Origin: Sphingopyxis sp. TUF1
Lineage (GTDB): Bacteria > Pseudomonadota > Alphaproteobacteria > Sphingomonadales > Sphingomonadaceae
Direction: 5' to 3'
DNA: 64,000 nt
Assembly: GCF_036687315.1 (NCBI RefSeq)
Contig: NZ_CP144683.1
Coordinates: 1,116,001 to 1,180,000 of the forward strand
Shown here: positions 1-64,000 of the stretch, piece by piece
Position numbering within the stretch: position 1 is the first letter of the stretch
Layout: each line of letters starts with the position of its first letter
The notes under the pieces: model-generated
The model's input: only the letters and a program-made list of their open reading frames with translations
Databases searched by the model: none
Told to the model about the DNA's origin: nothing
Program-made: the position numbers and the translations under genes

Positions 1-572
1 TTCCCTATCGCGGCAGCAACGGTCAGGCCAAAGCGCTCGGCGCCAGTTTCGCCGCGCTCGACGGCGCATTGTTCCGCATGGAAGTGCTCGAACGCACGCT
101 CGTTGCCGTGCCGTCGGGCAATCCCGCTGATGTGCTGATGATGTCGTCGGGCTTCGGCTATCGCCGCGACCCCTTCAACGGTGCCGGCGCTATGCATGCG
201 GGCGTCGATTTTCGCGGCCCGACCGGCACGCCGATCCTGGCCGCCGCGCCCGGCCGCGTGAGCTTCGTCGGCGTCAAGTCGGGTTATGGCAATGTCGTCG
301 AGGTCGATCATGGGCAGGGCATCATGACGCGCTATGCGCACTTGTCGGGTTTCTCGGCCAAGGTCGGGGCGCAGGTCGCCGCCGGGCAACAGATCGCCAA
401 GATGGGTTCGACCGGCCGTTCGACCGGCAGCCACCTGCATTTCGAAGTCCGTTTGAACGGCGTCGCGGTAAACCCGCGCCGCTTCCTGGAGGCCAAAGCC
501 GATGTTCTCGAAGTCAAAAACGACGCCCGGCAGCGAGTCGGCTCCGTCGCTGCCGCCCGCGGTGCCCGCTAA
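1..572 (+). CDS. M23 family metallopeptidase (C-terminal part, cut by window edge)
   Basis: The frame is open from the left edge (first complete codon at base 3), so the start lies outside the window. The visible 189 residues hold a complete LytM/peptidase M23 domain: the first zinc-ligand motif HAGVDF and the second motif SHLHFEV, with the usual Gly-rich beta strands between them. M23 enzymes cut peptidoglycan cross-links in the periplasm, or act as inactive partners; the zinc ligands look intact here. It overlaps the bactofilin gene by 71 bases, and M23-bactofilin pairs are common in proteobacteria, where the bactofilin scaffold localises the hydrolase. Confidence 0.88.
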   Translation, partial: PYRGSNGQAKALGASFAALDGALFRMEVLERTLVAVPSGNPADVLMMSSGFGYRRDPFNGAGAMHAGVDFRGPTGTPILAAAPGRVSFVGVKSGYGNVVEVDHGQGIMTRYAHLSGFSAKVGAQVAAGQQIAKMGSTGRSTGSHLHFEVRLNGVAVNPRRFLEAKADVLEVKNDARQRVGSVAAARGAR

Positions 573-969
573 GATGGCGACGGGCGCGCGCCACACGACC
601 TTTTCGATCCTTGGATCGGACGTCGTCGTCACCGGCAATGTGTCGGCCAGCGTCGACCTGCATGTCGATGGCAAGATCGACGGCGACCTTAAATGCGCCA
701 ACCTCGTCCAGGGCGAGGCGAGCGAGATCAAGGGCGCGGTGACGGCAGAGACCGCAAAGATCGCAGGCCTGCTCGACGGGTCGATCGAGGCGAAGACGCT
801 GATCGTACATGCTACCGCGCGGATTACCGGCGATGTGACCTATGAAACGATCACGATCGAAAATGGCGGCAAGGTCGACGGCAAGCTGTCGCATCGCCGC
901 CACGGCGCGATGGCAGCCAAGGCGCCGCCGCCGCTCGAGGTGGTCGAGAACAAGAGCGCGTCGTTCTGA
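502..969 (+). CDS. Bactofilin (polymer-forming cytoskeletal protein)
   Basis: 155 residues with a short disordered N-terminus (to about residue 30), a central bactofilin beta-helix of repeated hydrophobic/Gly turns (residues 33-130, for example VTGNVSASVDLHVDGKIDGD) and a disordered Ala/Pro-rich tail. Bactofilins self-assemble without nucleotide at the inner face of the membrane and recruit cell-wall enzymes. The ATG at 502 has a GGAGG at 487-491 and lies inside the end of the M23 gene; an in-frame ATG at 574 would remove the overlap but has no good ribosome site. The two genes are probably translationally coupled. Confidence 0.9.
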   Translation: MFSKSKTTPGSESAPSLPPAVPAKMATGARHTTFSILGSDVVVTGNVSASVDLHVDGKIDGDLKCANLVQGEASEIKGAVTAETAKIAGLLDGSIEAKTLIVHATARITGDVTYETITIENGGKVDGKLSHRRHGAMAAKAPPPLEVVENKSASF

Positions 970-990
970 CCCGCGGCGCCCCGCGGCACG

Positions 991-2745
991 CTACTTCGAC
1001 AGGGCAATTTCCCGATCGGGCGCGCGCGGCGGTCCGTCGCGATGCCGCTGGACAACCACCTTGTTCCGCCCGCCGCGCTTCGCGTCGTAAAGCGCCTCGT
1101 CGGCGATGCGATAGAGCTGCTTGAAATCGCAGGCCGGGCGGACTTCGGCAACCCCGACGCTGGCCGTCACCGGCCGGTCGCCGACGATGGCGGCATGGTC
1201 GCAGTCGGCAAGGCCGCGCCGGACGCTCTCGGCAAACCGGCTGAGGACGATGCCCTCCATCCCGATGGTCAGCAGGCCGAACTCCTCGCCGCCCAGCCGC
1301 GCGACGGTGCACATCGGCCCTTCCCAGCGTTCGATCCGCTGCCCGATCGTACACAGCACCGCGTCGCCCGCCTCGTGACCGTGAATGTCGTTGATCGACT
1401 TGAAACGGTCAATATCGACGAGCAGCAGCGCCGCCGGCAGATTGTCGGCGCGGGCCCGGTCAAGCAGCGGGGTCACGCTGTCGATGAAACCGCGCCGATT
1501 GGGCAGGCCGGTCAGCGGATCGCGGCGCGCCAGCGCCTGCGCCCGCGCCTCGGCATCGCGTGCTCGGCCCAGTTCGACACGCAGCGTCCCCAAGCGGCGA
1601 GTTGCCGCGGCGGCGAGCCACAAGGCCTGCCACGTCGCGGCGATAAGCATGAGAAGCTGCGATCCCCCGCCCCAGAAATCGTCGTTGATGTCGACGATGT
1701 TGATGAATGCCAGCACCGCCATCGGCAGCCCCCACGCCGCCAAAAAGTCACGCGCCTCGATCGACCCGCGGCGCCACGCCAACGCGAGATAGGCTGCAAC
1801 AACGATCAGGTCGGCAAGGATGACCAGCCCCAATATGTCGGCCAGCACGGTGATCTCGTTGCTGCGTATGAGCGCGAGCGGGATGCCCGCCAGACCGACA
1901 CCCAGGCCCAGCAGCAATGCCCCGATCCTGAAGGTGCGCACGCCGTGCGCGCGCTCGACCGCGGTCACCGCACTCGCGGTCGCGACCGCAACCGCAAGGC
2001 AGGCAAGGAAGGTGCAGATTTGCGCCGTCACCGTCCCGGCCATCGTGGGTACAAGCGCCAGATGCGCTTGCGACCAGAGCGTGCCCCACAACAGCATCGT
2101 CGCCGACCATGCCGCTTGCCAGGCGAGATATTGGCGGCGCACCGCGACCGCGAGCGACAGGCTGTAAATACCGCTCACCAACAGCAACGTCAGCGCGGCG
2201 CCGACCGCCGCGGCCATACCGGCAGCCTGCAACCCCGCCGCGTCGGTCGAGAGTATGCGCGCGCGGACGAGTTGGTGCGCGGCAAGGCCGTCGAGCCGCA
2301 TCGTCACGGCCGTTACCGGCACGCGGCGGGCCGGCACCTCGAACAGGATCTGGCCGCCGGCGCGCCAGTGCGACCCAAAATCGCCGCTGCGCACCCGCTG
2401 CCAACGCGTCGTGCCGTCGGCATAGGAAAAGCCGACGGCGAGCCGGTCGAAGCGCGAATTGTGCAGCATCAGCGCCAGCCCGCCCTGAACCGGCGTCTCT
2501 TTGAGCGTACCGCGCAGCCACAGGCTTCGTCCGTGATAATTTTCGGGCGTCCTGCGGCAGGTGAAGCGCAGGCGCGACAGCGCATCGTCATTCAGCGCCG
2601 CGCCGGTCACCGCATGGCACAGGTCGCGCTCTACATCGAGCGCACGGGCCTGCGCTGGTGCCGCGGGCACGGCGAGCAGCAGGAGGCCAAAAAAGACCCA
2701 GAACCCGCCGCAGAGCGTCGCAAAAGGAGAGCGTCCCCCGATCAT
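991..2745 (-). CDS. Membrane-anchored diguanylate cyclase (GGDEF)
   Basis: 584 residues from the ATG at 2745; the frame is open further upstream, but only low-complexity shadow sequence lies there. Order: N-terminal hydrophobic signal/anchor, a periplasmic beta-rich domain (about 30-175), about seven hydrophobic helices in a 7TMR-DISM-like layout, then a GGDEF domain (about 410-570) with RDPLTGLPNRRGF, the metal motif LLVDIDRFKSIND and an active-site GGEEF. It should make cyclic di-GMP in response to an extracytoplasmic cue. No RxxD inhibitory site precedes GGEEF (the residues there read GPMC), so product inhibition by that site is not expected. Convergent with the bactofilin gene. Confidence 0.88.
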   Translation of the reverse strand: MIGGRSPFATLCGGFWVFFGLLLLAVPAAPAQARALDVERDLCHAVTGAALNDDALSRLRFTCRRTPENYHGRSLWLRGTLKETPVQGGLALMLHNSRFDRLAVGFSYADGTTRWQRVRSGDFGSHWRAGGQILFEVPARRVPVTAVTMRLDGLAAHQLVRARILSTDAAGLQAAGMAAAVGAALTLLLVSGIYSLSLAVAVRRQYLAWQAAWSATMLLWGTLWSQAHLALVPTMAGTVTAQICTFLACLAVAVATASAVTAVERAHGVRTFRIGALLLGLGVGLAGIPLALIRSNEITVLADILGLVILADLIVVAAYLALAWRRGSIEARDFLAAWGLPMAVLAFINIVDINDDFWGGGSQLLMLIAATWQALWLAAAATRRLGTLRVELGRARDAEARAQALARRDPLTGLPNRRGFIDSVTPLLDRARADNLPAALLLVDIDRFKSINDIHGHEAGDAVLCTIGQRIERWEGPMCTVARLGGEEFGLLTIGMEGIVLSRFAESVRRGLADCDHAAIVGDRPVTASVGVAEVRPACDFKQLYRIADEALYDAKRGGRNKVVVQRHRDGPPRAPDREIALSK

Positions 2746-2798
2746 CGCTGTGCTATCCCACCAATTCCTTGGGAAATCTTTACCATGGTGCGGCGATC

Positions 2799-3101
2799 TT
2801 AACGGTCGATGTCGCGGCCGACACGGAGCGACACGGCGATATGATCGCCCAGCCCCACCCCTTCGGCGCGCTGCACGGCAACCTTGACCGGCAACAGATA
2901 GCCGCCGTCGCGCGGAAAGAGCGAGGTTGTGAACTGTGTCCCGCCGACGCGCGCAACGACCGGCACCACGCCCCAGCCATAGCTTGCCGTCATCGCGGCA
3001 TGGCGCACCGCACCGACATGCTCCTCGGGAATGGTGGCGAAGAGGAAAGGCGCCGGCCCGCGCCATTCGATGATCACGGCATCAAAGTCGATCGCGTCCA
3101 T
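2799..3101 (-). CDS. DUF1905 domain protein
   Basis: 100 residues making one beta-rich DUF1905 domain (EWRGPAPFLFATIPEE at the start and a C-terminal GVGLGDHIAVSLRVG). The family occurs alone or at the N-terminus of YdeI-like proteins; its biochemical role is not established. It lies just downstream of the ComM/YifB gene on the same strand (9-base gap) and is probably co-transcribed with it. Confidence 0.8.
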   Translation of the reverse strand: MDAIDFDAVIIEWRGPAPFLFATIPEEHVGAVRHAAMTASYGWGVVPVVARVGGTQFTTSLFPRDGGYLLPVKVAVQRAEGVGLGDHIAVSLRVGRDIDR

Positions 3102-3110
3102 CGCCGCCCC

Positions 3111-4619
3111 CTAGTTCCGCGGCGCCTGACGGCGATAGCTCAGCGCCTCGGCAATGTGGATACGCCCGACGCTTTCGGAGCTGGCAAGATCGGCGATCGT
3201 CCGCGCGACGCGCAATATCCGCGTATAGCCGCGCGCCGAGAGCCGCATCGCCTCGGCCGCCTGCGCGAGCAGCTTGCGGCCGGGTTCGTCGGGCGTCGCG
3301 ACCGCTTCGAGCAATTCGCCGTCTATCTCGGCATTGGTGCGCGCCTTGTGCCCGGCGTATCGCCGGGTCTGCGCAGCGCGCGCCGCCGCGACGCGCGCCG
3401 CGACTTCGGCGCTTCCTTCCGCGGGGGGCGGGAGGACGAGATCGGCGGCGCTCACCGCCTGCACCTCGACGTGCAGGTCGATGCGATCGAGCAAAGGCCC
3501 CGACAGTTTCGCTTGATAATCGGCGGCGCAGCGCGGCGCGCGGCTGCACGCGAGCGCCGGATCGCCAAGATGGCCGCAGCGGCACGGGTTCATCGCCGCG
3601 ACAAGCTGCACGCGCGCCGGGAAAGTAACGTGCGCGTTGGCGCGCGCCACGCTGACCTCGCCCGTTTCGAGCGGCTGGCGGAGCGAATCGAGCACACCGC
3701 GCTGGAACTCCGGCAGTTCGTCGAGGAACAGCACCCCCAGATGCGCCAGGCTGACCTCGCCCGGCCGCACGCGGAGGCCCCCGCCGACGAGCGCGGGCAT
3801 CGAGGCCGAATGATGCGGCGCGCGGAACGGCCGCGCGCGAACGAGGCGTCCGCCTTCAAGCTGCCCCGCGACCGAGGCGATCATCGACACCTCCAGCGCC
3901 TCGGCCGGAGTAAGCTCCGGCAATATGCCCGGCATACATGCGGCCATCAGCGACTTGCCAGCGCCGGGCGGTCCCGACATCAACAGATTGTGCCCGCCCG
4001 CGGCCGCGATTTCGAGCGCGCGCTTGGCAGTTTCCTGCCCCTTGACCTGCGCGAGGTCGGCGCCGCGCACCGGCGCCTCGACTTCGCCCGGCACCGGCGG
4101 CGCGAGTAGCGCGTTACCCTTGAAATGGTTGAGCAGCGACAGAAGGTCGGGGGCGCCGATCACTTCGACATTGCCCGCCCACGCCGCCTCGGGCCCCTGC
4201 GTGGCCGGGCAGATCAGCCCGCGCTCGACGCTGCCCGCGTGGAGCGCGGCGAGCAGCACGCCGGGCGAGGCGGCGACGCGCCCGTCGAGCCCCAGCTCGC
4301 CGACGACCACGTAAGACGCCAGCGTCTCGGCATCGATCACCCCCATCGCACCGAGCAGCGCGAGCGCGATCGGCAGGTCGTAGTGCGAGCCTTCCTTGGG
4401 CAGGTCGGCGGGCGAGAGGTTGACGGTGATGACCTTGGGGGGGAGCGACAGGCCGATCGCGGCGATCGCCGCACGGACGCGTTCGCGGCTTTCGCCCACC
4501 GCCTTGTCGGGCAGGCCGACGAGGACGAAGCGCGGGACGCCGGGCGTGATCTGGCACTGCACCTCGACTCCGCGGGCTTCGATGCCGAGATAGGCGGCGG
4601 TTGAGACGATTGCGACCAT
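3111..4619 (-). CDS. comM: YifB/ComM family Mg-chelatase-like AAA+ ATPase
   Basis: 502 residues from the ATG at 4619, which has a GGGGGA upstream; the open frame continues to 4799 but that part does not resemble the family. An N-terminal Lon-S5-like domain (VGLPDKAVGESRERVRAA) is followed by the Mg-chelatase AAA+ domain with Walker A GPPGAGKS (216-223), Walker B-like LFLDELPEF and a C-terminal Mg_chelatase_C helix bundle. ComM is a helicase that promotes branch migration during natural transformation in some bacteria; in others its role is unknown. Divergent from the tetR gene. Confidence 0.93.
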   Translation of the reverse strand: MVAIVSTAAYLGIEARGVEVQCQITPGVPRFVLVGLPDKAVGESRERVRAAIAAIGLSLPPKVITVNLSPADLPKEGSHYDLPIALALLGAMGVIDAETLASYVVVGELGLDGRVAASPGVLLAALHAGSVERGLICPATQGPEAAWAGNVEVIGAPDLLSLLNHFKGNALLAPPVPGEVEAPVRGADLAQVKGQETAKRALEIAAAGGHNLLMSGPPGAGKSLMAACMPGILPELTPAEALEVSMIASVAGQLEGGRLVRARPFRAPHHSASMPALVGGGLRVRPGEVSLAHLGVLFLDELPEFQRGVLDSLRQPLETGEVSVARANAHVTFPARVQLVAAMNPCRCGHLGDPALACSRAPRCAADYQAKLSGPLLDRIDLHVEVQAVSAADLVLPPPAEGSAEVAARVAAARAAQTRRYAGHKARTNAEIDGELLEAVATPDEPGRKLLAQAAEAMRLSARGYTRILRVARTIADLASSESVGRIHIAEALSYRRQAPRN

Positions 4620-4745
4620 TTGTTCCCCCGGAACAGCACGATGTGCCCCGTTTGTTCCGACGCTCTCTTTAGGCGAAGCGGCGGAAAGGTCGAGTCTTTT
4701 TCGGAAGTTGTCGAAGGTGCCGCGTAGCGTGGGCAGGGTGGTGAT

Positions 4746-4774
4746 TTGACAACATACCGACCAGTTGGTATGTA
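4746..4774 (+). promoter_or_regulatory. tetR promoter with embedded TetR-type operator
   Basis: A consensus -35 TTGACA (4746-4751) and a -10 TATGTA (4769-4774) are separated by 17 bases. A perfect inverted repeat, ACATACC (4752-4758) and GGTATGT (4767-4773) around an 8-base centre, fills the spacer and overlaps the -10. This is the expected position for a TetR-family operator repressing its own promoter; the binding protein is inferred to be the adjacent TetR. Confidence 0.8.
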
Positions 4775-4811
4775 ATTCGCATGACGACGAATCGGACACC
4801 CCCCTCCCCCG

Positions 4812-5459
4812 GTGCCGCCGCGCCTAACGTTCCCCAGGCGAGCGGCGGCACATCCGGTTGGCGCGCGCCGCGCGGCAGCGCGCGCGGCGCTGATTGCCGC
4901 GGCGCATCAGCTGGTGCGCCGGCAGGGTTATGCGGCGACGACGGTCGATCAGATCTGCGCCGCCGCGGGCGTGACCAAGGGCGCCTTTTTCCATCATTTC
5001 GCGTCGAAGGAAGCGCTGGCGATCGGCGCGATCGAGGGGTGGACCGACCGCGCGCGGCCGCTGTTCGAACTGCCGCCGCACACGCGGCTCGACGATCCGC
5101 TGGACCGCCTGCTCGGCCATATCGATTTCCGGCTGTCGATGCTCGAAGGGCCGACCGAAGAGTATACCTGCTTCGTCGGCACGATGGTTCAGGAGGCCTA
5201 TGCGACTAGCGAGGCGATCCGCGAAGCGTGCGAGGCCAGCCTGGGCGCCTATTGCGCGGCGCTAACCCCCGACGTGCAGGCGGCGATCGATCGTTATGGC
5301 GCGCCCGAAGCTGTCACCGCGCTCGGCCTCGCGCAGCATGTCCAGTCGGTGCTGCAGGGCGCGTTCATCCTCGCCAAATCGACGAACGACCCGGCGATCG
5401 CGCGCGAAAGCGTCACACATCTGAAGCGTTACGTCCGAATGTTGTTCGGCGGCGCGTGA
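4812..5459 (+). CDS. TetR family transcriptional regulator
   Basis: 215 residues with an N-terminal TetR helix-turn-helix (about 25-70; ATTVDQICAAAGVTKGAFFHHF) and an all-helical ligand domain. The frame contains a stop at 4782, so the only plausible start is the GTG at 4812. The ATG at 4781 sits exactly where transcription should begin (7 bases past the -10) but is in another frame, which suggests either a frameshift near the N-terminus or a GTG start with a short leader. It heads a run of same-strand detoxification-type genes and probably represses itself and them. Confidence 0.88.
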   Translation: MPPRLTFPRRAAAHPVGARRAAARAALIAAAHQLVRRQGYAATTVDQICAAAGVTKGAFFHHFASKEALAIGAIEGWTDRARPLFELPPHTRLDDPLDRLLGHIDFRLSMLEGPTEEYTCFVGTMVQEAYATSEAIREACEASLGAYCAALTPDVQAAIDRYGAPEAVTALGLAQHVQSVLQGAFILAKSTNDPAIARESVTHLKRYVRMLFGGA

Positions 5460-5472
5460 AGCGAGAGGAAGC

Positions 5473-5910
5473 ATGATGACCGACGATCGAACCACGATTA
5501 AGACCCTTCTTGCTGCGCGCGATGCTGCCCTTTCGGCGGGCGAAGCGAACGCAGCCGTCGCGGCAACGGCGGTCGGCGCGACGAGTTTCGAATTGCAGCC
5601 GCCCTTGTCCTTTACCCACGATCCGGCGGCGGCAGCGGCGGATTTGGACGAATGGTTCACGACGTGGAACGGCAGGGTGACAACCCATATGGTCGATCCC
5701 GAAATCCTGGTTTCGGGCGACCTTGCGGTCGCCTATGGTCTGGCCACCATCGCAGGCGACAAGAAGGGCGAAGGACCGATCCACCTGTGGTTCCGCCGGA
5801 CAGTCGTGCTCGAACGCAGCGCCGGTGGCTGGCAGATCGTCCATCAACATAGCAGCGTGCCGATGATGATGGACGGCAGCGGGCTCGCCGCAGTCCATCT
5901 GAAACCATGA
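5473..5910 (+). CDS. SnoaL-like / DUF4440-type NTF2-fold protein
   Basis: 145 residues with the alpha+beta NTF2-like fold expected of YybH/SnoaL-like proteins: an N-terminal helix pair, then strands ending in WFRRTVVLERSAGGWQIVHQHSS. Such proteins bind or turn over small hydrophobic molecules or act as stress proteins; no substrate can be assigned. An AGAGGA site lies 5 bases before the ATG. It starts 13 bases after tetR and is the first gene of the putative TetR regulon. Confidence 0.8.
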   Translation: MMTDDRTTIKTLLAARDAALSAGEANAAVAATAVGATSFELQPPLSFTHDPAAAAADLDEWFTTWNGRVTTHMVDPEILVSGDLAVAYGLATIAGDKKGEGPIHLWFRRTVVLERSAGGWQIVHQHSSVPMMMDGSGLAAVHLKP

Positions 5911-6002
5911 CCTGACCGGCCGGGCATGACGCGGCGGGTAGTTGTCGCATGGCTCGCGCGCATAGCATTCAAGCCTACCCCCTGCCCCCGAGGAGAAAGA
6001 CG

Positions 6003-6440
6003 ATGTCTAAAATGATTTTCGTGAACCTGCCCGTCACCGATCTCGACAGATCGAAGGCCTTTTACGAGGCGGTCGGCGCGGTCAACAACCCGGCCTTCAC
6101 CGACGATACCGCCGCGTGCATGGTCGTCGAGGAAGGGTCGATCCACGTCATGCTGCTCAGCCATGAAAAATGGGCGAGCTTCACCCCGAAGACGATCCCG
6201 GACGCGCACACCAGTGCGCAGGTGCTGATCTGCGTTTCGGCCGACAGCCGCGCCGACGTCGATGCGCAGGTCGACAAGGCGGTGAAGGCGGGCGGCAAGG
6301 GCGACCCCACGCCGACGCAGGAATATGGCGACTTCATGTACGGACGTAGTTTCGAAGATCCCGACGGCCACATCTGGGAAGTGATGTGGATGAACCCGGC
6401 AGCGGCCAGCGGCGACATTCCCGCCGCAGCCGAAGCCTGA
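6003..6440 (+). CDS. VOC (glyoxalase/bleomycin-resistance) family protein
   Basis: 145 residues from the ATG at 6003, chosen for the GAGGAGAAAGA before it and because homology begins at MSKMIFVNLPVTDLDRSKAF. The VOC beta-alpha-beta-beta-beta units end in FEDPDGHIWEVMWM, whose Glu is a usual metal ligand. VOC enzymes include glyoxalases, dioxygenases and drug-binding proteins. Part of the TetR-led cluster. Confidence 0.85.
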   Translation: MSKMIFVNLPVTDLDRSKAFYEAVGAVNNPAFTDDTAACMVVEEGSIHVMLLSHEKWASFTPKTIPDAHTSAQVLICVSADSRADVDAQVDKAVKAGGKGDPTPTQEYGDFMYGRSFEDPDGHIWEVMWMNPAAASGDIPAAAEA

Positions 6441-6513
6441 CCCGGCAGGCGATGGCGCGCTCTCCCTGTCTCGCCATCGCCTGTTTGGCCCCGCAGCCCG
6501 AAAGGCCGCTCGC

Positions 6514-6732
6514 ATGTCCTTCCAAGCCTATCTCGACAATATTCGGACCAAAACGGGCCAATCACCCGATGATTTGCGGACGCAGGCGACGCAAAAGGGC
6601 CTCGCTGACGAAGCGGGCCTCACGCCCGGAGTCAAGGCGCAAGCGGTGATCGACTGGCTGAAGGCCGATTACGGCCTGGGCCACGGCCACGCCATGTCGA
6701 TCGTCGCCTTCATCAAAGGCAAGCGGACCTAG
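6514..6732 (+). CDS. DUF4287 domain protein
   Basis: 72 residues matching the compact helical DUF4287 fold (SFQAYLDNIRTKTGQSPDDL near the start, DYGLGHGHAMSIVAFIKG at the end). The function is not known; the domain is often fused to or beside DUF5655 or stress genes. It lies in the TetR-led cluster, 73 bases after the VOC gene. Confidence 0.82.
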   Translation: MSFQAYLDNIRTKTGQSPDDLRTQATQKGLADEAGLTPGVKAQAVIDWLKADYGLGHGHAMSIVAFIKGKRT

Positions 6733-6762
6733 AATCCGTCCTTATAAGAAGAGGATCGTTCG

Positions 6763-6846
6763 ATGAACTGGCACTCCCCCCTCCCCGCGCCCGCGGCGAT
6801 GGTCGCGCGCTTCTGGAGCGACCGGGCGCCGCCAAGGTCCCATTAA
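6763..6846 (+). CDS. Possible 27-residue peptide or gene remnant
   Basis: A short frame with a good ribosome site (AGAAGAGGA, 6748-6756) begins at 6763 and encodes MNWHSPLPAPAAMVARFWSD followed by seven more residues. I recognise no family. It may be a real small protein or the stranded first codons of a gene lost between the DUF4287 and GST genes. Confidence 0.25.
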   Translation: MNWHSPLPAPAAMVARFWSDRAPPRSH

Positions 6847-6876
6847 TCCCCCCAAGAAAGACAAGGAGAGAGCATC

Positions 6877-7548
6877 ATGCCGATCAACCCCGATGCCACT
6901 ATCGAAGTCACCGCCTTCGACTGGGTGCCCGACTTTGCGCGCGGCTTTGTCCGCGACCTTCGCCCGCGCTGGGCGTGCGAGGAAATCGGCCTCGATTATG
7001 CCGAACATCTGATCAGCGCGGTCAACCGTCCCGCCGACCATTTCCTGTTCCAGCCATGGGGACAGGTGCCCGTGCTGAACGACGGCGGCATTCGTCTGTT
7101 CGAAAGCGGCGCGATCCTGCTCCACCTCGCCGAAAAGGACGAACGGCTGATGCCGCGCGATCCGCAGGACCGCGCCAACACGCTCGCCTGGCTGTTCGCC
7201 GCCTATAGCAGCGTCGAACCGATGCTGTTCGAACTGGGCAACGTCGATATTTTTTCCAAAGACGAGCAATGGGCGAAGCTGCGCCGCCCCGGCCTGATCG
7301 ACTTTATCCGTGGCCGGCTGGGCCGCCTGAACGACGCGATGGGCGACAAGGAGTATCTGGCGGGTGACTTCACCGTCGCCGACATCGCGATGGCGACGGT
7401 GCTGCGCGAAGCAACCCGCGCAGGGCTGATCGCCGAGCAGCCGCGCTTGCAGGCCTATCTCGACCGATGCCTTGCACGGCCCGCCTTCCAGCGTGCGCTC
7501 GACGCGCAGCTTGCCGCGTTCAGCGAAGAGGCGGGTCCGCCTGCCTGA
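6877..7548 (+). CDS. Glutathione S-transferase family protein
   Basis: 223 residues. The N-terminal thioredoxin-like domain (to about 100) has QPWGQVPVLNDGG with its cis-Pro and the glutathione-binding FESGAILLHLAEK; a helical C-terminal domain follows (LAGDFTVADIAMATVL, the N-capping motif of GST_C). It should conjugate or reduce electrophiles with glutathione in the cytosol. AAGGAGAG precedes the ATG. Co-directional with the other TetR-cluster genes. Confidence 0.88.
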   Translation: MPINPDATIEVTAFDWVPDFARGFVRDLRPRWACEEIGLDYAEHLISAVNRPADHFLFQPWGQVPVLNDGGIRLFESGAILLHLAEKDERLMPRDPQDRANTLAWLFAAYSSVEPMLFELGNVDIFSKDEQWAKLRRPGLIDFIRGRLGRLNDAMGDKEYLAGDFTVADIAMATVLREATRAGLIAEQPRLQAYLDRCLARPAFQRALDAQLAAFSEEAGPPA

Positions 7549-7580
7549 TTACGAGTTCCTGCCCCCGAAGGAGAGAGACG

Positions 7581-8300
7581 ATGGCCTATGTCGAAGGATT
7601 TGTGGTTGCGGTGCCGACCGCCAACAAGGACGCCTATCGCAAACATGCCGCCGATGCGGCGCCGCTGTTCAAGGAATTCGGCGCCAAGCGCATGATCGAG
7701 GCGTGGGGCGACGATGTGCCCGACGGCAAGGTCAACGACTTCAAGGGCGCGGTGCAGGCCAATCCCGACGAAACCGTGGTGTTCAGCTGGTTCGAATATC
7801 CCGACAAGGCAACGCGCGATGCCGCGAACGAAAAGATCATGTCGGACCCGCGGATGGAGACGATGGGGGCCACCATGCCCTTTGACGCAAAGCGGATGAT
7901 CTATGCCGGCTTCGAGTCGATCGTCGACGACCGCGCCGAGGGCTCGACGGGCTATATTGACGGTTATGTACTGCCGGTGCCCGACGGCAACAAGGAAGCC
8001 TATCGCGCGCTCGCGGCCACCGCGTCGCAGGTGTTCCGCGACCATGGCGCGGTCCGCGTCGTCGAGGCGTGGGGCGACGATGTCCCGACGGGCGAAGTCA
8101 CCGACTATGCCCGCGCCGCGCACAAAAAGGATGGCGAGACGGTCGTGTTCAGCTGGGTCGAATGGCCGAGCAAGGACGCGCGCACCGCAGGCTGGGAAAA
8201 AGTGATGGCCGACGAGCGGATGAAGTCCGATCCGGCGACCAACCCGTTTGACGGGCAGCGCATGATCTATGGCGGCTTTGTGCCGATCGTGGAGGCGTAA
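7581..8300 (+). CDS. Tandemly duplicated DUF1428 protein
   Basis: 239 residues from the ATG at 7581 (GAAGGAGAGAGACG upstream). It consists of two copies of the DUF1428 dimeric alpha+beta barrel domain (about 1-117 and 122-239), each with the pattern AYRxxA...F...GA.R..EAWGDDVP.G...DF and ending in KRMIYAGF or QRMIYGGF. DUF1428 proteins are normally about 117 residues, so this is a gene-internal duplication that would make a one-chain version of the usual dimer. Function is unknown; family members are stress-related. Confidence 0.88.
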   Translation: MAYVEGFVVAVPTANKDAYRKHAADAAPLFKEFGAKRMIEAWGDDVPDGKVNDFKGAVQANPDETVVFSWFEYPDKATRDAANEKIMSDPRMETMGATMPFDAKRMIYAGFESIVDDRAEGSTGYIDGYVLPVPDGNKEAYRALAATASQVFRDHGAVRVVEAWGDDVPTGEVTDYARAAHKKDGETVVFSWVEWPSKDARTAGWEKVMADERMKSDPATNPFDGQRMIYGGFVPIVEA

Positions 8301-8307
8301 AGTCATT

Positions 8308-8434
8308 CCTCCCTGTCGCGAAGCGATGGGGAGGGGGACCATCCGAAGGATGGTGGAGGGGCGGCGACGGTGCGCCAAAGCCCCTCCGTCAGCGCTTCGC
8401 GCTGCCACCTCCCCATCGCTGCGCGACAGGGAGG
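8308..8434 (+). repeat. Dispersed palindromic element, family R1 (copy a)
   Basis: The ends are complementary: CCTCCCTGTCGCG... on the left and ...CGCGACAGGGAGG on the right. The right 55 bases are, as reverse complement, identical to the left 55 bases of the element at 19744-19875. This is an intergenic repeat between the DUF1428 and GST genes. Confidence 0.9.
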
Positions 8435-8452
8435 AGATTCAAGGAGTGAAAG

Positions 8453-9091
8453 ATGATCACGCTTTACGGAACCCCGCCAACGCGCGCCTTGCGCGGCATC
8501 TGGCTGCTCAACGAACTGGGCCTCGATCACGAGATCATTCCGATCGACCTTAGCGCGGGCGAGCAGATGACGCCCGAATTTCTGGCGCTGAACCCAGCCG
8601 CCAAGCTGCCGGTGCTGGTCGATGGCGACATGGTGGTTTGCGAATCGGCGGCGATCCAGCTGTATCTTGCCGACAAATATGGCGAGCGCTTTCCCGGCGG
8701 CGGCCTGATCCCCGCCACGGCCGATGAACGCGCCCATATGTATCAGTGGCTGTTCTTCCTGATGACCGAGATCGAAGCGCCGCTGTGGCGCATCGCGCTC
8801 CACAGCTTCATCTATGACGCAGCGGAGCAATCCGAAGCCGAGGTCGCGCTGGCGAAGCGCGACGCCGCGCGGATGGTGGCCGTGCTCGAACAGCATATGC
8901 AGGGGCGCGACCATCTGGTCGGCGAGCAGCTGACGGTCGCCGATTTCAACGCCGCCTTCACGCTCGACTGGGCGCGCGAGGAAGCGTTGCTGGGCGACGC
9001 CCCGGCGCTCAGCGCCTTTCTGGACAGGATGTATGCGCGGCCCAACGCGCCGACCACGATCGCCGCGGCATTTGCGGAGCTGGCGGCATGA
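8453..9091 (+). CDS. Glutathione S-transferase family protein
   Basis: 212 residues. The thioredoxin-like N-terminus (ITLYGTPPTRALRGIWLL, NPAAKLPVLVDGD, CESAAIQLYLADKYG) carries the cis-Pro and the Glu-Ser glutathione pair; the C-terminal helical domain has GEQLTVADFNAAFTLDW. Likely a cytosolic conjugating or reducing enzyme. AAGGAG lies 5 bases before the ATG. Its stop overlaps the start of the next gene (ATGA). Confidence 0.88.
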   Translation: MITLYGTPPTRALRGIWLLNELGLDHEIIPIDLSAGEQMTPEFLALNPAAKLPVLVDGDMVVCESAAIQLYLADKYGERFPGGGLIPATADERAHMYQWLFFLMTEIEAPLWRIALHSFIYDAAEQSEAEVALAKRDAARMVAVLEQHMQGRDHLVGEQLTVADFNAAFTLDWAREEALLGDAPALSAFLDRMYARPNAPTTIAAAFAELAA

Positions 9092-9639
9092 GCGGCAGTG
9101 ACGCCAGCATGACGCGCACCGCCGCCTGCCAGTGCGGCAAGGTGGCGCTGGCGATGACGGGTACGCCGATCGTCGCCGCGACCTGTTATTGCCACAGCTG
9201 CCAGGCAGCCGGGCAGGCGTTCGACGCGCTGCCCGGCGCGTCGGGGACGCTGCGCAGCGATGGCGGCACGCCCTATCTGCTCGTCCGCAAGGATCGGATC
9301 GAATGGCTGGCGGGTAGCGATCAGCTCGACGACCACCGGCTGACGCCCGATGCGCCTACGCGGCGTTTTGTCGCGCGCTGCTGCAATTCGCCGGTCGCGC
9401 TGGAATTTATGAGGGGGCATTGGCTGAGCGTCTATTCGGCGCGCATTCCGGCCGGGGATCGCCCCGCGGCAGAGATGCGCACGATGGTCAACGAGCGCCC
9501 CGCGGGGGTCGAGCTGCCCGATGACATTCCCAATTATGCCACGCCGTCGGGCAAATTCATGTGGCGGCTTTTGAAAGCGTGGATCGCGATGGGATTCCGC
9601 GCGCCCCCGGTCGAAGCGACGAAGGGCTTTGTCCGATGA
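9088..9639 (+). CDS. GFA-like zinc-binding protein (DUF6151 type)
   Basis: 183 residues. Cys motifs CQCGK (about 15), CYCHSCQ (about 33) and a later CC resemble the zinc clusters of the GFA/Mss4-like fold. Founding GFA members bind glutathione-formaldehyde adducts, but many relatives have unknown roles. Translationally coupled to the GST upstream and the DUF6958-like gene downstream by ATGA overlaps. Confidence 0.75.
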   Translation: MSGSDASMTRTAACQCGKVALAMTGTPIVAATCYCHSCQAAGQAFDALPGASGTLRSDGGTPYLLVRKDRIEWLAGSDQLDDHRLTPDAPTRRFVARCCNSPVALEFMRGHWLSVYSARIPAGDRPAAEMRTMVNERPAGVELPDDIPNYATPSGKFMWRLLKAWIAMGFRAPPVEATKGFVR

Positions 9640-9935
9640 GCAACGCCGACGACCGCGTCGAAATGCTCAACGTCAGCAGCCCCGGCCATGTCGTGCGCGT
9701 CGAACGCGCCAAATATGAAGCGATGCGGGGCGCCATGCTGGCGGTGGTCCCAACCGAAGCGCCGGGGCTGACCGCCGCCGAGATCAAGGAACGCCTGCTG
9801 CCGCTCTTGCCCGAAGCACTGTTCCCCGGCGGGGCCAAGGTGGGCTGGTGGCAAAAGGGCGTGCAGCTCGACCTCGAGGCGCGCGGACAGATGGCGCGCG
9901 CCGACACCAAACCCCTGCGTTTTTACCGGCCTTGA
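9636..9935 (+). CDS. DUF6958-like small protein
   Basis: 99 residues from the ATG at 9636, which overlaps the previous stop (ATGA). It contains NVSSPGHVVRVERAKYEAMR and GGAKVGWWQKGVQLDLEARG, a pattern seen in small winged-helix-like proteins annotated DUF6958. Function unknown; probably in the same transcript as the GST/GFA genes. Confidence 0.7.
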   Translation: MSNADDRVEMLNVSSPGHVVRVERAKYEAMRGAMLAVVPTEAPGLTAAEIKERLLPLLPEALFPGGAKVGWWQKGVQLDLEARGQMARADTKPLRFYRP

Positions 9936-9970
9936 GGCCGCATTTCGAACCTGTTTTTAGAAGGAGAAGA

Positions 9971-10777
9971 ATGATGACCAATCCCCTCGGAAGCTTTATC
10001 TGGTACGAATTGATGACGAGCGACCCCGACGGCGCCGCCGCTTTTTACGGCCCGGTCGTCGGCTGGACGATCGCCGCGCGGAGCGACGCGGATGCGCCCG
10101 GCGGCGTCGATTATCGCATGATCGGCCGCAGCGATGGCGGCAACGCGGGCGGCGTGCTGGCGCTCAATGCCGACATGATCGCGGGCGGCGCGCGGCCGGG
10201 CTGGCTGGGCTATATTTACACCCCCGACGTCGATGCCGCGATCGCGTCGATGACCGCCGACGGCGCGACGCTGCAGATGCCGGCGACCGACCTGCCGGTC
10301 GGGCGGATCGCGATGGTCGCCGATCCGCAGGGCGCGCCCTTTTACATCATGAACCCGATCCCGCCCGAAGGCGAGGTGGATAAGGACGCCGACGCCTTTT
10401 CGGTGACCGAGGCGCAGCATGTCCGCTGGAACGAGCTGGCGACGAGCGATTCGGATGGCGCGGTCGCTTTCTATCAGAAGCATTTCGGCTGGGGCCAGGA
10501 CGGCGCGATGGATATGGGCGAGATGGGCCAATATCGCTTCCTTCAGCACGACGGCGAGATGATCGGCGCGGTGATGCCGCTGGTGGAAGGTTATCCGGTT
10601 CCGATGTGGAATTTCTACATCGGCGTCGATGACATCGATCGCGCGCACGCCGCGGTGACCGCGAATGGCGGGACCGTCACCAGCGAGCCGATGGAAATCC
10701 CGGGCGGCGAGTTCGCGATGAACGCGATCGACCCGCAGGGCGCCGCGGTCGGCTTCGTCGGCCCGCGCAAAGGCTGA
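9971..10777 (+). CDS. VOC family protein with two VOC domains
   Basis: 268 residues from the ATG at 9971 (AAGGAGAAGA upstream). Two VOC modules (about 5-125 and 135-265) both begin WYEL or WNEL, followed by (M/A)TSDSDG-type loops. The layout matches the CFP32-like two-domain VOC proteins. A metal or small-molecule binding role is likely; the substrate is unknown. Confidence 0.85.
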   Translation: MMTNPLGSFIWYELMTSDPDGAAAFYGPVVGWTIAARSDADAPGGVDYRMIGRSDGGNAGGVLALNADMIAGGARPGWLGYIYTPDVDAAIASMTADGATLQMPATDLPVGRIAMVADPQGAPFYIMNPIPPEGEVDKDADAFSVTEAQHVRWNELATSDSDGAVAFYQKHFGWGQDGAMDMGEMGQYRFLQHDGEMIGAVMPLVEGYPVPMWNFYIGVDDIDRAHAAVTANGGTVTSEPMEIPGGEFAMNAIDPQGAAVGFVGPRKG

Positions 10778-10808
10778 GGTCGATCGGTTCGGCGATCAAA
10801 GGAGAGGC

Positions 10809-11288
10809 ATGATGACGAAGGCAACCCTCTGTCTGTGGTACGACAAGGACGCCGAGGAAGCGGCGAATTTCTATGCCGCGACCTTTCCCGACAGCCATGT
10901 CGGCCAAGCGCATCGCGCGCCCGCCGACAATCCGAGCAGCCAGGCGGGCGAGGTGCTGACGGTCGATTTCACCGTTCTTGGCTTTCCGTGCATCGGGCTC
11001 AACGGCGGGACCGCGTTCCAGCACAGCGAGGCCTTTTCGTTCCAGATCGCGACCCGCGATCAGGAAGAGACCGACCGCTACTGGAATGCGATCGTCGGCA
11101 ACGGCGGGCAGGAAAGCATGTGCGGCTGGTGCAAGGACAAGTGGGGCATTTCGTGGCAGATCACCCCGCGCGTGCTGACCGACGTGATGACGGGCGGCGA
11201 CAAGGCGGCAGCCAAGCGTGCGTTCGAGGCGATGATGGCGATGAAAAAGATCGACGTCGCCGCGATCGAAGCCGCCATTCGGGGCTGA
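10809..11288 (+). CDS. PhnB-like VOC protein (3-dmu-9_3-mt fold)
   Basis: 159 residues. ATLCLWYDKDAEEAANFYAATFP at the N-terminus and MCGWCKDKWGISWQITP toward the C-terminus are typical of the PhnB/3-demethylubiquinone-methyltransferase-like VOC group. AGGAGAGGC precedes the ATG. Last gene of the TetR-led cluster; its role is unknown. Confidence 0.85.
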   Translation: MMTKATLCLWYDKDAEEAANFYAATFPDSHVGQAHRAPADNPSSQAGEVLTVDFTVLGFPCIGLNGGTAFQHSEAFSFQIATRDQEETDRYWNAIVGNGGQESMCGWCKDKWGISWQITPRVLTDVMTGGDKAAAKRAFEAMMAMKKIDVAAIEAAIRG

Positions 11289-11375
11289 CCGGCCGGCCGT
11301 CCCATATCGCGGTTAACGCGGCGCTGACATTGCCGCTTTGCCAATTGGTCATCGCGTGCGCGCGAAGGCGGGGGC

Positions 11376-12152
11376 ATGGCTCTGCCCTCCGCCTTCCTGC
11401 GCACGCTGATCGTCGCCGCCTTCGCCGCGGTGCTGGCGTTCGCGCCCGCGCAGGCGCAGCAGGTCATCGTCGTCACCACGACGACAGTGACCTGGACGTA
11501 TGAAGATGCGGGCGACGATGACCTTGGCTTTGAGGGGGAGCCAGCATTCGTCGACGACGAAGCGTTTGCCGAGGATGAGGCGTTCGCGGGAACGCGGCGT
11601 TATGCGCCCGCCGCCACGCTCGCGACGCTGGGTGACGCAAAGGCGCGTTTCGGTCCCTTTTCGGTGATCGACGCCGCGACGGTGCGCATGGCGGGTGACG
11701 TGACATCCGCCACGCCGCGCCAGTTCGCAGCGATGATGGCCGCCTTTCCGGGGCTCAAGCGGATCGAGATGATCGATTGCCCCGGCAGCCTCGACGAGGA
11801 TGCGAACCTTGCTCTCGCGCGCGCGATCCGCCGTGCGGGGCTGGAAACCGTGGTGCCGAGCGGCGGGTCGGTCCGCTCGGGCGCGGTCGAACTGTGGCTG
11901 GCGGGCGCCGTGCGCCGCGCGGCACCCGACGCCGAGTTCGGCGTCCACAGCTGGGCCGACGAATATGGCCGCGAGTCGAACGACTATCCCGCCGACGATC
12001 CGGTCCACGCCGACTATATCGGCCTATACCGCGAACTGGGCATGGATGCGGCCAAGGCGCGTGAATTCTACGCGCTGACCAATGCGACCCCGTTCGACGA
12101 GGTGCGTTACCTGACGCGCGCCGACATGGCGCGGTTCGTGGCGGTCAACTGA
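11376..12152 (+). CDS. Exported ClpP/crotonase-fold protein (COG3904-like)
   Basis: 258 residues with an N-terminal signal peptide (cleavage expected after AQAQ, about residue 28) and an acidic linker. The rest resembles the ClpP/crotonase fold of COG3904 predicted periplasmic proteins: a middle segment PSGGSVRSGAVELWLAGAVR, placing a Ser near the nucleophile position, then FGVHSWADE carrying a His. Catalytic activity is unproven. No obvious operon partner. Confidence 0.7.
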   Translation: MALPSAFLRTLIVAAFAAVLAFAPAQAQQVIVVTTTTVTWTYEDAGDDDLGFEGEPAFVDDEAFAEDEAFAGTRRYAPAATLATLGDAKARFGPFSVIDAATVRMAGDVTSATPRQFAAMMAAFPGLKRIEMIDCPGSLDEDANLALARAIRRAGLETVVPSGGSVRSGAVELWLAGAVRRAAPDAEFGVHSWADEYGRESNDYPADDPVHADYIGLYRELGMDAAKAREFYALTNATPFDEVRYLTRADMARFVAVN

Positions 12153-12178
12153 ACATTGCCGCCACGAAACCGGCGCGC

Positions 12179-12313
12179 CTAGCAGTTACCCTGGACGCCA
12201 TCGGCGCAGTCACCGACGGACTCGACGTCCTTAACCGCGCCATCGACGGTGTTGCACGCCGTCATTAGCAGCATCGAACCGCTGATCGCGAAAATCGTCA
12301 GAAGCTTTTTCAT
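12179..12313 (-). CDS. Entericidin-like small lipoprotein
   Basis: 44 residues from the ATG at 12313 (GGAGAGAGAGA upstream). A signal sequence MKKLLTIFAISGSMLLMTAC with lipobox LMTAC is followed by NTVDGAVKDVESVGD and two further Cys. This is the plan of entericidin A/B, small stress-induced envelope lipoproteins first described as a toxin/antidote pair in enteric bacteria. Only one member is visible here. Confidence 0.8.
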   Translation of the reverse strand: MKKLLTIFAISGSMLLMTACNTVDGAVKDVESVGDCADGVQGNC

Positions 12314-12512
12314 TCTCTCTCTCCGACACGGGGGCCAACCTCTTAACATGTCTGGCAACGGCCGCCTCGCGCGATCGTTCCGTCGCATCGAAAACGCACT
12401 GGCCGAAGCGTTCCGAAAGGTCGCCGGACCGGGGCGAATGCGCGATGTGTCGCGGCCACCCTCCAGCTGTTTTAGTCTTGCGGCACGGCGCTGCACCGCC
12501 CACATCGCCCCC

Positions 12513-12821
12513 ATGGCAAAGCGCAGCCTTTATCAGCGGATGCGGGCGAATGCGCAGGTGCGCACCGCTTTGTTCGCTCTCGGCGTGCTGATGATGATCG
12601 TCGGCATCGTGATCGGGCCGCTGCCGGGGCCGGGATTCCTGATCGTCTTTCCGCTCGGGCTGATGCTCTGCCTTCAGAACAGCGCGTGGGCGAAGCGCGC
12701 CTATGTGCGGTTCAAATGGCGCCACCCCCGCTATGGCGCGTGGACCGACCGGGCGATGCGCCGCGTCAGCGCCGCACGGCGGCGCGCGCGCGCGGCGCTG
12801 GACAGGCTAGATGGCGATTGA
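12513..12821 (+). CDS. PGPGW family membrane protein
   Basis: 102 residues from the ATG at 12513. One or two hydrophobic segments (about 22-60) carry the PGPGF signature (GPLPGPGFLIVFPLGLML) of the putative transmembrane PGPGW family, with a basic, cytoplasmic-type tail. Function unknown. A strong terminator follows at 12853-12891. Confidence 0.82.
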   Translation: MAKRSLYQRMRANAQVRTALFALGVLMMIVGIVIGPLPGPGFLIVFPLGLMLCLQNSAWAKRAYVRFKWRHPRYGAWTDRAMRRVSAARRRARAALDRLDGD

Positions 12822-12852
12822 CTTTCCGCCGACTCTTGCTTATCCGCGCCTC

Positions 12853-12891
12853 CAACAGTGGCCGCCCACGCTTGGCGGCCCTTTTCTGTTG
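12853..12891 (+). terminator. Rho-independent terminator
   Basis: The stem GGCCGCC (12860-12866) and GGCGGCC (12874-12880) with a 7-base loop is followed by CTTTTCT; flanking CAACAG and CTGTTG extend the pairing. It separates the PGPGW gene from rpmH. Confidence 0.8.
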
Positions 12892-12922
12892 CAGCATTTG
12901 ACGAGATCTAGGGAAAACCGCG

Positions 12923-13057
12923 ATGAAGCGCACCTATCAACCGAGCCGCCTCGTGCGCAAGCGCCGTCACGGCTTCCGCGCCCGCAAGGCAACCGTCGGC
13001 GGCCGCAAGGTGCTCGCCGCCCGCCGCGCCCGCGGCCGCGCGAAGCTGTCGGCCTGA
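12923..13057 (+). CDS. rpmH: 50S ribosomal protein bL34
   Basis: 44 residues starting [18 protein letters not shown], the near-invariant bL34 sequence, ending GRAKLSA. It stabilises the 23S rRNA in the large subunit. It is followed at once by rnpA, the near-universal bacterial arrangement, and then by yidD-yidC. GGGAAAAC lies before the ATG. Confidence 0.97.
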
Positions 13058-13086
13058 TCGCCGAGGCTTCGCCGCCAGCGCGTCTG

Positions 13087-13434
13087 GTGCGAACGCTTAA
13101 CAAACGCAGCGAATTTCTGGCCGCCAACCGCGGCCTTCGCTTTCCCATGCCCGGCTTTGTCCTGCTCGTCCGTCCGCGCGGCGACGATGCCGACGCGCTG
13201 GGCATCGGCTATACCGTCAGCAAGAAGGTCGGCAACGCCGTCACGCGCAACCGGATGAAGCGCCGCTTTCGCGAATTGGCGCGCGCGCTTCTCCCCGAAT
13301 CGGGAATATCCGGCGCCGACCATGTGCTGATCGGCCGCCCCGGCGCCAACGACATCGAGTTTGCCGCGCTTGGCGAGCAGCTCGACTCGGCGTTGAAGCG
13401 CGCGGCGAAGAAGCTGGCGGCGAAGGCGTCGTGA
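13087..13434 (+). CDS. rnpA: Ribonuclease P protein component
   Basis: 115 residues from GTG 13087, the start that leaves RTLNKRSEFLAANRG as the N-terminus as in homologues. The signature RNR motif is present (VTRNRMKRRFRELAR). RnpA binds RNase P RNA and helps mature tRNA 5' ends. A CTG at 13054 overlapping the rpmH stop is a less likely start. The next gene of this conserved block is yidD. Confidence 0.92.
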   Translation: MRTLNKRSEFLAANRGLRFPMPGFVLLVRPRGDDADALGIGYTVSKKVGNAVTRNRMKRRFRELARALLPESGISGADHVLIGRPGANDIEFAALGEQLDSALKRAAKKLAAKAS

Positions 13435-13447
13435 CTCTCTCCCCTCC

Positions 13448-13561
13448 CCTTCTTCGTCGCCCCGGACCCTTCGACGACGCTCAGGACAGGCTTGATCGGG
13501 GGCCCCGCTTTTCAACGTCGCTGAGCGGGACCCCGGATCAGGTCCGGGGTGACGAAGAAGG
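13448..13561 (+). repeat. Intergenic palindromic element, family R5
   Basis: The arms CCTTCTTCGTCGCCCCGGAC (13448-13467) and GTCCGGGGTGACGAAGAAGG (13542-13561) are complementary except at one position and flank an inner part with further GC-rich pairing. It fills the gap between rnpA and yidD. Confidence 0.85.
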
Positions 13562-13609
13562 AAAATCGCCGATTGCGTGTGACATTGCGCTGTTTTCCGG
13601 ACCTCCCGC

Positions 13610-13822
13610 ATGATCGCCCGCCTGCTCATCCTGATCGCGCGCGGCTGGCAGCTGGGTCCGTCGCGCATCCTGCCGCCGACGTGCCGCTATGCACCGTCGT
13701 GCAGCGAATATGCGATCGTCGCGCTGGGGCGTTATGGCGCGATCAAGGGTGGCTGGATTGCGACAAAGCGGCTATTGCGCTGCCATCCTTGGGGCGGTCA
13801 CGGCTACGACCCGGTGCCTTAG
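13610..13822 (+). CDS. yidD: Membrane protein insertion efficiency factor YidD
   Basis: 70 residues with the family Cys cluster CRYAPSCSEYA (about 25-35) and the C-terminal RCHPWGGHGYDPVP. YidD is a small membrane-associated factor that aids YidC-dependent insertion. Placed between rnpA and yidC as in most bacteria. Confidence 0.96.
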   Translation: MIARLLILIARGWQLGPSRILPPTCRYAPSCSEYAIVALGRYGAIKGGWIATKRLLRCHPWGGHGYDPVP

Positions 13823-13868
13823 TGCCCGCATCCCCCGACATTTTTGAGACGAAGAGAGACCGAAGAGC

Positions 13869-15632
13869 GTGGACGACAAGCGTAATTTGATCGCGGCAAT
13901 CCTGTTGTCGGTGGCGATTTTGATCGGCTGGAACTTCGTCGCCGAGGAATTTTTCCCGACCCCCGACCAGCCCGACGTGACCAAGACGGTCGCCGGCGCC
14001 AATGGCGCGCCCGCCACGGCTCCTGCCGCGCAGGGTCAGCCGAGCGCTCTGCCCGCCCCCAACGCGACCGCACCCGCCGCGCCCGCGGCGTCGCAGGCGA
14101 TCCGCCCGGTCGACGTCGTGCTCGCCGAAGGACAGCGCGTTCCGATCGAAACCCCGGCCTTGGCGGGATCGATCAACTTGGTGGGCGCGCGCATCGACGA
14201 CATCACGCTGACCAAATATCGCCAGACGATCAAAAAGGATTCGCCGCCGGTGCGCCTGTTCGCGCCGGGCGGCACCAAGGCCGCCTATTTCGCCAGCATC
14301 GGCTGGTCGGCGCAGGGCATCCAGGTGCCGGGACCAACGACGCTGTGGACTGCAGGCGGCAGCAAGCTGACCCCGACGACGCCGGTGACGCTGAGCTGGG
14401 CCAATGGCACCGGCCAGACGTTCCGCATCGAATATAGCATCGACACCAATTACCTGATCACCGCGAAGCAGACGATCGCCAACAGGGGCGCCGCGCCCGT
14501 GAGCGCGAGCAGCTTTGCGCTGATCGACCGCCTCGGCAAACCGACCGACCCGCATGAAGTCGACAGCTGGACGATCCACGTCGGCCCGACCGGCTATCTC
14601 GATGGCAAGTCGGTCTTTGACGTCGATTATGACGACGTCGAGGAAGCGCCGAACCGCGCCGTGCGATACAGTTCGGCAGGCTGGCTGGGCTTCACCGACA
14701 AATATTGGCTCGCGGCGGTCGTCCCGGCCAAGGGCGAACGCGTCACCGCGGCGATCAGCTCGCCGAGCGTCAACAATTATCAGACGCTGTTCGCGCGCGA
14801 CTTTGCGCAGGTCGGCCCCGGCCAGCAGGTCACGACCACCAGCCGCATCTTTGCCGGGGCCAAGGAAGTCGAGGTTCTCGAAAACTATCAGGACAGGCTG
14901 GGCATCACCCGCCTGTCGAACGCGATCGATTGGGGCTGGTTCGAATTTTTCGCGGTGCCGATCTTCAAGCTGCTGCACTGGCTGTTCCTGCAAGTCGGCA
15001 ATTTCGGCGTCGCGATCATGGCGCTGACCTTGATCATCCGCCTGCTGATGTTCCCGATCGCCAACCGGCAGTTCTCGTCGATGGCGCAGATGCGCGTCGT
15101 CCAGCCGAAGATGAAGGCGCTGCAGGAGCGCTACAAGGACGACAAGCCCAAGATGCAGCAGGAGCTGATGAAGCTCTATAAGGACGAGAAGATCAATCCG
15201 CTCGCGGGCTGTCTGCCGATCCTGATCCAGATCCCGATCTTCTATGCGCTGTACAAGGTGCTGATGCTGGCGATCGAGATGCGGCACCAGCCGTTCATCC
15301 TGTGGATCAAGGATCTGTCGGCGCCCGACCCGCTGCACATCCTCAACCTGTTCGGCCTCTTGCCCTTTACCCCGCCGTCGATCCTGGCGATCGGCGTGAT
15401 GGCGGTGATCCTGGGCGTGACGATGTGGCTGCAGTTCCGCCTGAACCCCGCCCCGGCCGACCCGGTGCAGGCGCAGGTGTTCAAGATCATGCCGTGGCTG
15501 TTCATGTTCATCATGGCGCCGTTCGCCGCGGGCCTGCTGCTATACTGGATCACCAACAACATCCTGTCGATCGCGCAGCAGCAGTGGATGTATCGCAAGT
15601 TCCCGGCACTGAAGGCGGCGCCGGCGAAGTGA
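13869..15632 (+). CDS. yidC: Membrane protein insertase YidC
   Basis: 587 residues starting at GTG 13869. An N-terminal signal anchor (NLIAAILLSVAILIGW) and Ala/Pro linker are followed by the large periplasmic P1 domain (about 80-355) and the conserved C-terminal 60KD_IMP core with five membrane segments (FGVAIMALTLIIRLLMFPIA; NPLAGCLPILIQIPIFYALY). YidC inserts and folds inner-membrane proteins alone or with SecYEG. Its stop overlaps the yihA GTG start. Confidence 0.97.
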   Translation: MDDKRNLIAAILLSVAILIGWNFVAEEFFPTPDQPDVTKTVAGANGAPATAPAAQGQPSALPAPNATAPAAPAASQAIRPVDVVLAEGQRVPIETPALAGSINLVGARIDDITLTKYRQTIKKDSPPVRLFAPGGTKAAYFASIGWSAQGIQVPGPTTLWTAGGSKLTPTTPVTLSWANGTGQTFRIEYSIDTNYLITAKQTIANRGAAPVSASSFALIDRLGKPTDPHEVDSWTIHVGPTGYLDGKSVFDVDYDDVEEAPNRAVRYSSAGWLGFTDKYWLAAVVPAKGERVTAAISSPSVNNYQTLFARDFAQVGPGQQVTTTSRIFAGAKEVEVLENYQDRLGITRLSNAIDWGWFEFFAVPIFKLLHWLFLQVGNFGVAIMALTLIIRLLMFPIANRQFSSMAQMRVVQPKMKALQERYKDDKPKMQQELMKLYKDEKINPLAGCLPILIQIPIFYALYKVLMLAIEMRHQPFILWIKDLSAPDPLHILNLFGLLPFTPPSILAIGVMAVILGVTMWLQFRLNPAPADPVQAQVFKIMPWLFMFIMAPFAAGLLLYWITNNILSIAQQQWMYRKFPALKAAPAK

Positions 15633-16288
15633 GCGAAATCGATCTTGATCCCGGCGCCGATCCCGAACGGGCCGAGCGCGCGCGCAAGCTGTTTTCAGGC
15701 CCGATCGCTTTCCTGAAATCGGCGCCCGCGCTCCAGCATTTGCCCGTGCCGTCGGTGCCGGAAATCGCCTTTGCGGGCCGGTCGAACGTCGGCAAATCGT
15801 CGCTGCTCAACGCGCTGACGAACCGCAACGGCCTCGCGCGCACCTCGGTCACGCCGGGACGCACGCAGGAACTCAACTATTTCGATGTCGGCGAACCTTT
15901 GGTGTTCCGGCTCGTCGACATGCCCGGCTATGGCTTTGCCAAGGCGCCGAAAGAGGTCGTCAGGAAATGGCGCTTCCTGATCAATGATTATCTGCGCGGG
16001 CGGCAGGTGCTGAAACGCACATTGGTGCTGATCGACAGCCGCCACGGCATCAAGGATGTCGATCGCGACGTGCTCGAAATGCTCGACACGGCGGCGGTGA
16101 GCTACCGCCTCGTGCTGACCAAGGCCGACAAGGTGAAGGCGAGCGCGCTCGCCGACGTCCACGCAGCGACCGAGGCCGAGGCACGCAAGCACCCCGCCGC
16201 GCACCCCGAGGTGATCGCGACGAGCAGCGAAAAGGGCATGGGGATCGCCGAACTGCGCACCGCGGTGCTGGAGGCGGTGGAAGTTTGA
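15629..16288 (+). CDS. yihA: Ribosome biogenesis GTP-binding protein YihA/YsxC
   Basis: 219 residues from the GTG at 15629, which overlaps the yidC stop (GTGA). GTPase motifs are all present: G1 GRSNVGKS, G2 region TSVTPGRTQ, G3 DMPGYG, G4 TKAD, G5 TSSEKG. An essential GTPase for 50S subunit assembly. Translationally coupled to yidC. Confidence 0.96.
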   Translation: MSEIDLDPGADPERAERARKLFSGPIAFLKSAPALQHLPVPSVPEIAFAGRSNVGKSSLLNALTNRNGLARTSVTPGRTQELNYFDVGEPLVFRLVDMPGYGFAKAPKEVVRKWRFLINDYLRGRQVLKRTLVLIDSRHGIKDVDRDVLEMLDTAAVSYRLVLTKADKVKASALADVHAATEAEARKHPAAHPEVIATSSEKGMGIAELRTAVLEAVEV

Positions 16289-16296
16289 CTTGCGCT

Positions 16297-16454
16297 CCTC
16301 TCCCCTTGAGGGAGAGGATAGTGAAGGTTGGTCCGACGAAGTCGGGCCTACCGCAACTTGGTGAGGGCAAGGACGCCTGCGTCGCCCCCTCACCCAGCTT
16401 CGACTAGGCAGCAAGCTGCCAAGTCTCCACATCCCTCTCCCTCGGGGGGAGTGG
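16297..16454 (+). repeat. Intergenic repeat-like element, family R6
   Basis: Starts with the hairpin CCTCTCCCCTTGAGGGAGAGG and ends with CCCTCTCCCTCGGGGGGAG, giving complementary ends around a partly self-pairing interior. It occupies most of the yihA-GST gap. No second full copy is seen in the window. Confidence 0.65.
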
Positions 16455-16470
16455 GAAACAGGGAGTCCTC

Positions 16471-17142
16471 ATGAAACTCTTCATCGGCAACAAGGCCTAT
16501 TCAAGCTGGAGCCTGCGCGGCTGGCTTGCCGCCAAGCACAGCGGCCTGCCGTTCGAGGAGGTCACCGTCCCGCTCTATAACGAAGAATGGAGCCAGCGGC
16601 GCGAGGGCGACGAGTTCGCGCCGTCGGGCGGCAAGGTGCCGATCCTGTGGGACGGCGCCGACATCGTCGTGTGGGACAGCCTGGCGATCATCGATTACCT
16701 CAACGAAAAGACCGGCGGCACGCGCGGATATTGGCCCGAGGATATGGCGGCGCGCGCGATGGCGCGATCGATGGCGGCCGAAATGCACTCGAGCTTTGCG
16801 GCGCTACGCCGCGAGCACAGCATGAACATCCGCCGCATCTATCCCGCCGCCGAACTCACCCCCGAAGTGCAGGCCGACGTCGTCCGCATCCTGCAAATCT
16901 GGGCCGAGGCGCGTGCGCGTTTCGGCGGTGAAGGCGATTATCTGTTCGGCAACTGGTCGGCGGCCGACATGATGTTCGCGCCGGTGGTGACGCGCTTCAT
17001 CACCTATTCGACCCCGCTGCCGCGCTTTGCGCTTCCCTATTGCCAGGCGGTGATCAGCCACCCCTGTATGCAGGAATGGATCGGCGGCGCGCAGGCCGAG
17101 GACTGGGTGATCGAGAAGTTCGAGGGGTCGGTCGAGGGGTAG
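16471..17142 (+). CDS. Glutathione S-transferase family protein
   Basis: 223 residues beginning KLFIGNKAYSSWSLRGWLA, the Ser-containing active-site loop of zeta/SspA-like GSTs, then GGKVPILWDG (cis-Pro) and WDSLAIIDYLNEK. The C-terminal domain has FGNWSAADMMFAPVVTRF. Probably a soluble glutathione-dependent enzyme. GGGAG precedes the ATG. Confidence 0.87.
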   Translation: MKLFIGNKAYSSWSLRGWLAAKHSGLPFEEVTVPLYNEEWSQRREGDEFAPSGGKVPILWDGADIVVWDSLAIIDYLNEKTGGTRGYWPEDMAARAMARSMAAEMHSSFAALRREHSMNIRRIYPAAELTPEVQADVVRILQIWAEARARFGGEGDYLFGNWSAADMMFAPVVTRFITYSTPLPRFALPYCQAVISHPCMQEWIGGAQAEDWVIEKFEGSVEG

Positions 17143-17200
17143 TGGGGGGGCGGCGGAATGGCTGAAGCGGCCGGAAGTCGCCATGCGGCCATCCCCAACC

Positions 17201-17282
17201 CGTTCGCATCGAGCGAAGTCGAGATGCCCCTCGGGCTAGGCTTAGCGTCGATGGGTGTCTCGACTTCGCTCGACACGAACGG
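17201..17282 (+). repeat. Dispersed palindromic element, family R2 (copy a)
   Basis: The ends CGTTCGCATCGAGCGAAGTC and its near-complement CTTCGCTCGACACGAACGG enclose about 40 bases. The same arm sequence (CGAGCGAAGTCGAGA) recurs at 27284-27363. It lies between two convergent genes. Confidence 0.88.
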
Positions 17283-17341
17283 AATGAGGGGATGGTCAGC
17301 CCCCAAAGCCACGCTCGCATCACCTCACGGCGCGAACCGCC

Positions 17342-17938
17342 TCAGGCCGCGATCAGGCGCAATTCCTCACGGAAATCCTCGTCCACCCCGATGCGGCCGC
17401 GCATCGGGGTGAGGGCGCGGTCGGCGTCGACCTCGCCTTCCTCGAACAGCGCGACCGCCGCTTCGCCGCCGCGTGCGCGGCTGTGGCGCCGGGCGACCTG
17501 TCCGGTAGGGCGGAAACCGAGCTTGCGCAGCACCGTGCCCGACGCCGGATTGTCGACGAAATGCCCAGCCGAAAGCCTGGGCAGGTTCATCGCGCGCGCG
17601 ATGTGGATGAGCTGGCGCCCCGCTTCGGTCGCAAAGCCCAGCCCCCAATAGGGACGCGCGATCCAATAGCCCATTTCGGGGCGGCCATCGGGGTCGTCCG
17701 AAATGCCGCAGCCGCCGACGAGGCGCGGGGCGCCGCCGGTGCGCGCGAAGATCAGGAACCGCGGCTGCGCGGGATCGATCGGCTGCGACAGGAAGTCGCG
17801 GGCATCGCTCTCGTCATAGGGCCAGGGGGCGGTCGCGAGATTGCGGACGACGGCTTCTTCACCGATCGCGCGCGCAAGCGCGGGCGCATCCTCGATCCAG
17901 CCGGGCCGCAGCAACAGTCTTTCGGTACGCGCGAACAT
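17342..17938 (-). CDS. GNAT family N-acetyltransferase
   Basis: 198 residues from the ATG at 17938 (GGGAG upstream). RimJ/RimL-type start (RTERLLLRPGWIEDAPALA), then the acetyl-CoA pyrophosphate loop region YWGLGFATEAGRQLI and NPASGTVLRKLGFRPTG. It probably acetylates an amine on a small molecule or protein N-terminus; the target is unknown. Convergent with the upstream GST. Confidence 0.86.
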   Translation of the reverse strand: MFARTERLLLRPGWIEDAPALARAIGEEAVVRNLATAPWPYDESDARDFLSQPIDPAQPRFLIFARTGGAPRLVGGCGISDDPDGRPEMGYWIARPYWGLGFATEAGRQLIHIARAMNLPRLSAGHFVDNPASGTVLRKLGFRPTGQVARRHSRARGGEAAVALFEEGEVDADRALTPMRGRIGVDEDFREELRLIAA

Positions 17939-18063
17939 CTTTTCAACTCCCAATGCCTGCCGCAGTGGCGCCAGATAGTGACGCTTTGACGACAGTCGAT
18001 GTGCGAGGGAGATGGATGGCCCCATTTTCGCGCCCGGCATCCAAGTGGCTGGATTGCGGGCAA

Positions 18064-18101
18064 GAAAAAAGGGAGTCCGGGGTGACCCGTCTCCCTCTTT
18101 T
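18064..18101 (-). terminator. Terminator of the rplU-rpmA operon (bidirectional form)
   Basis: Inverted repeat GGGAG (18071-18075) and CTCCC (18091-18095) with further pairing of GGGTGACCC inside. Read on the minus strand it is followed by a run of six T; on the plus strand by CTCTTTT. It lies 77 bases downstream of rpmA. Confidence 0.7.
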
Positions 18102-18177
18102 CGAACCTTGTTTCCGCTATGGGCGGAAAGGACAGCTCCGGGTCATCCCTTGATGGACGACCCGTCAGCGATCGTCC

Positions 18178-18447
18178 CTATTCGGCGGCTTCGGCCATCA
18201 TGTCGACCGACACATATTTGCGGCCAAGCTTGCCATCGTGGAATCGGACGCGGCCGTCGGCGGTGGCGAACAGCGTGTGGTCCTTGCCCATGCCGACATT
18301 GACGCCCGGGTACACTTTGGTCCCGCGCTGGCGCACGATAATGTTGCCGCCGATCACTTCCTGACCGCCGAACTTCTTCACGCCAAGGCGGCGGCCGGCT
18401 GAGTCGCGACCGTTGCGCGAAGAACCGCCTGCTTTCTTATGTGCCAT
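18178..18447 (-). CDS. rpmA: 50S ribosomal protein bL27
   Basis: 89 residues beginning [20 protein letters not shown] and carrying [18 protein letters not shown], the invariant bL27 core. Its N-terminus reaches the peptidyl-transferase centre. Downstream of rplU with a 47-base gap, the usual pair. Confidence 0.97.
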
Positions 18448-18494
18448 GACCTAAACTCCTGTTCGTTCCGTAGGGCCGAGCCGCGTTGCCGCGC

Positions 18495-19001
18495 TCAGGC
18501 GTCCTTCTTGGGGGCTGCCTTCTTGGCAGCGGGTTTCTTTTCGGCTTCAGCCTTGGGGGCTTCGGCCTTCGGGGCGGCAGCCTTCTTGGGCGCGGCTTCC
18601 TTTTTCGGCGCAGCTTCCTTGGCGGGTGCAGCGGCCTTGGCTTCGGCCTTCGGAGCGGCCTCTTCCTTCGGCGCGGCTTCCTTCTTCGGCGCGGCCTTCT
18701 TGGCTTCGCCGACGGCGAGGATGCGCAGCAGCGTCAGCGACTGGCGGTGGCCGTTGCGGCGGCGGTAGTTGTGCCGACGGCGTTTCTTGAAAACGATGAC
18801 CTTTTCGCCGCGCGTCTGGGCGATGATCTCGGCCGAAACGGTCAGACCCTTCGCATCCTTCACCTCGCCGCCGTCGCCGGCCAGCAGGACGTCGCCCAGC
18901 GACACGGTGTCGCCGGCTTCACCCTCGATCTTCTCGACGGCGATCTTGTCTCCGGCGGCAACGCGATACTGCTTTCCGCCCGTGCGCACGATTGCGAACA
19001 T
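18495..19001 (-). CDS. rplU: 50S ribosomal protein bL21 with long Ala/Lys/Glu tail
   Basis: 168 residues; the bL21 fold spans 1-102 ([36 protein letters not shown]). The last 65 residues are a low-complexity repeat of [12 protein letters not shown] units, absent from the usual 103-residue protein. Such tails occur in sphingomonads and are expected to be disordered. The start gives the canonical MFAIV N-terminus. First gene of rplU-rpmA. Confidence 0.95.
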
Positions 19002-19230
19002 GGTCTTCCATCCAATCAGAAACTAGAACACCCGCGCTGCCAGTCCCCCGCCGAAGCGGGCGATTTTTCCGGCATGCGGGAAAGTCAGCGCCACTAGCGA
19101 GATGGCGCGCGGCTGTCAACCGCATATTTCCGCGCTTTTTGTCCGAATGCGCGAGGGTGCGACGCTTTATCGTCCGTGCCGCCGATTCGCCCCTTGCTGC
19201 ACCGGCTGCACCCCCATATCAGGGTCCGCG

Positions 19231-19740
19231 ATGAAGCACCTCGTCTTTTTAGCTGCCCTCAGTCTGCCGCTGTCGGCCTGCGCCGCGAGTGTCGGCGGGG
19301 ATGCGCCCTCGCTTGCCAGGCGCGCGGTCGAGGGGCGGCTCGACGTCGCGGCGCCGCCCGCGCCCCCGCCCCCGCCGGGTCCGCTCCCCACCGACCTTGC
19401 CGGCCGGCTCGCGCGCTGGGAGGCTGACGGCGCTGCCGCACAACAGGCCTTTGCCGCCGAGCGCAGCGCGGCCGCGACGCTGGTGTCCGCCGCGGCGGGC
19501 GCGCCGGTGGCCAGCGAGCGCTGGGTGGTTGCGCAGCAGGCGATCTCGCGCCTCATCGCCGCGCGCGCGCCGCTGACGGCGGCGCTCGCCGACATCGACC
19601 GCCTCTATCTCGAACGCAGCGTCGAGGAGCAGATCGACGGTCTGCCCGACATCCATGCGCTGCGCGAACGGCTTGCCGAGCTGGTGTCGGCGCAGGATGC
19701 GGTGATTGCGGCGCTGAGCGCGGAATTGCCGGGGGATTGA
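19231..19740 (+). CDS. Putative lipoprotein, unknown function
   Basis: 169 residues from the ATG at 19231. The signal peptide MKHLVFLAALSLPLSACAAS has a lipobox LSAC, so it should be lipid-anchored. A Pro-rich linker (APPAPPPPPGPLP) leads to a mostly helical Ala-rich domain. I recognise no family. Confidence 0.75.
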   Translation: MKHLVFLAALSLPLSACAASVGGDAPSLARRAVEGRLDVAAPPAPPPPPGPLPTDLAGRLARWEADGAAAQQAFAAERSAAATLVSAAAGAPVASERWVVAQQAISRLIAARAPLTAALADIDRLYLERSVEEQIDGLPDIHALRERLAELVSAQDAVIAALSAELPGD

Positions 19741-19743
19741 TTT

Positions 19744-19875
19744 CCTCCCTGTCGCGCAGCGATGGGGAGGTGGCAGCGCGAAGCGCTGACGGAGGGGCTA
19801 TGGCGCTGGCGTCGCGGCCCCTCCACCACCGCCTGCGGCGGCGGTCCCCCTCCCCATGGCTTCGCCACAGGGAGG
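19744..19875 (+). repeat. Dispersed palindromic element, family R1 (copy b)
   Basis: Starts CCTCCCTGTCGCGCAGCGAT and ends with a complementary CCACAGGGAGG. The left 55 bases are identical to the reverse complement of the right part of the element at 8308-8434. It lies between the lipoprotein gene and the convergent pspF. Confidence 0.9.
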
Positions 19876-19886
19876 ATCAATTGATG

Positions 19887-20906
<1,020 letters not shown>

Positions 20907-20914
20907 TCCCAATC

Positions 20915-20942
20915 ATTGGCAAATTTTCCCGCTGATTGGCAA
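20915..20942 (+). promoter_or_regulatory. Candidate PspF upstream activating sites
   Basis: Two direct repeats, ATTGGCAA at 20915-20922 and 20935-20942, start 20 bases apart (about two helical turns) and lie about 70-90 bases upstream of the sigma-54 promoter. Spacing and position fit an enhancer for PspF; binding is inferred. Confidence 0.45.
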
Positions 20943-21006
20943 GGCAAATCGGCGCAGTGAGAGAATTGCGCGTGAAGTTGCGCGCTTTTCCGACGCTTTC
21001 GGCAAT

Positions 21007-21022
21007 TGGCACGCCTCCTGCA
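21007..21022 (+). promoter_or_regulatory. Sigma-54 promoter of the psp operon
   Basis: TGGCAC (21007-21012), five bases, then CTGCA (21018-21022): the -24 GG and -12 GC are separated by exactly 10 bases as the sigma-54 consensus TGGCAC-N5-TTGCA requires. It faces the psp genes and diverges from pspF. Confidence 0.88.
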
Positions 21023-21081
21023 TAGATTTCTGCGAACCGGCGCATAACGCTCCGGTGCAGCAAAACAGGAAGGTTGATACG

Positions 21082-21252
21082 ATGAAAACGAAGATTGCCC
21101 AGGCCACTACTTTCGCGTTCAGCGCGGTGGGTGCGCTGGCCATTCTCGTCGGCGCGATCGACTACCCTGCCACCGCCGCCAACGCCGCCGGCCTCCCCGT
21201 CGTCGGCCTGGTGAATGCTGCTTCGACCCCGGCGGTCGGCCCCGTGGCCTGA
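21082..21252 (+). CDS. Small exported peptide at head of psp operon
   Basis: 56 residues with an AGGAAGG site before the ATG. An N-terminal hydrophobic stretch (about 8-26; FAFSAVGALAILVGAIDYPA) could be a signal or single membrane helix, followed by an Ala/Val/Pro-rich tail with no charge. It is the first gene after the sigma-54 promoter and should be co-induced with pspA. I recognise no family. Confidence 0.6.
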   Translation: MKTKIAQATTFAFSAVGALAILVGAIDYPATAANAAGLPVVGLVNAASTPAVGPVA

Positions 21253-21352
21253 CCGACACTGGTGCCGGGGCACTCTCCCCCTTGCCCCGCCCCGGCACCA
21301 GCATTTTTCAAGAACAGACAATAGGTCTCAAGTTTTCGACAGGAGTTTCCAA

Positions 21353-22015
21353 ATGGGTATTTTCTCACGCACCCGCGACATCATCGCCGCCAACGTCACC
21401 GACCTGCTCGACCGGGCCGAGGATCCGGAAAAGATGATCCGCCAGATCATCTTCGAGATGAACGAAACGCTCGTCGAAGTCCGCGCTTCCGCCGCCCGCA
21501 CGATCGCGGACCAGAAGGAAATGCGCCGTCACATCGCCAAGCTCGAAAGCCTGCAGGACAGCTGGAAGGAAAAGGCCGAGCTCGCGCTGTCGAAGGACCG
21601 CGAAGACCTTGCCACCGCCGCACTCGTCGAAAAGCAGAAGGCCGGCGACATGGCCGAGCGGCTGAAAGCGGAAATCGCCGTCCTCGACGACGCGCTGACC
21701 GGGTATGAAGCCGACATCGCCAAGCTGCAGAAAAAGCTCTCCGAAGCGCGCGCGCGCCAGTCGAGCGTCGTCAACCGCCTCGAAAGCGCGGAAAACCGCT
21801 ACAAGCTGCGCGAAATGACCAACGGCGACCGGGTCGAAGACGCCTTCTCGCGCTTCGAAATCCTCGAACGCCGCGTCGACGAAGCCGAAGGCCGTGCCGA
21901 TGCGCTGGGTCTGGGCTATAAAAAGTCGCTCGACGAAGAGATCGCCGAGCTTCAGGCCGCCGACAAGGTCGCCGACGAACTCGCCGCGCTGAAGGCCGCG
22001 CAGGGCAAGAACTAA
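21353..22015 (+). CDS. pspA: Phage shock protein A
   Basis: 220 residues from the ATG at 21353 (AGGAG upstream). Starts MGIFSRTRDIIAANVTDLLD with the amphipathic membrane-binding helix, followed by the long PspA/IM30/ESCRT-III coiled coil to the end. PspA inhibits PspF in resting cells and, when the membrane is stressed, assembles on the inner membrane to limit proton leakage. The next gene is pspB. Confidence 0.96.
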   Translation: MGIFSRTRDIIAANVTDLLDRAEDPEKMIRQIIFEMNETLVEVRASAARTIADQKEMRRHIAKLESLQDSWKEKAELALSKDREDLATAALVEKQKAGDMAERLKAEIAVLDDALTGYEADIAKLQKKLSEARARQSSVVNRLESAENRYKLREMTNGDRVEDAFSRFEILERRVDEAEGRADALGLGYKKSLDEEIAELQAADKVADELAALKAAQGKN

Positions 22016-22027
22016 GGAGCCGGACCG

Positions 22028-22300
22028 ATGGAAGACTTTATCCCGATCGTCGCGATAAGCGTTCTCTTCCTCGGTCTGCCCTGGCTGATCCTCCACTATG
22101 TCACCAAGTGGAAACAGGCCAAGACGCTGACCGGAGAAGATGAACAGCTGCTCGACGAACTGTATGACACCGCACGGCGCCTCGAAAACCGCCTGCACAC
22201 CGTCGAACGCATCATCAGCGCCGACCATCCCGACTTCCGCCCCGCGGTACGCAGCGATGAAGAACTGGCGCAGCTCGAAAACATGAACCGGAGGAACTGA
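22028..22300 (+). CDS. pspB: Phage shock protein B
   Basis: 90 residues. An N-terminal membrane helix (PIVAISVLFLGLPWLILHYV) is followed by a cytoplasmic coiled coil with RLENRLHTVERIISADHPDF, which aligns with the ERIxxLExILDAEHPxW ending of E. coli PspB. PspB and PspC sense membrane stress and draw PspA away from PspF. A 1-base gap separates it from pspC. Confidence 0.9.
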   Translation: MEDFIPIVAISVLFLGLPWLILHYVTKWKQAKTLTGEDEQLLDELYDTARRLENRLHTVERIISADHPDFRPAVRSDEELAQLENMNRRN

Positions 22301-22301
22301 G

Positions 22302-22682
22302 ATGTCTGCCAGCCGCACCAAATTCTACCTCGACAAGCAGAACGCCAAATGGAGCGGCGTGTGCGCCGGGATCGCGGATTATAGCGGGATCGATGTCCTC
22401 TGGGTTCGTGTCGGCGCCGTGCTGCTCACCCTGATGGGGGGCTTTCCCTGGACGCTGATCGCTTACTGGATGGTCGCCTGGATGGGATCGCCCAAACCCT
22501 TCGCCCTTTACGGGTCGCAGGAGGAAGCGAAATTCTGGCAGGGCGTGCGCAGCAACCCCACCGCATCGGCCCGCGACATCAAGTCGCGCTTCCGCGACAT
22601 CGACCGTCGGCTTGCCGACATCGAGCTTTACTACACCAGCCACAACCGTCGGCTCGCCGACGAGATCGAAAGCCTGCGCTAA
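22302..22682 (+). CDS. pspC: Phage shock protein C
   Basis: 126 residues. The PspC domain is clear: FYLDKQNAKWSGVCAGIADY, GIDVLWVRVGAVLLTLMGGF and a membrane helix ending WMVAWMGSPKP. A C-terminal helix (FRDIDRRLADIELYYTSHNR) can pair with the PspB coiled coils. Membrane sensor partner of PspB. Confidence 0.93.
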   Translation: MSASRTKFYLDKQNAKWSGVCAGIADYSGIDVLWVRVGAVLLTLMGGFPWTLIAYWMVAWMGSPKPFALYGSQEEAKFWQGVRSNPTASARDIKSRFRDIDRRLADIELYYTSHNRRLADEIESLR

Positions 22683-22714
22683 GCAGCGGCTGCGACGCAA
22701 CAGGGAGAGTTTTC

Positions 22715-23014
22715 ATGAATTTCGGTGGCACCACCTTCGTCCTCGCCATCATCGCCCTGTCGATCGGCGGCTGGATGTTCACTACCTGGATCCGCGCCAA
22801 GCATGGCTATCCGGTCGAGAATGAATGGGGCGGCACGGTTCATCGAACCGACCCCGACGCTGATCGAAAAATCAAGCTGCTCACCGACGACAATGCCAAG
22901 CTCGCCAGTCAGGTCAGCCGGCTGGAAGAACGGATCGCGGTGCTCGAAAGGATCGCCACCGAAGAGGGCGGCAAGGCGGCACAGCTTGCCGACCAGATCG
23001 ACCGCCTGCGCTGA
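22715..23014 (+). CDS. PspB-like small membrane coiled-coil protein (paralogue 1)
   Basis: 99 residues. N-terminal membrane helix (FVLAIIALSIGGWMFTTWI), the motif TTWIRAKHGYPVENEWGG, then a coiled coil with RLEERIAVLERIATEEG, which matches the PspB ERIxxLExI motif. It begins 32 bases after pspC and continues the same operon. The TTWxRxKxGYPxEN motif is shared with the next gene, showing recent duplication. Role inferred: extra Psp sensor or adaptor. Confidence 0.72.
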   Translation: MNFGGTTFVLAIIALSIGGWMFTTWIRAKHGYPVENEWGGTVHRTDPDADRKIKLLTDDNAKLASQVSRLEERIAVLERIATEEGGKAAQLADQIDRLR

Positions 23015-23025
23015 GGGGAAAACAG

Positions 23026-23343
23026 ATGAATCTCGATATTGTAAATGCCTTTGCCCCCGTCGCCGCGCTCGTCGGCCTCGCCGGGGTCGCAGGCTGGGTC
23101 TTCACCACCTGGCTGCGCGTCAAGAACGGCTACCCGCTTGAAAACAGCTGGGGCAAAGCGGTCTATCCCAGGACCAGCGACGAGGCGATGGAGCGCGTCA
23201 AGCTCATCAGCCAGGAAAATGCCCAGCTGCGCGCCGAGCTTGGATCGGTGAAGGATCGCCTCGCAGTCGTCGAACGCATCGTCACCGACGAGAGCCACCG
23301 CGTCGCCGCCGAGATCGACGCGCTGCGGCACCCGGCGAACTGA
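23026..23343 (+). CDS. PspB-like small membrane coiled-coil protein (paralogue 2)
   Basis: 105 residues. Membrane helix (about 8-28), then TTWLRVKNGYPLENSWGK and a coiled coil ending VKDRLAVVERIVTDESHRVA. It resembles the preceding protein over its whole length and shares the C-terminal LERI(V/A)T(D/E) motif with PspB and the other genes here. Gap to the upstream gene 11 bases, to the downstream gene 10 bases. Confidence 0.72.
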   Translation: MNLDIVNAFAPVAALVGLAGVAGWVFTTWLRVKNGYPLENSWGKAVYPRTSDEAMERVKLISQENAQLRAELGSVKDRLAVVERIVTDESHRVAAEIDALRHPAN

Positions 23344-23353
23344 GGAGGAAGCA

Positions 23354-23629
23354 ATGGATCAGCCCTATTTCGTTCTGCTGTTTTTCTTCATCGTCGTCGG
23401 CATTCCGGTCATCTTCGGCGTGCTTGGGGACGTCTATAAAAGGCACCTGAAATATAAAGAAAAGCAGCTGGAGACGATCACCAACGAAACCGCCGAAAAG
23501 GCCGCGCAATATGCCGCGCACACCGAACGGCTCGAACAGCGCATGCGCGTGCTCGAACGCATCGTGACCGACAAGGGCATCGACGTCGCCGACGAGATCG
23601 AAAAGCTGCGCGACGCCCCGCTCAACTGA
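23354..23629 (+). CDS. PspB-like small membrane coiled-coil protein (paralogue 3)
   Basis: 91 residues. Strongly hydrophobic N-terminal helix (YFVLLFFFIVVGIPVIFGVL), basic KRHLKYKEKQ cytoplasmic flank, then a coiled coil with RLEQRMRVLERIVTDKGIDV and the tail ADEIEKLRDAP. AGGAGGAAGC lies before the ATG. Overall plan and coiled-coil register equal PspB. Confidence 0.72.
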   Translation: MDQPYFVLLFFFIVVGIPVIFGVLGDVYKRHLKYKEKQLETITNETAEKAAQYAAHTERLEQRMRVLERIVTDKGIDVADEIEKLRDAPLN

Positions 23630-23664
23630 CGCAATAAGAAAAGAAGCAGGAAAGGAACCTCCCC

Positions 23665-23925
23665 ATGGGCCCATTCGAAATGGTCGTCGGTATCGTCCTC
23701 ATCGTGACGATCGGCAGCATCATCCGCGCCAAGCACGGCATCCGCCGCGACCGCCACGGTAACGACTATGTCGCCGGCAACGATGCCGAGACCAAGGCGC
23801 TGCAGACCGAGATCCGCGCTCTCAAGGAGCGTATCCAGGTGCTCGAACGCATCGCCACCGACCATAATCGCGCTGTCACGCTCGACCAGGAAATCGAGAA
23901 GCTGCGCGATAGCAGCAAGATCTGA
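23665..23925 (+). CDS. PspB-like small membrane coiled-coil protein (paralogue 4)
   Basis: 86 residues. Membrane helix (MVVGIVLIVTIGSII) leads into RAKHGIRRDRHGNDYV, which echoes the RAKHGYP segment of paralogue 1, and a coiled coil with ALKERIQVLERIATDHNRAV. GGAAAGGAACC precedes the ATG. Same strand and operon. Confidence 0.72.
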   Translation: MGPFEMVVGIVLIVTIGSIIRAKHGIRRDRHGNDYVAGNDAETKALQTEIRALKERIQVLERIATDHNRAVTLDQEIEKLRDSSKI

Positions 23926-23948
23926 ACGCCGGTAAAGGAGCAATGCTC

Positions 23949-24194
23949 ATGGCTTTCATCACTCCCGACCTGACCGCCGCCGCCATCGCGCTCGCCGGGC
24001 TCTCCATCGTCAGCCTTGTCGCGCTGCGCGGCTGGCGCGACTGGATCCAGCTGAAGCGCGACGAACTCGCCGCGGGCCACGCGCCGCTGGCGCACGACCC
24101 CGCCGTGCCGCACGCCGGATCGCGGATCGAGATCGCCGACCTCAAGGAACGGCTGCGCAAGCTGGAAGCGATCGCGGCGGGGGTGGATCTGTAA
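23949..24194 (+). CDS. PspB-like small membrane coiled-coil protein (paralogue 5, divergent)
   Basis: 81 residues from ATG 23949, chosen because AAGGAG (23935-23940) is 8 bases upstream; an ATG at 23943 is only 2 bases from it. Membrane helix (AAAIALAGLSIVSLVALRGW), a longer polar linker, then a short coiled coil DLKERLRKLEAIAAG, a degenerate form of the shared motif. Last gene of the psp run; a large palindromic repeat follows. Confidence 0.65.
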   Translation: MAFITPDLTAAAIALAGLSIVSLVALRGWRDWIQLKRDELAAGHAPLAHDPAVPHAGSRIEIADLKERLRKLEAIAAGVDL

Positions 24195-24214
24195 GGCTCC
24201 GCCGTGTCTTTTCG

Positions 24215-24409
24215 CCGTCACCCTGAACTTGTTTGGCGTTTATCCCGGTCGCATCCGTCGGCGTCATTGCGAGCGCAGCGAAGCAATCTCCAGATTGTGT
24301 AGCGCCCGGACGATGGCTGGAGATTGCTTCGTCGCTGCGCTCCTCGCAATGACGAGTTGAGGTCTCCTTATGGTAAGGGGATAATCGCCAAACAAGTTCA
24401 GCATGACGG
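24215..24409 (+). repeat. Nested palindromic repeats, family R4
   Basis: The outer arms CCGTCACCCTGAACTTGTTTGGCG and CGCCAAACAAGTTCAGCATGACGG (24215-24238, 24386-24409; one mismatched pair) surround an inner palindrome at 24262-24354, CGTCATTGCGAGCGCAGCGA ... and its complement. One repeat appears to have inserted into another. It fills the psp-sufE gap and may also stop transcription. Confidence 0.88.
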
Positions 24410-24471
24410 TTAGTGGAGCGAAGGGGTAAGCCCCTTCACACCGTCCCCCAAATCTGCCACTGCCCGCGCCC

Positions 24472-24882
24472 ATGCGCAGCCTATCCGACATTCACGAAGA
24501 ATATGACTTCCTCGACGGCGACGACCGCTATCGCCTGCTGATCGAGCTCGGGCGCGAACTCGAGCCGATGCCCGATGCGCTCAAGACCGACGCGACGCTG
24601 GTGCGCGGCTGTTCGGCGAGCGTGTGGGTCTATCCGGTGCCGCAGGACGATGGCCGCCTGCATTTCCTGGCCGACAGCAATGCCGCGATCACCAAGGGCA
24701 TCGTCGCGCTCGTCCTCGCCGCGGTGCAGGACAGGCCCGCCGCCGAGGTCGCCGGCATGGACATCGCCGCCGCGCTCGCGCCCTTCGACCTGACACGCCA
24801 GCTTTCGTCGAACCGCACGCAGGGCGTGCCCAATATGATCGCGCTCGTCCAGGACACCGCCCGCCGCCTCGCCGCGGGCTGA
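24472..24882 (+). CDS. sufE: SufE family Fe-S cluster assembly protein
   Basis: 136 residues with the SufE fold: YDFLDGDDRYRLLIELGREL and the sulfur-accepting Cys47 in RGCSASVWV, ending RTQGVPNMIALVQDTAR. SufE takes persulfide from the cysteine desulfurase SufS. No suf genes adjoin it, as is common in alphaproteobacteria. No strong ribosome site is visible. Confidence 0.92.
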   Translation: MRSLSDIHEEYDFLDGDDRYRLLIELGRELEPMPDALKTDATLVRGCSASVWVYPVPQDDGRLHFLADSNAAITKGIVALVLAAVQDRPAAEVAGMDIAAALAPFDLTRQLSSNRTQGVPNMIALVQDTARRLAAG

Positions 24883-24886
24883 TCCC

Positions 24887-26260
24887 TCACTTCGACAGGT
24901 CGCGCAGCAGGCTGTCCCAATGCGCCAGTGCCGGGGCGATCGCAGCGACCGGCACACGCTCGTTCAGCCCATGGGCAAAGCTGTCGCTCGCCTTGGAAAA
25001 CAGCCCTGCCACGCCGTAGCTCGGCACGCCGTTCCTGCGGAAATGATAGCTGTCGGTCGCGCCCGCACTCATCGACGGGATGATCGGCAGGCCGGGCACG
25101 CGCGCATGGACCGCCTTTTTCACCGCCGCCATTACGTCGGGGCGCAGCGGCGAAGCGTCGCTCGCACTCGCGTCGGGATCGGTCAGCACCTTGACCGCGG
25201 GATCGGCGATCACGCGTTCGAGCTCGCCGCGCACCGCCTCGACCGCGACGCCGGGAAAGATGCGGCAGTTGACGTTCGCCGTCGCGCGCTGCGGCAGCGC
25301 ATTTTCGGCATGTCCGCCCTTTACCAGCGTCGGCACGCAGGTGGTGCCGATCTGCCCCACATATTCGGGCTCGGCGCGGATCACCGCGATGGCTTTTGCG
25401 TCGGTCGGGTCGGCGGCAAAGGCCTTCAGCGCCGCACCGATCTCGCCGCCGACCTGATCGGCGACGATCGGCAGACCGACCTTGGTCAGCTCGTTGATCT
25501 GCGGCGCGAAGCGATAGGCGCCGACCCTGGCGAGCGCGTTCGCCAGCTGGACGATCGCATTGACGTCCGACGGACGCGAGCTGTGCCCGCCGGGGTTGGT
25601 GACCTCCAGCGTGAAGTCGGCATAGGTCTTCTCGCCCGCCTGCAGCCCATAATATTTCGGCGTGCCATCCTCGCCGATCAGGCCGCCGCCGCCGTCGCCG
25701 TTGAGCGCAAATTCGGCATCCTTATATTTCGCCGCGAGCGCGCGCGTCGTCGCCATTTCGGTTTCCTCGTCGCCGGTCAGCAACAGGATGATCGACCGCT
25801 TCGGCCTGAACCCCTCCTGCTTCAGCTGCGCGAGCGCCGCGACCATCATCGCAATGTCGAACTTGTTGTCTTCCGACCCGCGCCCGAAAATATAGCCATC
25901 CTCCTCGACCGGGACGAAGGGATCGCGCGTCCAGTCCTTCGGATCGGCCTCGACGACATCCATATGGCCGAGCAGCAGAATCGGCTTTTTGTCGGTCGCG
26001 CCGCGCAGCGTGACCGCCAGCGTCGCGGTCTCGCCCATCGGCGTGATTTCAATGTCGGCATCGGCATAGCCCGCGGCCTTCAGCACGCCGGCATAATAGG
26101 CCGCCAGTTCGGGCACCTTGCCGCGGCCCTTGACCGTCGGGATCGCGATGCTGTCCTTCAATATCTGCTTGGCGGCCGCGGGATCGGCGGGTTTGGCGTG
26201 GACGGGCGCGGCGGCGACAAGCGCGGCGGCGAGGGCGAGCGGCAGGGACAGGTTGCGCAT
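24887..26260 (-). CDS. Exported M20/M28 family metallopeptidase
   Basis: 457 residues from the ATG at 26260. Signal peptide MRNLSLPLALAAALVAAAPV, cleaved near VHA. The two-zinc M20 site is complete: LGHMDVVEADP, RGSEDNKFD, TGDEETEM with the general-base Glu pair, NGDGGGG and a late His in SFAHGLNER; a dimerisation lid domain is inserted (about 200-330). A periplasmic exopeptidase for peptides; specificity unknown. Convergent with sufE. Confidence 0.9.
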   Translation of the reverse strand: MRNLSLPLALAAALVAAAPVHAKPADPAAAKQILKDSIAIPTVKGRGKVPELAAYYAGVLKAAGYADADIEITPMGETATLAVTLRGATDKKPILLLGHMDVVEADPKDWTRDPFVPVEEDGYIFGRGSEDNKFDIAMMVAALAQLKQEGFRPKRSIILLLTGDEETEMATTRALAAKYKDAEFALNGDGGGGLIGEDGTPKYYGLQAGEKTYADFTLEVTNPGGHSSRPSDVNAIVQLANALARVGAYRFAPQINELTKVGLPIVADQVGGEIGAALKAFAADPTDAKAIAVIRAEPEYVGQIGTTCVPTLVKGGHAENALPQRATANVNCRIFPGVAVEAVRGELERVIADPAVKVLTDPDASASDASPLRPDVMAAVKKAVHARVPGLPIIPSMSAGATDSYHFRRNGVPSYGVAGLFSKASDSFAHGLNERVPVAAIAPALAHWDSLLRDLSK

Positions 26261-26325
26261 GAAAACCAGTAAAGCGGCTTCGCCGACGGGCGGCAAGATA
26301 CAATCGGCTTGACCAGCACGCGCCT

Positions 26326-26355
26326 CGATATAAATATGATATCATCTTTATATCG
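26326..26355. promoter_or_regulatory. 30-bp palindrome upstream of SPFH gene (candidate operator)
   Basis: The outer arms CGATATAAA and TTTATATCG (9 of 9 complementary) enclose a perfect inner palindrome ATGATATCAT; only the pair at 26335/26346 mismatches. It is an AT-rich island in GC-rich DNA, 14 bases before the SPFH start codon. A two-dimer site of this kind would suit the ribbon-helix-helix protein encoded downstream; the link is inference. Confidence 0.65.
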
Positions 26356-26369
26356 AATCGGAGGGCTTT

Positions 26370-27272
26370 ATGGTCGACAGTGGGGCACCGGCGCTGAATC
26401 GCAGCCGCGAAACGCGCGCCAATACGCAAAGCGGTTATCTGATGCTGTTCATCTGGCTGGTGCTGCTCGGCATCGCCGCCTGGGCAGCGATCACCAACGC
26501 CAACGCCGATGTGATGAGCGCGTGGAAATGGATCGTCGCGGCCAGCGCGGCAGTGGTCGGCACGCTCATCCTCTGCGGCTTTTACCTGATCAACCCCAAT
26601 GAAGCTGCGGCGATCCAGCTGTTCGGCGCCTATAAAGGCACCGACCGGCAGGAGGGGTTGCGCTGGGTGCTTCCCTGGCTGACGCGCAAGAAGATCGCGG
26701 TGCGCGCGAACAACGTCATTTCGGACAAGATCAAGGTCAACGACCTGCGCGGCAACCCGATCGAAATGGCGGCGCAGGTCGTGTGGCGCGTCACCGACAC
26801 CGCGCAGGCGCTGTTCGATGTCGACGATTACAAGGAATTTGTGATGGCGCAGATCGAGGCCGCGGTGCGCTCGATCGGCTCGCGCTACCCCTATGACGAC
26901 ATCGAACATCAGGAAGTGACGCTGCGCGGCAACCATGAGGAGGTCGGGGTGGAACTCCGCAAGGCGCTGATCGAGCGGCTGACCGTTGCGGGCATCACCG
27001 TCGACGAATGCGGGCTCACCCACCTTGCCTATGCGCAGGAGATCGCGGGCGCGATGCTGCGCCGCCAGCAGGCCGAGGCGGTGATCGCCGCGCGCAAGAA
27101 GCTGGTCGAGGGTGCGGTGACGATGGTCGAAATGGCGCTTCAGCACCTGTCGGACAAAAATGTCGTCGACCTCGACGACGAGCGCAAGGCGGCGATGGTG
27201 TCCAACCTGATGGTCGTGCTGTGCGGCGAGCGCGATACGCAGCCGGTGGTGAACGCCGGCTCGCTCTATTGA
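26370..27272 (+). CDS. SPFH domain (band 7/stomatin-like) membrane protein
   Basis: 300 residues. Two membrane helices (about 22-43 and 53-73), then an SPFH domain from LINPNEAAAIQLFGAYKGTD through NVISDKIKVNDLRGNPIEMA to the helical region RRQQAEAVIAARKKLVEGA. SPFH proteins form membrane-bound oligomers and scaffold proteases or stress factors. Followed by an Arc-type DNA-binding protein and a small membrane protein, a recurring trio in gamma- and alphaproteobacteria. GGAGG precedes the ATG. Confidence 0.9.
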   Translation: MVDSGAPALNRSRETRANTQSGYLMLFIWLVLLGIAAWAAITNANADVMSAWKWIVAASAAVVGTLILCGFYLINPNEAAAIQLFGAYKGTDRQEGLRWVLPWLTRKKIAVRANNVISDKIKVNDLRGNPIEMAAQVVWRVTDTAQALFDVDDYKEFVMAQIEAAVRSIGSRYPYDDIEHQEVTLRGNHEEVGVELRKALIERLTVAGITVDECGLTHLAYAQEIAGAMLRRQQAEAVIAARKKLVEGAVTMVEMALQHLSDKNVVDLDDERKAAMVSNLMVVLCGERDTQPVVNAGSLY

Positions 27273-27283
27273 TGTAAGAATTC

Positions 27284-27363
27284 CGTTCGTGTCGAGCGAA
27301 GTCGAGACACCCATCGTCGGCACCCGGCCGCCCGGCATCTCGACGTCGCTCGATGCGAACGGA
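27284..27363 (+). repeat. Dispersed palindromic element, family R2 (copy b)
   Basis: CCGTTCGTGTCGAGCGAAGT at the left end and GTCGCTCGATGCGAACGG at the right, complementary with few mismatches. It is the second copy of the 17201-17282 element and lies between the SPFH gene and the Arc-like gene. Confidence 0.88.
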
Positions 27364-27382
27364 TAGGGAGGTCCATGCCGTA

Positions 27383-27595
27383 ATGCCCGCTTCTGCCAAA
27401 AAAGCCTTTGCCCTCCGCCTCGACCCCACGCTGTTCGCCGCGGTCGAGCGGATGGCGGCGGCCGAATTGCGCAGCGCCAATGCCGAGATCGAGATGCTGC
27501 TGCGCGAGGCGCTCGCGCGGCGCGGCGTGCCGGTCAAGCCGCCCGCACCGCCGCGCCGCGGGCGCCCGCCGAAAGCGGACGCGTCACAGGACTGA
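27383..27595 (+). CDS. Arc-type ribbon-helix-helix DNA-binding protein
   Basis: 70 residues from the ATG at 27383 (GGGAGG upstream). The ribbon-helix-helix is AFALRLDPTLFAAVERMAAA ... NAEIEMLLREAL, followed by a basic Pro-rich tail PRRGRPPK that resembles an AT-hook. Probably a dimeric repressor of the preceding SPFH gene through the palindrome at 26326-26355. Confidence 0.85.
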   Translation: MPASAKKAFALRLDPTLFAAVERMAAAELRSANAEIEMLLREALARRGVPVKPPAPPRRGRPPKADASQD

Positions 27596-27632
27596 GCCGC
27601 CGACCGCGCCCGATCGCCCAAGGAGTTTCGCC

Positions 27633-27875
27633 ATGCTGCACCTGTTCCTCGACAACCGCCCCTGGTTCCGCGCGAAGCGGCGCGGCTATGGCACCGGCCT
27701 GCCGATCGCGTGGCAGGGGTGGGCGATGCTGCTTGCGCACATCGCGCTGATTACCGGCATCGCGGTGATGCTGCGCGATCGGCCGATGGCGCTCACCCTC
27801 GCGGTCATCGTCGCGGGCCTTGCGCCGATGCCCCTCTATCGTGCGCGCACCGAAGGCGGCTGGCGCTGGCGGTGA
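27633..27875 (+). CDS. Small membrane protein, unknown
   Basis: 80 residues from the ATG at 27633 (AAGGAG upstream). N-terminal FLDNRPWFRAKRRGYGTGLP is cytoplasmic in type; two membrane helices follow (about 32-68). Conserved next to SPFH/Arc genes in related bacteria, to my knowledge without an assigned function. A strong terminator follows. Confidence 0.72.
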   Translation: MLHLFLDNRPWFRAKRRGYGTGLPIAWQGWAMLLAHIALITGIAVMLRDRPMALTLAVIVAGLAPMPLYRARTEGGWRWR

Positions 27876-27885
27876 TCGGGCAATC

Positions 27886-27912
27886 GCCCTCTCCCAAAGG
27901 GAGAGGGCTTTT
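27886..27912 (+). terminator. Rho-independent terminator
   Basis: A perfect 10-bp stem, GCCCTCTCCC and GGGAGAGGGC (27886-27895, 27899-27908), with an AAA loop and TTTT after it. It ends the SPFH-Arc-membrane protein transcript. Confidence 0.85.
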
Positions 27913-28001
27913 CACTTCGCCTTCCGGCGCGTTGCCGTCGCTCTCACCCCGAAACGCAAGCATCATTGTCGCGCCCCCATCGCCCGGCTAAAGCTCGCCG
28001 C

Positions 28002-29666
28002 GTGACCGCGCTATCCCCCCGCATCGCCGCTTTCGCCGACCGCTGGCCAAAGCTTCTGGCCCTCGCGCTCGGCGCCGTCTCGGCGACGGGATTTGCGCCG
28101 CTGAACCTCTGGCCGCTGACCCTGGTCGCGCTCGGCGGCTGGATGGCGCTCGTCGCGCGTAGCCCGCGCGGCTGGCGCGCCTTTGGAACCGGCTGGGCGT
28201 TCGGCGTCGGGCATTTTGTCGTCGGCCTCAACTGGATCGCGACCGCCTTCACCTATCAGGCGGCAATGCCCGCGTGGCTGGGGTGGATCGCAGTCGGGCT
28301 GCTGGCGCTTTATCTGGCGGTCTATCCCGCGCTTGCTGCATGGGGGGCTTGGCTGACGCAAAAAATCGTCGCCCCCGCGCGGGCGGGGGCCGCTGGCGGT
28401 TTATCCGGCGACGATGGCGCAAGGCCGACTGCGGCCCCCGCCTTCGCGGGGGCGACGCTATCTTTCGTCCTCGCCTTTGCCGCGTTGTGGACGCTCACCG
28501 AATGGCTGCGCAGCTGGGTGTTCACGGGGTTCGCGTGGAATCCCCTCGCTGCGATTCAATTGGACGCCAGCGCGCCCGCTATCTGGATCGGCACCTACGG
28601 AGCTTCGATGCTGGTCATTATGGGCGCCGGCGTCCTGCTTCTCGTCACCAGCCGCCAAATTCGCATCGCCGCGATCGTCGCCGTGACCGCGGCGCTTCCT
28701 ATCGTCGCGGCGCCCTTGCTCATCGATCACAATGCTTTGCAGGCCGACGTCGCGCGCGACAGCGAAGGACAGGGCGTCGCCACCCCCATCACCGTCGTCC
28801 AGCCCAATGTCGGCCAGCAGGACAAATGGGAAGGCAGCAAGGCCGATGCCAATTTCGCCAAGCTCGCGCGGCTGACGAGCCCGAAGGACGACACCCCGCG
28901 GCTGATCCTGTGGCCCGAGGCGGCGGTGCCCGATTATCTCGAATGGGGCTATCCCGCCGTCTATTACGACCGCTCGCCCGCCGAGGCGCGGCGGCGGATC
29001 ACCGATCTGATGAACGCGGGCGACGTGATGCTGCTCGGCGCGCTCAAGCTCGAAATGGACAAAGGGGGCGAGGTCGTCGGTGCACGCAATGCGGTGATGA
29101 CGCTCCACGCCGACGGCACGCTGGGACCGCGCTACGACAAGGCGCATCTGGTTCCCTATGGCGAATATCTGCCGATGCGGCCGATCCTTTCGGCGATCGG
29201 GCTGTCGCGGCTTGCGCCCGGCGACATCGACTTCTGGCCCGGGCCGGGGCCGCGCACGATCGACATCGGCACCTTCGGCCGCATCGGCTTGCAAATCTGT
29301 TACGAGATCATCTTTTCGGGGCAGGTCGTCGACCGCGACCACCGCCCCGCCTTCATCTTCAACCCGTCGAACGACGCATGGTTCGGATCGTGGGGTCCGC
29401 CGCAGCATCTTGCGCAGGCGCGGCTCCGCGCGATCGAGGAAGGGCTGCCCGTCGTGCGTGCAACGCCGACGGGGATCAGCGCGGTAATCGATGCCGACGG
29501 GCGGGTGGTCGAATCGCTGCCGATGTACACCGCGGGGCGCATCGATACGATTGTGCCGCTCGCGCACGAACCGACGCTCTTTGCGCGCTTCGGCAACATT
29601 CTGCCGGTCGGTTTTGCGTTGCTGCTGCTCGCGCTGGCCATTGCCTTTCGTCGGCGCGGACGCTAA
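28002..29666 (+). CDS. lnt: Apolipoprotein N-acyltransferase, with an in-frame repeat insertion
   Basis: 554 residues from GTG 28002. N-terminal membrane helices (LTLVALGGWMALV and others) are followed by a nitrilase-type domain with the triad Glu in LILWPEAAVPDY, Lys in KAHLVPYGEYLP and Cys in LQICYEIIF, and a last membrane helix. Lnt N-acylates the lipoprotein Cys in the inner membrane. Between two membrane helices lies an extra segment IVAPARAGAAGG ... APAFAGAT, encoded by a palindromic element (28367-28457) also found between genes at 62225-62314. Frame and triad are intact. Confidence 0.94.
   Translation: MTALSPRIAAFADRWPKLLALALGAVSATGFAPLNLWPLTLVALGGWMALVARSPRGWRAFGTGWAFGVGHFVVGLNWIATAFTYQAAMPAWLGWIAVGLLALYLAVYPALAAWGAWLTQKIVAPARAGAAGGLSGDDGARPTAAPAFAGATLSFVLAFAALWTLTEWLRSWVFTGFAWNPLAAIQLDASAPAIWIGTYGASMLVIMGAGVLLLVTSRQIRIAAIVAVTAALPIVAAPLLIDHNALQADVARDSEGQGVATPITVVQPNVGQQDKWEGSKADANFAKLARLTSPKDDTPRLILWPEAAVPDYLEWGYPAVYYDRSPAEARRRITDLMNAGDVMLLGALKLEMDKGGEVVGARNAVMTLHADGTLGPRYDKAHLVPYGEYLPMRPILSAIGLSRLAPGDIDFWPGPGPRTIDIGTFGRIGLQICYEIIFSGQVVDRDHRPAFIFNPSNDAWFGSWGPPQHLAQARLRAIEEGLPVVRATPTGISAVIDADGRVVESLPMYTAGRIDTIVPLAHEPTLFARFGNILPVGFALLLLALAIAFRRRGR
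28367..28457 (+). repeat. Palindromic element R3 inserted in frame within lnt
   Basis: CGTCGCCCCCGCGCGGGCGG at the left and its near complement CCGCCTTCGCGGGGGCGACG at the right. The whole 91 bases align closely with 62225-62314, including the interior GGCCGCTGGCGGTTTA ... AAGGCCGAC. It keeps the reading frame open. Confidence 0.9.
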
Positions 29667-29678
29667 CAGCCAGCCAAC

Positions 29679-29694
29679 ATAAAGTTTCCTTTAT
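29679..29694 (+). promoter_or_regulatory. Small hairpin in the metK leader
   Basis: ATAAAG, a TTTC loop and CTTTAT form a 6-bp stem in the 52-base lnt-metK gap, an AT-rich patch 24 bases before the metK start. It could be part of a promoter or leader structure. I could not fit it to a known SAM riboswitch class. Confidence 0.3.
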
Positions 29695-29718
29695 ATCCGT
29701 CTCTCGAAAAGGCTCCCC

Positions 29719-30939
29719 ATGCGCAACAGCTTCCTCTTCACCTCCGAAAGCGTGTCCGAAGGCCATCCCGACAAGGTGGCCGACCAGATCAGCGATTCGG
29801 TCGTCGACCTGTTCCTGTCGAAAGACCCGGAAGCGCGCGTCGCGTGCGAAACGCTGACGACGACGCAGCTTGTCGTGCTCGCGGGCGAAATCCGCTGCAA
29901 GGGCGTGTTCGAGGACGGCGAATGGGCGCCGGGCGCGCTCGACGAGATCGAGGCAACGGTGCGCAACACGGTCAAGGAAATCGGCTATGAACAGTCGGGT
30001 TTTCACTGGAACGAGTTCCGCTTCGAGAACAATCTCCACGGCCAGTCGGCGCATATCGCGCAAGGCGTCGACGAAGGCGCCGACAAGGACGAGGGCGCGG
30101 GCGATCAGGGGATCATGTTCGGCTATGCGTCGGACGAAACCCCCGACCTGATGCCCGCGACGCTCGATTACAGCCACAAGATCCTCGAGCGCATGGCCGC
30201 CGACCGCAAGGCGGGGATCGCGCCCTTCCTCGAACCCGATGCCAAGAGCCAGGTCACGCTGCGCTACGCCAACGAACGCCCGGTCGAGGCGACGGCGATC
30301 GTCGTGTCGACGCAGCACGCGCCGGGCTATTATTTCCATAATGGCGAGGGCGACGAGGCGAAATATACCGAGCTGCGCAAATATGTGCTTGGCGTCATCG
30401 CCGACGTGCTGCCCGCCGAGCTGCTCACCGCGAACACCGTCTATCACATCAACCCGACCGGCCGCTTCGAGATCGGCGGCCCCGACGGCGACGCGGGCCT
30501 CACGGGCCGCAAGATCATCGTCGACACCTATGGCGGCGCGTCCCCGCACGGCGGCGGCGCGTTCAGCGGCAAGGATCCGACCAAGGTCGACCGCTCGGCG
30601 GCGTACATCACGCGCTATCTGGCCAAGAATATCGTCGCCGCTGGCCTCGCGCGCCGCTGCACGATCCAATTGAGCTACGCGATCGGCGTCGCCGAGCCGC
30701 TGTCGATCTATGTCGATCTCCACGGCACCGGCACGGTCGAGGAAAGCCGGATCGAGGCCGCGATTCCCGGTCTCGTGCGCCTGACGCCCAAGGGCATCCG
30801 CACGCACCTCGGCCTCAACAAGCCGATCTATCGCCAGACCGCAGCCTATGGCCATTTCGGCCGCCAGGCTGACGGCGATGCTTTCCCGTGGGAGCGGACC
30901 GATCTGGTCGACAGGCTGAAGGCCGCGCTGGCTGCGTGA
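29719..30939 (+). CDS. metK: S-adenosylmethionine synthetase
   Basis: 406 residues. SAM synthetase signatures are present: [20 protein letters not shown] at the start, [10 protein letters not shown], and [19 protein letters not shown] (P-loop-like GGGAFSGKD). It makes SAM from methionine and ATP. Slightly longer than E. coli MetK, as usual in alphaproteobacteria. Upstream of trmB, which uses SAM. Confidence 0.97.
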
Positions 30940-30949
30940 TCCGGGCTAC

Positions 30950-30976
30950 CGGGGGCGGAGGTGCTTGCCGCCCCCG
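30950..30976 (+). terminator. GC-rich hairpin after metK
   Basis: CGGGGGCGG and CCGCCCCCG form a 9-bp stem with a 9-base loop (30950-30976). There is no T run, so it may attenuate or protect mRNA ends rather than terminate. It lies 25 bases before the trmB start. Confidence 0.4.
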
Positions 30977-31000
30977 CCCGGCGCGGCTAGGGCGCGCGCC

Positions 31001-31714
31001 ATGACTGCGTACAAACCCGGCGACCCGACGACCCTCAACCGCCTTTACGGGCGATCGCAGGGCAGGCCGCTGCGCGCCGGGCAGCAGGAACTGCTCGACA
31101 CGCTGTTGCCACAGATCGCGGTACCGGCCGACCGCGAGGTGACGGCCGCGCGGCTGTTCGACTTCGATCGCCCGCTGCACTTCGAGATCGGCTTCGGCGG
31201 CGGCGAGCATATGGCGGCGCGCGCCGATATGTTGCCCGACCATGGCTTCATCGGCGCCGAACCCTTTATCAACGGCGTAGCCCAAGCCCTTGTCCATGTC
31301 GCGGGCGATCATGGCCAGCACCCGCCGCTCGGCAATGTGCGCATCCATCATGGCGATGCGCTCGAGGTGCTGCGGCGCATCCCCGACGGCGCCTTGAGCT
31401 TCGTCTATCTGCTGCACCCCGACCCCTGGCCCAAGGCGCGCCACGCCAAGCGCCGGATGATGAACGACGGCCCGCTCGACCTGATCGCGGCCAAGCTCAA
31501 ACCGGGCGGCGAGTTCCGCTTCGGCACCGACCACCCGGTCTACCTTCGTCATGCGCTGATGGTGATGCGCCGCCACCGCCGCCAGTATGAATGGCTGGCA
31601 AAGGATGCGCGCGATTTCCAGGTGCGGCCCGGCGGCTGGCCCGAAACGCGCTACGAAGCCAAGGCGCGCGCGCAGAGGCACGAGGTCTGGTACTTTCGCT
31701 GGCGGCGTAGATAA
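31001..31714 (+). CDS. trmB: tRNA (guanine-N7-)-methyltransferase
   Basis: 237 residues from ATG 31001. Class I SAM-dependent fold: motif I LHFEIGFGGGEH, then GAEPF and FVYLLHPDPWPKARHAKRRM, the TrmB signature, and GGEFRFGTDH. It methylates G46 of tRNAs. Last core gene before the accessory island. Confidence 0.95.
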   Translation: MTAYKPGDPTTLNRLYGRSQGRPLRAGQQELLDTLLPQIAVPADREVTAARLFDFDRPLHFEIGFGGGEHMAARADMLPDHGFIGAEPFINGVAQALVHVAGDHGQHPPLGNVRIHHGDALEVLRRIPDGALSFVYLLHPDPWPKARHAKRRMMNDGPLDLIAAKLKPGGEFRFGTDHPVYLRHALMVMRRHRRQYEWLAKDARDFQVRPGGWPETRYEAKARAQRHEVWYFRWRRR

Positions 31715-31953
31715 GAGTGCTATACAGTTGAAAAGGGATAGTTTTTTCCAAGCCTTCCCCACGCCATCTTTCCTCAATTACGCGACAATTTCCGTCCCGG
31801 TGATTGCTGAAAACGCCGTGCCGGAATGAAAGCATCGTACAACCGCCGATCACCTTGGAAGCGGTTGCACTTGAACGCCGGATGAGGGCCGTGATTTTAC
31901 AAGGCGTCTGTGCGCAGAAATGCCAATCGGAAGGACCTGACACTCGGAGCGGA

Positions 31954-33315
31954 TCAGCAGATTACCGCCAGCCCACCTAACGAGGTCTCCTTATATTTCT
32001 CCAGCATGTCGGCGCCGGTCCTGCGCATCGCGTCGATGACTTGATCGAGAGAGACGCGGTGGGATCCATCTCCGCTTAGCGCCAGCCGCGAGGCTTCAAT
32101 AGCTTTGACCGCCCCGACCGCGTTTCGCTCGATGCAAGGGACCTGCACGAGACCGCCGACAGGGTCGCAGGTCAGGCCGAGATTATGCTCCATCGCGATT
32201 TCCGCCGCGTTCTCGATCTGGCTGTTCGACCCTCCAAGCGCCGCAGTCAGGCCCCCAGCAGCCATCGAGCAGGCCACACCGACTTCCCCTTGGCAGCCGA
32301 CCTCGGCTCCCGATATCGACGCATTTTCTTTGAAGAGCGATCCGATCGCCGTGGCCGTCAGCAGAAATGTCGCTTCCCCACCAAGGTCCGCCGAGGAATG
32401 GAATTGGCGATAATATTGAAGCACGGCGGGGATGATACCGGCGGCACCGTTTGTGGGTGCGGTGACGACCCGGCCGCCACCCGCATTCTCCTCATTGACT
32501 GCAAGCGCCCAGAGATTGATCCAGTCGAGGGCGACAAGCGGATCATCGCTTTCCCGCGACAGCAGATGGTGGTGGAGGGCGTGAGCACGGCGCCGTACCC
32601 GTAATCCGCCGGGCAATTCGCCGGTGCCCTCGAGGCCCCGGGCAATACAGGCGCTCATTGTCTCCAGCACGCGTTTGATATGGCTTTGGACTTCGGCCTC
32701 GGGTCGCAAGGCTGTCTCATTGGCCCACATGAGCTCAGCGATCGAAAGCCGTTCGCGTTCGGCGGTTTGCAGCAACTCCGCGCCGGAGCTGAAGGGGAAG
32801 CGAAGAGGCCGCCCGATGGTCCGGGCCGCGGTATAATTCTGGTCGGTGTCCTTGACGATCGCTCCGCCGCCGACCGAATAATAGACGGATGTCGCCAGAA
32901 CGCTGCCGCCCTGGTCGAAGAGACTACATCGCATCGCATTCGTGTGAAACGGCATTCGTTCGCGGCGCAGGAAGCGGATATCGCGCGCTTCCACGAACGC
33001 GACCTCCCGCTTTCCCCCGAGCGTCAGCACGCCCCCCGTGCGCGCATCTGCCACAATGTGAGCAATCTCGTCGGGCTCGGCGGTGTCGGGTCTCTCACCG
33101 CTCAGACCGGCGATAACGGCCCAGTCGGTGCCATGCCCGATTCCGGTCAAGGCCAGCGAGCCGAAGAGCTCGACGCTCGCGCGGCCGGCGCGTGCGAGCA
33201 TTCCGGCCGCCTCGCACTCGGCGACAAACTGGCTGCACGCCGTCATCGGTCCCATCGTGTGCGAGCTCGAAGGACCGATGCCGATCTTGAACATATCGAA
33301 CAGGCTGAAGGTCAT
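31954..33315 (-). CDS. sdaA: L-serine ammonia-lyase (single-chain, Fe-S)
   Basis: 453 residues. The beta domain begins [20 protein letters not shown]; the alpha domain carries the catalytic Fe-S cysteines in [23 protein letters not shown] and VQVPCIERN. It converts L-serine to pyruvate and ammonia in the cytosol. It lies 37 bases downstream of the porin gene in the minus-strand module of D-amino-acid genes, where it would clear serine released from peptides. Confidence 0.95.
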
Positions 33316-33352
33316 GGGCGCGCCAGCAATGGATACTGACCGAACACCGACA

Positions 33353-34543
33353 TCATAGCCCGAAGGCGATTTCGGAGCGCAACCCGAAAACCAGCGCGGA
33401 GGCTATCGAGGGGTCAGCAGAGGGATTGAAGATATATTGAATGCTGGGCTGAATGGCGAGCCAGTCCGCCAGCGGTGCTCGATAGGTCATCTCGAGCGCG
33501 ACTTCGGCGCGGTCGGCGCCGTCCCGGCGCCGAAGCGGGGAACTGGTGAAGGCAGCGGCCACGGCAACGCCGAGCACATCGCCCTCTCTCCCCGATATCC
33601 AGTCCGATATGGTGACACCAGCTCCCACGAAGCGCGAGAAATCATTATAGTTTCCGTTCGCGATGCCAATTCGGCCAAAGCCGTCGAGGCGCCCGCCTCC
33701 ATGGTCCGCCAGCGTAAACTCGGCACGCAGGTAAGTGCCCGAGTTCCCTTTTCCCGTCCCGGTCCCGTCGATCCGGTCGAAGCTCGCCGAATAGCGCCAA
33801 TGGCCGAGGAGGAACTTGCCGCCCGCGACCGGTGCCTGCACCTCGCCGACGAGCAGCGCTCCCTCTCCCTTGCCGAACCTTATGGCGGTGCGCGACGGGT
33901 GATCTGGGTTGCCGGGCACGGCGTCCAGCAAGGCCGCGCGCACGACCCATCCTTCCGCAGGCTCCACCGCAAGTCTTGCGGCAAGCGAAGTAGAGGGAAA
34001 GATCGACGGCCCGTTGCGACCGCTTTGCCCGAAGTCGGTTCCGATCCCGTGCCCGCTGCCGACGAAGAGCGACGCGGTATCGAGCACGTCGAATTCTGAA
34101 TTGAGATCATAAAGCCCCGCACGAAGCGAGATATGGTCCCCGAATTTCTGGTCGAGCCAAGCCTCGTACAGGCGGATCGCCGAAACACCCGCTTCGATGT
34201 TGCTCACGCCCTGCGCGTCCCTGACAAGATCACTTATCGAGCGGCCGTTGTTGTACAGACCGTAAAGGCCTGCGGTAGCGCCTTCCCAGCCGAGCAAGGC
34301 GTCGAGATCGGCCCCGACGACTATATCGAAATTGTCCATATAGCGCGACCCGCGCCGCGCGCCGCCGCGCGCGTTGACCATGATTTCTCCGGTGTAGGCG
34401 ATATCGACGGATAGCGGGTCGGCGGGGGCCTTATGTTGTTCCAGCATTTCGACCCGCGGGTGCGGCCGTTCCTCATTGCCGGTTTCGGCGTCCTCGATCG
34501 TGGCGAGCGATGCAAGCGAGAGAAGGGCGAGCGAGGCCGACAT
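33353..34543 (-). CDS. OprB-type carbohydrate-selective porin family protein
   Basis: 396 residues from the ATG at 34543 (GGAGAA upstream). Signal-like MSASLALLSLASLA start, then repeated amphipathic strands (ARAGLYDLNSEFD, FGHG-type loops, SGRNGPSIFPSTSLAARL) and a terminal aromatic/hydrophobic strand typical of OprB barrels; the final residues are AFGL. It would let small substrates cross the outer membrane. Co-directional with sdaA and the deacylase. Confidence 0.78.
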   Translation of the reverse strand: MSASLALLSLASLATIEDAETGNEERPHPRVEMLEQHKAPADPLSVDIAYTGEIMVNARGGARRGSRYMDNFDIVVGADLDALLGWEGATAGLYGLYNNGRSISDLVRDAQGVSNIEAGVSAIRLYEAWLDQKFGDHISLRAGLYDLNSEFDVLDTASLFVGSGHGIGTDFGQSGRNGPSIFPSTSLAARLAVEPAEGWVVRAALLDAVPGNPDHPSRTAIRFGKGEGALLVGEVQAPVAGGKFLLGHWRYSASFDRIDGTGTGKGNSGTYLRAEFTLADHGGGRLDGFGRIGIANGNYNDFSRFVGAGVTISDWISGREGDVLGVAVAAAFTSSPLRRRDGADRAEVALEMTYRAPLADWLAIQPSIQYIFNPSADPSIASALVFGLRSEIAFGL

Positions 34544-34703
34544 CAAAGGTTCTCCAATGAGCCGAAGCGCCGTCGCTCGCGTTGCCTGTTCGCGGCAGGA
34601 CCTTCCATGTGAGTATGACCTGGCGGCTGACAGGGGCGGTGAAAATCATTCGTCATATTGGATCCTCGGAAACGGACAGTGTCGGAGCGAAGGTGCCGGG
34701 GGT

Positions 34704-36215
34704 TCATTTCGGCGACTTGTCGGCGGATTTCGTTCGTCCCCGGACGGGCCGGCCATCACGGCGGTCGCGCCTGATCTCGCCGCCATCGATGAGCAGCGAT
34801 CCCGCGACGAGTACATATTTCATCCCGGTGCTGGGCCGGGCCGGATGGTCGAAATCCGCATGGACCGCGAGCGAAGCCAGATCGAAGGCGACGATATCAG
34901 CGTCCGCGCCCGGCTGGATGCGGCCCTTGCGGCGCATATCCGGGACCGATGGCTCGAGCAGGCGCGCGGGAAGCAGGGTCGCCCGTTCGATCATGTCTCC
35001 GAGCGGGAGCGTTCGACGGTCAAGGACATAGTCCGCGATCACCTTGGTGAAGCTCGCGGCGATCCTCGGATGCGCCATGGCCTCGTCCGGAAGCGGCCAG
35101 CGCGGTGCGGTCAGGGGCTCGTTACCCACAATATAGGGAATCGCGTCGCTCACGATCAGGGACCCGGGAAAGCGGATCGCCTGTTCGATAAAACCGCGCT
35201 GCGTCTCGTCGCGCTCGTCGAGATAATGGATCGCCACGAGCGTAGAGGGAGCCGCCTTGCGCAACCTCTCCAGTTCGGCGCGGTCGCGGACGCGCTCGCC
35301 GGTGGCCACGATCGCAATGTCGCCCGGCTCCAGGTCGAGCAACGGCAGATTGTCGGGATCGAGGAAGGGGGTCGAAATGCGCGTCGACCCGGCCCCCCAG
35401 GGATAGGCTTCGGTCGTGACATGCAGGCCGCGCGCCTGCGCCCCTGCGATCATGGCCAGAATGCGGGGCGTCTCGCGCAGGGCGGAGCTGTTGACGTGAC
35501 AGAGGTGCATTCTCGCGCCGGTGGCCGCGGCGACCCCGATCAACTCGGTGGCGCCTTCGATAACGCCGCGCGGTTCGTGCGTATTCTTCGTCCTGAGATG
35601 CGTGAAGGTCGGCGCATCCCACCGCGCGGCGATGCGCGAGATTTCGAGATATTCGCTGCGGTTGGTATCGGGATGATGACCCAGCGGAAATCCGACGCCG
35701 ATGCCGCCCTCTGCCAATCCTTCGGCCACGAGATCGACGACGCGCCGCGACTCCGCCTCCGGAACTATGCTGTCGGCGCGGCTTCCGAGCAGCGACTGGC
35801 GCGCGCCGAACCAGGACACCGAGAAGCCGTAATTGATGGGCCATCCCGCCGCCGCCATGCGCTCGTAGCTCGCGCCGACAGGCCAGGCGCCGATTTCCAG
35901 TTCAAGTGCCGTGGTCACGCCGTCATGCGCCTGCATCCAGGCGGACGGGATGGTCATGGCGTGGGAATGAACATCGATGAAGCCCGGGGCGACGACGAGA
36001 CCGGAGGCGTCGATCTGTCGCTTCGCCGCGAGCGGACGACGCGATATGGTGACGATCCGTCCGTCCCTTATTCCGATCGAGCGGATCGCATCGAGCCGGG
36101 TTTCGGGGTCGATGACGCGGCCATTGTTGATCGCGACGTCGAACGTCGCTGCTGCCAGCGCGGGCTGGCTTGCCAGACAGAATGCGATCGAGGTGTACAG
36201 AAATCTCTTCATCAT
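34704..36215 (-). CDS. Periplasmic N-acyl-D-amino-acid deacylase family amidohydrolase
   Basis: 503 residues from ATG 36215 (GGGAGG upstream). Signal peptide to about residue 21 (LASQPALA). Amidohydrolase TIM barrel: metal motif GFIDVHSHAM, TFTHLRTKNTHEPRG, MHLCHVNSSA, and a C-terminal beta sandwich (GRIQPGADADIVAFD). The D-aminoacylase/dihydroorotase-like family removes N-acyl groups from D-amino acids, or acts on N-terminal D-residues. The start overlaps the stop of the symporter gene (ATGA), so the two are translationally coupled. Export to the periplasm is unusual for D-aminoacylases. Confidence 0.86.
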   Translation of the reverse strand: MMKRFLYTSIAFCLASQPALAAATFDVAINNGRVIDPETRLDAIRSIGIRDGRIVTISRRPLAAKRQIDASGLVVAPGFIDVHSHAMTIPSAWMQAHDGVTTALELEIGAWPVGASYERMAAAGWPINYGFSVSWFGARQSLLGSRADSIVPEAESRRVVDLVAEGLAEGGIGVGFPLGHHPDTNRSEYLEISRIAARWDAPTFTHLRTKNTHEPRGVIEGATELIGVAAATGARMHLCHVNSSALRETPRILAMIAGAQARGLHVTTEAYPWGAGSTRISTPFLDPDNLPLLDLEPGDIAIVATGERVRDRAELERLRKAAPSTLVAIHYLDERDETQRGFIEQAIRFPGSLIVSDAIPYIVGNEPLTAPRWPLPDEAMAHPRIAASFTKVIADYVLDRRTLPLGDMIERATLLPARLLEPSVPDMRRKGRIQPGADADIVAFDLASLAVHADFDHPARPSTGMKYVLVAGSLLIDGGEIRRDRRDGRPVRGRTKSADKSPK

Positions 36216-37465
36216 GCAGCGCCTCCCAAGGCAGGGGATTTCTCGCCAGGGTCCGGGTTCGGTTCGCGGCGGCCGATGACCGATGTCGCGAGGGCGTTGC
36301 CAACGACGTTGGTCGCGGTGCGCCCCATGTCGAGAAGCTGGTCGATCGCCATGATCAGCATCAGCCCGGCCTGGGGGAGTCCGAACGGGTCGAGTATGCT
36401 CGCAAGCACGACGAGACTCGCGCGCGGCACCGAGGCCATGCCTTTGGAAGCAATCAGAAGCATGAGGGCGAGCAGCATCTGGTCGCCGAACCCCAGCGGC
36501 ACGCCGCAGGCCTGTGCGATGAAGAGCGCACCCAGCGTCATGTACATCATCGAGCCGTCGAGATTGAATGCATATCCGAGCGGCAGGACGAAGGACGACA
36601 CGGGCCTCGGAATGCCGAAGCGGTCGAGGGCCGCGAGCGTGCTGGGGAGCGTCGCTTCGGACGAAGCGGTTGCGAAGCCGACGAGAACCGGCTCCCGGAT
36701 TTCCCGCGCCAGCACCACCGCGCGGCGCCGAAAAATCGCGAAGGCCACGATCGCGAAAAGCAGCCACAATATGGCGAGGCCTGCGTAGAAAAGGGCGGCG
36801 AAGCGTCCCACGCCGAAGAGCACTTCGGGGCCGTTCATGGCGACAAGATGCGCCATCGAGGCAAAAGCCGCGAGCGGGGTCAGACGCATCACATAATGGG
36901 TCACCTTCATCATCGCGTCGGTGAGGACGTCGAGAGCCGTGAGCAACGGTCCGGCCGAAGACCGCATCGAGCCGAGGGCGACGCCGAGGAAGATCGCGAA
37001 GACAACGATCGCGAGCACGTCGTTGCGGGCCATCGCCTCGAAGATCGACTGCGGAACGGCATGAGCGAGAAAGCTCTTGGCGTCGAGCGAGCCGGACGGG
37101 ACGGGCCCGGCCGATGCCGGGACGTCCAATGCGAGCCCGTCTCCGGGGCGAAACAGGTTACCGAGCAGCAGACCCAGCCCGAGCGAGACCGCCGAAGCGG
37201 CGAGAAACCAGGCCATTGCCCGGATTCCGATCCGGCCGACGGCCCCCGCATCGCCGAGCCTCGCGATGCCGGTCACGAGCGTCGCGAAGACAAGCGGGGC
37301 GATCACCATTTTCAGGAGCCGCAGAAACGTGTCGGTAACAAGCGAGAGCGCGCCTCCGATCGCGTCGAGGCGCGGCGGGCTGGCCACGAACAGATGGAGG
37401 AGCCAGCCAGCCGCGACGCCGAGCAGCATGCCTGCGACGATCAGAAGGGCGAACCGGCGTTGCAT
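36212..37465 (-). CDS. Dicarboxylate/amino acid:cation symporter
   Basis: 417 residues with the multi-helix sodium:dicarboxylate symporter plan: FLRLLKMVIAPLVFATLVTG, the re-entrant loop ASSEATLPSTLAALDRFGIP, GYAFNLDGSMMY, and MGRTATNVVGNALAT. GltP/DctA/SstT-like carriers import Glu, Asp, Ser, Thr or C4-dicarboxylates with Na+ or H+. Coupled to the deacylase, so it probably imports the amino acid released in the periplasm. Confidence 0.92.
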   Translation of the reverse strand: MQRRFALLIVAGMLLGVAAGWLLHLFVASPPRLDAIGGALSLVTDTFLRLLKMVIAPLVFATLVTGIARLGDAGAVGRIGIRAMAWFLAASAVSLGLGLLLGNLFRPGDGLALDVPASAGPVPSGSLDAKSFLAHAVPQSIFEAMARNDVLAIVVFAIFLGVALGSMRSSAGPLLTALDVLTDAMMKVTHYVMRLTPLAAFASMAHLVAMNGPEVLFGVGRFAALFYAGLAILWLLFAIVAFAIFRRRAVVLAREIREPVLVGFATASSEATLPSTLAALDRFGIPRPVSSFVLPLGYAFNLDGSMMYMTLGALFIAQACGVPLGFGDQMLLALMLLIASKGMASVPRASLVVLASILDPFGLPQAGLMLIMAIDQLLDMGRTATNVVGNALATSVIGRREPNPDPGEKSPALGGAA

Positions 37466-37675
37466 GGGCAGTCAGCCCGCGAGCGCCGGTGCTGCGAGGC
37501 GCGAAACCGCCGTGGCGCCGGGCTGCAGTCGGGTGGAGACTGGGCCGAGGCCTTTGTGCATCATGACGGGTACCCCTGCTGGCAATGCCGACGCGCGTTC
37601 GCTGTCGCGCGCGCTGCGGATTTGGGGATAATGCAGGTCGGAAACGCCCTGACAATTTCGGTATCTTGAAGCAAA

Positions 37676-37695
37676 CATTAAGGTCTGGCTTAATG
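37676..37695. promoter_or_regulatory. Candidate LysR operator upstream of the symporter operon
   Basis: A perfect inverted repeat, CATTAAG (37676-37682) and CTTAATG (37689-37695), around GTCTGG. A closely similar sequence, ATTAAGGCTGGCCTGAATG, lies at 38976-38994 in front of the LysR gene. The two sites bracket the PLP enzyme gene and probably bind the same regulator. Confidence 0.6.
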
Positions 37696-37743
37696 ATCCG
37701 CCGGGGCTCTCCGCACGCCGGATTAGCCTCGGCGGAAGATGGT

Positions 37744-38898
37744 TCACCACCCCCGCCAACGCTCCCAACGGCCTTCGATCCTCCGTCCCCCGGCAGGCGC
37801 CAGATGATAGGCGCCGTGCTGGGCGGCGGTGGCGCACGCGTGGTTCGGCAATATGCGGACCATCGAGCCAATCTGGAGGTCGGGTATCACGGCCGTGCTT
37901 CCCGGCCGCACGCCGATCACCCCATGCTCCTGGTTCGCCTCGAGCATGACAAGATCGGGCCAGGGCCGCCCATCGATGTCGCACACGATGCCATAATGTT
38001 GATCGACGCGCTGCGCCGCCGTGCCGCGGTCGCGTGACATCGCCATCCATCCCGCGTCGACGAGGATGCGGTTCCGGTCGCGCTGGATCGTGTTCACGCT
38101 GGCGAGCACCGAAAGGGCGATGTCGTCGACGGCGCACGCTCCGACCCCGGCCATGACAAGATCGAAAAACACGAAGACGCCGGCGCGCACCTCGGTGACG
38201 CCGGCGAGTTCCTCGGCAAAGAGCGCCGTCGGCGTGGAGCCGAGACTGACATGATCGACCTGGTGTCCCGCGTCGCGAAGGATGTCGGCCGCGGCGAGGA
38301 CGGCGTCGCGCTCCTTGCGGGCATAGTGCCGGATTTCGGCAGTGCTGGTGGAGGCATAGCTGCCTCCGGCATGCGTGATGACACCGGCCGGGCGGATTCC
38401 GCCGCGCAGCTGCTCGGCGATATGTCGAAGCGCCTCGACATCTCCCGGACAGACCCCGGCGCGATGCCCGTCCGAATCGACTTCGATCAGCGCCGGGATC
38501 GGCGTATCTCCGGTACCCGCAACCTGTGAGAGAACCGCCGCCGCTTCTGCATTGTCGACGATCACCTTGAGATCGACGCCGCGCCGCCGCAAGGCCTCGA
38601 CGCGCGCAACCTTGTTGGGCGTCAGCCCAACCGCATAAAGTATGTCACGAAAGCCTGCCGCAGCCAGCTCTTCGGCTTCCTGCAAGGTCGAAACCGTGAC
38701 GGGTCCATGCTCGGCGTCGAGCATGCGCCGGATCACCTCGAACGATTTGGCGCTTTTCACATGCGGGCGAAAGCCGACCTCGAGCGACTTCATCCGGTCG
38801 CGCATGCGGGCGATATTGCGTTCCATCCGCTCCGGATCGAGCAGCAGGGCCGGGGTCTGCAAATCCTCGAAGGCCATGGTTTCGAAATCATTCGGCAC
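37744..38898 (-). CDS. D-threonine aldolase / D-serine dehydratase family PLP enzyme
   Basis: 384 residues from GTG 38898, preferred because AAAGGA lies 8-13 bases upstream; an ATG at 38877 has none. Fold-type III PLP barrel: DLQTPALLLDPERMERNI, PLP Lys48 in RPHVKSAK, and the C-terminal beta domain with the zinc pair His-x-Cys in LPNHACATA, as in eukaryotic-type D-serine dehydratase (DSD1). It should convert D-serine to pyruvate and ammonia, or cleave D-threonine. Divergent from a LysR gene. Confidence 0.9.
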   Translation of the reverse strand: MPNDFETMAFEDLQTPALLLDPERMERNIARMRDRMKSLEVGFRPHVKSAKSFEVIRRMLDAEHGPVTVSTLQEAEELAAAGFRDILYAVGLTPNKVARVEALRRRGVDLKVIVDNAEAAAVLSQVAGTGDTPIPALIEVDSDGHRAGVCPGDVEALRHIAEQLRGGIRPAGVITHAGGSYASTSTAEIRHYARKERDAVLAAADILRDAGHQVDHVSLGSTPTALFAEELAGVTEVRAGVFVFFDLVMAGVGACAVDDIALSVLASVNTIQRDRNRILVDAGWMAMSRDRGTAAQRVDQHYGIVCDIDGRPWPDLVMLEANQEHGVIGVRPGSTAVIPDLQIGSMVRILPNHACATAAQHGAYHLAPAGGRRIEGRWERWRGW

Positions 38899-38975
38899 GC
38901 GGTCAGTCCTTTTTTGTGTCCCCGCCGCTTTACAAAATGGCGAGCCGCGCGCCATGCTCCAGACCTAATCCCGAT

Positions 38976-38994
38976 ATTAAGGCTGGCCTGAATG
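38976..38994. promoter_or_regulatory. Candidate LysR operator overlapping the lysR start codon
   Basis: ATTAAGGCTGGCCTGAATG, sharing ATTAAGG and the TxAATG end with the palindrome at 37676-37695. It lies in the divergent control region of the D-amino-acid dehydratase gene and covers the lysR ATG (38992), a place suited to autorepression. Confidence 0.55.
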
Positions 38995-39897
38995 CTCACC
39001 GCAGAGGATCTGCAACTGTTCGCAACGATCGGCGCCTCCCCTTCGCTTGCCGCTGCGGCCCGAAGCCTGGGGGTCACGCCGCCTGCCGTCAGCCAGCGGT
39101 TGAAACTGATCGAAGGCCGGCTTGGGCTGCGGCTGGTGGAACGAAGCGGCAAGGGGCTCAGGATGACGAGCGATGGCGAACTCATCGTCGCCCGGTCCGC
39201 CGAAATCCTGGGCCAGGTCAGCGAACTCGAGGAAGAACTCGCCGCCCGGCGCGGCGTCGCGAAGGGTAGCCTGCGCATTGTGGCGCCGCTCGGCTTTGGC
39301 CGGCGCTTCATTACGCCGCTGGTCGCGGCCTATCATGGTGAACGCCCGGACATGCGCGTCGAACTGCTGCTCTCCGACCGGCCCGGCATCGATCTGAGCA
39401 CCGCCTGCGACATATTGATCCGGATCGGCGAGCAACGCGACAGCGACGAGATCGCAACCGTGCTCGCGCCGAACCGGCGTATCCTTTGCGCGGCGCCCGC
39501 CTATCTGGCCCGCTGCGGTACCCCGACAACGCCGAGCGACCTGCTTGCCCATCGCTGCATCGCGCTTCGGGAGAATGACGAGGATGTCACTTTATGGCGG
39601 TTTCGCAGCCGGCAAGACAATGCGGTCAGCGTTCGCGTCCCCGCCGTCCTTTCCAGCAATGACGGCGAGGTCACCAAGGCCTTGGCGCTGGCAGGGCTTG
39701 GCGTCACGATAAGGTCGGAATGGGACGTGTCCGAGGATTTCCGGCGCGGCGACCTTATTCCCCTCCTAGAGGACTGGGCGCTCCCCGACGCGAACATAAC
39801 GGCGCTGCTCGGGCCCAAAGGCGCGAGGTCGGCGCGGGTGAGCGACTTTCTCGGCTTGCTGCGCAAGTCGCTGAAACCGGTCCCCTGGCGATACTGA
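38992..39897 (+). CDS. LysR family transcriptional regulator
   Basis: 301 residues. The N-terminal winged helix (DLQLFATIGASPSLAAAARSLGVTPPAVSQRLKLIEGRL) and a type 2 periplasmic-binding-like effector domain follow the LysR plan. The start codon lies within 100 bases of the divergent D-amino-acid dehydratase start and inside a candidate operator. It probably controls the D-amino-acid module in response to a substrate. Confidence 0.92.
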   Translation: MLTAEDLQLFATIGASPSLAAAARSLGVTPPAVSQRLKLIEGRLGLRLVERSGKGLRMTSDGELIVARSAEILGQVSELEEELAARRGVAKGSLRIVAPLGFGRRFITPLVAAYHGERPDMRVELLLSDRPGIDLSTACDILIRIGEQRDSDEIATVLAPNRRILCAAPAYLARCGTPTTPSDLLAHRCIALRENDEDVTLWRFRSRQDNAVSVRVPAVLSSNDGEVTKALALAGLGVTIRSEWDVSEDFRRGDLIPLLEDWALPDANITALLGPKGARSARVSDFLGLLRKSLKPVPWRY

Positions 39898-39935
39898 TCA
39901 GCGATGTCCCGGCCATCACCGGTCGCGATGCGCGG

Positions 39936-41231
39936 TCAGAAGAAGGTCGCGATGATGTCCACGACGCGGTCCTCGTCATCCACTTCGTAGAGAAAGCGCC
40001 ACTTGTCGAAGGTGGTGCAGGGATGCGAGATGCCGAAAGCCAGATGGTCGCCAAATCGCAAATCTGCCGCGGGAGGCAAAGCGAGATGGGCATGTTGATC
40101 CGAAAGGCGGTCGACCCGGATTCCCGCATCGCGGGCAGCGTCGAATGCTCGGCCATCCCGCCAGCCCGAGAGCACCACCGGAAGATCGATATCGTGCGAG
40201 ATATCGCGCTTGCCGATATTCGCAAAGGCCCAGGCTTCTTCAGGCCGCGACTGGACGCTCGCCCAGACTTGGAGCGCATTTTCCAACCGTCCTTCCACCG
40301 GAGCCGCGCCCCGGCGTTGCAGCAGCCTCTGGAAGGCGACTTCATAATGATGGGCATCGTGACTAATGTAGCAGCCGCTGCGCAGGACGACGAGCTTGTC
40401 GTTGCCAGGATCGATCGCCTGGAGCCGCGATGCCGCCATGTCGAAGAAGCGTGAACCGCCGGCCGAAAGGATGACGGGCGCGCCGGACCGGAACAGGCCC
40501 TCCCCGCCGATCCGGACGGAAACCTCCTCGACGAGATCGAACAGGCTCGCGACATGCGGTTCCATCGCTTCGTCGGTGCCGCCAGGCAATACGCCTTCGA
40601 AGGTCGCAATACCGGCAAGCGCCACGCCGTCCCGCACCGCGATGTGCCTGGCGAGGTCGAGCGCAGACTCCGGGGATCGGACCCCGGTACGCGCCGAGCC
40701 GACGCCGATCTCGAGAAGAAGGGGAATCGGCCGATCGAGGCCGACCTCTGTCGCGGCGGCGGCAAGCAGGTCAGCGCCGGCCGGTGAATCGACGAAGACG
40801 GCGACGTCGAAGCCCGGATCCTCGCACAGTTCGATTGCGAGCCAGCGCGCGTCGGCCTCCGACACGATCTGGTTGGCGAAGAGCACACGCGGCACGCCGA
40901 AGCGCCGATAGCTGCGCAGATGCGCCATGGTCGCGCACGTAATGCCCCAGGCGCCGCTCCGCAGTTGCCGGTCGAACAATTGCGGTGCCATCGTCGTCTT
41001 GCCGTGCGGACAGAGGACCACATCCGGCATCGCGTTGATGAAGCGCGCCATCCACGCGTCATTATTCTCGAGCGCGGAGCGGCGCAGCACCGCAAATGGC
41101 GGAACGATATCCTTGTGGAGCTGCCAGCCCTTTGTCCGGGCCTCGCGGAGCGACATTTCCGGCATATCGGCCGGAAAGCCCTTCATTCCGGGGCCAATGA
41201 TCATATTTTCTATCGAAGCAAGATCGAGCAC
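39936..41231 (-). CDS. D-serine deaminase-like PLP enzyme (second paralogue)
   Basis: 431 residues from GTG 41231, chosen for the GGAGG 6 bases upstream; a TTG at 41258 is the alternative. Fold-type III barrel with PLP Lys in PHGKTTMAPQLF and the zinc pair His-x-Cys in ISHPCTTFDKW, as in DSD1-like amino-acid deaminases. It is a different subfamily from the 37744-38898 protein and may act on another D-amino acid. Convergent with the LysR gene, downstream of the TonB receptor on the same strand. Confidence 0.87.
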   Translation of the reverse strand: MLDLASIENMIIGPGMKGFPADMPEMSLREARTKGWQLHKDIVPPFAVLRRSALENNDAWMARFINAMPDVVLCPHGKTTMAPQLFDRQLRSGAWGITCATMAHLRSYRRFGVPRVLFANQIVSEADARWLAIELCEDPGFDVAVFVDSPAGADLLAAAATEVGLDRPIPLLLEIGVGSARTGVRSPESALDLARHIAVRDGVALAGIATFEGVLPGGTDEAMEPHVASLFDLVEEVSVRIGGEGLFRSGAPVILSAGGSRFFDMAASRLQAIDPGNDKLVVLRSGCYISHDAHHYEVAFQRLLQRRGAAPVEGRLENALQVWASVQSRPEEAWAFANIGKRDISHDIDLPVVLSGWRDGRAFDAARDAGIRVDRLSDQHAHLALPPAADLRFGDHLAFGISHPCTTFDKWRFLYEVDDEDRVVDIIATFF

Positions 41232-41328
41232 GACATCCCTCCAGGGTGTAGAAACCAAAGGGAGCGCCGACGTCTGTATGATCGCCGGCGCTCCCCTCAG
41301 AAGCGCGATACGGGGAGAGCGCGCGCGC

Positions 41329-43653
41329 CTAGAAGTCGATCATCGCGCGGGCGCCGATCGTCCGCGGACGCATGACATAGCCGAAGCCGGCATTGTTGTT
41401 CGTCAGGCCGCGCCACACATATTTGTCGACGCCCGTGATGTTGTTGGCGAAGATCTCGACCTTCAGATGTTCGCGCTTGAAGCCTGCGCGAAGGTCGATC
41501 TTCATATAGCCTCCGGCCTTGGTGAGCGGGCTCTCGGCCAGATCGCCATAGAAGGTGCTGCGATAGATCGAGTCGCCGCGAATGAACGCTTCCCAGTCAC
41601 CGAGCGGAAAGTCGAACTGCGCACCGAGATTGGCGTTCCACTTGGGCGAGCCCGGAAGGCGATCGCCCTTCACGGCGTTGAGGGTCGGGACGTCGGTCGC
41701 GAGTTCCGCATCGACATAGGAAGCGCCCGCGTCGATCCGGAAGTTATCGGCGACGCGGATCGAGGTCTGGACTTCGACCCCCTGCGACTCCGCCGCGCCG
41801 GCATTGGCCACGTAGAAATAGGAGGCCGATCCGCACTGGACGCGCGCATTGGTTGGCACGCCGTTCCAGTTGGTCTTGTAGGCCGCGGCGTCGATCGACA
41901 GGCCCCCGTTGAAGCGGCGCAGCTTGGCGCCGATTTCATAGGTCTCGGTCGTGTCGGAGGCGATTTCACGCGTCGAGGCGATCGAGATATTGGTGCCGTC
42001 GACCGTCCCGTCATTATTGACGTCGCACACCGCGGGAAGCAGGCCCACCGCGGGGCGACCGAGGCGGAAACCCTCCGCCCAGCTCGCATAGAGATGGGTG
42101 TTGCTGTCGGGCTTGTAGCTGACGCTCGCCTTGAAGGTCTGGCCCGATTTCGAGATCGAGGTATCCGAGATGTTCGGATTAGTGAGCGAGCGGCCTGCGA
42201 ACCAGCCGCTCGATTCCGAACGGTTGCTTTTGTCGTAATTATAGGCGCGGCCGCCGACGAGCACCGAGAGGGTGTCGGTGATATTATAGGTCAGCTCGCC
42301 GAAGCCCGCGATCTGCTTCTGGGTGCGATAGGTGTCGTAGACGCCGGCGAGGACATTGACCTTGTCGCCCACCGGGCTGAGGGCAGCGCTTCCGGTCGAG
42401 AAATAATCCTCGTTGCCGACATCGTCGAGCTTCTCATAATAGACACCGCCGAGGAACTGGAAAGGTCCATCCAGCTTCGAAGCAAGGCGAAGTTCGCCCG
42501 TCAGGCCATCATGGTTTGCATATTGGCGGAAGCCATAGGCGCGGCCAGCCTGCCCGCCTTGCGTGCGAAGCGACCAGGAATTGATCTTGGAAAGCGATCC
42601 GGTGAGAACGGCCCAGTCCAGGTCGACATTGGCGGTTGCGTTGGCGATCTGCAGCTGGCTGTCGAACACGCCGTCGCCCGGGCGGTTGGCATATTCGGGG
42701 CGAACGCTGAATTGGGCGTAAGTGTAGTTTCCGCCGGTCATCGAGTAAGCGAAGCCATCCTGCTCCGCCTTCTGGATCGCGTAGGAGAAGGTAACATCGA
42801 CCGTGCTGCCGGGCTGGAAGCCGACCGCGATCCGCGCCCCTTCGATCACGGTCGCGCCGCGATCCTTCAGACTGACCGCGCGCGATTGCGCTTCGGCGCC
42901 CAGCGTCGCGGCATAAGCCTGGAGCGTGGGGTCGGTGGCGGCATTATTGGCATAATAGCCGCTGTCGTCGATACGATAAGCGACGGCACGCACCGCCATC
43001 CGATCCTTGACCAGCGGGATATTGACCACCCCCGAAATCATCGTGTTGGTGCTGCCGCGCTTCGCGGTCTGCGACACGGTGCCCGAAATCGAGCCTTCGA
43101 ACTGGCCGACATTCGGTGCCTTGGGAATGGTGCGAACGGCGCCGCCGAGCGAGGAGTTGCCGAACGACGTGCCCTGCGGGCCGCGCAGCACTTCGACCCG
43201 CTCGATATCGACGAGTTTGAGATCGAGACCAGCGCCGCCAAGCAGGCCTGCCGAGGTCGTCGTGGGTGTTTCGCCGAAATAGGTCGCGACGGTGGTGCCC
43301 GCCCCGAAATTCTGGGCCTGCGGCGAGGTTTCGATGCCGCGGATCACGATGGCGTTCTCGACTGCGCTCCGTTCCTGGAAGCTGACGCCCGGAACCCCCG
43401 CGAGATAGTCGTCCATCCCTTTTGCGCCGCGATTCTCCAGCGACTCGCCGCTGATCGCCGCCACGCTGATAGGAACATCGAGAATACGTTCGGCGCGCTT
43501 CGTCGCGGTAACGACAATTTCGCCCGATTCATCCGACTCTACGGCACCCGCTTCCTTATTCGGCGCCTGCATTGCGAAGGCAGGACTTGCGCATATCGCG
43601 AGCGCTATTGTTCCGGCCAGCGATCCATGCAGAAGGATATTTTTCACGTTCAT
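41329..43653 (-). CDS. TonB-dependent outer-membrane receptor
   Basis: 774 residues from ATG 43653 (AGGGGG upstream). Signal peptide (ICASPAFA end), TonB box EIVVTATKR, plug domain (VPISVAAISGESL, VEVLRGPQGTSFGNSSLGG) and a 22-strand barrel ending ARAMIDF with terminal Phe. It imports a scarce or large substrate using TonB energy. No FecI/FecR neighbours. Its setting among exported peptidases and D-amino-acid enzymes points to a peptide or siderophore-like ligand, which is inference. Confidence 0.95.
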   Translation of the reverse strand: MNVKNILLHGSLAGTIALAICASPAFAMQAPNKEAGAVESDESGEIVVTATKRAERILDVPISVAAISGESLENRGAKGMDDYLAGVPGVSFQERSAVENAIVIRGIETSPQAQNFGAGTTVATYFGETPTTTSAGLLGGAGLDLKLVDIERVEVLRGPQGTSFGNSSLGGAVRTIPKAPNVGQFEGSISGTVSQTAKRGSTNTMISGVVNIPLVKDRMAVRAVAYRIDDSGYYANNAATDPTLQAYAATLGAEAQSRAVSLKDRGATVIEGARIAVGFQPGSTVDVTFSYAIQKAEQDGFAYSMTGGNYTYAQFSVRPEYANRPGDGVFDSQLQIANATANVDLDWAVLTGSLSKINSWSLRTQGGQAGRAYGFRQYANHDGLTGELRLASKLDGPFQFLGGVYYEKLDDVGNEDYFSTGSAALSPVGDKVNVLAGVYDTYRTQKQIAGFGELTYNITDTLSVLVGGRAYNYDKSNRSESSGWFAGRSLTNPNISDTSISKSGQTFKASVSYKPDSNTHLYASWAEGFRLGRPAVGLLPAVCDVNNDGTVDGTNISIASTREIASDTTETYEIGAKLRRFNGGLSIDAAAYKTNWNGVPTNARVQCGSASYFYVANAGAAESQGVEVQTSIRVADNFRIDAGASYVDAELATDVPTLNAVKGDRLPGSPKWNANLGAQFDFPLGDWEAFIRGDSIYRSTFYGDLAESPLTKAGGYMKIDLRAGFKREHLKVEIFANNITGVDKYVWRGLTNNNAGFGYVMRPRTIGARAMIDF

Positions 43654-43830
43654 ATGGCCCCCTAATTTCGATTTGGGCGCTTCAGCATCGATACAGCTCG
43701 TGCCGGATGTTTGCGCGTCATCGGAATGCAACAAAGCAGGGTCCACGACAAATCCGTAATTTTGAAGCGACACTTGCGGCAGAGCAAAGTTTCGCCGCGA
43801 TCGCCGAGAAGCGAAACGAAGCCGCTCCCG

Positions 43831-44568
43831 TCAGATTCCCGCGTACCAGGAATAACCGAACTGCGCGGCCAGACTGCCCTTACCGGTCTTGATGCCGGCA
43901 AGGCTGTCGACGACGCTGATGCGGTTGAGGAATTTGATGCTTTTGTATCCCAGCTGGCGCTCGACGCGCACACGGACCGGCGCCCCATGCTGGACAGGCA
44001 GGTCAGCGCCATTCATGCCATAGGCAAGGAGGGTCTGCGGATGCAGCGCGTCGAACAGGTCGAGGCTTTCGTACCAGCCGTCCACCGCATAGAATACGAC
44101 ATAGCGCGCTTCGGGCCTCATTCCGGCGAGCCGCAGGACGTTCACCAGCGGCACGCCCGTCCACTGGCCTATGGCGGTCCACCCCCGCTCGCAGCTGTGC
44201 CCGGTCACCTGCGTGCGGGCAGGCAGCGACCGCAACTCCGCCAGCGAGAGATGGAGGGGCCTCTGTACGAGCCCGTCAATCGGAAGCCTCCATCGGGCGA
44301 AACCGTCTGCAAGGTGCCGCAGATAGGTTTCATCCTCCGGCATCGTCGTGCCGATTGCGGGAAAGCCCTTCGAAATCAGCCCGGCGTCGAATTCGCGCGC
44401 GAGCGGCTGGTTGCGAAGGATCAGCCGCTGCGCGCTCATGCTGAGCATGTCACTGACGCCGAAAAGACTACCATAGCTGGGCGGCAGATAAGTTTCCTGC
44501 CGGCACCCGGCCAGGGATCCGCCTGCCAGAACCGCCAATCCGCTCATGAATCTGCGACGATCGAACAT
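43831..44568 (-). CDS. Tat-exported molybdopterin-dependent oxidoreductase (sulfite-oxidase type)
   Basis: 245 residues. Twin-arginine start DRRRFMSGLAVLAGGSLAGC also has a lipobox (LAGC), so it may be a Tat lipoprotein. The Mo-binding domain carries the ligand Cys in TGHSCERGWTAIGQWTGVP and later HGAPVRVRVERQLGYKSIKF. Relatives include sulfite oxidase and MsrP (methionine sulfoxide reductase). Coupled to the cytochrome b gene by a one-base overlap. Substrate unknown. Confidence 0.88.
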   Translation of the reverse strand: MFDRRRFMSGLAVLAGGSLAGCRQETYLPPSYGSLFGVSDMLSMSAQRLILRNQPLAREFDAGLISKGFPAIGTTMPEDETYLRHLADGFARWRLPIDGLVQRPLHLSLAELRSLPARTQVTGHSCERGWTAIGQWTGVPLVNVLRLAGMRPEARYVVFYAVDGWYESLDLFDALHPQTLLAYGMNGADLPVQHGAPVRVRVERQLGYKSIKFLNRISVVDSLAGIKTGKGSLAAQFGYSWYAGI

Positions 44569-45308
44569 CAGACAGCCTCCTCTTCAGGGACGGTCGGCGC
44601 ACGACCGGTGATCATCGCACGAATCTGAGCCGAAGCACCGGTGAGGATGACCTGCCAGACATGGACGAGTACGAAAGCGACGAGCAGGGTCGCCGTCAGA
44701 AAGTGAATCGTCCGGGCCGACTGCCGCCCGCCGAACATCCAGAACAGCTCCGGAAAGGCGGCCGTCACGCCGGGCGACATGGTCAGCCCCGTAAGCAGCA
44801 TCACCGGCAGCAGCAGGAAGATCACGATAAGATAAGAGAGCTTCTGCAGAAAATTATAGTCGTGCGCGGGGCCGCCGTGCGGCGCCTTGAAGGTCAGATG
44901 CTGCCGCACATCCGCGATGATGTGGCGCCAGTGCCATTGCGCGCGCGTCGGAAAGAGGCGGGTCCGGAAATGACGGCCCAGGAGGCCCGAAAGAAGATAG
45001 ACGAGCCCGTTGATCACGAAAACCCAAGCGCAGAGAAAATGGACGTTGCGCCCCCAGGTGGTGTGGTCGAAATTGGATTCGATGCCGAACGAAAGCCACG
45101 GCGCCTTGCCGGGATAGCCCGTTTCTCCCCAGTGCAGTTCGGGAAAGGCGATCAAAATGCCGATGCCGCTCGCCAACAGTCCGAAAAAGGCCGCCATATT
45201 GACCCAGTGCGCGATCCGCACGCCGAGCGCATGACGCAATTCCTCTGCCGCGGGGCTGCCGACATTTTCGGTGCCGGCCACCGAACCGTTCATCGACGCT
45301 GAATCCAT
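44568..45308 (-). CDS. Cytochrome b (b561/b6-type) membrane subunit
   Basis: 246 residues with four membrane helices and the expected haem His residues: RIAHWVNMAAFFGLLASGIG, GRNVHFLCAWVFVINGLVYL, and HFLTATLLVAFVLVHVWQV. It would exchange electrons between the quinone pool and the exported molybdenum enzyme. It follows the amidohydrolase gene by 4 bases and overlaps the Mo gene. Confidence 0.9.
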   Translation of the reverse strand: MDSASMNGSVAGTENVGSPAAEELRHALGVRIAHWVNMAAFFGLLASGIGILIAFPELHWGETGYPGKAPWLSFGIESNFDHTTWGRNVHFLCAWVFVINGLVYLLSGLLGRHFRTRLFPTRAQWHWRHIIADVRQHLTFKAPHGGPAHDYNFLQKLSYLIVIFLLLPVMLLTGLTMSPGVTAAFPELFWMFGGRQSARTIHFLTATLLVAFVLVHVWQVILTGASAQIRAMITGRAPTVPEEEAV

Positions 45309-45312
45309 GGCC

Positions 45313-46725
45313 TTATGCCGCCAGATTGTAGAGGCGGCGGTTGTTCTTGTAGAGGATCATGCGAGCCGCCTCGAGTGCCTCGTCGATCCCGAGCACCCCC
45401 TCGTCGACATAGACGCCGAGCGCCTGCGCCAGATAGCGTTTGCCCCAGCGCGCCGCGAGCCAGAAGAGTTCGGGCACATGATAGGCATCGCTGCCGAAGA
45501 GGATTTTCGATACCGGCACCGCTTCCATCACCTGGAGATAGCGCTGGAACAGGCCCTGATGCGCGAAGGGCGTCATGATCGACAGTTCGAAATAGCAGTT
45601 GGTGTAGAGATGGCTGAGCCATGCGGCCTGGCCCACCAGCGGATAGCCTGCGTGGATAGGGACGACCTTCGGCATCCGCATCACGCCGTCGCGATCGAAG
45701 CGGACCATTTCTTCCAGATTATAGGGATCCTGCTGGCGCAAAATGATGCCCGGCGCCTCGCCGTCGCCGGCGTGGAATTGCATCGGCATGTCGCGCTTGA
45801 GACATTCCTCCATCGCAAGTGTGAGGAGGTAGCGCCGCAAATCCTTGCCTTTGTGCGCTTCGGCCTCGCGATCCTCGTAGACGACCGATTTATCCTTGAG
45901 CTGTTCCCACGACTTTTTCGCGGGCGCCGGATCGAATAGGGGTTTCACCACGCCGATCTCCGGCATGAGATAGGATTTCATTCCGTAGGAGCGCGCGCCA
46001 TAATTGCCCGTCCCGTCAAGGCCGGCTCGAACCGCCTCGACGAACCGCCGCTCGAGTTCCTCGAAACCGATGTCCTCCTTGAACAATTGCGTCTGGATGG
46101 TTTCGACACGATAGATGCGGCGGCACCGGGTCGGCTGCACCGCCTGCTCGAACCGCGCGACCCCCGGGCCTTGCATATTCTCGATATAGCCCGTGTCGAT
46201 CATCGCATTCTCGATCCGGGCGTCCTTGAACAGGGCGTTCACATAACCCCAATAGGAACCGCCGCGTTCGTTGCGCGCCGCGATGACCGTCTTGAGATGG
46301 GGCTTGCAGCCCAGAAAGCCGGCCATCTCCTTGGTCATATATTTCGCGAAGACGCTCTCGCCGAAATGATAGGTGATTTCCGAGCGGACCTTCTCGATCC
46401 CGTAGCGCTGGTCGAGTTCGGCCCGCTTCAGGGGATCCCCGGCGAGCCAGGCCTTGTAGACGCCGTCGGGGAAATAGTCGGGCGCGGGAAAGCCCGGGAG
46501 CGATATGCGCTCGAGAAAGCGGTCGACGGTCGTTGTCGCGTCACGGTCGCTGATCGGGTGGCAGTGTGAATCGTCGACCGGCATCGTCGCGATTTCCTCA
46601 TGGAGCGTCGCCGCCTGCTTTCGCGCGCCGGGCGACGGCGTAGCGGCGTAGGCAGCCCCGCCTGCAAGCAGGCTCCCCGTACCGGCCACGCCCATCGTCT
46701 TCAAAATATCGCGCCGATCGACCAT
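45313..46725 (-). CDS. Tat-exported amidohydrolase (amidohydrolase_2 / FluG-like)
   Basis: 470 residues from ATG 46725 (GGGGAG upstream). Twin-arginine-like VDRRDILKTMGVAGTGSLLA signal. TIM-barrel metal site: PVDDSHCHPISD (HxH), MQFHAGDGEAPG and a late Asp in FGSDAYHVPELF. This group is related to uronate isomerase and the amidohydrolase part of FluG; members hydrolyse amide bonds in small molecules. In the middle of the minus-strand operon with the Mo/cytochrome pair. Confidence 0.85.
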   Translation of the reverse strand: MVDRRDILKTMGVAGTGSLLAGGAAYAATPSPGARKQAATLHEEIATMPVDDSHCHPISDRDATTTVDRFLERISLPGFPAPDYFPDGVYKAWLAGDPLKRAELDQRYGIEKVRSEITYHFGESVFAKYMTKEMAGFLGCKPHLKTVIAARNERGGSYWGYVNALFKDARIENAMIDTGYIENMQGPGVARFEQAVQPTRCRRIYRVETIQTQLFKEDIGFEELERRFVEAVRAGLDGTGNYGARSYGMKSYLMPEIGVVKPLFDPAPAKKSWEQLKDKSVVYEDREAEAHKGKDLRRYLLTLAMEECLKRDMPMQFHAGDGEAPGIILRQQDPYNLEEMVRFDRDGVMRMPKVVPIHAGYPLVGQAAWLSHLYTNCYFELSIMTPFAHQGLFQRYLQVMEAVPVSKILFGSDAYHVPELFWLAARWGKRYLAQALGVYVDEGVLGIDEALEAARMILYKNNRRLYNLAA

Positions 46726-46813
46726 ATCGCTCCCCTTCCCTCTTGTTTCTACCCACCCGGGACAATCGCGCCGCGGTTCAGAAGGACCGGCCTTCCAACC
46801 ATGGCGCTTCGAT

Positions 46814-48463
46814 CTACTGACGTTCGAAGCGCTGTTCGCGCAGGACGAGGCCCCGCTTGCCGCGAACGGCGTCGAAGCGCACCGGTATCGGTTCGTTGCG
46901 CGGTCCGCGCCATGCGAGGCTGCCCCCGGTTTCGCTTTCGAGGGTGACGACGCCGACGCGCTGCGCGCCCTGGCTCGCCAATAATGTTCCCCCGGGGCCC
47001 GGCACGATGTCGATGTCGCCATAAGCGGGATGCCGGTAACGGCCGACCAGGATTTTGAGTTTCGACGGCGCGAGAGCGGGCGTGATGCGCGGCACCGGGG
47101 CTCGCGGCGGTTGCCGGGCAGCGATCGCCTGCCCGATCCAGTCGATCGGCGGCCAATCGCCGCCTCCCGCCTTCAGACGCTTGTCGACAAGCGTGTGACC
47201 CAGCGCCTTAGCGAAGCCCGACGCTCCATCCTCCACATTGGTCATGATTGCGAAGGCGAAGTGCAACTCGGGGATGATGACGATCATGCTCTGATAATTC
47301 ATCGAGGCGCCGCGGTGCATGACGAGCGTATGGCCCCGATAGCGGGTGAGTTCCCAGCCAAGAGCATAGGCCTGCGGCTCGAACTCCCATGTCCGTGCCG
47401 CGAGCGCCGGATTGACCGGAACAGGTTGCGGCGAGAAGGGCCGGCTCATTGCGATGCGCGGCGTGACGAGATCGGTCATTCGCGCCGGCGACAGCAGGCG
47501 GTTGCCGTCGAGGACACCGCCGCTCACATAGAAGCGGAGATAGCGATCGATATCGGCAGCCGACGCGAAAACGCCGCCGGCGGGCTCGGTCACCGATGCC
47601 CGCCAGTGATCGAGCACCAGCTGACCGTCGCGGTAGATATAGGGTAGCGCGACATTTATTCCCGGCTGCACGGCGCCAAGGCCGGGCGGCGCGAAATCGG
47701 GCTCGCATTCGTGGCAGACGGCATAAGTGCCGGGCCGGACGATCTGCTCGAGATCGGCGCGAGCATCGCGCATGCCTAGAGGATCCAGCAATTCGTTGCG
47801 AATAAAAGCCCGCCAGCCGCCGCGCCCTTCCGAGGCCGCGACGCCGGCGACCGAAAACATGAAATTGTCATATTTGAAGCGGGTCCGAAACCCGTCTTCC
47901 TGGGGCACGTAGCGCAAGCGCGCGATTGCCTGCTTCAGACTGACGCCGTCGACATCCTCGAGCCAGTCATTCGCTTCGATATCGGTCCGATGGCTGAGCG
48001 CGTCCTCGAAAGTGAGGCTCTGCGTGACCCAGGGGTCGGCCAGGCGAAACCAGGGCAGATGCGGCCGGATCGGATCGGTCCAGCGCAGCTCGCCGCGGTC
48101 CACGCGCCGCGCGATCGCGGTCGCCGTCATTGCCTTGGTCAGCGAGTTCATCCGGAAGAGCGTGTGCGCATCGACGGGCTCGCGGGTCTCGATCGATCGA
48201 AAGCCGAGAGGCAGGATACAGCGGGAAGGTTCACCGCGAGCATCATCGCCGTCGACGACGACCAGTGCGAGGCCCGGCACAGGCCATCGCTTCATCGCGT
48301 CCGATACGATGGTTTCATAGGAGGCGTCGCAACGCGGCGGCTCGGCGTCTTGCGCTGCGGATACGGCTGCGGCGCCGGAGCCCGGCGAAAGCAGAAGCAG
48401 CGAAACGAGCGATATCAGCGCCGCTTTCGCGGCTCGCCGCGGAGAATGACGGTCAGCCGGCAT
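46814..48463 (-). CDS. Exported S12 beta-lactamase-family serine hydrolase
   Basis: 549 residues from ATG 48463. Signal peptide AALISLVSLLLLSPGSGAAA. Class C/S12 fold: nucleophile SxxK in MNSLTKAMTA, YxN in KYDNFM, a later motif HRGASMNY in place of HxG, and a C-terminal beta domain (about 440-549). S12 enzymes include D-aminopeptidases, DD-peptidases and esterases. It overlaps the next upstream hydrolase gene by 11 bases. Confidence 0.88.
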   Translation of the reverse strand: MPADRHSPRRAAKAALISLVSLLLLSPGSGAAAVSAAQDAEPPRCDASYETIVSDAMKRWPVPGLALVVVDGDDARGEPSRCILPLGFRSIETREPVDAHTLFRMNSLTKAMTATAIARRVDRGELRWTDPIRPHLPWFRLADPWVTQSLTFEDALSHRTDIEANDWLEDVDGVSLKQAIARLRYVPQEDGFRTRFKYDNFMFSVAGVAASEGRGGWRAFIRNELLDPLGMRDARADLEQIVRPGTYAVCHECEPDFAPPGLGAVQPGINVALPYIYRDGQLVLDHWRASVTEPAGGVFASAADIDRYLRFYVSGGVLDGNRLLSPARMTDLVTPRIAMSRPFSPQPVPVNPALAARTWEFEPQAYALGWELTRYRGHTLVMHRGASMNYQSMIVIIPELHFAFAIMTNVEDGASGFAKALGHTLVDKRLKAGGGDWPPIDWIGQAIAARQPPRAPVPRITPALAPSKLKILVGRYRHPAYGDIDIVPGPGGTLLASQGAQRVGVVTLESETGGSLAWRGPRNEPIPVRFDAVRGKRGLVLREQRFERQ

Positions 48464-50000
48464 GGCGTTTTCTTGCAACGAGCGTCGAGCGGCCGTCATG
48501 CAGCAGGATTTCGGCCGGGTGGCCGTCCGCATCGAGGATGAACTCGAGCGTCAGCCCGCCGTCGAGATCGCAGTCATATCCTTCGCAGTGAAAGATCGTC
48601 GGCGTCGACGGCTGCAAGGGGAGGCCGAGCAGGGCCACGCCCTCGGGACGGCGTTCGACCGTCAGCGTCTCGCGGTCCAGAAGCCCCCCGAGGGCGCGGT
48701 TAGCCGGGGAGAAGGTGCGATCGACGATCGCATAGTCGCCGGCATAGTCATCGAGCGTCGACGCCGGGACGAGCGAGGGCGAAACCACGACCTCCTTGTA
48801 GAAGGGCCAGTCGAAAGCGTCCGATACCGCGCGCCGCAGTTCGACATAAAGCTCGCGCCCCATCGGGGCGTTGGTAAAGATGACGAGGCCGTTTCCGGTG
48901 GCGAGATGCCCCTCCATCCAGGCCTTGTAGGAATCGTTGGAGCCGCTGTGCATGAAGCGGCGGGTGTCGCCCGCGCCGCTCATCATCGGCCCGAGTCCAA
49001 AGCGGCTCACACCCACCTCGGTCATCATGTCTTTTGCGATTGGTGAAGGAAGATAGGCGCCGGTCCGGCGATAGCTTTCCATCAGCGCAACCAGCATGCG
49101 GGCATAATCCGACGGCGTCGTCCAGAGGCCCGAGGCGGCCGTTTCCGGAAAGCTCTGCCATCCGCGCGGCAGGGCGGTGAGCGCGCCGGCACGATCGTGC
49201 GCGAGCGCGATATTGCCATAGGTTTCGGGCAACGGGCTCTGGTAGGTGCTTCGGCTCATGCCCAGCGGTTCGAACAGCCGTTCGCGCGCGACATCGGCGA
49301 AGGGTCGTCCGGTCACATCCTCGATCGCCATCTGGATGACGCTGGTGCCGCCGCCCGAATAATACCAGCGGCTGCCGGGAACGTAAAAAGGCAGGACGGG
49401 GCCGGTGACGGCGGGGAATCGACCCGCCAGGCTATCCTCGAGTGTCGGCACTTTCGCGTCGGGCTCGAAATCAGGAAAGCCGCTGACCGAGAGCCCACCG
49501 CTGTGCGACATCAGCCCGCGCAGGGTGACCGGATGGCCGGCCGTCAGGGGCGTCGCGGGGACCTTCCAGCGCGAAAGATAAAGATTGATGTCGGAATTGA
49601 GATCGAGCCGCTTGTCATTCGCCAGCGCGAGCACGAGTGTGGCGGTTCCGACCTTGCTCAGCGAGCCGACCGAGAAGACCGTGTCGGCATCCACCGCTCC
49701 AGCCCTGCCGCGTCCTTTGACGCCATAGCCCTTGGCGAAAACGATGCGTCCGTTCTCGATAATCGCGATGGAAACACCCGGAACATGATAATGCGCCATT
49801 CGCTCCGCGAGCGTCCAGCGCTGCGCCGGTTCGTCCGCCCGCCGCAGGGCGGGGCGCAACCCGTTCTCGAAGCGTTTCACCTTCGCGGCGAGCCGGCCAT
49901 CTTCGCCGCGCGCCAGCGCCGGGCCAGCCGAACCTGCGAGCAGGGCTATTGCGGCGGCGCCACGAACCAGCCAACCGAATGTCTGACTTGAAATACCCAA
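48453..50000 (-). CDS. Exported S12 beta-lactamase-family serine hydrolase (second)
   Basis: 515 residues from TTG 50000, chosen for the GGGAGG 9 bases upstream and because a signal peptide follows (GAAAIALLAGSAGPALA). S12 motifs: SxxK in VGSLSKVGTA, YYSGGG at the YxN position, MHSGSNDSY at the HxG position; a C-terminal beta-barrel-like domain follows. Homologous to the next gene by fold but clearly diverged. First gene of the long minus-strand operon, divergent from a LysR. Confidence 0.87.
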   Translation of the reverse strand: MGISSQTFGWLVRGAAAIALLAGSAGPALARGEDGRLAAKVKRFENGLRPALRRADEPAQRWTLAERMAHYHVPGVSIAIIENGRIVFAKGYGVKGRGRAGAVDADTVFSVGSLSKVGTATLVLALANDKRLDLNSDINLYLSRWKVPATPLTAGHPVTLRGLMSHSGGLSVSGFPDFEPDAKVPTLEDSLAGRFPAVTGPVLPFYVPGSRWYYSGGGTSVIQMAIEDVTGRPFADVARERLFEPLGMSRSTYQSPLPETYGNIALAHDRAGALTALPRGWQSFPETAASGLWTTPSDYARMLVALMESYRRTGAYLPSPIAKDMMTEVGVSRFGLGPMMSGAGDTRRFMHSGSNDSYKAWMEGHLATGNGLVIFTNAPMGRELYVELRRAVSDAFDWPFYKEVVVSPSLVPASTLDDYAGDYAIVDRTFSPANRALGGLLDRETLTVERRPEGVALLGLPLQPSTPTIFHCEGYDCDLDGGLTLEFILDADGHPAEILLHDGRSTLVARKRHAG

Positions 50001-50119
50001 GAGATGCGACCTCCCACTTGACGCCCGCACGCCCGGCGCCCAGAATCCCGACGATTCCTCTGCCCCTCTCGCCGTGCGCTGCGATGTCAGCCTAACGGGC
50101 CGAAGGCGGTGCTGACAAA

Positions 50120-50131
50120 TCAACATTTTGA
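50120..50131. promoter_or_regulatory. Candidate LysR site in the divergent region
   Basis: TCAACATTTTGA, a short palindrome (TCAA/TTGA) fitting the T-N(9-11)-A LysR core, 30 bases before the lysR start and about 120 bases from the divergent hydrolase start. Confidence 0.4.
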
Positions 50132-50161
50132 AATCGTCCCATCGAAGGCTTGAAAGCATCC

Positions 50162-51052
50162 ATGAAAATAAATTTCGACATGGACCTGCTGCGGACGTTG
50201 ATCGCGTTCGCCGACACCGGCAGCTTCAAAGGCGCATCGCAGCTCATCTCGCGAACGCAACCGACGGTCAGCACGCAGATGAAGCGCCTCGAGGAGATCG
50301 TGGGAGTCGAACTGTTCGTGAAGCGCGGAAGGGATCTCGCCTTCACCGAGAAAGGCAGCCGCTTTGCGCTTCAGGCCCGGCAGATCCTGGCGCTCCATGA
50401 CAAGGTCGTCGACGAATGGCACGAGAAGCAGATCAGCGGCAAGGTGCGGCTCGGCATTCCGGACGACTATGCTCCCGTCATTCTGCCCAACGTCCTCCAG
50501 AATTTCGCAACCAAATATGAATCGGTCTCGCTGGATATCTCGACGAACACGTCGCCGATATTGCTGCGCATGCTGGCTGACGGGCAGATCGATATCGCCG
50601 TCGTCGCGACGACATCGCCCCTCGAGGACGATGTCGTCCTGCGGCGCGAAGAGATCGTCTGGGTGACGTCGGCGAACCACGAAGCGCACAAGCAATTGCC
50701 GCTACCGCTTGCGCTCTTCTCCGACGAGTCCCCGATCTATCGCGCGACGCTCGCGGCGCTGCAGCGCTTCCCCGATCGCGGCGATGAAAGTCCGCTCGGT
50801 TTTCGGGTGGGCGTGACGAGCAAGAGCTGCGTGGTGCTGACGACCGTCGCACGGCATGGCTATGCCGTGGCGACGATGGCGCGCAGCGTCGTGCCCGAAG
50901 ATTTGCGGATCCTGACCGAAGCCGACGGATTTCCGCAGCTCGGACAGATCGCGCTGGTCCTGCGCGGCACGCCCGACAGCCAGTCGATCGCGACGTCGCA
51001 TCTGGCCCAGGAAATTCTCGACGTCTTCAAGGCCAAGCCCCCGACCGGATAG
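50162..51052 (+). CDS. LysR family transcriptional regulator (second)
   Basis: 296 residues from ATG 50162 (a TTG at 50150 is in frame). N-terminal winged helix MDLLRTLIAFADTGSFKGASQLISRTQPTVSTQMKRLE, then the LysR substrate-binding domain. It probably controls the divergent hydrolase operon and may also act on the flanking PLP and S33 genes. Convergent with the threonine-synthase-like gene. Confidence 0.92.
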   Translation: MKINFDMDLLRTLIAFADTGSFKGASQLISRTQPTVSTQMKRLEEIVGVELFVKRGRDLAFTEKGSRFALQARQILALHDKVVDEWHEKQISGKVRLGIPDDYAPVILPNVLQNFATKYESVSLDISTNTSPILLRMLADGQIDIAVVATTSPLEDDVVLRREEIVWVTSANHEAHKQLPLPLALFSDESPIYRATLAALQRFPDRGDESPLGFRVGVTSKSCVVLTTVARHGYAVATMARSVVPEDLRILTEADGFPQLGQIALVLRGTPDSQSIATSHLAQEILDVFKAKPPTG

Positions 51053-51108
51053 CCGCCGGATAGCCGGCTAGCGGCCGAGAGCCCTGACCGGCGCCCCGGG
51101 CGACCGCG

Positions 51109-52245
51109 TCAGGCCGCGTAATGGGTCTGGACGAAGCCGGGCGATTTCACGCCCGAGCCGGAGAGAAGGATCACAGTGTTTTCGCCCGCGCCTATTTCGC
51201 CGGTTTGGATCAGCGAGCGGAACGCGGCATGCGCAACGGCCGAGGTCGGTTCGACGAAAAGACCCATTTCGGCGAGCCCGAACAAGGCCGAGGCGATTTC
51301 CTCTTCGGAGACCGTGATCATCCGGCCGTCCGAGCGCCGCACCGCCTCCAGCACCTGGCGGAGGCGAACGGGATAGCGGATCGACGCGCCTTCGGCGATC
51401 GTCGGAGCGACTTCCACATCGACCGCCTCGAAACCGCCCGTGCGGAAAGTGGCCGCGATCGGCGCGCAATGGGCCGGCTGGGCGCCGAAAAGGCGGGGCA
51501 AGCGATCGATCTGGCCGGCCGCGAGAAGCTCGGAAAATCCGATGTCGCAGCCCAGAACATTGCTGCCGGCGCCGGTGGTGATGATGATATTGTCGGGCGC
51601 GCGGAAGCCCAGATCCTCCCAGATCTCATAGGCCGTCATCTTCGTGCCCTGCAGAAAAAAGGGGTGCCAATTGTGGCTGGCGTAGAAAATCTCCTCGGCC
51701 TGCCGCAGAGCCTCGCGCTCGGTCGCGTCGCGGGGCCCCGGTATGAGCTGAACATCGGCGCCGAAAACACGCATTTGGGCGATCTTCGCGGGTGACGCGC
51801 TCTCGGGGGCGAGGATGCGGACGCGCATGCCCGCGGCCACGCCATAGGCGGCGATCGCCGCCCCCCCATTGCCCGAACTGTCTTCGAGAATCGCCGGTAT
51901 TCCGAGCTGTTTGAGGAACGAGACCATGACGGCGGCGCCCTTGTCCTTGAAGCTGCACGTCGGCGAGAACCATTCGAGCTTGAACATTGCGTTCCTGCCG
52001 GCGACCGTCCGCTCGACCATCGGCGTGCAGCCTTCCCCGAGCGACACGGGGTCGGGGATGGCGACCGGCAGGGCTGCGACGTAGCGCCAGAGCGACCGCG
52101 ACGCCGGGTCGATGTCGTCGCGCGAGATGCCCGGCAGCGGCTCGATCATCAACGGCGAGCCGCTCTCCGCACGCCACCTGGGCTCGGCCATATCGAACGT
52201 CTGGCCATTGGTAGGGTCGATAAATTGCGCTTTATTCAGTGTCAT
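51109..52245 (-). CDS. Threonine-synthase-like PLP enzyme
   Basis: 378 residues from ATG 52245 (AGGAT just upstream; spacing is short). Fold-type II: EGCTPMVER, PLP Lys in SPTCSFKDKGAAV, the Gly loop DSSGNGGAAIAAYG, and a C-terminal SGSGVKSP. Close families are threonine synthase, threonine dehydratase and diaminopropionate ammonia-lyase. A role in beta-elimination of Ser/Thr or a related amino acid would suit the cluster; the exact reaction is not readable. Confidence 0.82.
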   Translation of the reverse strand: MTLNKAQFIDPTNGQTFDMAEPRWRAESGSPLMIEPLPGISRDDIDPASRSLWRYVAALPVAIPDPVSLGEGCTPMVERTVAGRNAMFKLEWFSPTCSFKDKGAAVMVSFLKQLGIPAILEDSSGNGGAAIAAYGVAAGMRVRILAPESASPAKIAQMRVFGADVQLIPGPRDATEREALRQAEEIFYASHNWHPFFLQGTKMTAYEIWEDLGFRAPDNIIITTGAGSNVLGCDIGFSELLAAGQIDRLPRLFGAQPAHCAPIAATFRTGGFEAVDVEVAPTIAEGASIRYPVRLRQVLEAVRRSDGRMITVSEEEIASALFGLAEMGLFVEPTSAVAHAAFRSLIQTGEIGAGENTVILLSGSGVKSPGFVQTHYAA

Positions 52246-52434
52246 ATCCTGCCCCGGTCGCAGCTCTCGAGCCGCATTTGCGATCTGTTGAAGTCGCCGC
52301 TCTGTCGCGATCGGGAGGATCATTCAAATCAGTAATCTCGAAGCCAGACATTGAAACTTATCAATTGTCGGACGGCAAGCGCCGCCTATCATGATCGGAG
52401 CTTGGCTAAGCATGGCAGGCAGGGGGCGCGCATC

Positions 52435-53922
52435 GTGACGAAGACAAAATCCGGGCGGATCGGCGCCGCGATATTCGCAGCCGCGCTTGCGGTCGGAGCG
52501 GCGCATGGCGTGGCGGCCCGTTCCCCGTCGGCAGGTTCGCTCAGCGTCCAACCCGCGCTCCTTGCAATCGAGGACGGCTCGCTCGTCGCGATCCGGAGCG
52601 GCCGGTTCACAGTGTCAGAGAAGCGCGCGAAACGCGGCGGCCGAGTCATCGATCTTCCTTTCGTTCAAATCCCCTCGGCGAGCCGGGATCCGGCCCGGCC
52701 GGTCATTTTCCTGCTCGCCGGCGGCCCGGGCAGTTCGTGGATCGACTTTTTCAACGGGCCGAAGGGGCGCGAGCAGGTGCTCTTCTATCGCCAGTTCGCC
52801 GACGTCGTCCTGTTCGACCAGAGAGGCGCGATCCACGCCTCCCCGATGCTCGACTGTCCCGCAAGCGTCAAATTCCCGAACGACAGGCTGCTCGGCGAAG
52901 CGGAATATAGCGACGCGATGCGCAAGGTCGCCTCAGCCTGCCGAAAAGGCTGGACCGACGCCGGCGTCGACCTGCGATCCTATGAGACGATCGCCAATGC
53001 GGCCGATGTCGACGCCCTCCGCCGCGCGCTCGGTTATCGCAAGATCAGCCTCGTCGCCGGTAGTTACGGATCTCATCTCGCGGTCGCGCTGATGCGTTAT
53101 CACCCCGAGGCGATCGAGCGCGCGATCATCTGGGGCATGGAAGGCCCGGACGATACCTATGATATCCCCGACGGAATTCTTGCGAGCCTCCGGACGCAGG
53201 CCGCGGCCGCCGAGGCCGACGCCGGGCTGCGATCGCGGCTGCCGCCGGGGGGATTGATCGCGGCGCTCGGCACCGTGATGGGGCGGCTTCGCGAACGTCC
53301 CGTCGAGGTGACCACAGGGACTGGCGCTGAACCGGTCAAGATTCTCCTCGGACCGCTCGATCTCCAGCGCGCGATGACGACGCTTGCCGATCGCAACGGT
53401 AAATGGCCGGCCTTCGTGACCGCGCTGTACGAGGGCGATTACCGGCCGCTCGCCGAAATTACGCTGCGCCAGCGCGATATCCGGCTCAGTCGCAGCGTTC
53501 TTTATGCCATGGATTGTGCTTCGGGCCTGTCCGAAACGCGGCGGCAGCTTATCCGGGACAGCAAGGCCGCGGCTCTGCTCGGCGACATTAACCTCCCCTA
53601 TTTCGCGACATGCGATATCTGGGACAGCCCCGATCTGGGGGAGACTTTTCGCTCCCGCCTCGACACCCGCATACCGATCCTTCTTTTTCACGGTGACTGG
53701 GACGTATCGACCCCGCTTGCGAACAGCCGCGACGCCATCAAGGGCTTTGCGAATGGCAAGTTCGCTGTCGTGCATGGCGGTACCCATGGGGTCTGGGAGG
53801 AATTGTTCGAACATTGGGCACCGATACGTCCCACCGTGCGCGCGTTCATGCTCGGGCAGAATCCTGACCTGCCGACAGACATCGATCTGCCGCCTGTGAC
53901 CTATCAGCTACCGGGAAAATGA
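52435..53922 (+). CDS. Exported S33 alpha/beta-hydrolase (aminopeptidase-like)
   Basis: 495 residues from GTG 52435 (AGGGGG upstream). Signal peptide GAAIFAAALAVGAAHGVAA. Oxyanion loop LAGGPGSSW, nucleophile elbow VAGSYGSHLA, Asp in FHGDWDVSTPL and His in HGGTHGVWEEL: a complete triad in the layout of prolyl/tripeptidyl aminopeptidases. It should clip N-terminal residues from peptides in the periplasm. First gene of the plus-strand module C, 7 bases before the OCD gene. Confidence 0.88.
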   Translation: MTKTKSGRIGAAIFAAALAVGAAHGVAARSPSAGSLSVQPALLAIEDGSLVAIRSGRFTVSEKRAKRGGRVIDLPFVQIPSASRDPARPVIFLLAGGPGSSWIDFFNGPKGREQVLFYRQFADVVLFDQRGAIHASPMLDCPASVKFPNDRLLGEAEYSDAMRKVASACRKGWTDAGVDLRSYETIANAADVDALRRALGYRKISLVAGSYGSHLAVALMRYHPEAIERAIIWGMEGPDDTYDIPDGILASLRTQAAAAEADAGLRSRLPPGGLIAALGTVMGRLRERPVEVTTGTGAEPVKILLGPLDLQRAMTTLADRNGKWPAFVTALYEGDYRPLAEITLRQRDIRLSRSVLYAMDCASGLSETRRQLIRDSKAAALLGDINLPYFATCDIWDSPDLGETFRSRLDTRIPILLFHGDWDVSTPLANSRDAIKGFANGKFAVVHGGTHGVWEELFEHWAPIRPTVRAFMLGQNPDLPTDIDLPPVTYQLPGK

Positions 53923-53929
53923 CGCCGAC

Positions 53930-54886
53930 ATGACGAAACCGATCCAGATTAGCGAAGAAGAGATCATCGCCCTTGTCGAGCCCGCCGCGATGCATGGCGT
54001 CATGGAGGATGTGTTCAAAGCGATGGCATCGGGCCATGCACGCAACTTCCCGGTCATCCGCGAGCAACTGGACATCCCGGCGCCGATCTTCGGGTTCAAA
54101 TCGGGATATGACACCAGCGATTCCATTCTCGGGCTGAAGGCCGGTGGCTATTGGCCGACCAACAGCGAGCGCGGCCTTGCCAATCACCAGTCGACGGTCA
54201 TCCTGTTCGATGCGGACAGCGGACGGCTCCGGGCGCTCGTCGCGGGCAACCGGCTCACCGCCCTTCGCACCGCTGCCGCGAGCGCGGTCTCGATCGCCCG
54301 TCTCGCGCGCAACGATGCCGCAACGCTGTCGATCCTCGGTGCGGGGGGACAAGCCCCCTTCCAGATCCGGGCGGCGCTGGCGCAGCGCGCCTTCACCAGG
54401 GTCCTGATCGCAAACCGCTCCCGCCGGCGCGCGGAAGATCTTGCCGCGAGCCTTGCCGACCTCGACGTCGAAATTCGGGTTACCGATGTCGAGGTCGCAG
54501 CAAGCGCCGCCGATGTCCTCATCACCATTACCAGCAGCTTCGAGAGCCAGATCCACGCGGGCTGGATACGTCCCGGAACCCACATAGCCGCCATGGGCAC
54601 CGATACGAGAGGCAAGCGCGAGCTGCCGTCCGAGCTGGTCGCGGGTGCGCAGCTGTTCACCGACGAGGTCGCGCAGGCCATCACGATCGGCGAGTGCCAG
54701 CACGCATATGCGACCGGGGACATCTCGCAGGAGCAGATCACGCCGCTCGGCGATGTCATCCTTGGCCGACATGCCGGCCGGCCGTCGGAGGATGCGATCA
54801 CCCTGTTCGACGGGACGGGGGTGGGACTACAGGACCTCTTCGCCGCCGACTATGCCCTGAAATGCGCTGAACGCCTCGTGCCCTGA
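53930..54886 (+). CDS. Ornithine cyclodeaminase/mu-crystallin family protein
   Basis: 318 residues. NAD-binding Rossmann part with LSILGAGGQAPFQIRAAL, preceded by VAGNRLTALRTAAASAV. The active-site region reads AAMGTDTRGKRELPS; family members with this type of site include ketimine reductases, alanine dehydrogenases and opine dehydrogenases as well as cyclodeaminases. Second gene of module C. Substrate undecided. Confidence 0.86.
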   Translation: MTKPIQISEEEIIALVEPAAMHGVMEDVFKAMASGHARNFPVIREQLDIPAPIFGFKSGYDTSDSILGLKAGGYWPTNSERGLANHQSTVILFDADSGRLRALVAGNRLTALRTAAASAVSIARLARNDAATLSILGAGGQAPFQIRAALAQRAFTRVLIANRSRRRAEDLAASLADLDVEIRVTDVEVAASAADVLITITSSFESQIHAGWIRPGTHIAAMGTDTRGKRELPSELVAGAQLFTDEVAQAITIGECQHAYATGDISQEQITPLGDVILGRHAGRPSEDAITLFDGTGVGLQDLFAADYALKCAERLVP

Positions 54887-54926
54887 TGCGGGCGCGAGAA
54901 CAGTCAGGATCGGACCCGGCCAACCA

Positions 54927-55214
54927 ATGAGCATGACGCCCTTCCTCTGGATCACGGCAATTATCGCGATCGTCGGCGGCGTTGCCGCGAGCTACGTCGC
55001 GAGCCGCCACCAGCAGATTCTGAAAAGCCCGCCATCGGCGGCGCGCCTGCGGATCACCCAGTGGCTTTGCGGGATCTCGGCCTATGTGCTGCTGTGCCAG
55101 ATCGTCGCTAAGCTGACCGCGGTCTTCATCCTTGTCACCTTCGCCATGTTGTTTGCGTCGCTGCTGCCGCCCGCGATCGGCTATGTCAGGGCGAAAGCAG
55201 GAACCGGCAGATGA
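54927..55214 (+). CDS. Small three-helix membrane protein beside PepSY gene
   Basis: 95 residues with hydrophobic segments at about 6-24, 45-63 and 65-86 and a basic C-terminus. It overlaps the following small membrane gene (ATGA), which overlaps the PepSY gene, so the three form a unit. The layout resembles the small membrane proteins that accompany PepSY iron-uptake proteins, but I cannot name a family. Confidence 0.65.
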   Translation: MSMTPFLWITAIIAIVGGVAASYVASRHQQILKSPPSAARLRITQWLCGISAYVLLCQIVAKLTAVFILVTFAMLFASLLPPAIGYVRAKAGTGR

Positions 55215-55513
55215 GCCCCGGCACGCAGCAGGGAACCGACTGGCTCGGGCGGGGCACCGCCGGATTTGTGCTGGGCTTCGTTATCGCGCTTGGACTCTCG
55301 GGCCTGTTCGCGCGCTTCGGCCCGGGCGAGATCGGCGTACCGTCCGGACAGGCCGAACTCACGATGTGGCTGGTCCCGCCGATCTGGGCTTCGATCTTCA
55401 TTGGATCCTTTCTGTTCGGTTCGGCCCGACGTGCGCTTCTGATCCTCACCGCCGTGGCGCTTCTTCTCTGGTCGCCCTTCATTGTGACGGCCTTGCAAGG
55501 CCTGCTGCCATGA
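55211..55513 (+). CDS. Small membrane protein coupled to PepSY gene
   Basis: 100 residues with membrane segments at about 17-35, 52-70 and 74-96 (FVLGFVIALGLSGLF; PPIWASIFIGSFLF; ALLILTAVALLLW). Start and stop overlap its neighbours by 4 bases each. Probably an accessory subunit of the PepSY protein, similar in size and place to DUF3649 proteins; the assignment is tentative. Confidence 0.65.
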   Translation: MSPGTQQGTDWLGRGTAGFVLGFVIALGLSGLFARFGPGEIGVPSGQAELTMWLVPPIWASIFIGSFLFGSARRALLILTAVALLLWSPFIVTALQGLLP

Positions 55514-57153
55514 AGATCAAAACAAGCACCGCTCTCGTCTACAGGACCCTGCATGGCTGGTTCGGCCTGGCGGTCGGTCTCACGCTGTTCATAGCCTTTT
55601 TCGCCGGCTCGCTCAGCGCCTTCAAGGGGCCGATCCAGCTATGGGCATCACCCCCCGCCCCGCCCCTTGCGACACCGCTGGCTCAAACTCCGCTCCTCAT
55701 CGAACGCGCGCTTCGAGCGCACCCAGAGGCGGCGAACGAGTTTCTGGTCATGCTCGAGCCAAGCCCCGCCCATCCGGGGAGGATCAGCTGGAAGCGGCCG
55801 GGCGAGGCCGCGGGTCATGACAGTATCCCGCCGCGCCTGTTTGCCGACCTCGACAAGGGTGGACATATAAAGATCACCGATGACGGCCCGTCTTCGGTTG
55901 CGCAGCAGATCGTACAGCTCCATCTGAAGATGGGCTTGCCCTTCGACGAAGCGATCGCGATGCCGATCGCCGGAGCGCTTTCAATGCTCTATTTCGCGAT
56001 GCTGGTTTCGGGCACGATCATCCTTCTGCCGAGCATGGCGTCCAATCTGTTCGCGATGCGCTTCTCCGGCGGTATCAAACGCATGTGGCTCGATCTGCAC
56101 GCGAGCCTCGGCCTGTTCAGCCTCCCCTTCCATGTCGTCATGGCGCTGACGGCGATCGCGTTCAGCTGGCAGAATTATATCGAGCAGGTGCAAGCCGTGG
56201 CGTTCGGCACCGACTCGCCCCCCCTATCTGCCAGCCCGCTGCCGGTCGATCCGGCGGCGGGTCTGATGACACCGCAGCAAATATTGTCGGGCGTCGCCCG
56301 CGCAGCGCCCGGCTTCAAGCCACAGGCTCTCCTCTACAAACGCGACGCGAGCGGCCGCTATCAGGTCCAGGTCTTGGGCACCGACCCCCGTTACGGCCTG
56401 CGCGGCCCGACATCCGGGATCGCCGGGGTCGATCCTTACAGCGGCGCGATCATCTCGACGGTGAGATTGCCCGGGCAGCAGGATGCATGGCGCTCCACCG
56501 AAGCCAATATTCACGCCTTGCACTTCGGGAACTATGGCGGGCTTCCGGTCCGCTGGGCCTATTTTCTGCTCGGTCTCGGCGGCTGCGGGCTCATCTTCAG
56601 CGGCAATCTCCTGTGGATCGAGAGCCGGAGACGGAAATCCAGAAAGGGCGACGCGGGCCCTGTGGCCCAACCCCGTTCGACCCGATTGCTCGGAGCGCTT
56701 GGCGTCGGCGCGCCGCTCGGCTGCATCGCCGGCATCGCAGCCACCATCGCGGCAGCCAAACTGCTGACAGGGGTCGTCGCGGACCTGCCGGGCTGGCATC
56801 TTCGGATTTATTATGCCCTGTTCGGGGTCGCGCTCCTCTGGCCCTTCGTTCGCGGCGTAGCGCGGGGCGGCATCGAACTGCTGTTCCTGACCGCCGGCAT
56901 GCTGGCATTGATCCCCTTGACCAGTCTCGCCTCGGCCCTGGTCCCGATCGGATGGAACCACGGACTGGCCGGGCTGCCGATCGATATCACGGCACTCGCC
57001 GGCGCCGTCATCGCCTTGATGATGGCGAAGCGCGTGAAACTGCGGAGCCGCAGTGAGCCCACCGACAGCCTCTGGCATATTCCCGAGGGAAACCGGACGA
57101 ACGCGGCAGACCGGGCGGGCTTCGCCGATGAGGGAGGACAGGTTGCGCACTAA
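55510..57153 (+). CDS. PepSY-associated membrane protein
   Basis: 547 residues from ATG 55510 (ATGA overlap). PepSY_TM plan: first helix TLHGWFGLAVGLTLFIAFFAGSL, PepSY periplasmic parts, LDLHASLGLFSLPFHVVMAL, HALHFGNYGG and RWAYFLLGLGGCGLIFSGNLLW, then four extra C-terminal helices. Conserved His residues suggest haem or metal contact. Relatives (PiuB/FoxB type) reduce or release siderophore iron at the inner membrane; others are uncharacterised. Confidence 0.86.
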   Translation: MKIKTSTALVYRTLHGWFGLAVGLTLFIAFFAGSLSAFKGPIQLWASPPAPPLATPLAQTPLLIERALRAHPEAANEFLVMLEPSPAHPGRISWKRPGEAAGHDSIPPRLFADLDKGGHIKITDDGPSSVAQQIVQLHLKMGLPFDEAIAMPIAGALSMLYFAMLVSGTIILLPSMASNLFAMRFSGGIKRMWLDLHASLGLFSLPFHVVMALTAIAFSWQNYIEQVQAVAFGTDSPPLSASPLPVDPAAGLMTPQQILSGVARAAPGFKPQALLYKRDASGRYQVQVLGTDPRYGLRGPTSGIAGVDPYSGAIISTVRLPGQQDAWRSTEANIHALHFGNYGGLPVRWAYFLLGLGGCGLIFSGNLLWIESRRRKSRKGDAGPVAQPRSTRLLGALGVGAPLGCIAGIAATIAAAKLLTGVVADLPGWHLRIYYALFGVALLWPFVRGVARGGIELLFLTAGMLALIPLTSLASALVPIGWNHGLAGLPIDITALAGAVIALMMAKRVKLRSRSEPTDSLWHIPEGNRTNAADRAGFADEGGQVAH

Positions 57154-58429
57154 ACTCATGCTGGGCGCATTGGCGCTGGCGGCCGCGGCTCCCGCGCTCG
57201 CGAACGCTTCACCCAAGCCTTCCGCAACCACATCCCTTGCGTCCCCGGACCTTGCGAGAGCGGGCGAGGCGCTGCGCATCGATCATGAACGATTTGTCGG
57301 AGAGGTGATTGCGCTCGCCGAAATCCCGTCACCACCCTTCGGCGAAGGCGCACGCGCCGCTGCTTATGCGGAGATGATGCGCCTGAGCGGACTGACCGAC
57401 GTTCGGCTCGACGGCATCGGCAATGTGATCGGGGTTCGGCGAGGCCGGGACCGTTCGAAGCCTCCCCTCGTCATTGGGGCGCACCTCGACACCGTGTTCC
57501 CCGAAGGCACCGACGTTCGTGTCCGTCGCGAGGGCACCCGTCTGTTCGCGCCGGGCATAGGCGATGACGCGCGCGGTCTCGCCACCCTGCTCGCCTTCGC
57601 GCGCGCGATGGAGGCCGCGCGGATCCTCCCCGATCGCGATATCATGTTCGTGGGCACGGTCGGAGAGGAAGGAGCAGGGAATCTTCGCGGCGTGCGCTTT
57701 CTCTTCGAAAACGACCCGCGTGCCCGCACAGCGGCAGGCTTTATCGCGGTCGACCTCAATGGTTCCGACCGGATCGTGACCCGTCATGTCGGCTCGAGAC
57801 GGTATCGCATCATTTTCACCGGACCCGGCGGGCATAGTTTCGACAAGTTCGGCATCGTCAATCCGGCGGTACCGCTGGCGAAGACAATCGCCGGTCTCTA
57901 TGCGATCCCGGTCCCCGATACACCCCGCACGACCTATTCAGCCAGCATGATCGGCGGCGGAACGTCGATCAATGCGATCCCCGCCAGGGTTCATGTCGAC
58001 ATCGACATTCGATCGCTGGCACCCGCCGAAATCGAGCGGATCGACAGCGAACTGCGGCGGATTGCCGAAGCCGCGACGGCAGCGGAGAATGGCGCGCGAT
58101 CGACCGAATTCGGCAGGGTGACGGTGACATATGAGAGCATTGGCGATCGGCCCGCAGCCACTGTCAGCGAGACCTCGGGTCTTGGCGCGATCGCATTTAC
58201 GGCAAGCCGGGCGGAGGGGTTCGCTCCCCTGTTCACAGCCGTATCGACCGACGCGAACCTCCCGGCCAGCCTCGGCATTCCTGCCATCGCGATCGGGACA
58301 GGCGGGCAAGGCGGCGGCGAGCATTCACCGGAGGAATATATCGACGTCGAAATCGAAGAGAGCCTGCGGGGTTTGCGGGCCGGCCTCGCGACCATCCTGG
58401 CGGCCGCTTCTGCCCAGTCGGCCCTCTGA
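57128..58429 (+). CDS. Exported M20 family metallopeptidase
   Basis: 433 residues from ATG 57128; a TTG at 57143, just after AGGGAGGACAGG, is an equally good start and still leaves the signal peptide LMLGALALAAAAPALA. The M20 zinc site is complete: GAHLDTVFPEG, GIGDDARGLA, GEEGAGNLRG and a late His in GGEHSPEEY, with the dimerisation domain between. It overlaps the end of the PepSY gene. A periplasmic peptidase or amidase in module C. Confidence 0.88.
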   Translation: MREDRLRTKLMLGALALAAAAPALANASPKPSATTSLASPDLARAGEALRIDHERFVGEVIALAEIPSPPFGEGARAAAYAEMMRLSGLTDVRLDGIGNVIGVRRGRDRSKPPLVIGAHLDTVFPEGTDVRVRREGTRLFAPGIGDDARGLATLLAFARAMEAARILPDRDIMFVGTVGEEGAGNLRGVRFLFENDPRARTAAGFIAVDLNGSDRIVTRHVGSRRYRIIFTGPGGHSFDKFGIVNPAVPLAKTIAGLYAIPVPDTPRTTYSASMIGGGTSINAIPARVHVDIDIRSLAPAEIERIDSELRRIAEAATAAENGARSTEFGRVTVTYESIGDRPAATVSETSGLGAIAFTASRAEGFAPLFTAVSTDANLPASLGIPAIAIGTGGQGGGEHSPEEYIDVEIEESLRGLRAGLATILAAASAQSAL

Positions 58430-58476
58430 CAGAGGCCATTCCTTCCTTACACCCATATCCAGATCAAGAGGTCATT

Positions 58477-59526
58477 ATGCCACCTGTCGCGTCCCCGCTT
58501 GCCTATGTCCCTTTCGTTAGCGTCGAAAACATGATGCGCCTCGTCCATCATTTCGGGTTGGAGGAAATGCTCGTCGAAATGACCGACGCCATCGAGGCGG
58601 ACTATCGCCGCTGGCATCTGTTCGAGAAGTCGCCGCGGCTGGCATCGCATTCACGCGAAGGCGTGATCGAGTTGATGCCGACCTCGGACGGCGAGATCTA
58701 CAGCTTCAAATATGTGAACGGACATCCGAGCAACACGGCCAAAGGCTTTCAAACGGTAGCTGCCTTCGGCATGCTCGCCGGTGTCGAAACGGGTTATCCC
58801 CTGATGCTGACCGAGATGACGCTTTTGACGGCCTTGCGAACGGCGGCGACCTCGGCGATGGCGGCACGGCATCTCGCGCCGGCCGGCGCGCGGACCATGG
58901 CCATGATCGGCAATGGAGCCCAGGCCGAGTTCCAGGCGCTCGCCATGAAGGCCGTGGTTGGTATCACCGAGGTTCGGCTCTACGATATCGACATGTCCGC
59001 CACTCGGAAGGCGGCGCGCAACCTTGGCGAAAGCGGCCTGCGCGTCATCGCCTGCAGCAGCGCGGAAGAGGCGATCGAGGGCGCCGATATCATTACCACC
59101 TGCACGGCGGACAAGGCTTATGCGACGATCCTGACCGACAATATGGTAGGCGCCGGAATTCACATCAATGCGATCGGCGGCGACTGTCCCGGCAAGACCG
59201 AACTCCATAAAGATATTCTGGGCCGGGCCCGGACCTTTGTGGAGTTCGAGCCGCAAACCCGGATCGAGGGCGAAATTCAGCAAATGGGCCCCGATTATCC
59301 TGTCATCGAGTTCTGGCGCGTCTTGTCGGGAGAGGAAGCAGGGCGAACGGACAAGGACCAGATCACATTGTTCGATAGCGTCGGCTTCGCCACCGAGGAT
59401 TTCTCGGCGCTGCGCTATATTTACGAGAAGATCCAGGGCACCAGCTTCTTTCAGAATATCGACATGCTTGCGGACCCCGATGATCCGAGAGATCTTTTCG
59501 GCATGCTCACTCGTGCAGCCGCCTGA
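58477..59526 (+). CDS. Ornithine cyclodeaminase
   Basis: 349 residues, the length of true OCDs. MTEMTLLTALRTAATSA, the Rossmann IGNGAQAEFQALA and the active-site motif GGDCPGKTEL (234-243), identical to that of characterised ornithine cyclodeaminase, where the Asp is catalytic. It converts L-ornithine to L-proline and ammonia using NAD internally. Last gene of the island; a 50-base spacer separates it from the M20 gene. Confidence 0.9.
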   Translation: MPPVASPLAYVPFVSVENMMRLVHHFGLEEMLVEMTDAIEADYRRWHLFEKSPRLASHSREGVIELMPTSDGEIYSFKYVNGHPSNTAKGFQTVAAFGMLAGVETGYPLMLTEMTLLTALRTAATSAMAARHLAPAGARTMAMIGNGAQAEFQALAMKAVVGITEVRLYDIDMSATRKAARNLGESGLRVIACSSAEEAIEGADIITTCTADKAYATILTDNMVGAGIHINAIGGDCPGKTELHKDILGRARTFVEFEPQTRIEGEIQQMGPDYPVIEFWRVLSGEEAGRTDKDQITLFDSVGFATEDFSALRYIYEKIQGTSFFQNIDMLADPDDPRDLFGMLTRAAA

Positions 59527-59537
59527 GCGAGCTTTCG

Positions 59538-59609
59538 GTGCCCGAGCAACTGAAGCTGGTCGCGCAATATATCGAACGGCTTGGCGTAGAGCGGGACGTT
59601 CCTGATTGA
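59538..59609 (+). pseudogene. Possible 3' remnant of a gene at the island edge
   Basis: A 23-codon frame (VPEQLKLVAQYIERLGVERD plus three residues) runs to TGA 59607. It looks like a normal helical protein end rather than random GC-rich sequence, and its frame has no upstream start that clears the OCD gene. It may be what is left of a gene cut when the island formed. I recognise no family. Confidence 0.3.
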
Positions 59610-59961
59610 AGCCTAAGCCCCTCACTGATCTGACGCAGTCGCAGTGGGCCGCGCGCGCGAAAAACCTACTCTGCTCGTCGCCCTAACGCGTCGCGGCGCC
59701 GGTCGCATTGGGTTCGATCATTTCGCCCGGGGCTTGGATCGACGCGCCCAGGGCGAGGAGGCTTCGCTGCTCATGCATAATTATCCCGTGGCCTGGGCAC
59801 GGGTCTATATTGGTTTCGATCCGGCATCGGCCGATCCGATCCGCCGCGCGAGCACACAAACAAATGGGGCGGCCTCGTATCGAGTGCCGCCCCAGTTTGT
59901 GGACCCGTCGGGAGAGGGAGAGACGGTCCGGAGATTGGTGTCTGGCGTGGCGCCCGTGTTA
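59610..59961. other. Gene-free stretch at the right edge of the island
   Basis: No supported gene in 352 bases. It holds the terminator of the 59962-60297 gene (59865-59897) near its right end. The rest has no repeat, RNA or ribosome-site-preceded frame that I can recognise. Confidence 0.5.
59865..59897 (-). terminator. Rho-independent terminator of the small secreted protein gene
   Basis: GGGGCGGC (59866-59873) and GCCGCCCC (59886-59893) pair with a 12-base loop. On the minus strand the stem is followed by ATTTGTTTGT. It lies 65 bases after the stop of the 59962-60297 gene. Confidence 0.75.
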
Positions 59962-60297
59962 TCAGCGGGCGGCCATCTGCGCGTCGGTTTCGACTTCAGC
60001 GACGCCGGCGATCTTCAGCGCGGCGCGGAACTGCTTGGCGGCGGCGCGTTCGTTGCCCGCTTCGCACAGCATCTTGCCGGCCGAAACAAAGCGCTTCGCG
60101 CTCGCCTGCTTCTTGCCGTCCATGCCATTGGCGGCGACATGCGCCTGTTCGGCGAGGCCCGCGCAGCGATAGTCGTCGCCCGACTGGGCATAGGCAGGGG
60201 TGGCCGACGCCATCAAGCCGGTGAAGGCGAGCGCCGACGCGGCGACGATGGCGAAAGCGGAGGGGAAATGACGGAAAGAGGAGAGCTGATAGGCCAT
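59962..60297 (-). CDS. Small secreted protein, unknown
   Basis: 111 residues from ATG 60297 (GGAACC upstream). Signal peptide ends TPAYAQ near residue 38. The mature part is about 70 residues, helical, with two Cys (DYRCAGLAEQ, GKMLCEAGNE), similar to sphingomonad small periplasmic proteins with one TPR-like helical hairpin. Function unknown. Divergent from a LysR gene that may control it. Confidence 0.78.
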   Translation of the reverse strand: MAYQLSSFRHFPSAFAIVAASALAFTGLMASATPAYAQSGDDYRCAGLAEQAHVAANGMDGKKQASAKRFVSAGKMLCEAGNERAAAKQFRAALKIAGVAEVETDAQMAAR

Positions 60298-60352
60298 GGG
60301 AGAGGTTCCTTTCGTTTCGTTGTGCAACCTTTATAGGCGCGCTTGCGCACTT

Positions 60353-60371
60353 AGATAATCCACTATAATCT
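60353..60371. promoter_or_regulatory. Candidate LysR operator in the divergent region
   Basis: AGATAAT (60353-60359) and ATAATCT (60365-60371) form a near-perfect inverted repeat in an AT-rich patch 10 bases before the lysR start; TATAAT at 60364-60369 lies within it. Confidence 0.45.
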
Positions 60372-60380
60372 GCAAGTGCC

Positions 60381-61307
60381 TTGAAGCAGGATTTAACAAT
60401 TCCCCAAGGGGCGCTCGACGGGATCGAAGCTTTCCTGCGCGTAGCGGAAAGGCGGAGCTTTTCCGCCGCCGCCGCCGATCTGGGGGTCTCGCCTTCGGCG
60501 ATCAGCCAGACGATCAAAGCGCTCGAAGCGCGCGTCGGCGCGCCGCTGTTCATGCGCACGACGCGCAGCGTCGGGCTGACGCAGGCGGGCGAGATGTTTT
60601 TGGAACGTGCCGCGCCCGCCTATTCGGGGCTCGCCGATGCCTATGAAGCCGCGCGCAACCTCGGCAACCGGCCCGCGGGGCGACTGCGGATCAACCTGAT
60701 GCGCGGCGCGGTGCAGCCCTTGTTCGAACCGATCATCGCGGGCTTTTGCGAAACCTATCCCGAGATCGAACTCGAAATCTATGCCGACGATGCCTTGTCG
60801 GATCTCAGCGCCGGGGGGTTCGACGCCGGGGTCCGCATGGGCGAGTCGCTTGACGCCGATGTCGTCGCGGTGCGGCTGACCGGTCCATTTCGCTTCGTCG
60901 TCGCTGGCGCGCCTTCCTATTTTGCGCGCTACGGCCGCCCCGACACGCCCGACGCGCTGCGCGACCATCGCTGCATCCGCTTCCGTCTCGCGACCGGCGC
61001 GCTGATGCCGTGGACCTTCGAAAAGGGCAATCGTGAGTTCGACGTCGCGGTCACCGGGCCGGTGATCGTCAACGACTGGAGCGCGTCGCTGGTCGCGATG
61101 CGAACCGGCGTCGCGCTCAGCATGATCGCCGAACCCATGGCCACGGCGATGGTCGAGGCGGGCGACGTCGAACTGGTGCTCACCGACCATGCCTCCTCAA
61201 CCTCAGGTCTTTTCCTCTATTATCCCGGCCGCAAGCAGGTGATGCCGAAACTGCGCGCCTTCATCGACTATGTGCGCGAGAACCTTCCCGACGACATAAC
61301 CCGCTAA
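60381..61307 (+). CDS. LysR family transcriptional regulator (third)
   Basis: 308 residues from TTG 60381, the only start before the DNA-binding domain. Winged helix GIEAFLRVAERRSFSAAAADLGVSPSAISQTIKALE, then a LysR effector domain (FDAGVRMGESLDADVVAVRL, typical of the DsdC/TtuA-like group). Divergent from the small secreted protein. Confidence 0.9.
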   Translation: MKQDLTIPQGALDGIEAFLRVAERRSFSAAAADLGVSPSAISQTIKALEARVGAPLFMRTTRSVGLTQAGEMFLERAAPAYSGLADAYEAARNLGNRPAGRLRINLMRGAVQPLFEPIIAGFCETYPEIELEIYADDALSDLSAGGFDAGVRMGESLDADVVAVRLTGPFRFVVAGAPSYFARYGRPDTPDALRDHRCIRFRLATGALMPWTFEKGNREFDVAVTGPVIVNDWSASLVAMRTGVALSMIAEPMATAMVEAGDVELVLTDHASSTSGLFLYYPGRKQVMPKLRAFIDYVRENLPDDITR

Positions 61308-61427
61308 CCCGCTTTCGCATCATTTGGCCGCATAAATAATTCCCTTCGTCGCCAGCAGAAAAATTGGGCTGGTGCAAAATCCCGAATCACGGCAGCAGCT
61401 TCTCAACTTAATGAGTTGGGAAATTAT

Positions 61428-62195
61428 ATGATCGATCCCGCCACTATCGACGTCGCTGCGCTGTTGCCGTTCATCCTGATCGGCTTTGCCGCGCAGCTGG
61501 TCGACGGCGCGCTCGGCATGGCGTTCGGCGTCATCTGCAACACTTTGCTCGTCGCCGTACTCGGCGTCCCGCCCGCCACGGCTTCGGCGCGCATCCATGT
61601 CGTCGAGATTTTCACCACCGGTGCATCGGGGCTCAGTCATTTATTCCATCGCAACATCGACTGGCCGCTTTTCTTCCGCCTGCTCCTTCCCGGTGTGCTC
61701 GGCGGCGTCGCGGGCGCCTATGTGCTGACGTCGCTGCACGCCGAGGTCGTGAAACCGTTCGTGCTCGGCTATCTGGTGCTGATCGGTATCTGGCTGCTCG
61801 TGCGCGGCCTTCTCTATCCGCCGAAAATCTCAAAGCCCAAAGTCGTCGCGCCCCTCGCGGTTGTTGGCGGCTTTCTTGATGCCGCGGGCGGCGGCGGCTG
61901 GGGTCCGGTCGTTACATCGAACCTTCTGGTTCAGGGCGGCGAGCCGCGCAAGATCATCGGCACGGTGAACAGCGTCGAATTTTTCCTCGCCGTCGCGGTC
62001 TCGATCGCTTTTATCTGGCATTTGGGCTTCGACGAAATTCTCGGCCCAACGCTGGGACTGATCATCGGCGGCGTCGCTGCGGCGCCGCTGGGCGCCTATA
62101 TGGCCAAGCGCTTTTCGCCCAAGCTGATGCTCGTGATGGTCGGCGTCGTGCTGACCGCGACGAGCGCATTCGGGCTGTACCGGGCGCTGGTTTGA
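61428..62195 (+). CDS. TSUP (TauE/SafE) family membrane transporter
   Basis: 255 residues from ATG 61428. Seven to eight membrane helices with the two TSUP repeats: GFAAQLVDGALGMAFGVICN and GGFLDAAGGGGWGPVVTSNL, each with the QxxDxxxGMxxG-like signature. The family exports or imports sulfite, sulfonates or other organic anions. No neighbour fixes the substrate. Confidence 0.9.
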   Translation: MIDPATIDVAALLPFILIGFAAQLVDGALGMAFGVICNTLLVAVLGVPPATASARIHVVEIFTTGASGLSHLFHRNIDWPLFFRLLLPGVLGGVAGAYVLTSLHAEVVKPFVLGYLVLIGIWLLVRGLLYPPKISKPKVVAPLAVVGGFLDAAGGGGWGPVVTSNLLVQGGEPRKIIGTVNSVEFFLAVAVSIAFIWHLGFDEILGPTLGLIIGGVAAAPLGAYMAKRFSPKLMLVMVGVVLTATSAFGLYRALV

Positions 62196-62224
62196 TTGAG
62201 CGGCAGAGTGCGACCGGAACTAAT

Positions 62225-62314
62225 CGTCGCCCCCGCGAAGGCGGGGGCCGCTGTCGGTTTACGCAGCGACGCAGGAAAAGGCCGACGGCGGCCCCCGCCT
62301 TCGCGGGGGCGACG
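62225..62314 (+). repeat. Dispersed palindromic element, family R3 (intergenic copy)
   Basis: CGTCGCCCCCGCGAAGGCGG at the left and CCGCCTTCGCGGGGGCGACG at the right are fully complementary. The 90 bases match the element inside lnt (28367-28457) with about 15 differences. It lies between convergent genes. Confidence 0.92.
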
Positions 62315-62353
62315 GTTTATTGGAAGGGCCGTTCCCACCCCAACCCCCGCTTA

Positions 62354-62905
62354 TCAATTCGCCGGCTTGGTCTCGTCGATCTTGTCGACCCATTCGGGAT
62401 AAAAGCTCGGTTCGCGTGCCGACCAGCCCGGCGCCGTGGCGGCGGCTTCGCTGATCGACTGGAGCAGCGTCTTGCGCTTGTCGGGGTGCAGGTGCGGCAG
62501 CGACGCGGCGGCGCAGAAGGCGCCGGGAAGCCACGGCCGCGCATGCGCGCCGAGCAGCCGTTCGTAGAGGAAGCGGTAGGAGGCGAAGCTGGGCAAACGG
62601 TCCTGCCCGAGGTCGAACGCCGATACCGCGACGAGCGGCGCCATAAAGCCTTCGAGCGAATCGAGACCGCTGTCGTCGGGGATGTGCTCGCGGATTTCGC
62701 CGATCCGCTGATAAACGCGCGCCTGCACGCGGATCGCGGTTTCTTCCACCATGTCGCGCGACCAGCGGGCGATGGCGTCCTCGCGTTCGAGCCCGATGTC
62801 GAGCGACCGGCGGATATACCGCTGCGTTCCTGCGGGAAAGCCCGCAAATTCCTTGATTTCCGAAAGGGACAGGTCGCCTGCGGCCGGTCCTGATCGCGTC
62901 ACCAT
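62354..62905 (-). CDS. Conserved hypothetical protein
   Basis: 183 residues from ATG 62905 (GGGAGC upstream; open frame extends further but reads as shadow). Mainly helical (LSLSEIKEFAGFPAGTQRYI, MVEETAIRVQARVYQRIGEI) with no signal peptide or membrane segment. I recognise no domain. Convergent with the TSUP gene. Confidence 0.7.
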   Translation of the reverse strand: MVTRSGPAAGDLSLSEIKEFAGFPAGTQRYIRRSLDIGLEREDAIARWSRDMVEETAIRVQARVYQRIGEIREHIPDDSGLDSLEGFMAPLVAVSAFDLGQDRLPSFASYRFLYERLLGAHARPWLPGAFCAAASLPHLHPDKRKTLLQSISEAAATAPGWSAREPSFYPEWVDKIDETKPAN

Positions 62906-63094
62906 GGTAATGCTCCCGCACGGCGCCCGGGGAGCCATCCCCCCGGAGGCCTGCATCCAACAGTCTGCCACCAAAATGGTTAGTGGCAAGTTAACCATCG
63001 CGTTGGCTGGCGTTCAGCAAATGTCGGGGCGTTGCGCGGCGTCGCGACCAGGCGTAATCCTCATGCCCTGAAACCATAAGACACGAGAGGCGCC

Positions 63095-64000
63095 ATGTCG
63101 CATTCACCGCAGCCGGTCCTGTCCGCAACCGGCCTTTTCACCCCCGCCGAACGCATCTCCAACGAAGAACTTGTCGCCAGTTTTAATCAATATGTTGCGT
63201 CGCACAACAGGGAAAATGCAGCCGCAATTGCCGCGGGCGCGATGGAGGCGCTAACCGAATCGAGCGTCGAATTCATCGAAAAGGCGAGCGGCATCGGATC
63301 GCGCTACGTCGTCGACAAGGCGGGAATCCTCGACCCCGCGCACATGGCGCCGCGCCTGCCCGAACGCAGCAACGACGAGATGTCGATCATGGCTGAAATC
63401 GGCGTCAGTGCGGCAAAGGACGCGCTTGCGCGTGCGGGCCGCGTTGCGGGCGAGGTCGATGCGGTGCTTTGCGCGGCATCGAACATGCAGCGCGCCTATC
63501 CGGCGATGGCGGTCGAAATCCAGGCCGCGCTCGGCATCGACGGCTTTGGTTTCGACATGAATGTCGCCTGCTCGTCGGCGACATTCGGCATCCAGACCGC
63601 CGCCGACTATATCCGCGCGGGCCACGCCCGAAGCGTGCTCGTCGTGAACCCCGAAATCTGTTCGGGCCACCTCAACTGGCGCGACCGCGACAGCCATTTC
63701 ATTTTCGGCGACGTCGCCACCGCGATCCTTGTCGAGGACAAGGCGATTGCGCCCGATGGCCATTGGGACATCCTCGGCACGAAGCTGAAAACCGTCTTTT
63801 CGAACAATATCCGCAACAATTTCGGCTTTTTGAACCGCACGCACGGCGGCATCGACCAGTCGGGGCCCAAGACCGACAAGCTCTTCGTCCAGGAAGGGCG
63901 CAAGGTGTTCAAGGAAGTCGTGCCGATGGTCGCCAGCATGATCGTCGAGGAGATGGAGAAACTGGGGCTGGCGGGCAGCGACATGCGGCGGCTGTGGCTG
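63095..64000 (+). CDS. Beta-ketoacyl-ACP synthase III (FabH-like), cut by window edge
   Basis: 302 codons are visible from ATG 63095 (GAGAGG upstream); the gene runs off the right edge. FabH-type thiolase fold with the nucleophile Cys159 in [13 protein letters not shown], preceded by [17 protein letters not shown]. The Cys lies about 45 residues later than in E. coli FabH (112) because of an insert at about 25-70 ([20 protein letters not shown]), so it belongs to a longer FabH-like subgroup. It should condense an acyl-CoA with malonyl-ACP; the His and Asn partners, if present, are beyond the edge. Confidence 0.88.

Follow-up and report, generated by a model that had tools for sequence, protein, structure and literature searches.

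The mlr clusters represent a described system in which sphingomonads dismantle a non-ribosomal peptide, microcystin, which contains D-residues. MlrB has reportedly been modelled on the penicillin-recognising enzyme family, whose fold is S12-like. Hydroxyaspartate and iminosuccinate chemistry is known from the bhcRABCD cycle, found for example on plasmid pB of Sinorhizobium chiapasense (L042), and from the D-threo-3-hydroxyaspartate dehydratase of the 3wqc family. Bacterial growth on siderophores (DFOB, ferrichrome A) has been reported for decades, according to the sections consulted of PMC10866069. The degraders include Microbulbifer (amphibactins), Mesorhizobium loti and Azospirillum (DFOB), and Pseudomonas FC-1 (ferrichrome A), and peptide or amide bonds are cut, sometimes for growth (sections of PMC11800396 and PMC10866069); the island described here, in contrast, is known from its genes alone. 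In the literature searched, including those sections of the two papers, no named gene set for peptidic siderophore digestion was met. Likewise, no paper was found that combines three of D-aminoacylase, TonB-dependent receptor, D-serine dehydratase and ornithine cyclodeaminase.

This report addresses a segment of Sphingopyxis sp. TUF1, analysed within a window of 64,000 nucleotides to which all positions refer. Our reading, held at a probability of roughly 0.55, is that of a 28.1-kb genomic island at the 3' end of trmB, with a composite catabolic cargo for peptides carrying D-residues and acylated ends. On the best reading, breakdown of D-residue peptides would release hydroxyaspartate, serine and ornithine. 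A siderophore with hydroxyaspartate and ornithine is a candidate substrate, as is a different non-ribosomal peptide. The island represents a concrete, deletable 28-kb candidate for the digestion of a peptidic siderophore, with enzymes named for unusual residues. Even if another peptide is the substrate, it would show that the family puts together loci for D-peptide use out of exchangeable modules, loosely resembling polysaccharide utilisation loci. It also provides a setting other than the glycolate cycle for a reductase of the BhcD type.

The accessory island at the 3' end of trmB

The insert was defined against a same-genus genome (G042) and spans 31708-59846, or 28139 bp, its left edge lying within the final codons of trmB. 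In G042 the empty site is seen directly: window 28781-31707 aligns with G042 2632-5547 and window 59847-62201 with G042 5565-7917, so that the flanks are nearly contiguous, with 17 bp between them, and the trmB-ending sequence resumes at window position 59847. The segment is an accessory genomic island inserted at the trmB 3' end, as the first-pass annotation had claimed; the gene set it placed at 31954..59526 is real, while the insert itself is slightly larger. In a second same-genus genome (G122), trmB is immediately followed by an integrase, which opens a different insert at this site. Pfam scans of the island proteins gave no integrase, and neither flanking direct repeats (att) nor a tRNA were found at the island in a search that short or degenerate repeats could escape. 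Base composition is not distinct (GC 0.61-0.66 within the island, 0.61-0.69 beyond it), and a recent foreign origin by composition was rejected because of this lack of difference.

The gene set exceeds chance when judged against the 3.47 Mb chromosome, on which both of the two OCD-family matches and two of the three D-ser_dehydrat matches lie in the island. The TonB receptor alone means little, because such receptors have 47 matches in the genome.

Gene content and predicted reactions

Island proteins were scanned with Pfam and NCBIfam models, and solved structures were compared by sequence for some of them. The gene content and sequence families observed directly in this way confirm the earlier parts list (TonB receptor, porin, PepSY protein, six hydrolases, dehydratases, threonine-synthase-like enzyme, OCD and LysR proteins), every member of which was matched. 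An SDF symporter, a molybdoenzyme, a cytochrome b561 and two small open reading frames had been absent from it.

The left end of the island, on the minus strand, encodes an iron-sulfur L-serine ammonia-lyase (31954..33315; TIGR00720 631 bits, cut-off 345), an OprB-family outer-membrane porin (33353..34546; Pfam/NCBIfam) and a D-aminoacylase-type amidohydrolase (34704..36212; NF006560 575 bits, cut-off 340). The latter has a signal-like N-terminus by eye, its closest solved structure is N-acyl-D-glutamate deacylase (3gip, 93 bits), and its gene start overlaps the stop of an SDF (DctA/GltP-type) dicarboxylate or amino-acid symporter (36212..37465, minus strand), for which the best NCBIfam models fall below their cut-offs. 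The next minus-strand gene (37744..38955) encodes a PLP enzyme closest in sequence to D-threo-3-hydroxyaspartate dehydratase (DTHADH), with 340 bits over 373 residues to 3wqc against 171 bits to the D-serine dehydratase 3anu. It conserves the NHACAT stretch, whose His and Cys we take to be the metal ligands. Unlike the described dehydratase, the island enzyme sits in a peptide-catabolic setting, and its activity is predicted.

The regulator LysR1 (38992..39897, plus strand; Pfam) is divergent from module A. Beyond it, all on the minus strand, lie a D-serine deaminase-like PLP enzyme of the 3gwq type (39936..41258; 256 bits), the TonB-dependent receptor (41329..43653), a sulfite-oxidase/MsrP-family molybdoenzyme (43831..44568; Pfam) and a cytochrome b561-type membrane subunit (44568..45308; Pfam/NCBIfam). 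The molybdoenzyme has a conserved HSCERGW and, by eye, a twin-arginine-like signal with a lipobox-like Cys, and is predicted to be periplasmic. These are followed on the same strand by an Amidohydro_2 hydrolase, AH2, with a twin-arginine-like signal by eye (45313..46725; Pfam), and by two S12 (beta-lactamase-fold) hydrolases with signal-like N-termini, S12b (46814..48463; SLTK; Pfam) and S12a (48453..50159; SLSK; start uncertain; Pfam).

LysR2 (50150..51052, plus strand; Pfam) is in turn divergent from module B, and a threonine-synthase/dehydratase-like PLP enzyme, here PALP, follows on the minus strand (51109..52323; Pfam/NCBIfam). The remaining genes lie on the plus strand: an S33-like alpha/beta hydrolase with a signal-like N-terminus (52351..53922; Pfam/NCBIfam), OCD1 (53930..54886), two small proteins, membrane-like by eye, with no Pfam match (54927..55214 and 55211..55513), a PepSY_TM membrane protein (55510..57153; Pfam), an M20 metallopeptidase/deacylase with a signal-like N-terminus (57128..58429; Pfam/NCBIfam) and OCD2 (58477..59526). 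A signal hydrophobicity scan separates the classes poorly, giving 1.64-2.26 for the exported candidates and 1.50-1.55 for the presumed cytoplasmic OCD1, D-serine deaminase and PALP.

By sequence, the two OCD-family proteins differ in type. OCD2 is classed as a true ornithine cyclodeaminase, scoring 573 bits against the curated cut-off of 350 (NF005762). OCD1 is classed as a BhcD-type iminosuccinate reductase: NF045643 is its best model by far, at 410 bits under a cut-off of 500, the next model reaching 182; it scores 289 bits against structure 6rqa, shares 54% identity with an annotated BhcD, and clusters with BhcD in a tree with support 100/99. The earlier description of two OCD-family and two D-serine-dehydratase-type proteins stands for both pairs, the latter both matching Ala_racemase_N/D-ser_dehydrat, and is sharpened for OCD1, OCD2 and the enzyme at 37744-38955. 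Because DTHADH-like and BhcD-like enzymes are present, the list of residues was extended to 3-hydroxyaspartate.

The reactions assigned to the island enzymes are those of their families. Small products would enter through the OprB porin and larger ones through the TonB receptor, cutting would take place in the periplasm by the exported S12, S33-like, M20, AH2 and D-aminoacylase-type hydrolases, and the SDF symporter may take in acidic D-amino acids. Dehydration of D-3-hydroxyaspartate in the cytoplasm would give an imine that passes to oxaloacetate, or the imine could go to L-aspartate via the BhcD-like reductase; D-serine and L-serine would yield pyruvate, and ornithine would yield proline. 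The direction of flow, the substrates and the service of three modules to one substrate class are what we infer. Three of the points against the catabolic-island reading are these: the island Pfam matches include no inner-membrane peptide transporter, the molybdoenzyme is without a place in the scheme, and the two LysR regulators suggest separate induction. Sulfonate or cysteate catabolism, which would use a TauE exporter with the sulfite-oxidase-family protein, was dropped because TauE and a third regulator, LysR3, lie outside the insert and occur in G042 without it, and because the molybdoenzyme falls far below the sulfite-dehydrogenase cut-offs. It falls far below the MsrP cut-off as well.

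Recurrence and separability of the modules

Recurrence of similar sets was observed directly in the family. Twenty loci anchored on D-Ser-dehydratase homologues were compared with 40 control stretches; 12 gene families were counted and Fisher values obtained for 6. The 20 loci represent 17 genomes (two each in G046, G083 and G085) and are phylogenetically not independent, two of them are short (L031 only 9.8 kb, L023 19.1 kb), test and control hits were pooled to make the profiles, and the control places were chosen round-number coordinates unmatched by genome. Within these bounds, S12 and D-aminoacylase-type proteins were each found in 7/20 anchored loci against 2/40 controls, and the OCD family in 4/20 against 0/40, which bears out the proposed association of these families with D-Ser-dehydratase homologues. 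TonB receptors occurred in 11/20 against 11/40. PALP (2/20 against 0/40) did not reach significance, none of the 20 held an S33, molybdoenzyme or PepSY homologue, and 8/20 lacked all of S12, D-aminoacylase type, OCD and PALP. Some anchored loci also hold the D-specific peptidase families M55 and M15 with TonB receptors. Much of the island set is repeated, with TonB receptors, in L034 and L064; a single stretch of L064 carries D-aminoacylase-type, PALP and OCD-family proteins, an M55 D-aminopeptidase, a D-Ser deaminase homologue, an FAD oxidase, S12 and TonB.

Homologues of OCD1, sought in the family genomes at E 1e-50, were found in four other genomes. In three of them a DTHADH homologue (L034, L026) or a dehydratase-like PALP gene (L034, L036) lies no more than 10 kb away, the best model for the L036 PALP being hydroxyaspartate ammonia-lyase; the stretch of the fourth, L035, holds neither. 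In a same-genus locus (L060), DTHADH adjoins a PALP gene. Hydroxyaspartate need not be the substrate of the parallel loci, since the OCD proteins of L034, L036, L026 and L035 fall outside the pair formed by BhcD and the OCD1 of the window; that of L066 groups with EutC, and that of L064 forms a long branch. Of 16 records of plasmid relatives of PALP, the three examined are all Streptomyces, and two of the three have a Rid-family gene nearby (next but one in L041, about 3.6 kb off in L050), which points to no clear function.

The first-pass annotation had treated the island as one system, with comparative synteny as its check and independent occurrence of the modules as counting against it. In the genomes searched, no second copy of the full set turned up, and pieces of it occur alone, which in part is the outcome named as counting against one system: within the stretches examined, the LysR1/dehydratase pair recurs in L024, and the trio of AH2, cytochrome and molybdoenzyme in L002, L004 and L018, each without the rest of the island. 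The idea of an inseparable system is therefore not upheld, and the island is regarded as a composite. AH2 was dropped as a synteny handle for the whole island because it was found only in the own genome in both samples (1/149 family genomes, 1/398 phylum genomes). A scan of named genomes gave 19 AH2 relatives, of which 3 keep the trio; it is common to Sphingomonas colocasiae and Steroidobacter relatives. In 10 of the 19, the stretch examined also holds a homologue of SDF type (32-33% identical); the stretches of L003, L006 and L019 are truncated at contig ends. The plasmid locus of Sphingobium TomTYG65 (L039) combines an ornithine cyclodeaminase 79% identical to OCD2 and an AH2 relative 52% identical with a TonB receptor, AsnC, an M14 peptidase and PutA. 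It differs in that homologues of the hydroxyaspartate enzymes, S12 and the molybdoenzyme were not found in its 25-kb stretch, and its OCD is 31% identical to OCD1.

These patterns bear on a possible, though rather doubtful, alternative, in which the trmB end is an integration hot spot holding two or three unrelated catabolic cassettes with no joint pathway or common substrate. The separate LysR regulators, the divergent operons, the solitary pair and trio, and the integrase-first insert of G122 all suit such a hot spot, whereas chemically matching enzyme classes recur as a group in both L064 and L034 and are over-represented near D-Ser-dehydratase homologues, and relatives of OCD2 and AH2 co-occur on the Sphingobium plasmid.

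Alternative substrates and systems

Apart from the preferred reading of a composite catabolic island for D-residue peptides, the island could serve the salvage of D-peptides from cell-wall peptidoglycan instead of non-ribosomal peptides, which we regard as unlikely. S12a, the only S12 protein compared, matches best among structures a PBP-related beta-lactamase, then D-Ala-D-Ala carboxypeptidases and alkaline D-peptidase, and M15 and M55 peptidase domains occur in sister loci. The dedicated enzymes, however, fit hydroxyaspartate, serine and ornithine rather than D-alanine or diaminopimelate, and D-Ala oxidase and muropeptide permease are absent from the island Pfam/NCBIfam matches.

The siderophore idea of the earlier note agrees with the island in residue composition only, which matches ornibactin- and variochelin-type siderophores; against it, the island receptor scores 140.3 bits with the TonB-siderophore model, under the cut-off of 223.5. 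Its fullest form appears improbable: a siderophore-eating system would import a hydroxamate/hydroxyaspartate siderophore of the ornibactin, malleobactin or variochelin type, PepSY would strip the iron, the molybdoenzyme and cytochrome b561 would reduce periplasmic hydroxamates from N-OH to N-H, and the hydrolysed backbone would be consumed residue by residue, with the dehydratase and iminosuccinate reductase taking hydroxyaspartate, the serine ammonia-lyase serine, and the ornithine cyclodeaminase ornithine. Recycling of the strain's own siderophore, by import, PepSY reduction and digestion of the used ligand, is very improbable. The chromosome does hold an NRPS cluster at about 702-725 kb that encodes an MbtH-like protein and, at 304.6 bits, an ornithine/lysine N-monooxygenase, and the island contributes PepSY_TM and ornithine cyclodeaminase; this cluster, however, lies about 0.4 Mb away with its own TonB receptor beside it, and the receptor score counts here too.

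A variant beta-hydroxyaspartate cycle for glyoxylate or glycolate shares the BhcD-like reductase and BhcC-related folds and is rejected as largely refuted, since BhcB and BhcC stay under their cut-offs (genome-wide best 234 bits against 550 for BhcB; for BhcC, the island's D-Ser-type enzymes reach 105 and 78 bits against 690), BhcA and any aminotransferase are missing from the island Pfam matches, and the island has many exported hydrolases and, where L042 has BhcR, LysR regulators.

As for the mlr clusters, the Pfam scans of the island gave no M81 (MlrC-type) domain and no POT or major-facilitator transporter. An M81/MlrC-type gene is present in one sister locus, L065.

Probable insertion at the end of trmB

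The window lies at positions 1116001-1180000 of a single 3.47 Mb chromosome. The alignment with G042, a genome of the same genus, stops at window position 31707, within the final trmB codons, and restarts at 59847, leaving a gap of 17 bp in G042 between the two breakpoints and the same gene order beyond, past the window end. Therefore, 28,139 bp were inserted in TUF1 or lost from G042. The presence/absence difference is almost certainly real, and it very probably represents an insertion here rather than a loss in G042. The accessory island proposed by the first-pass annotation is supported, and its interval matches this segment almost exactly.

In G122, another genome of the genus, the alignment with the window reaches 31808 and is followed by an integrase (Arm-DNA-bind_3 and Phage_integrase), with ring-hydroxylating dioxygenase genes some 9 kb beyond it and the conjugation genes TrbI, CagX, VirB8 and TrbL about 26-31 kb on (L051-L052, downstream of trmB); these genes occupy the place that the island has in the window. 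A mobile element thus seems to use the trmB end in this close relative, and the site is perhaps an integration hot spot within the genus. No integrase was found among the proteins scanned in the window, nor a tRNA or attachment repeat in the window, nor a GC anomaly of the island; for this reason, entry through an integrative element is something we only infer. The rightmost 320 bp or so of the insert (59527-59846) do not align to the G042 stretch, and a frame other than that of the adjoining ornithine cyclodeaminase encodes a short tail-like peptide, which could be a gene remnant.

Modules and enzymes of the island

All protein classes claimed in the first reading were found with Pfam and NCBIfam, each at its claimed place. 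That list gains an SDF-family symporter (36212-37465), a molybdoenzyme of the sulfite-oxidase family (43831-44568), a cytochrome of b561 type (44568-45308) and, immediately ahead of the PepSY gene, a pair of small membrane-like proteins (54927-55214 and 55211-55513). The genes form three blocks. Module A (38955 to 31954, minus strand), divergent from the regulator LysR1, contains a D-threo-3-hydroxyaspartate dehydratase-like enzyme (DTHADH), the SDF symporter, a D-aminoacylase-type protein, an OprB porin and an L-serine ammonia-lyase. Module B (50159 to 39936, minus strand), divergent from LysR2, contains two S12 proteins, the Amidohydro_2 hydrolase AH2, the cytochrome b, the molybdoenzyme, a TonB receptor and a D-serine deaminase. 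Module C carries a threonine-synthase-like enzyme (PALP) on the minus strand and, on the plus strand, an S33-like hydrolase, a BhcD-like reductase, the two small proteins, PepSY, M20 and ornithine cyclodeaminase. Signal-like N-termini of both S12 proteins, S33, M20, the TonB receptor and the molybdoenzyme come from a simple hydrophobicity scan, which sets them poorly apart from presumed cytoplasmic proteins, and those of AH2 and the D-aminoacylase type were judged by eye.

The TonB receptor carries little weight because such receptors are abundant in this genome (47 matches). The amino-acid enzymes weigh more against chance, as both OCD-family matches and two of the three D-ser_dehydrat matches of the chromosome are inside the island. 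The third D-ser_dehydrat gene (L070:8734-9879) lies about 42 kb past it.

DTHADH (37744-38955) scores 340 bits to D-threo-3-hydroxyaspartate dehydratase, 306 to a predicted aldolase/racemase (3llx) and 171 to D-serine dehydratase. The reductase at 53930-54886 scores 410 bits against the model of BhcD, an iminosuccinate reductase (cut-off 500; next model 182), and 289 bits against a solved iminosuccinate reductase; its identity to annotated BhcD proteins reaches about 54-56%, and an 11-row tree places it with BhcD (support 100/99). The protein at 58477-59526 is an ornithine cyclodeaminase per curated cut-off, and that at 39936-41258 is closest to D-serine deaminase (3gwq). The D-aminoacylase-type protein is above the cut-off of NF006560, a model also named D-glutamate deacylase, and its nearest solved structure is an N-acyl-D-glutamate deacylase, at just 93 bits. 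PALP is closest to threonine synthases, under the cut-offs of those models. Hydroxyaspartate is thus a new element relative to the earlier residue list, and the chance that it is a genuine substrate of the island enzymes falls slightly short of even.

Recurrence of the gene set

We compared 20 loci anchored on D-serine-dehydratase homologues (14 DTHADH, 6 D-serine deaminase; window excluded) with 40 arbitrary control stretches of 20 kb, using p values that are uncorrected for multiple tests and ignore kinship among loci. LysR was present in 8/20 anchored loci vs 2/40 controls (p 0.001), S12 and the D-aminoacylase type each in 7/20 vs 2/40 (p 0.004 for each), OCD in 4/20 vs 0/40 (p 0.010), TonB in 11/20 vs 11/40 (p 0.037) and PALP in 2/20 vs 0/40 (p 0.11). 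Two or more of the four families S12, D-aminoacylase type, OCD and PALP occurred together in 5/20 vs 0/40 (p 0.003). For M20 (2/20 vs 0/40) and SDF (1/20 vs 0/40) we give counts alone; homologues of the molybdoenzyme, PepSY and S33 were found in none of the 20 loci or 40 controls.

The clearest parallels are L064 and L034. The former holds a D-aminoacylase-type protein, PALP, a Beta-lactamase2 protein, OCD, an M55 D-aminopeptidase, a D-serine deaminase homologue, an FAD oxidase, two S12 and one TonB receptor; the latter combines PALP, S12 and DTHADH with a POT transporter, a TonB homologue and an OCD protein that scores best with the BhcD model (260 bits). Additional M81, M55 and M15 peptidase domains occur in L065 and L067. 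In the tree, the OCD proteins of the parallel loci fall outside the window/BhcD pair, which counts against a common substrate.

Counting the own genome in, DTHADH homologues occur in 14/149 family genomes (E 1e-50) and 18/60 genus genomes (E 1e-60), OCD1 (the BhcD-like reductase) in 5/149 family genomes (E 1e-50), D-serine deaminase in 7/149 (E 1e-70), and AH2 in 1/149 (E 1e-50) and in 1/398 phylum genomes (E 1e-25). AH2 has 19 named relatives in other genomes. An SDF-type homologue lies in 10/19 of these stretches, every one of them from a MAG with Gemmatimonadetes/Gemmatimonadales or Palauibacter in its title. In Sphingobium TomTYG65, an AH2 relative is accompanied by PutA, a TonB receptor, an M14 peptidase and an ornithine cyclodeaminase 79% identical to that of the island. 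The trio of AH2, cytochrome b561 and molybdoenzyme (43831-46725) is kept in 3/19 loci, from Sphingomonas colocasiae (TonB receptor upstream), Peristeroidobacter soli and a Steroidobacter MAG, the last two with a weak ChuX/HutX match directly downstream (28.7 and 27.1 bits, cut-off 25). On rhizobial plasmids, where 9 of 16 matching records were examined (L037, L038, L043-L049) and counts come from incomplete gene tables, M20 and ABC-transporter genes are each listed in at least 8/9 AH2 stretches, M24 (Xaa-Pro peptidase family) and aspartate ammonia-lyase each in at least 4/9, and asparaginase and the CapA family each in at least 3/9, hinting at a substrate derived from aspartate or asparagine.

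What recurs is the type of gene set rather than this exact system. An accessory island serving acylated peptides with D-residues, as the first pass proposed, is a reasonable reading; a single system dedicated to one compound claims too much, because modules are interchangeable and some stand alone. We put at about 0.7 the probability that the island serves mainly to break down peptides or D-amino acids; like our confidence in the island and its substrates, this is a judgement rather than a calculation.

A siderophore as a possible substrate

A siderophore is a reasonable candidate since the residues match: passages of the respective sources give D-hydroxyaspartate, L-serine and ornithine as the amino acids of ornibactin (PMC6117501), and hydroxyaspartate, serine, proline and hydroxyornithine in variochelins (PMC10999976), and others record siderophores serving bacteria as carbon source (PMC10866069) and enzymatic cutting of a peptidic siderophore (PMC11800396). 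However, the ornithine in both is N-hydroxylated and acylated, and the island TonB receptor is under the cut-off of the siderophore model; a siderophore therefore stays a candidate and is unlikely to be the natural substrate. Reduction of hydroxamate to amide is described in a fungus, in a passage where the authors suggest a transient ferrous iron route and lysates gave no sign of an enzyme (PMC10866069); the same reaction by the island molybdoenzyme would be speculation. Elsewhere on the chromosome, at 702-725 kb (L111, L112), lies an NRPS cluster that shows four condensation-domain matches and encodes both an MbtH-like protein and an L-lysine/L-ornithine N-monooxygenase (PF13434, 304.6 bits), a content suggesting that the strain's own product may be of hydroxamate type.
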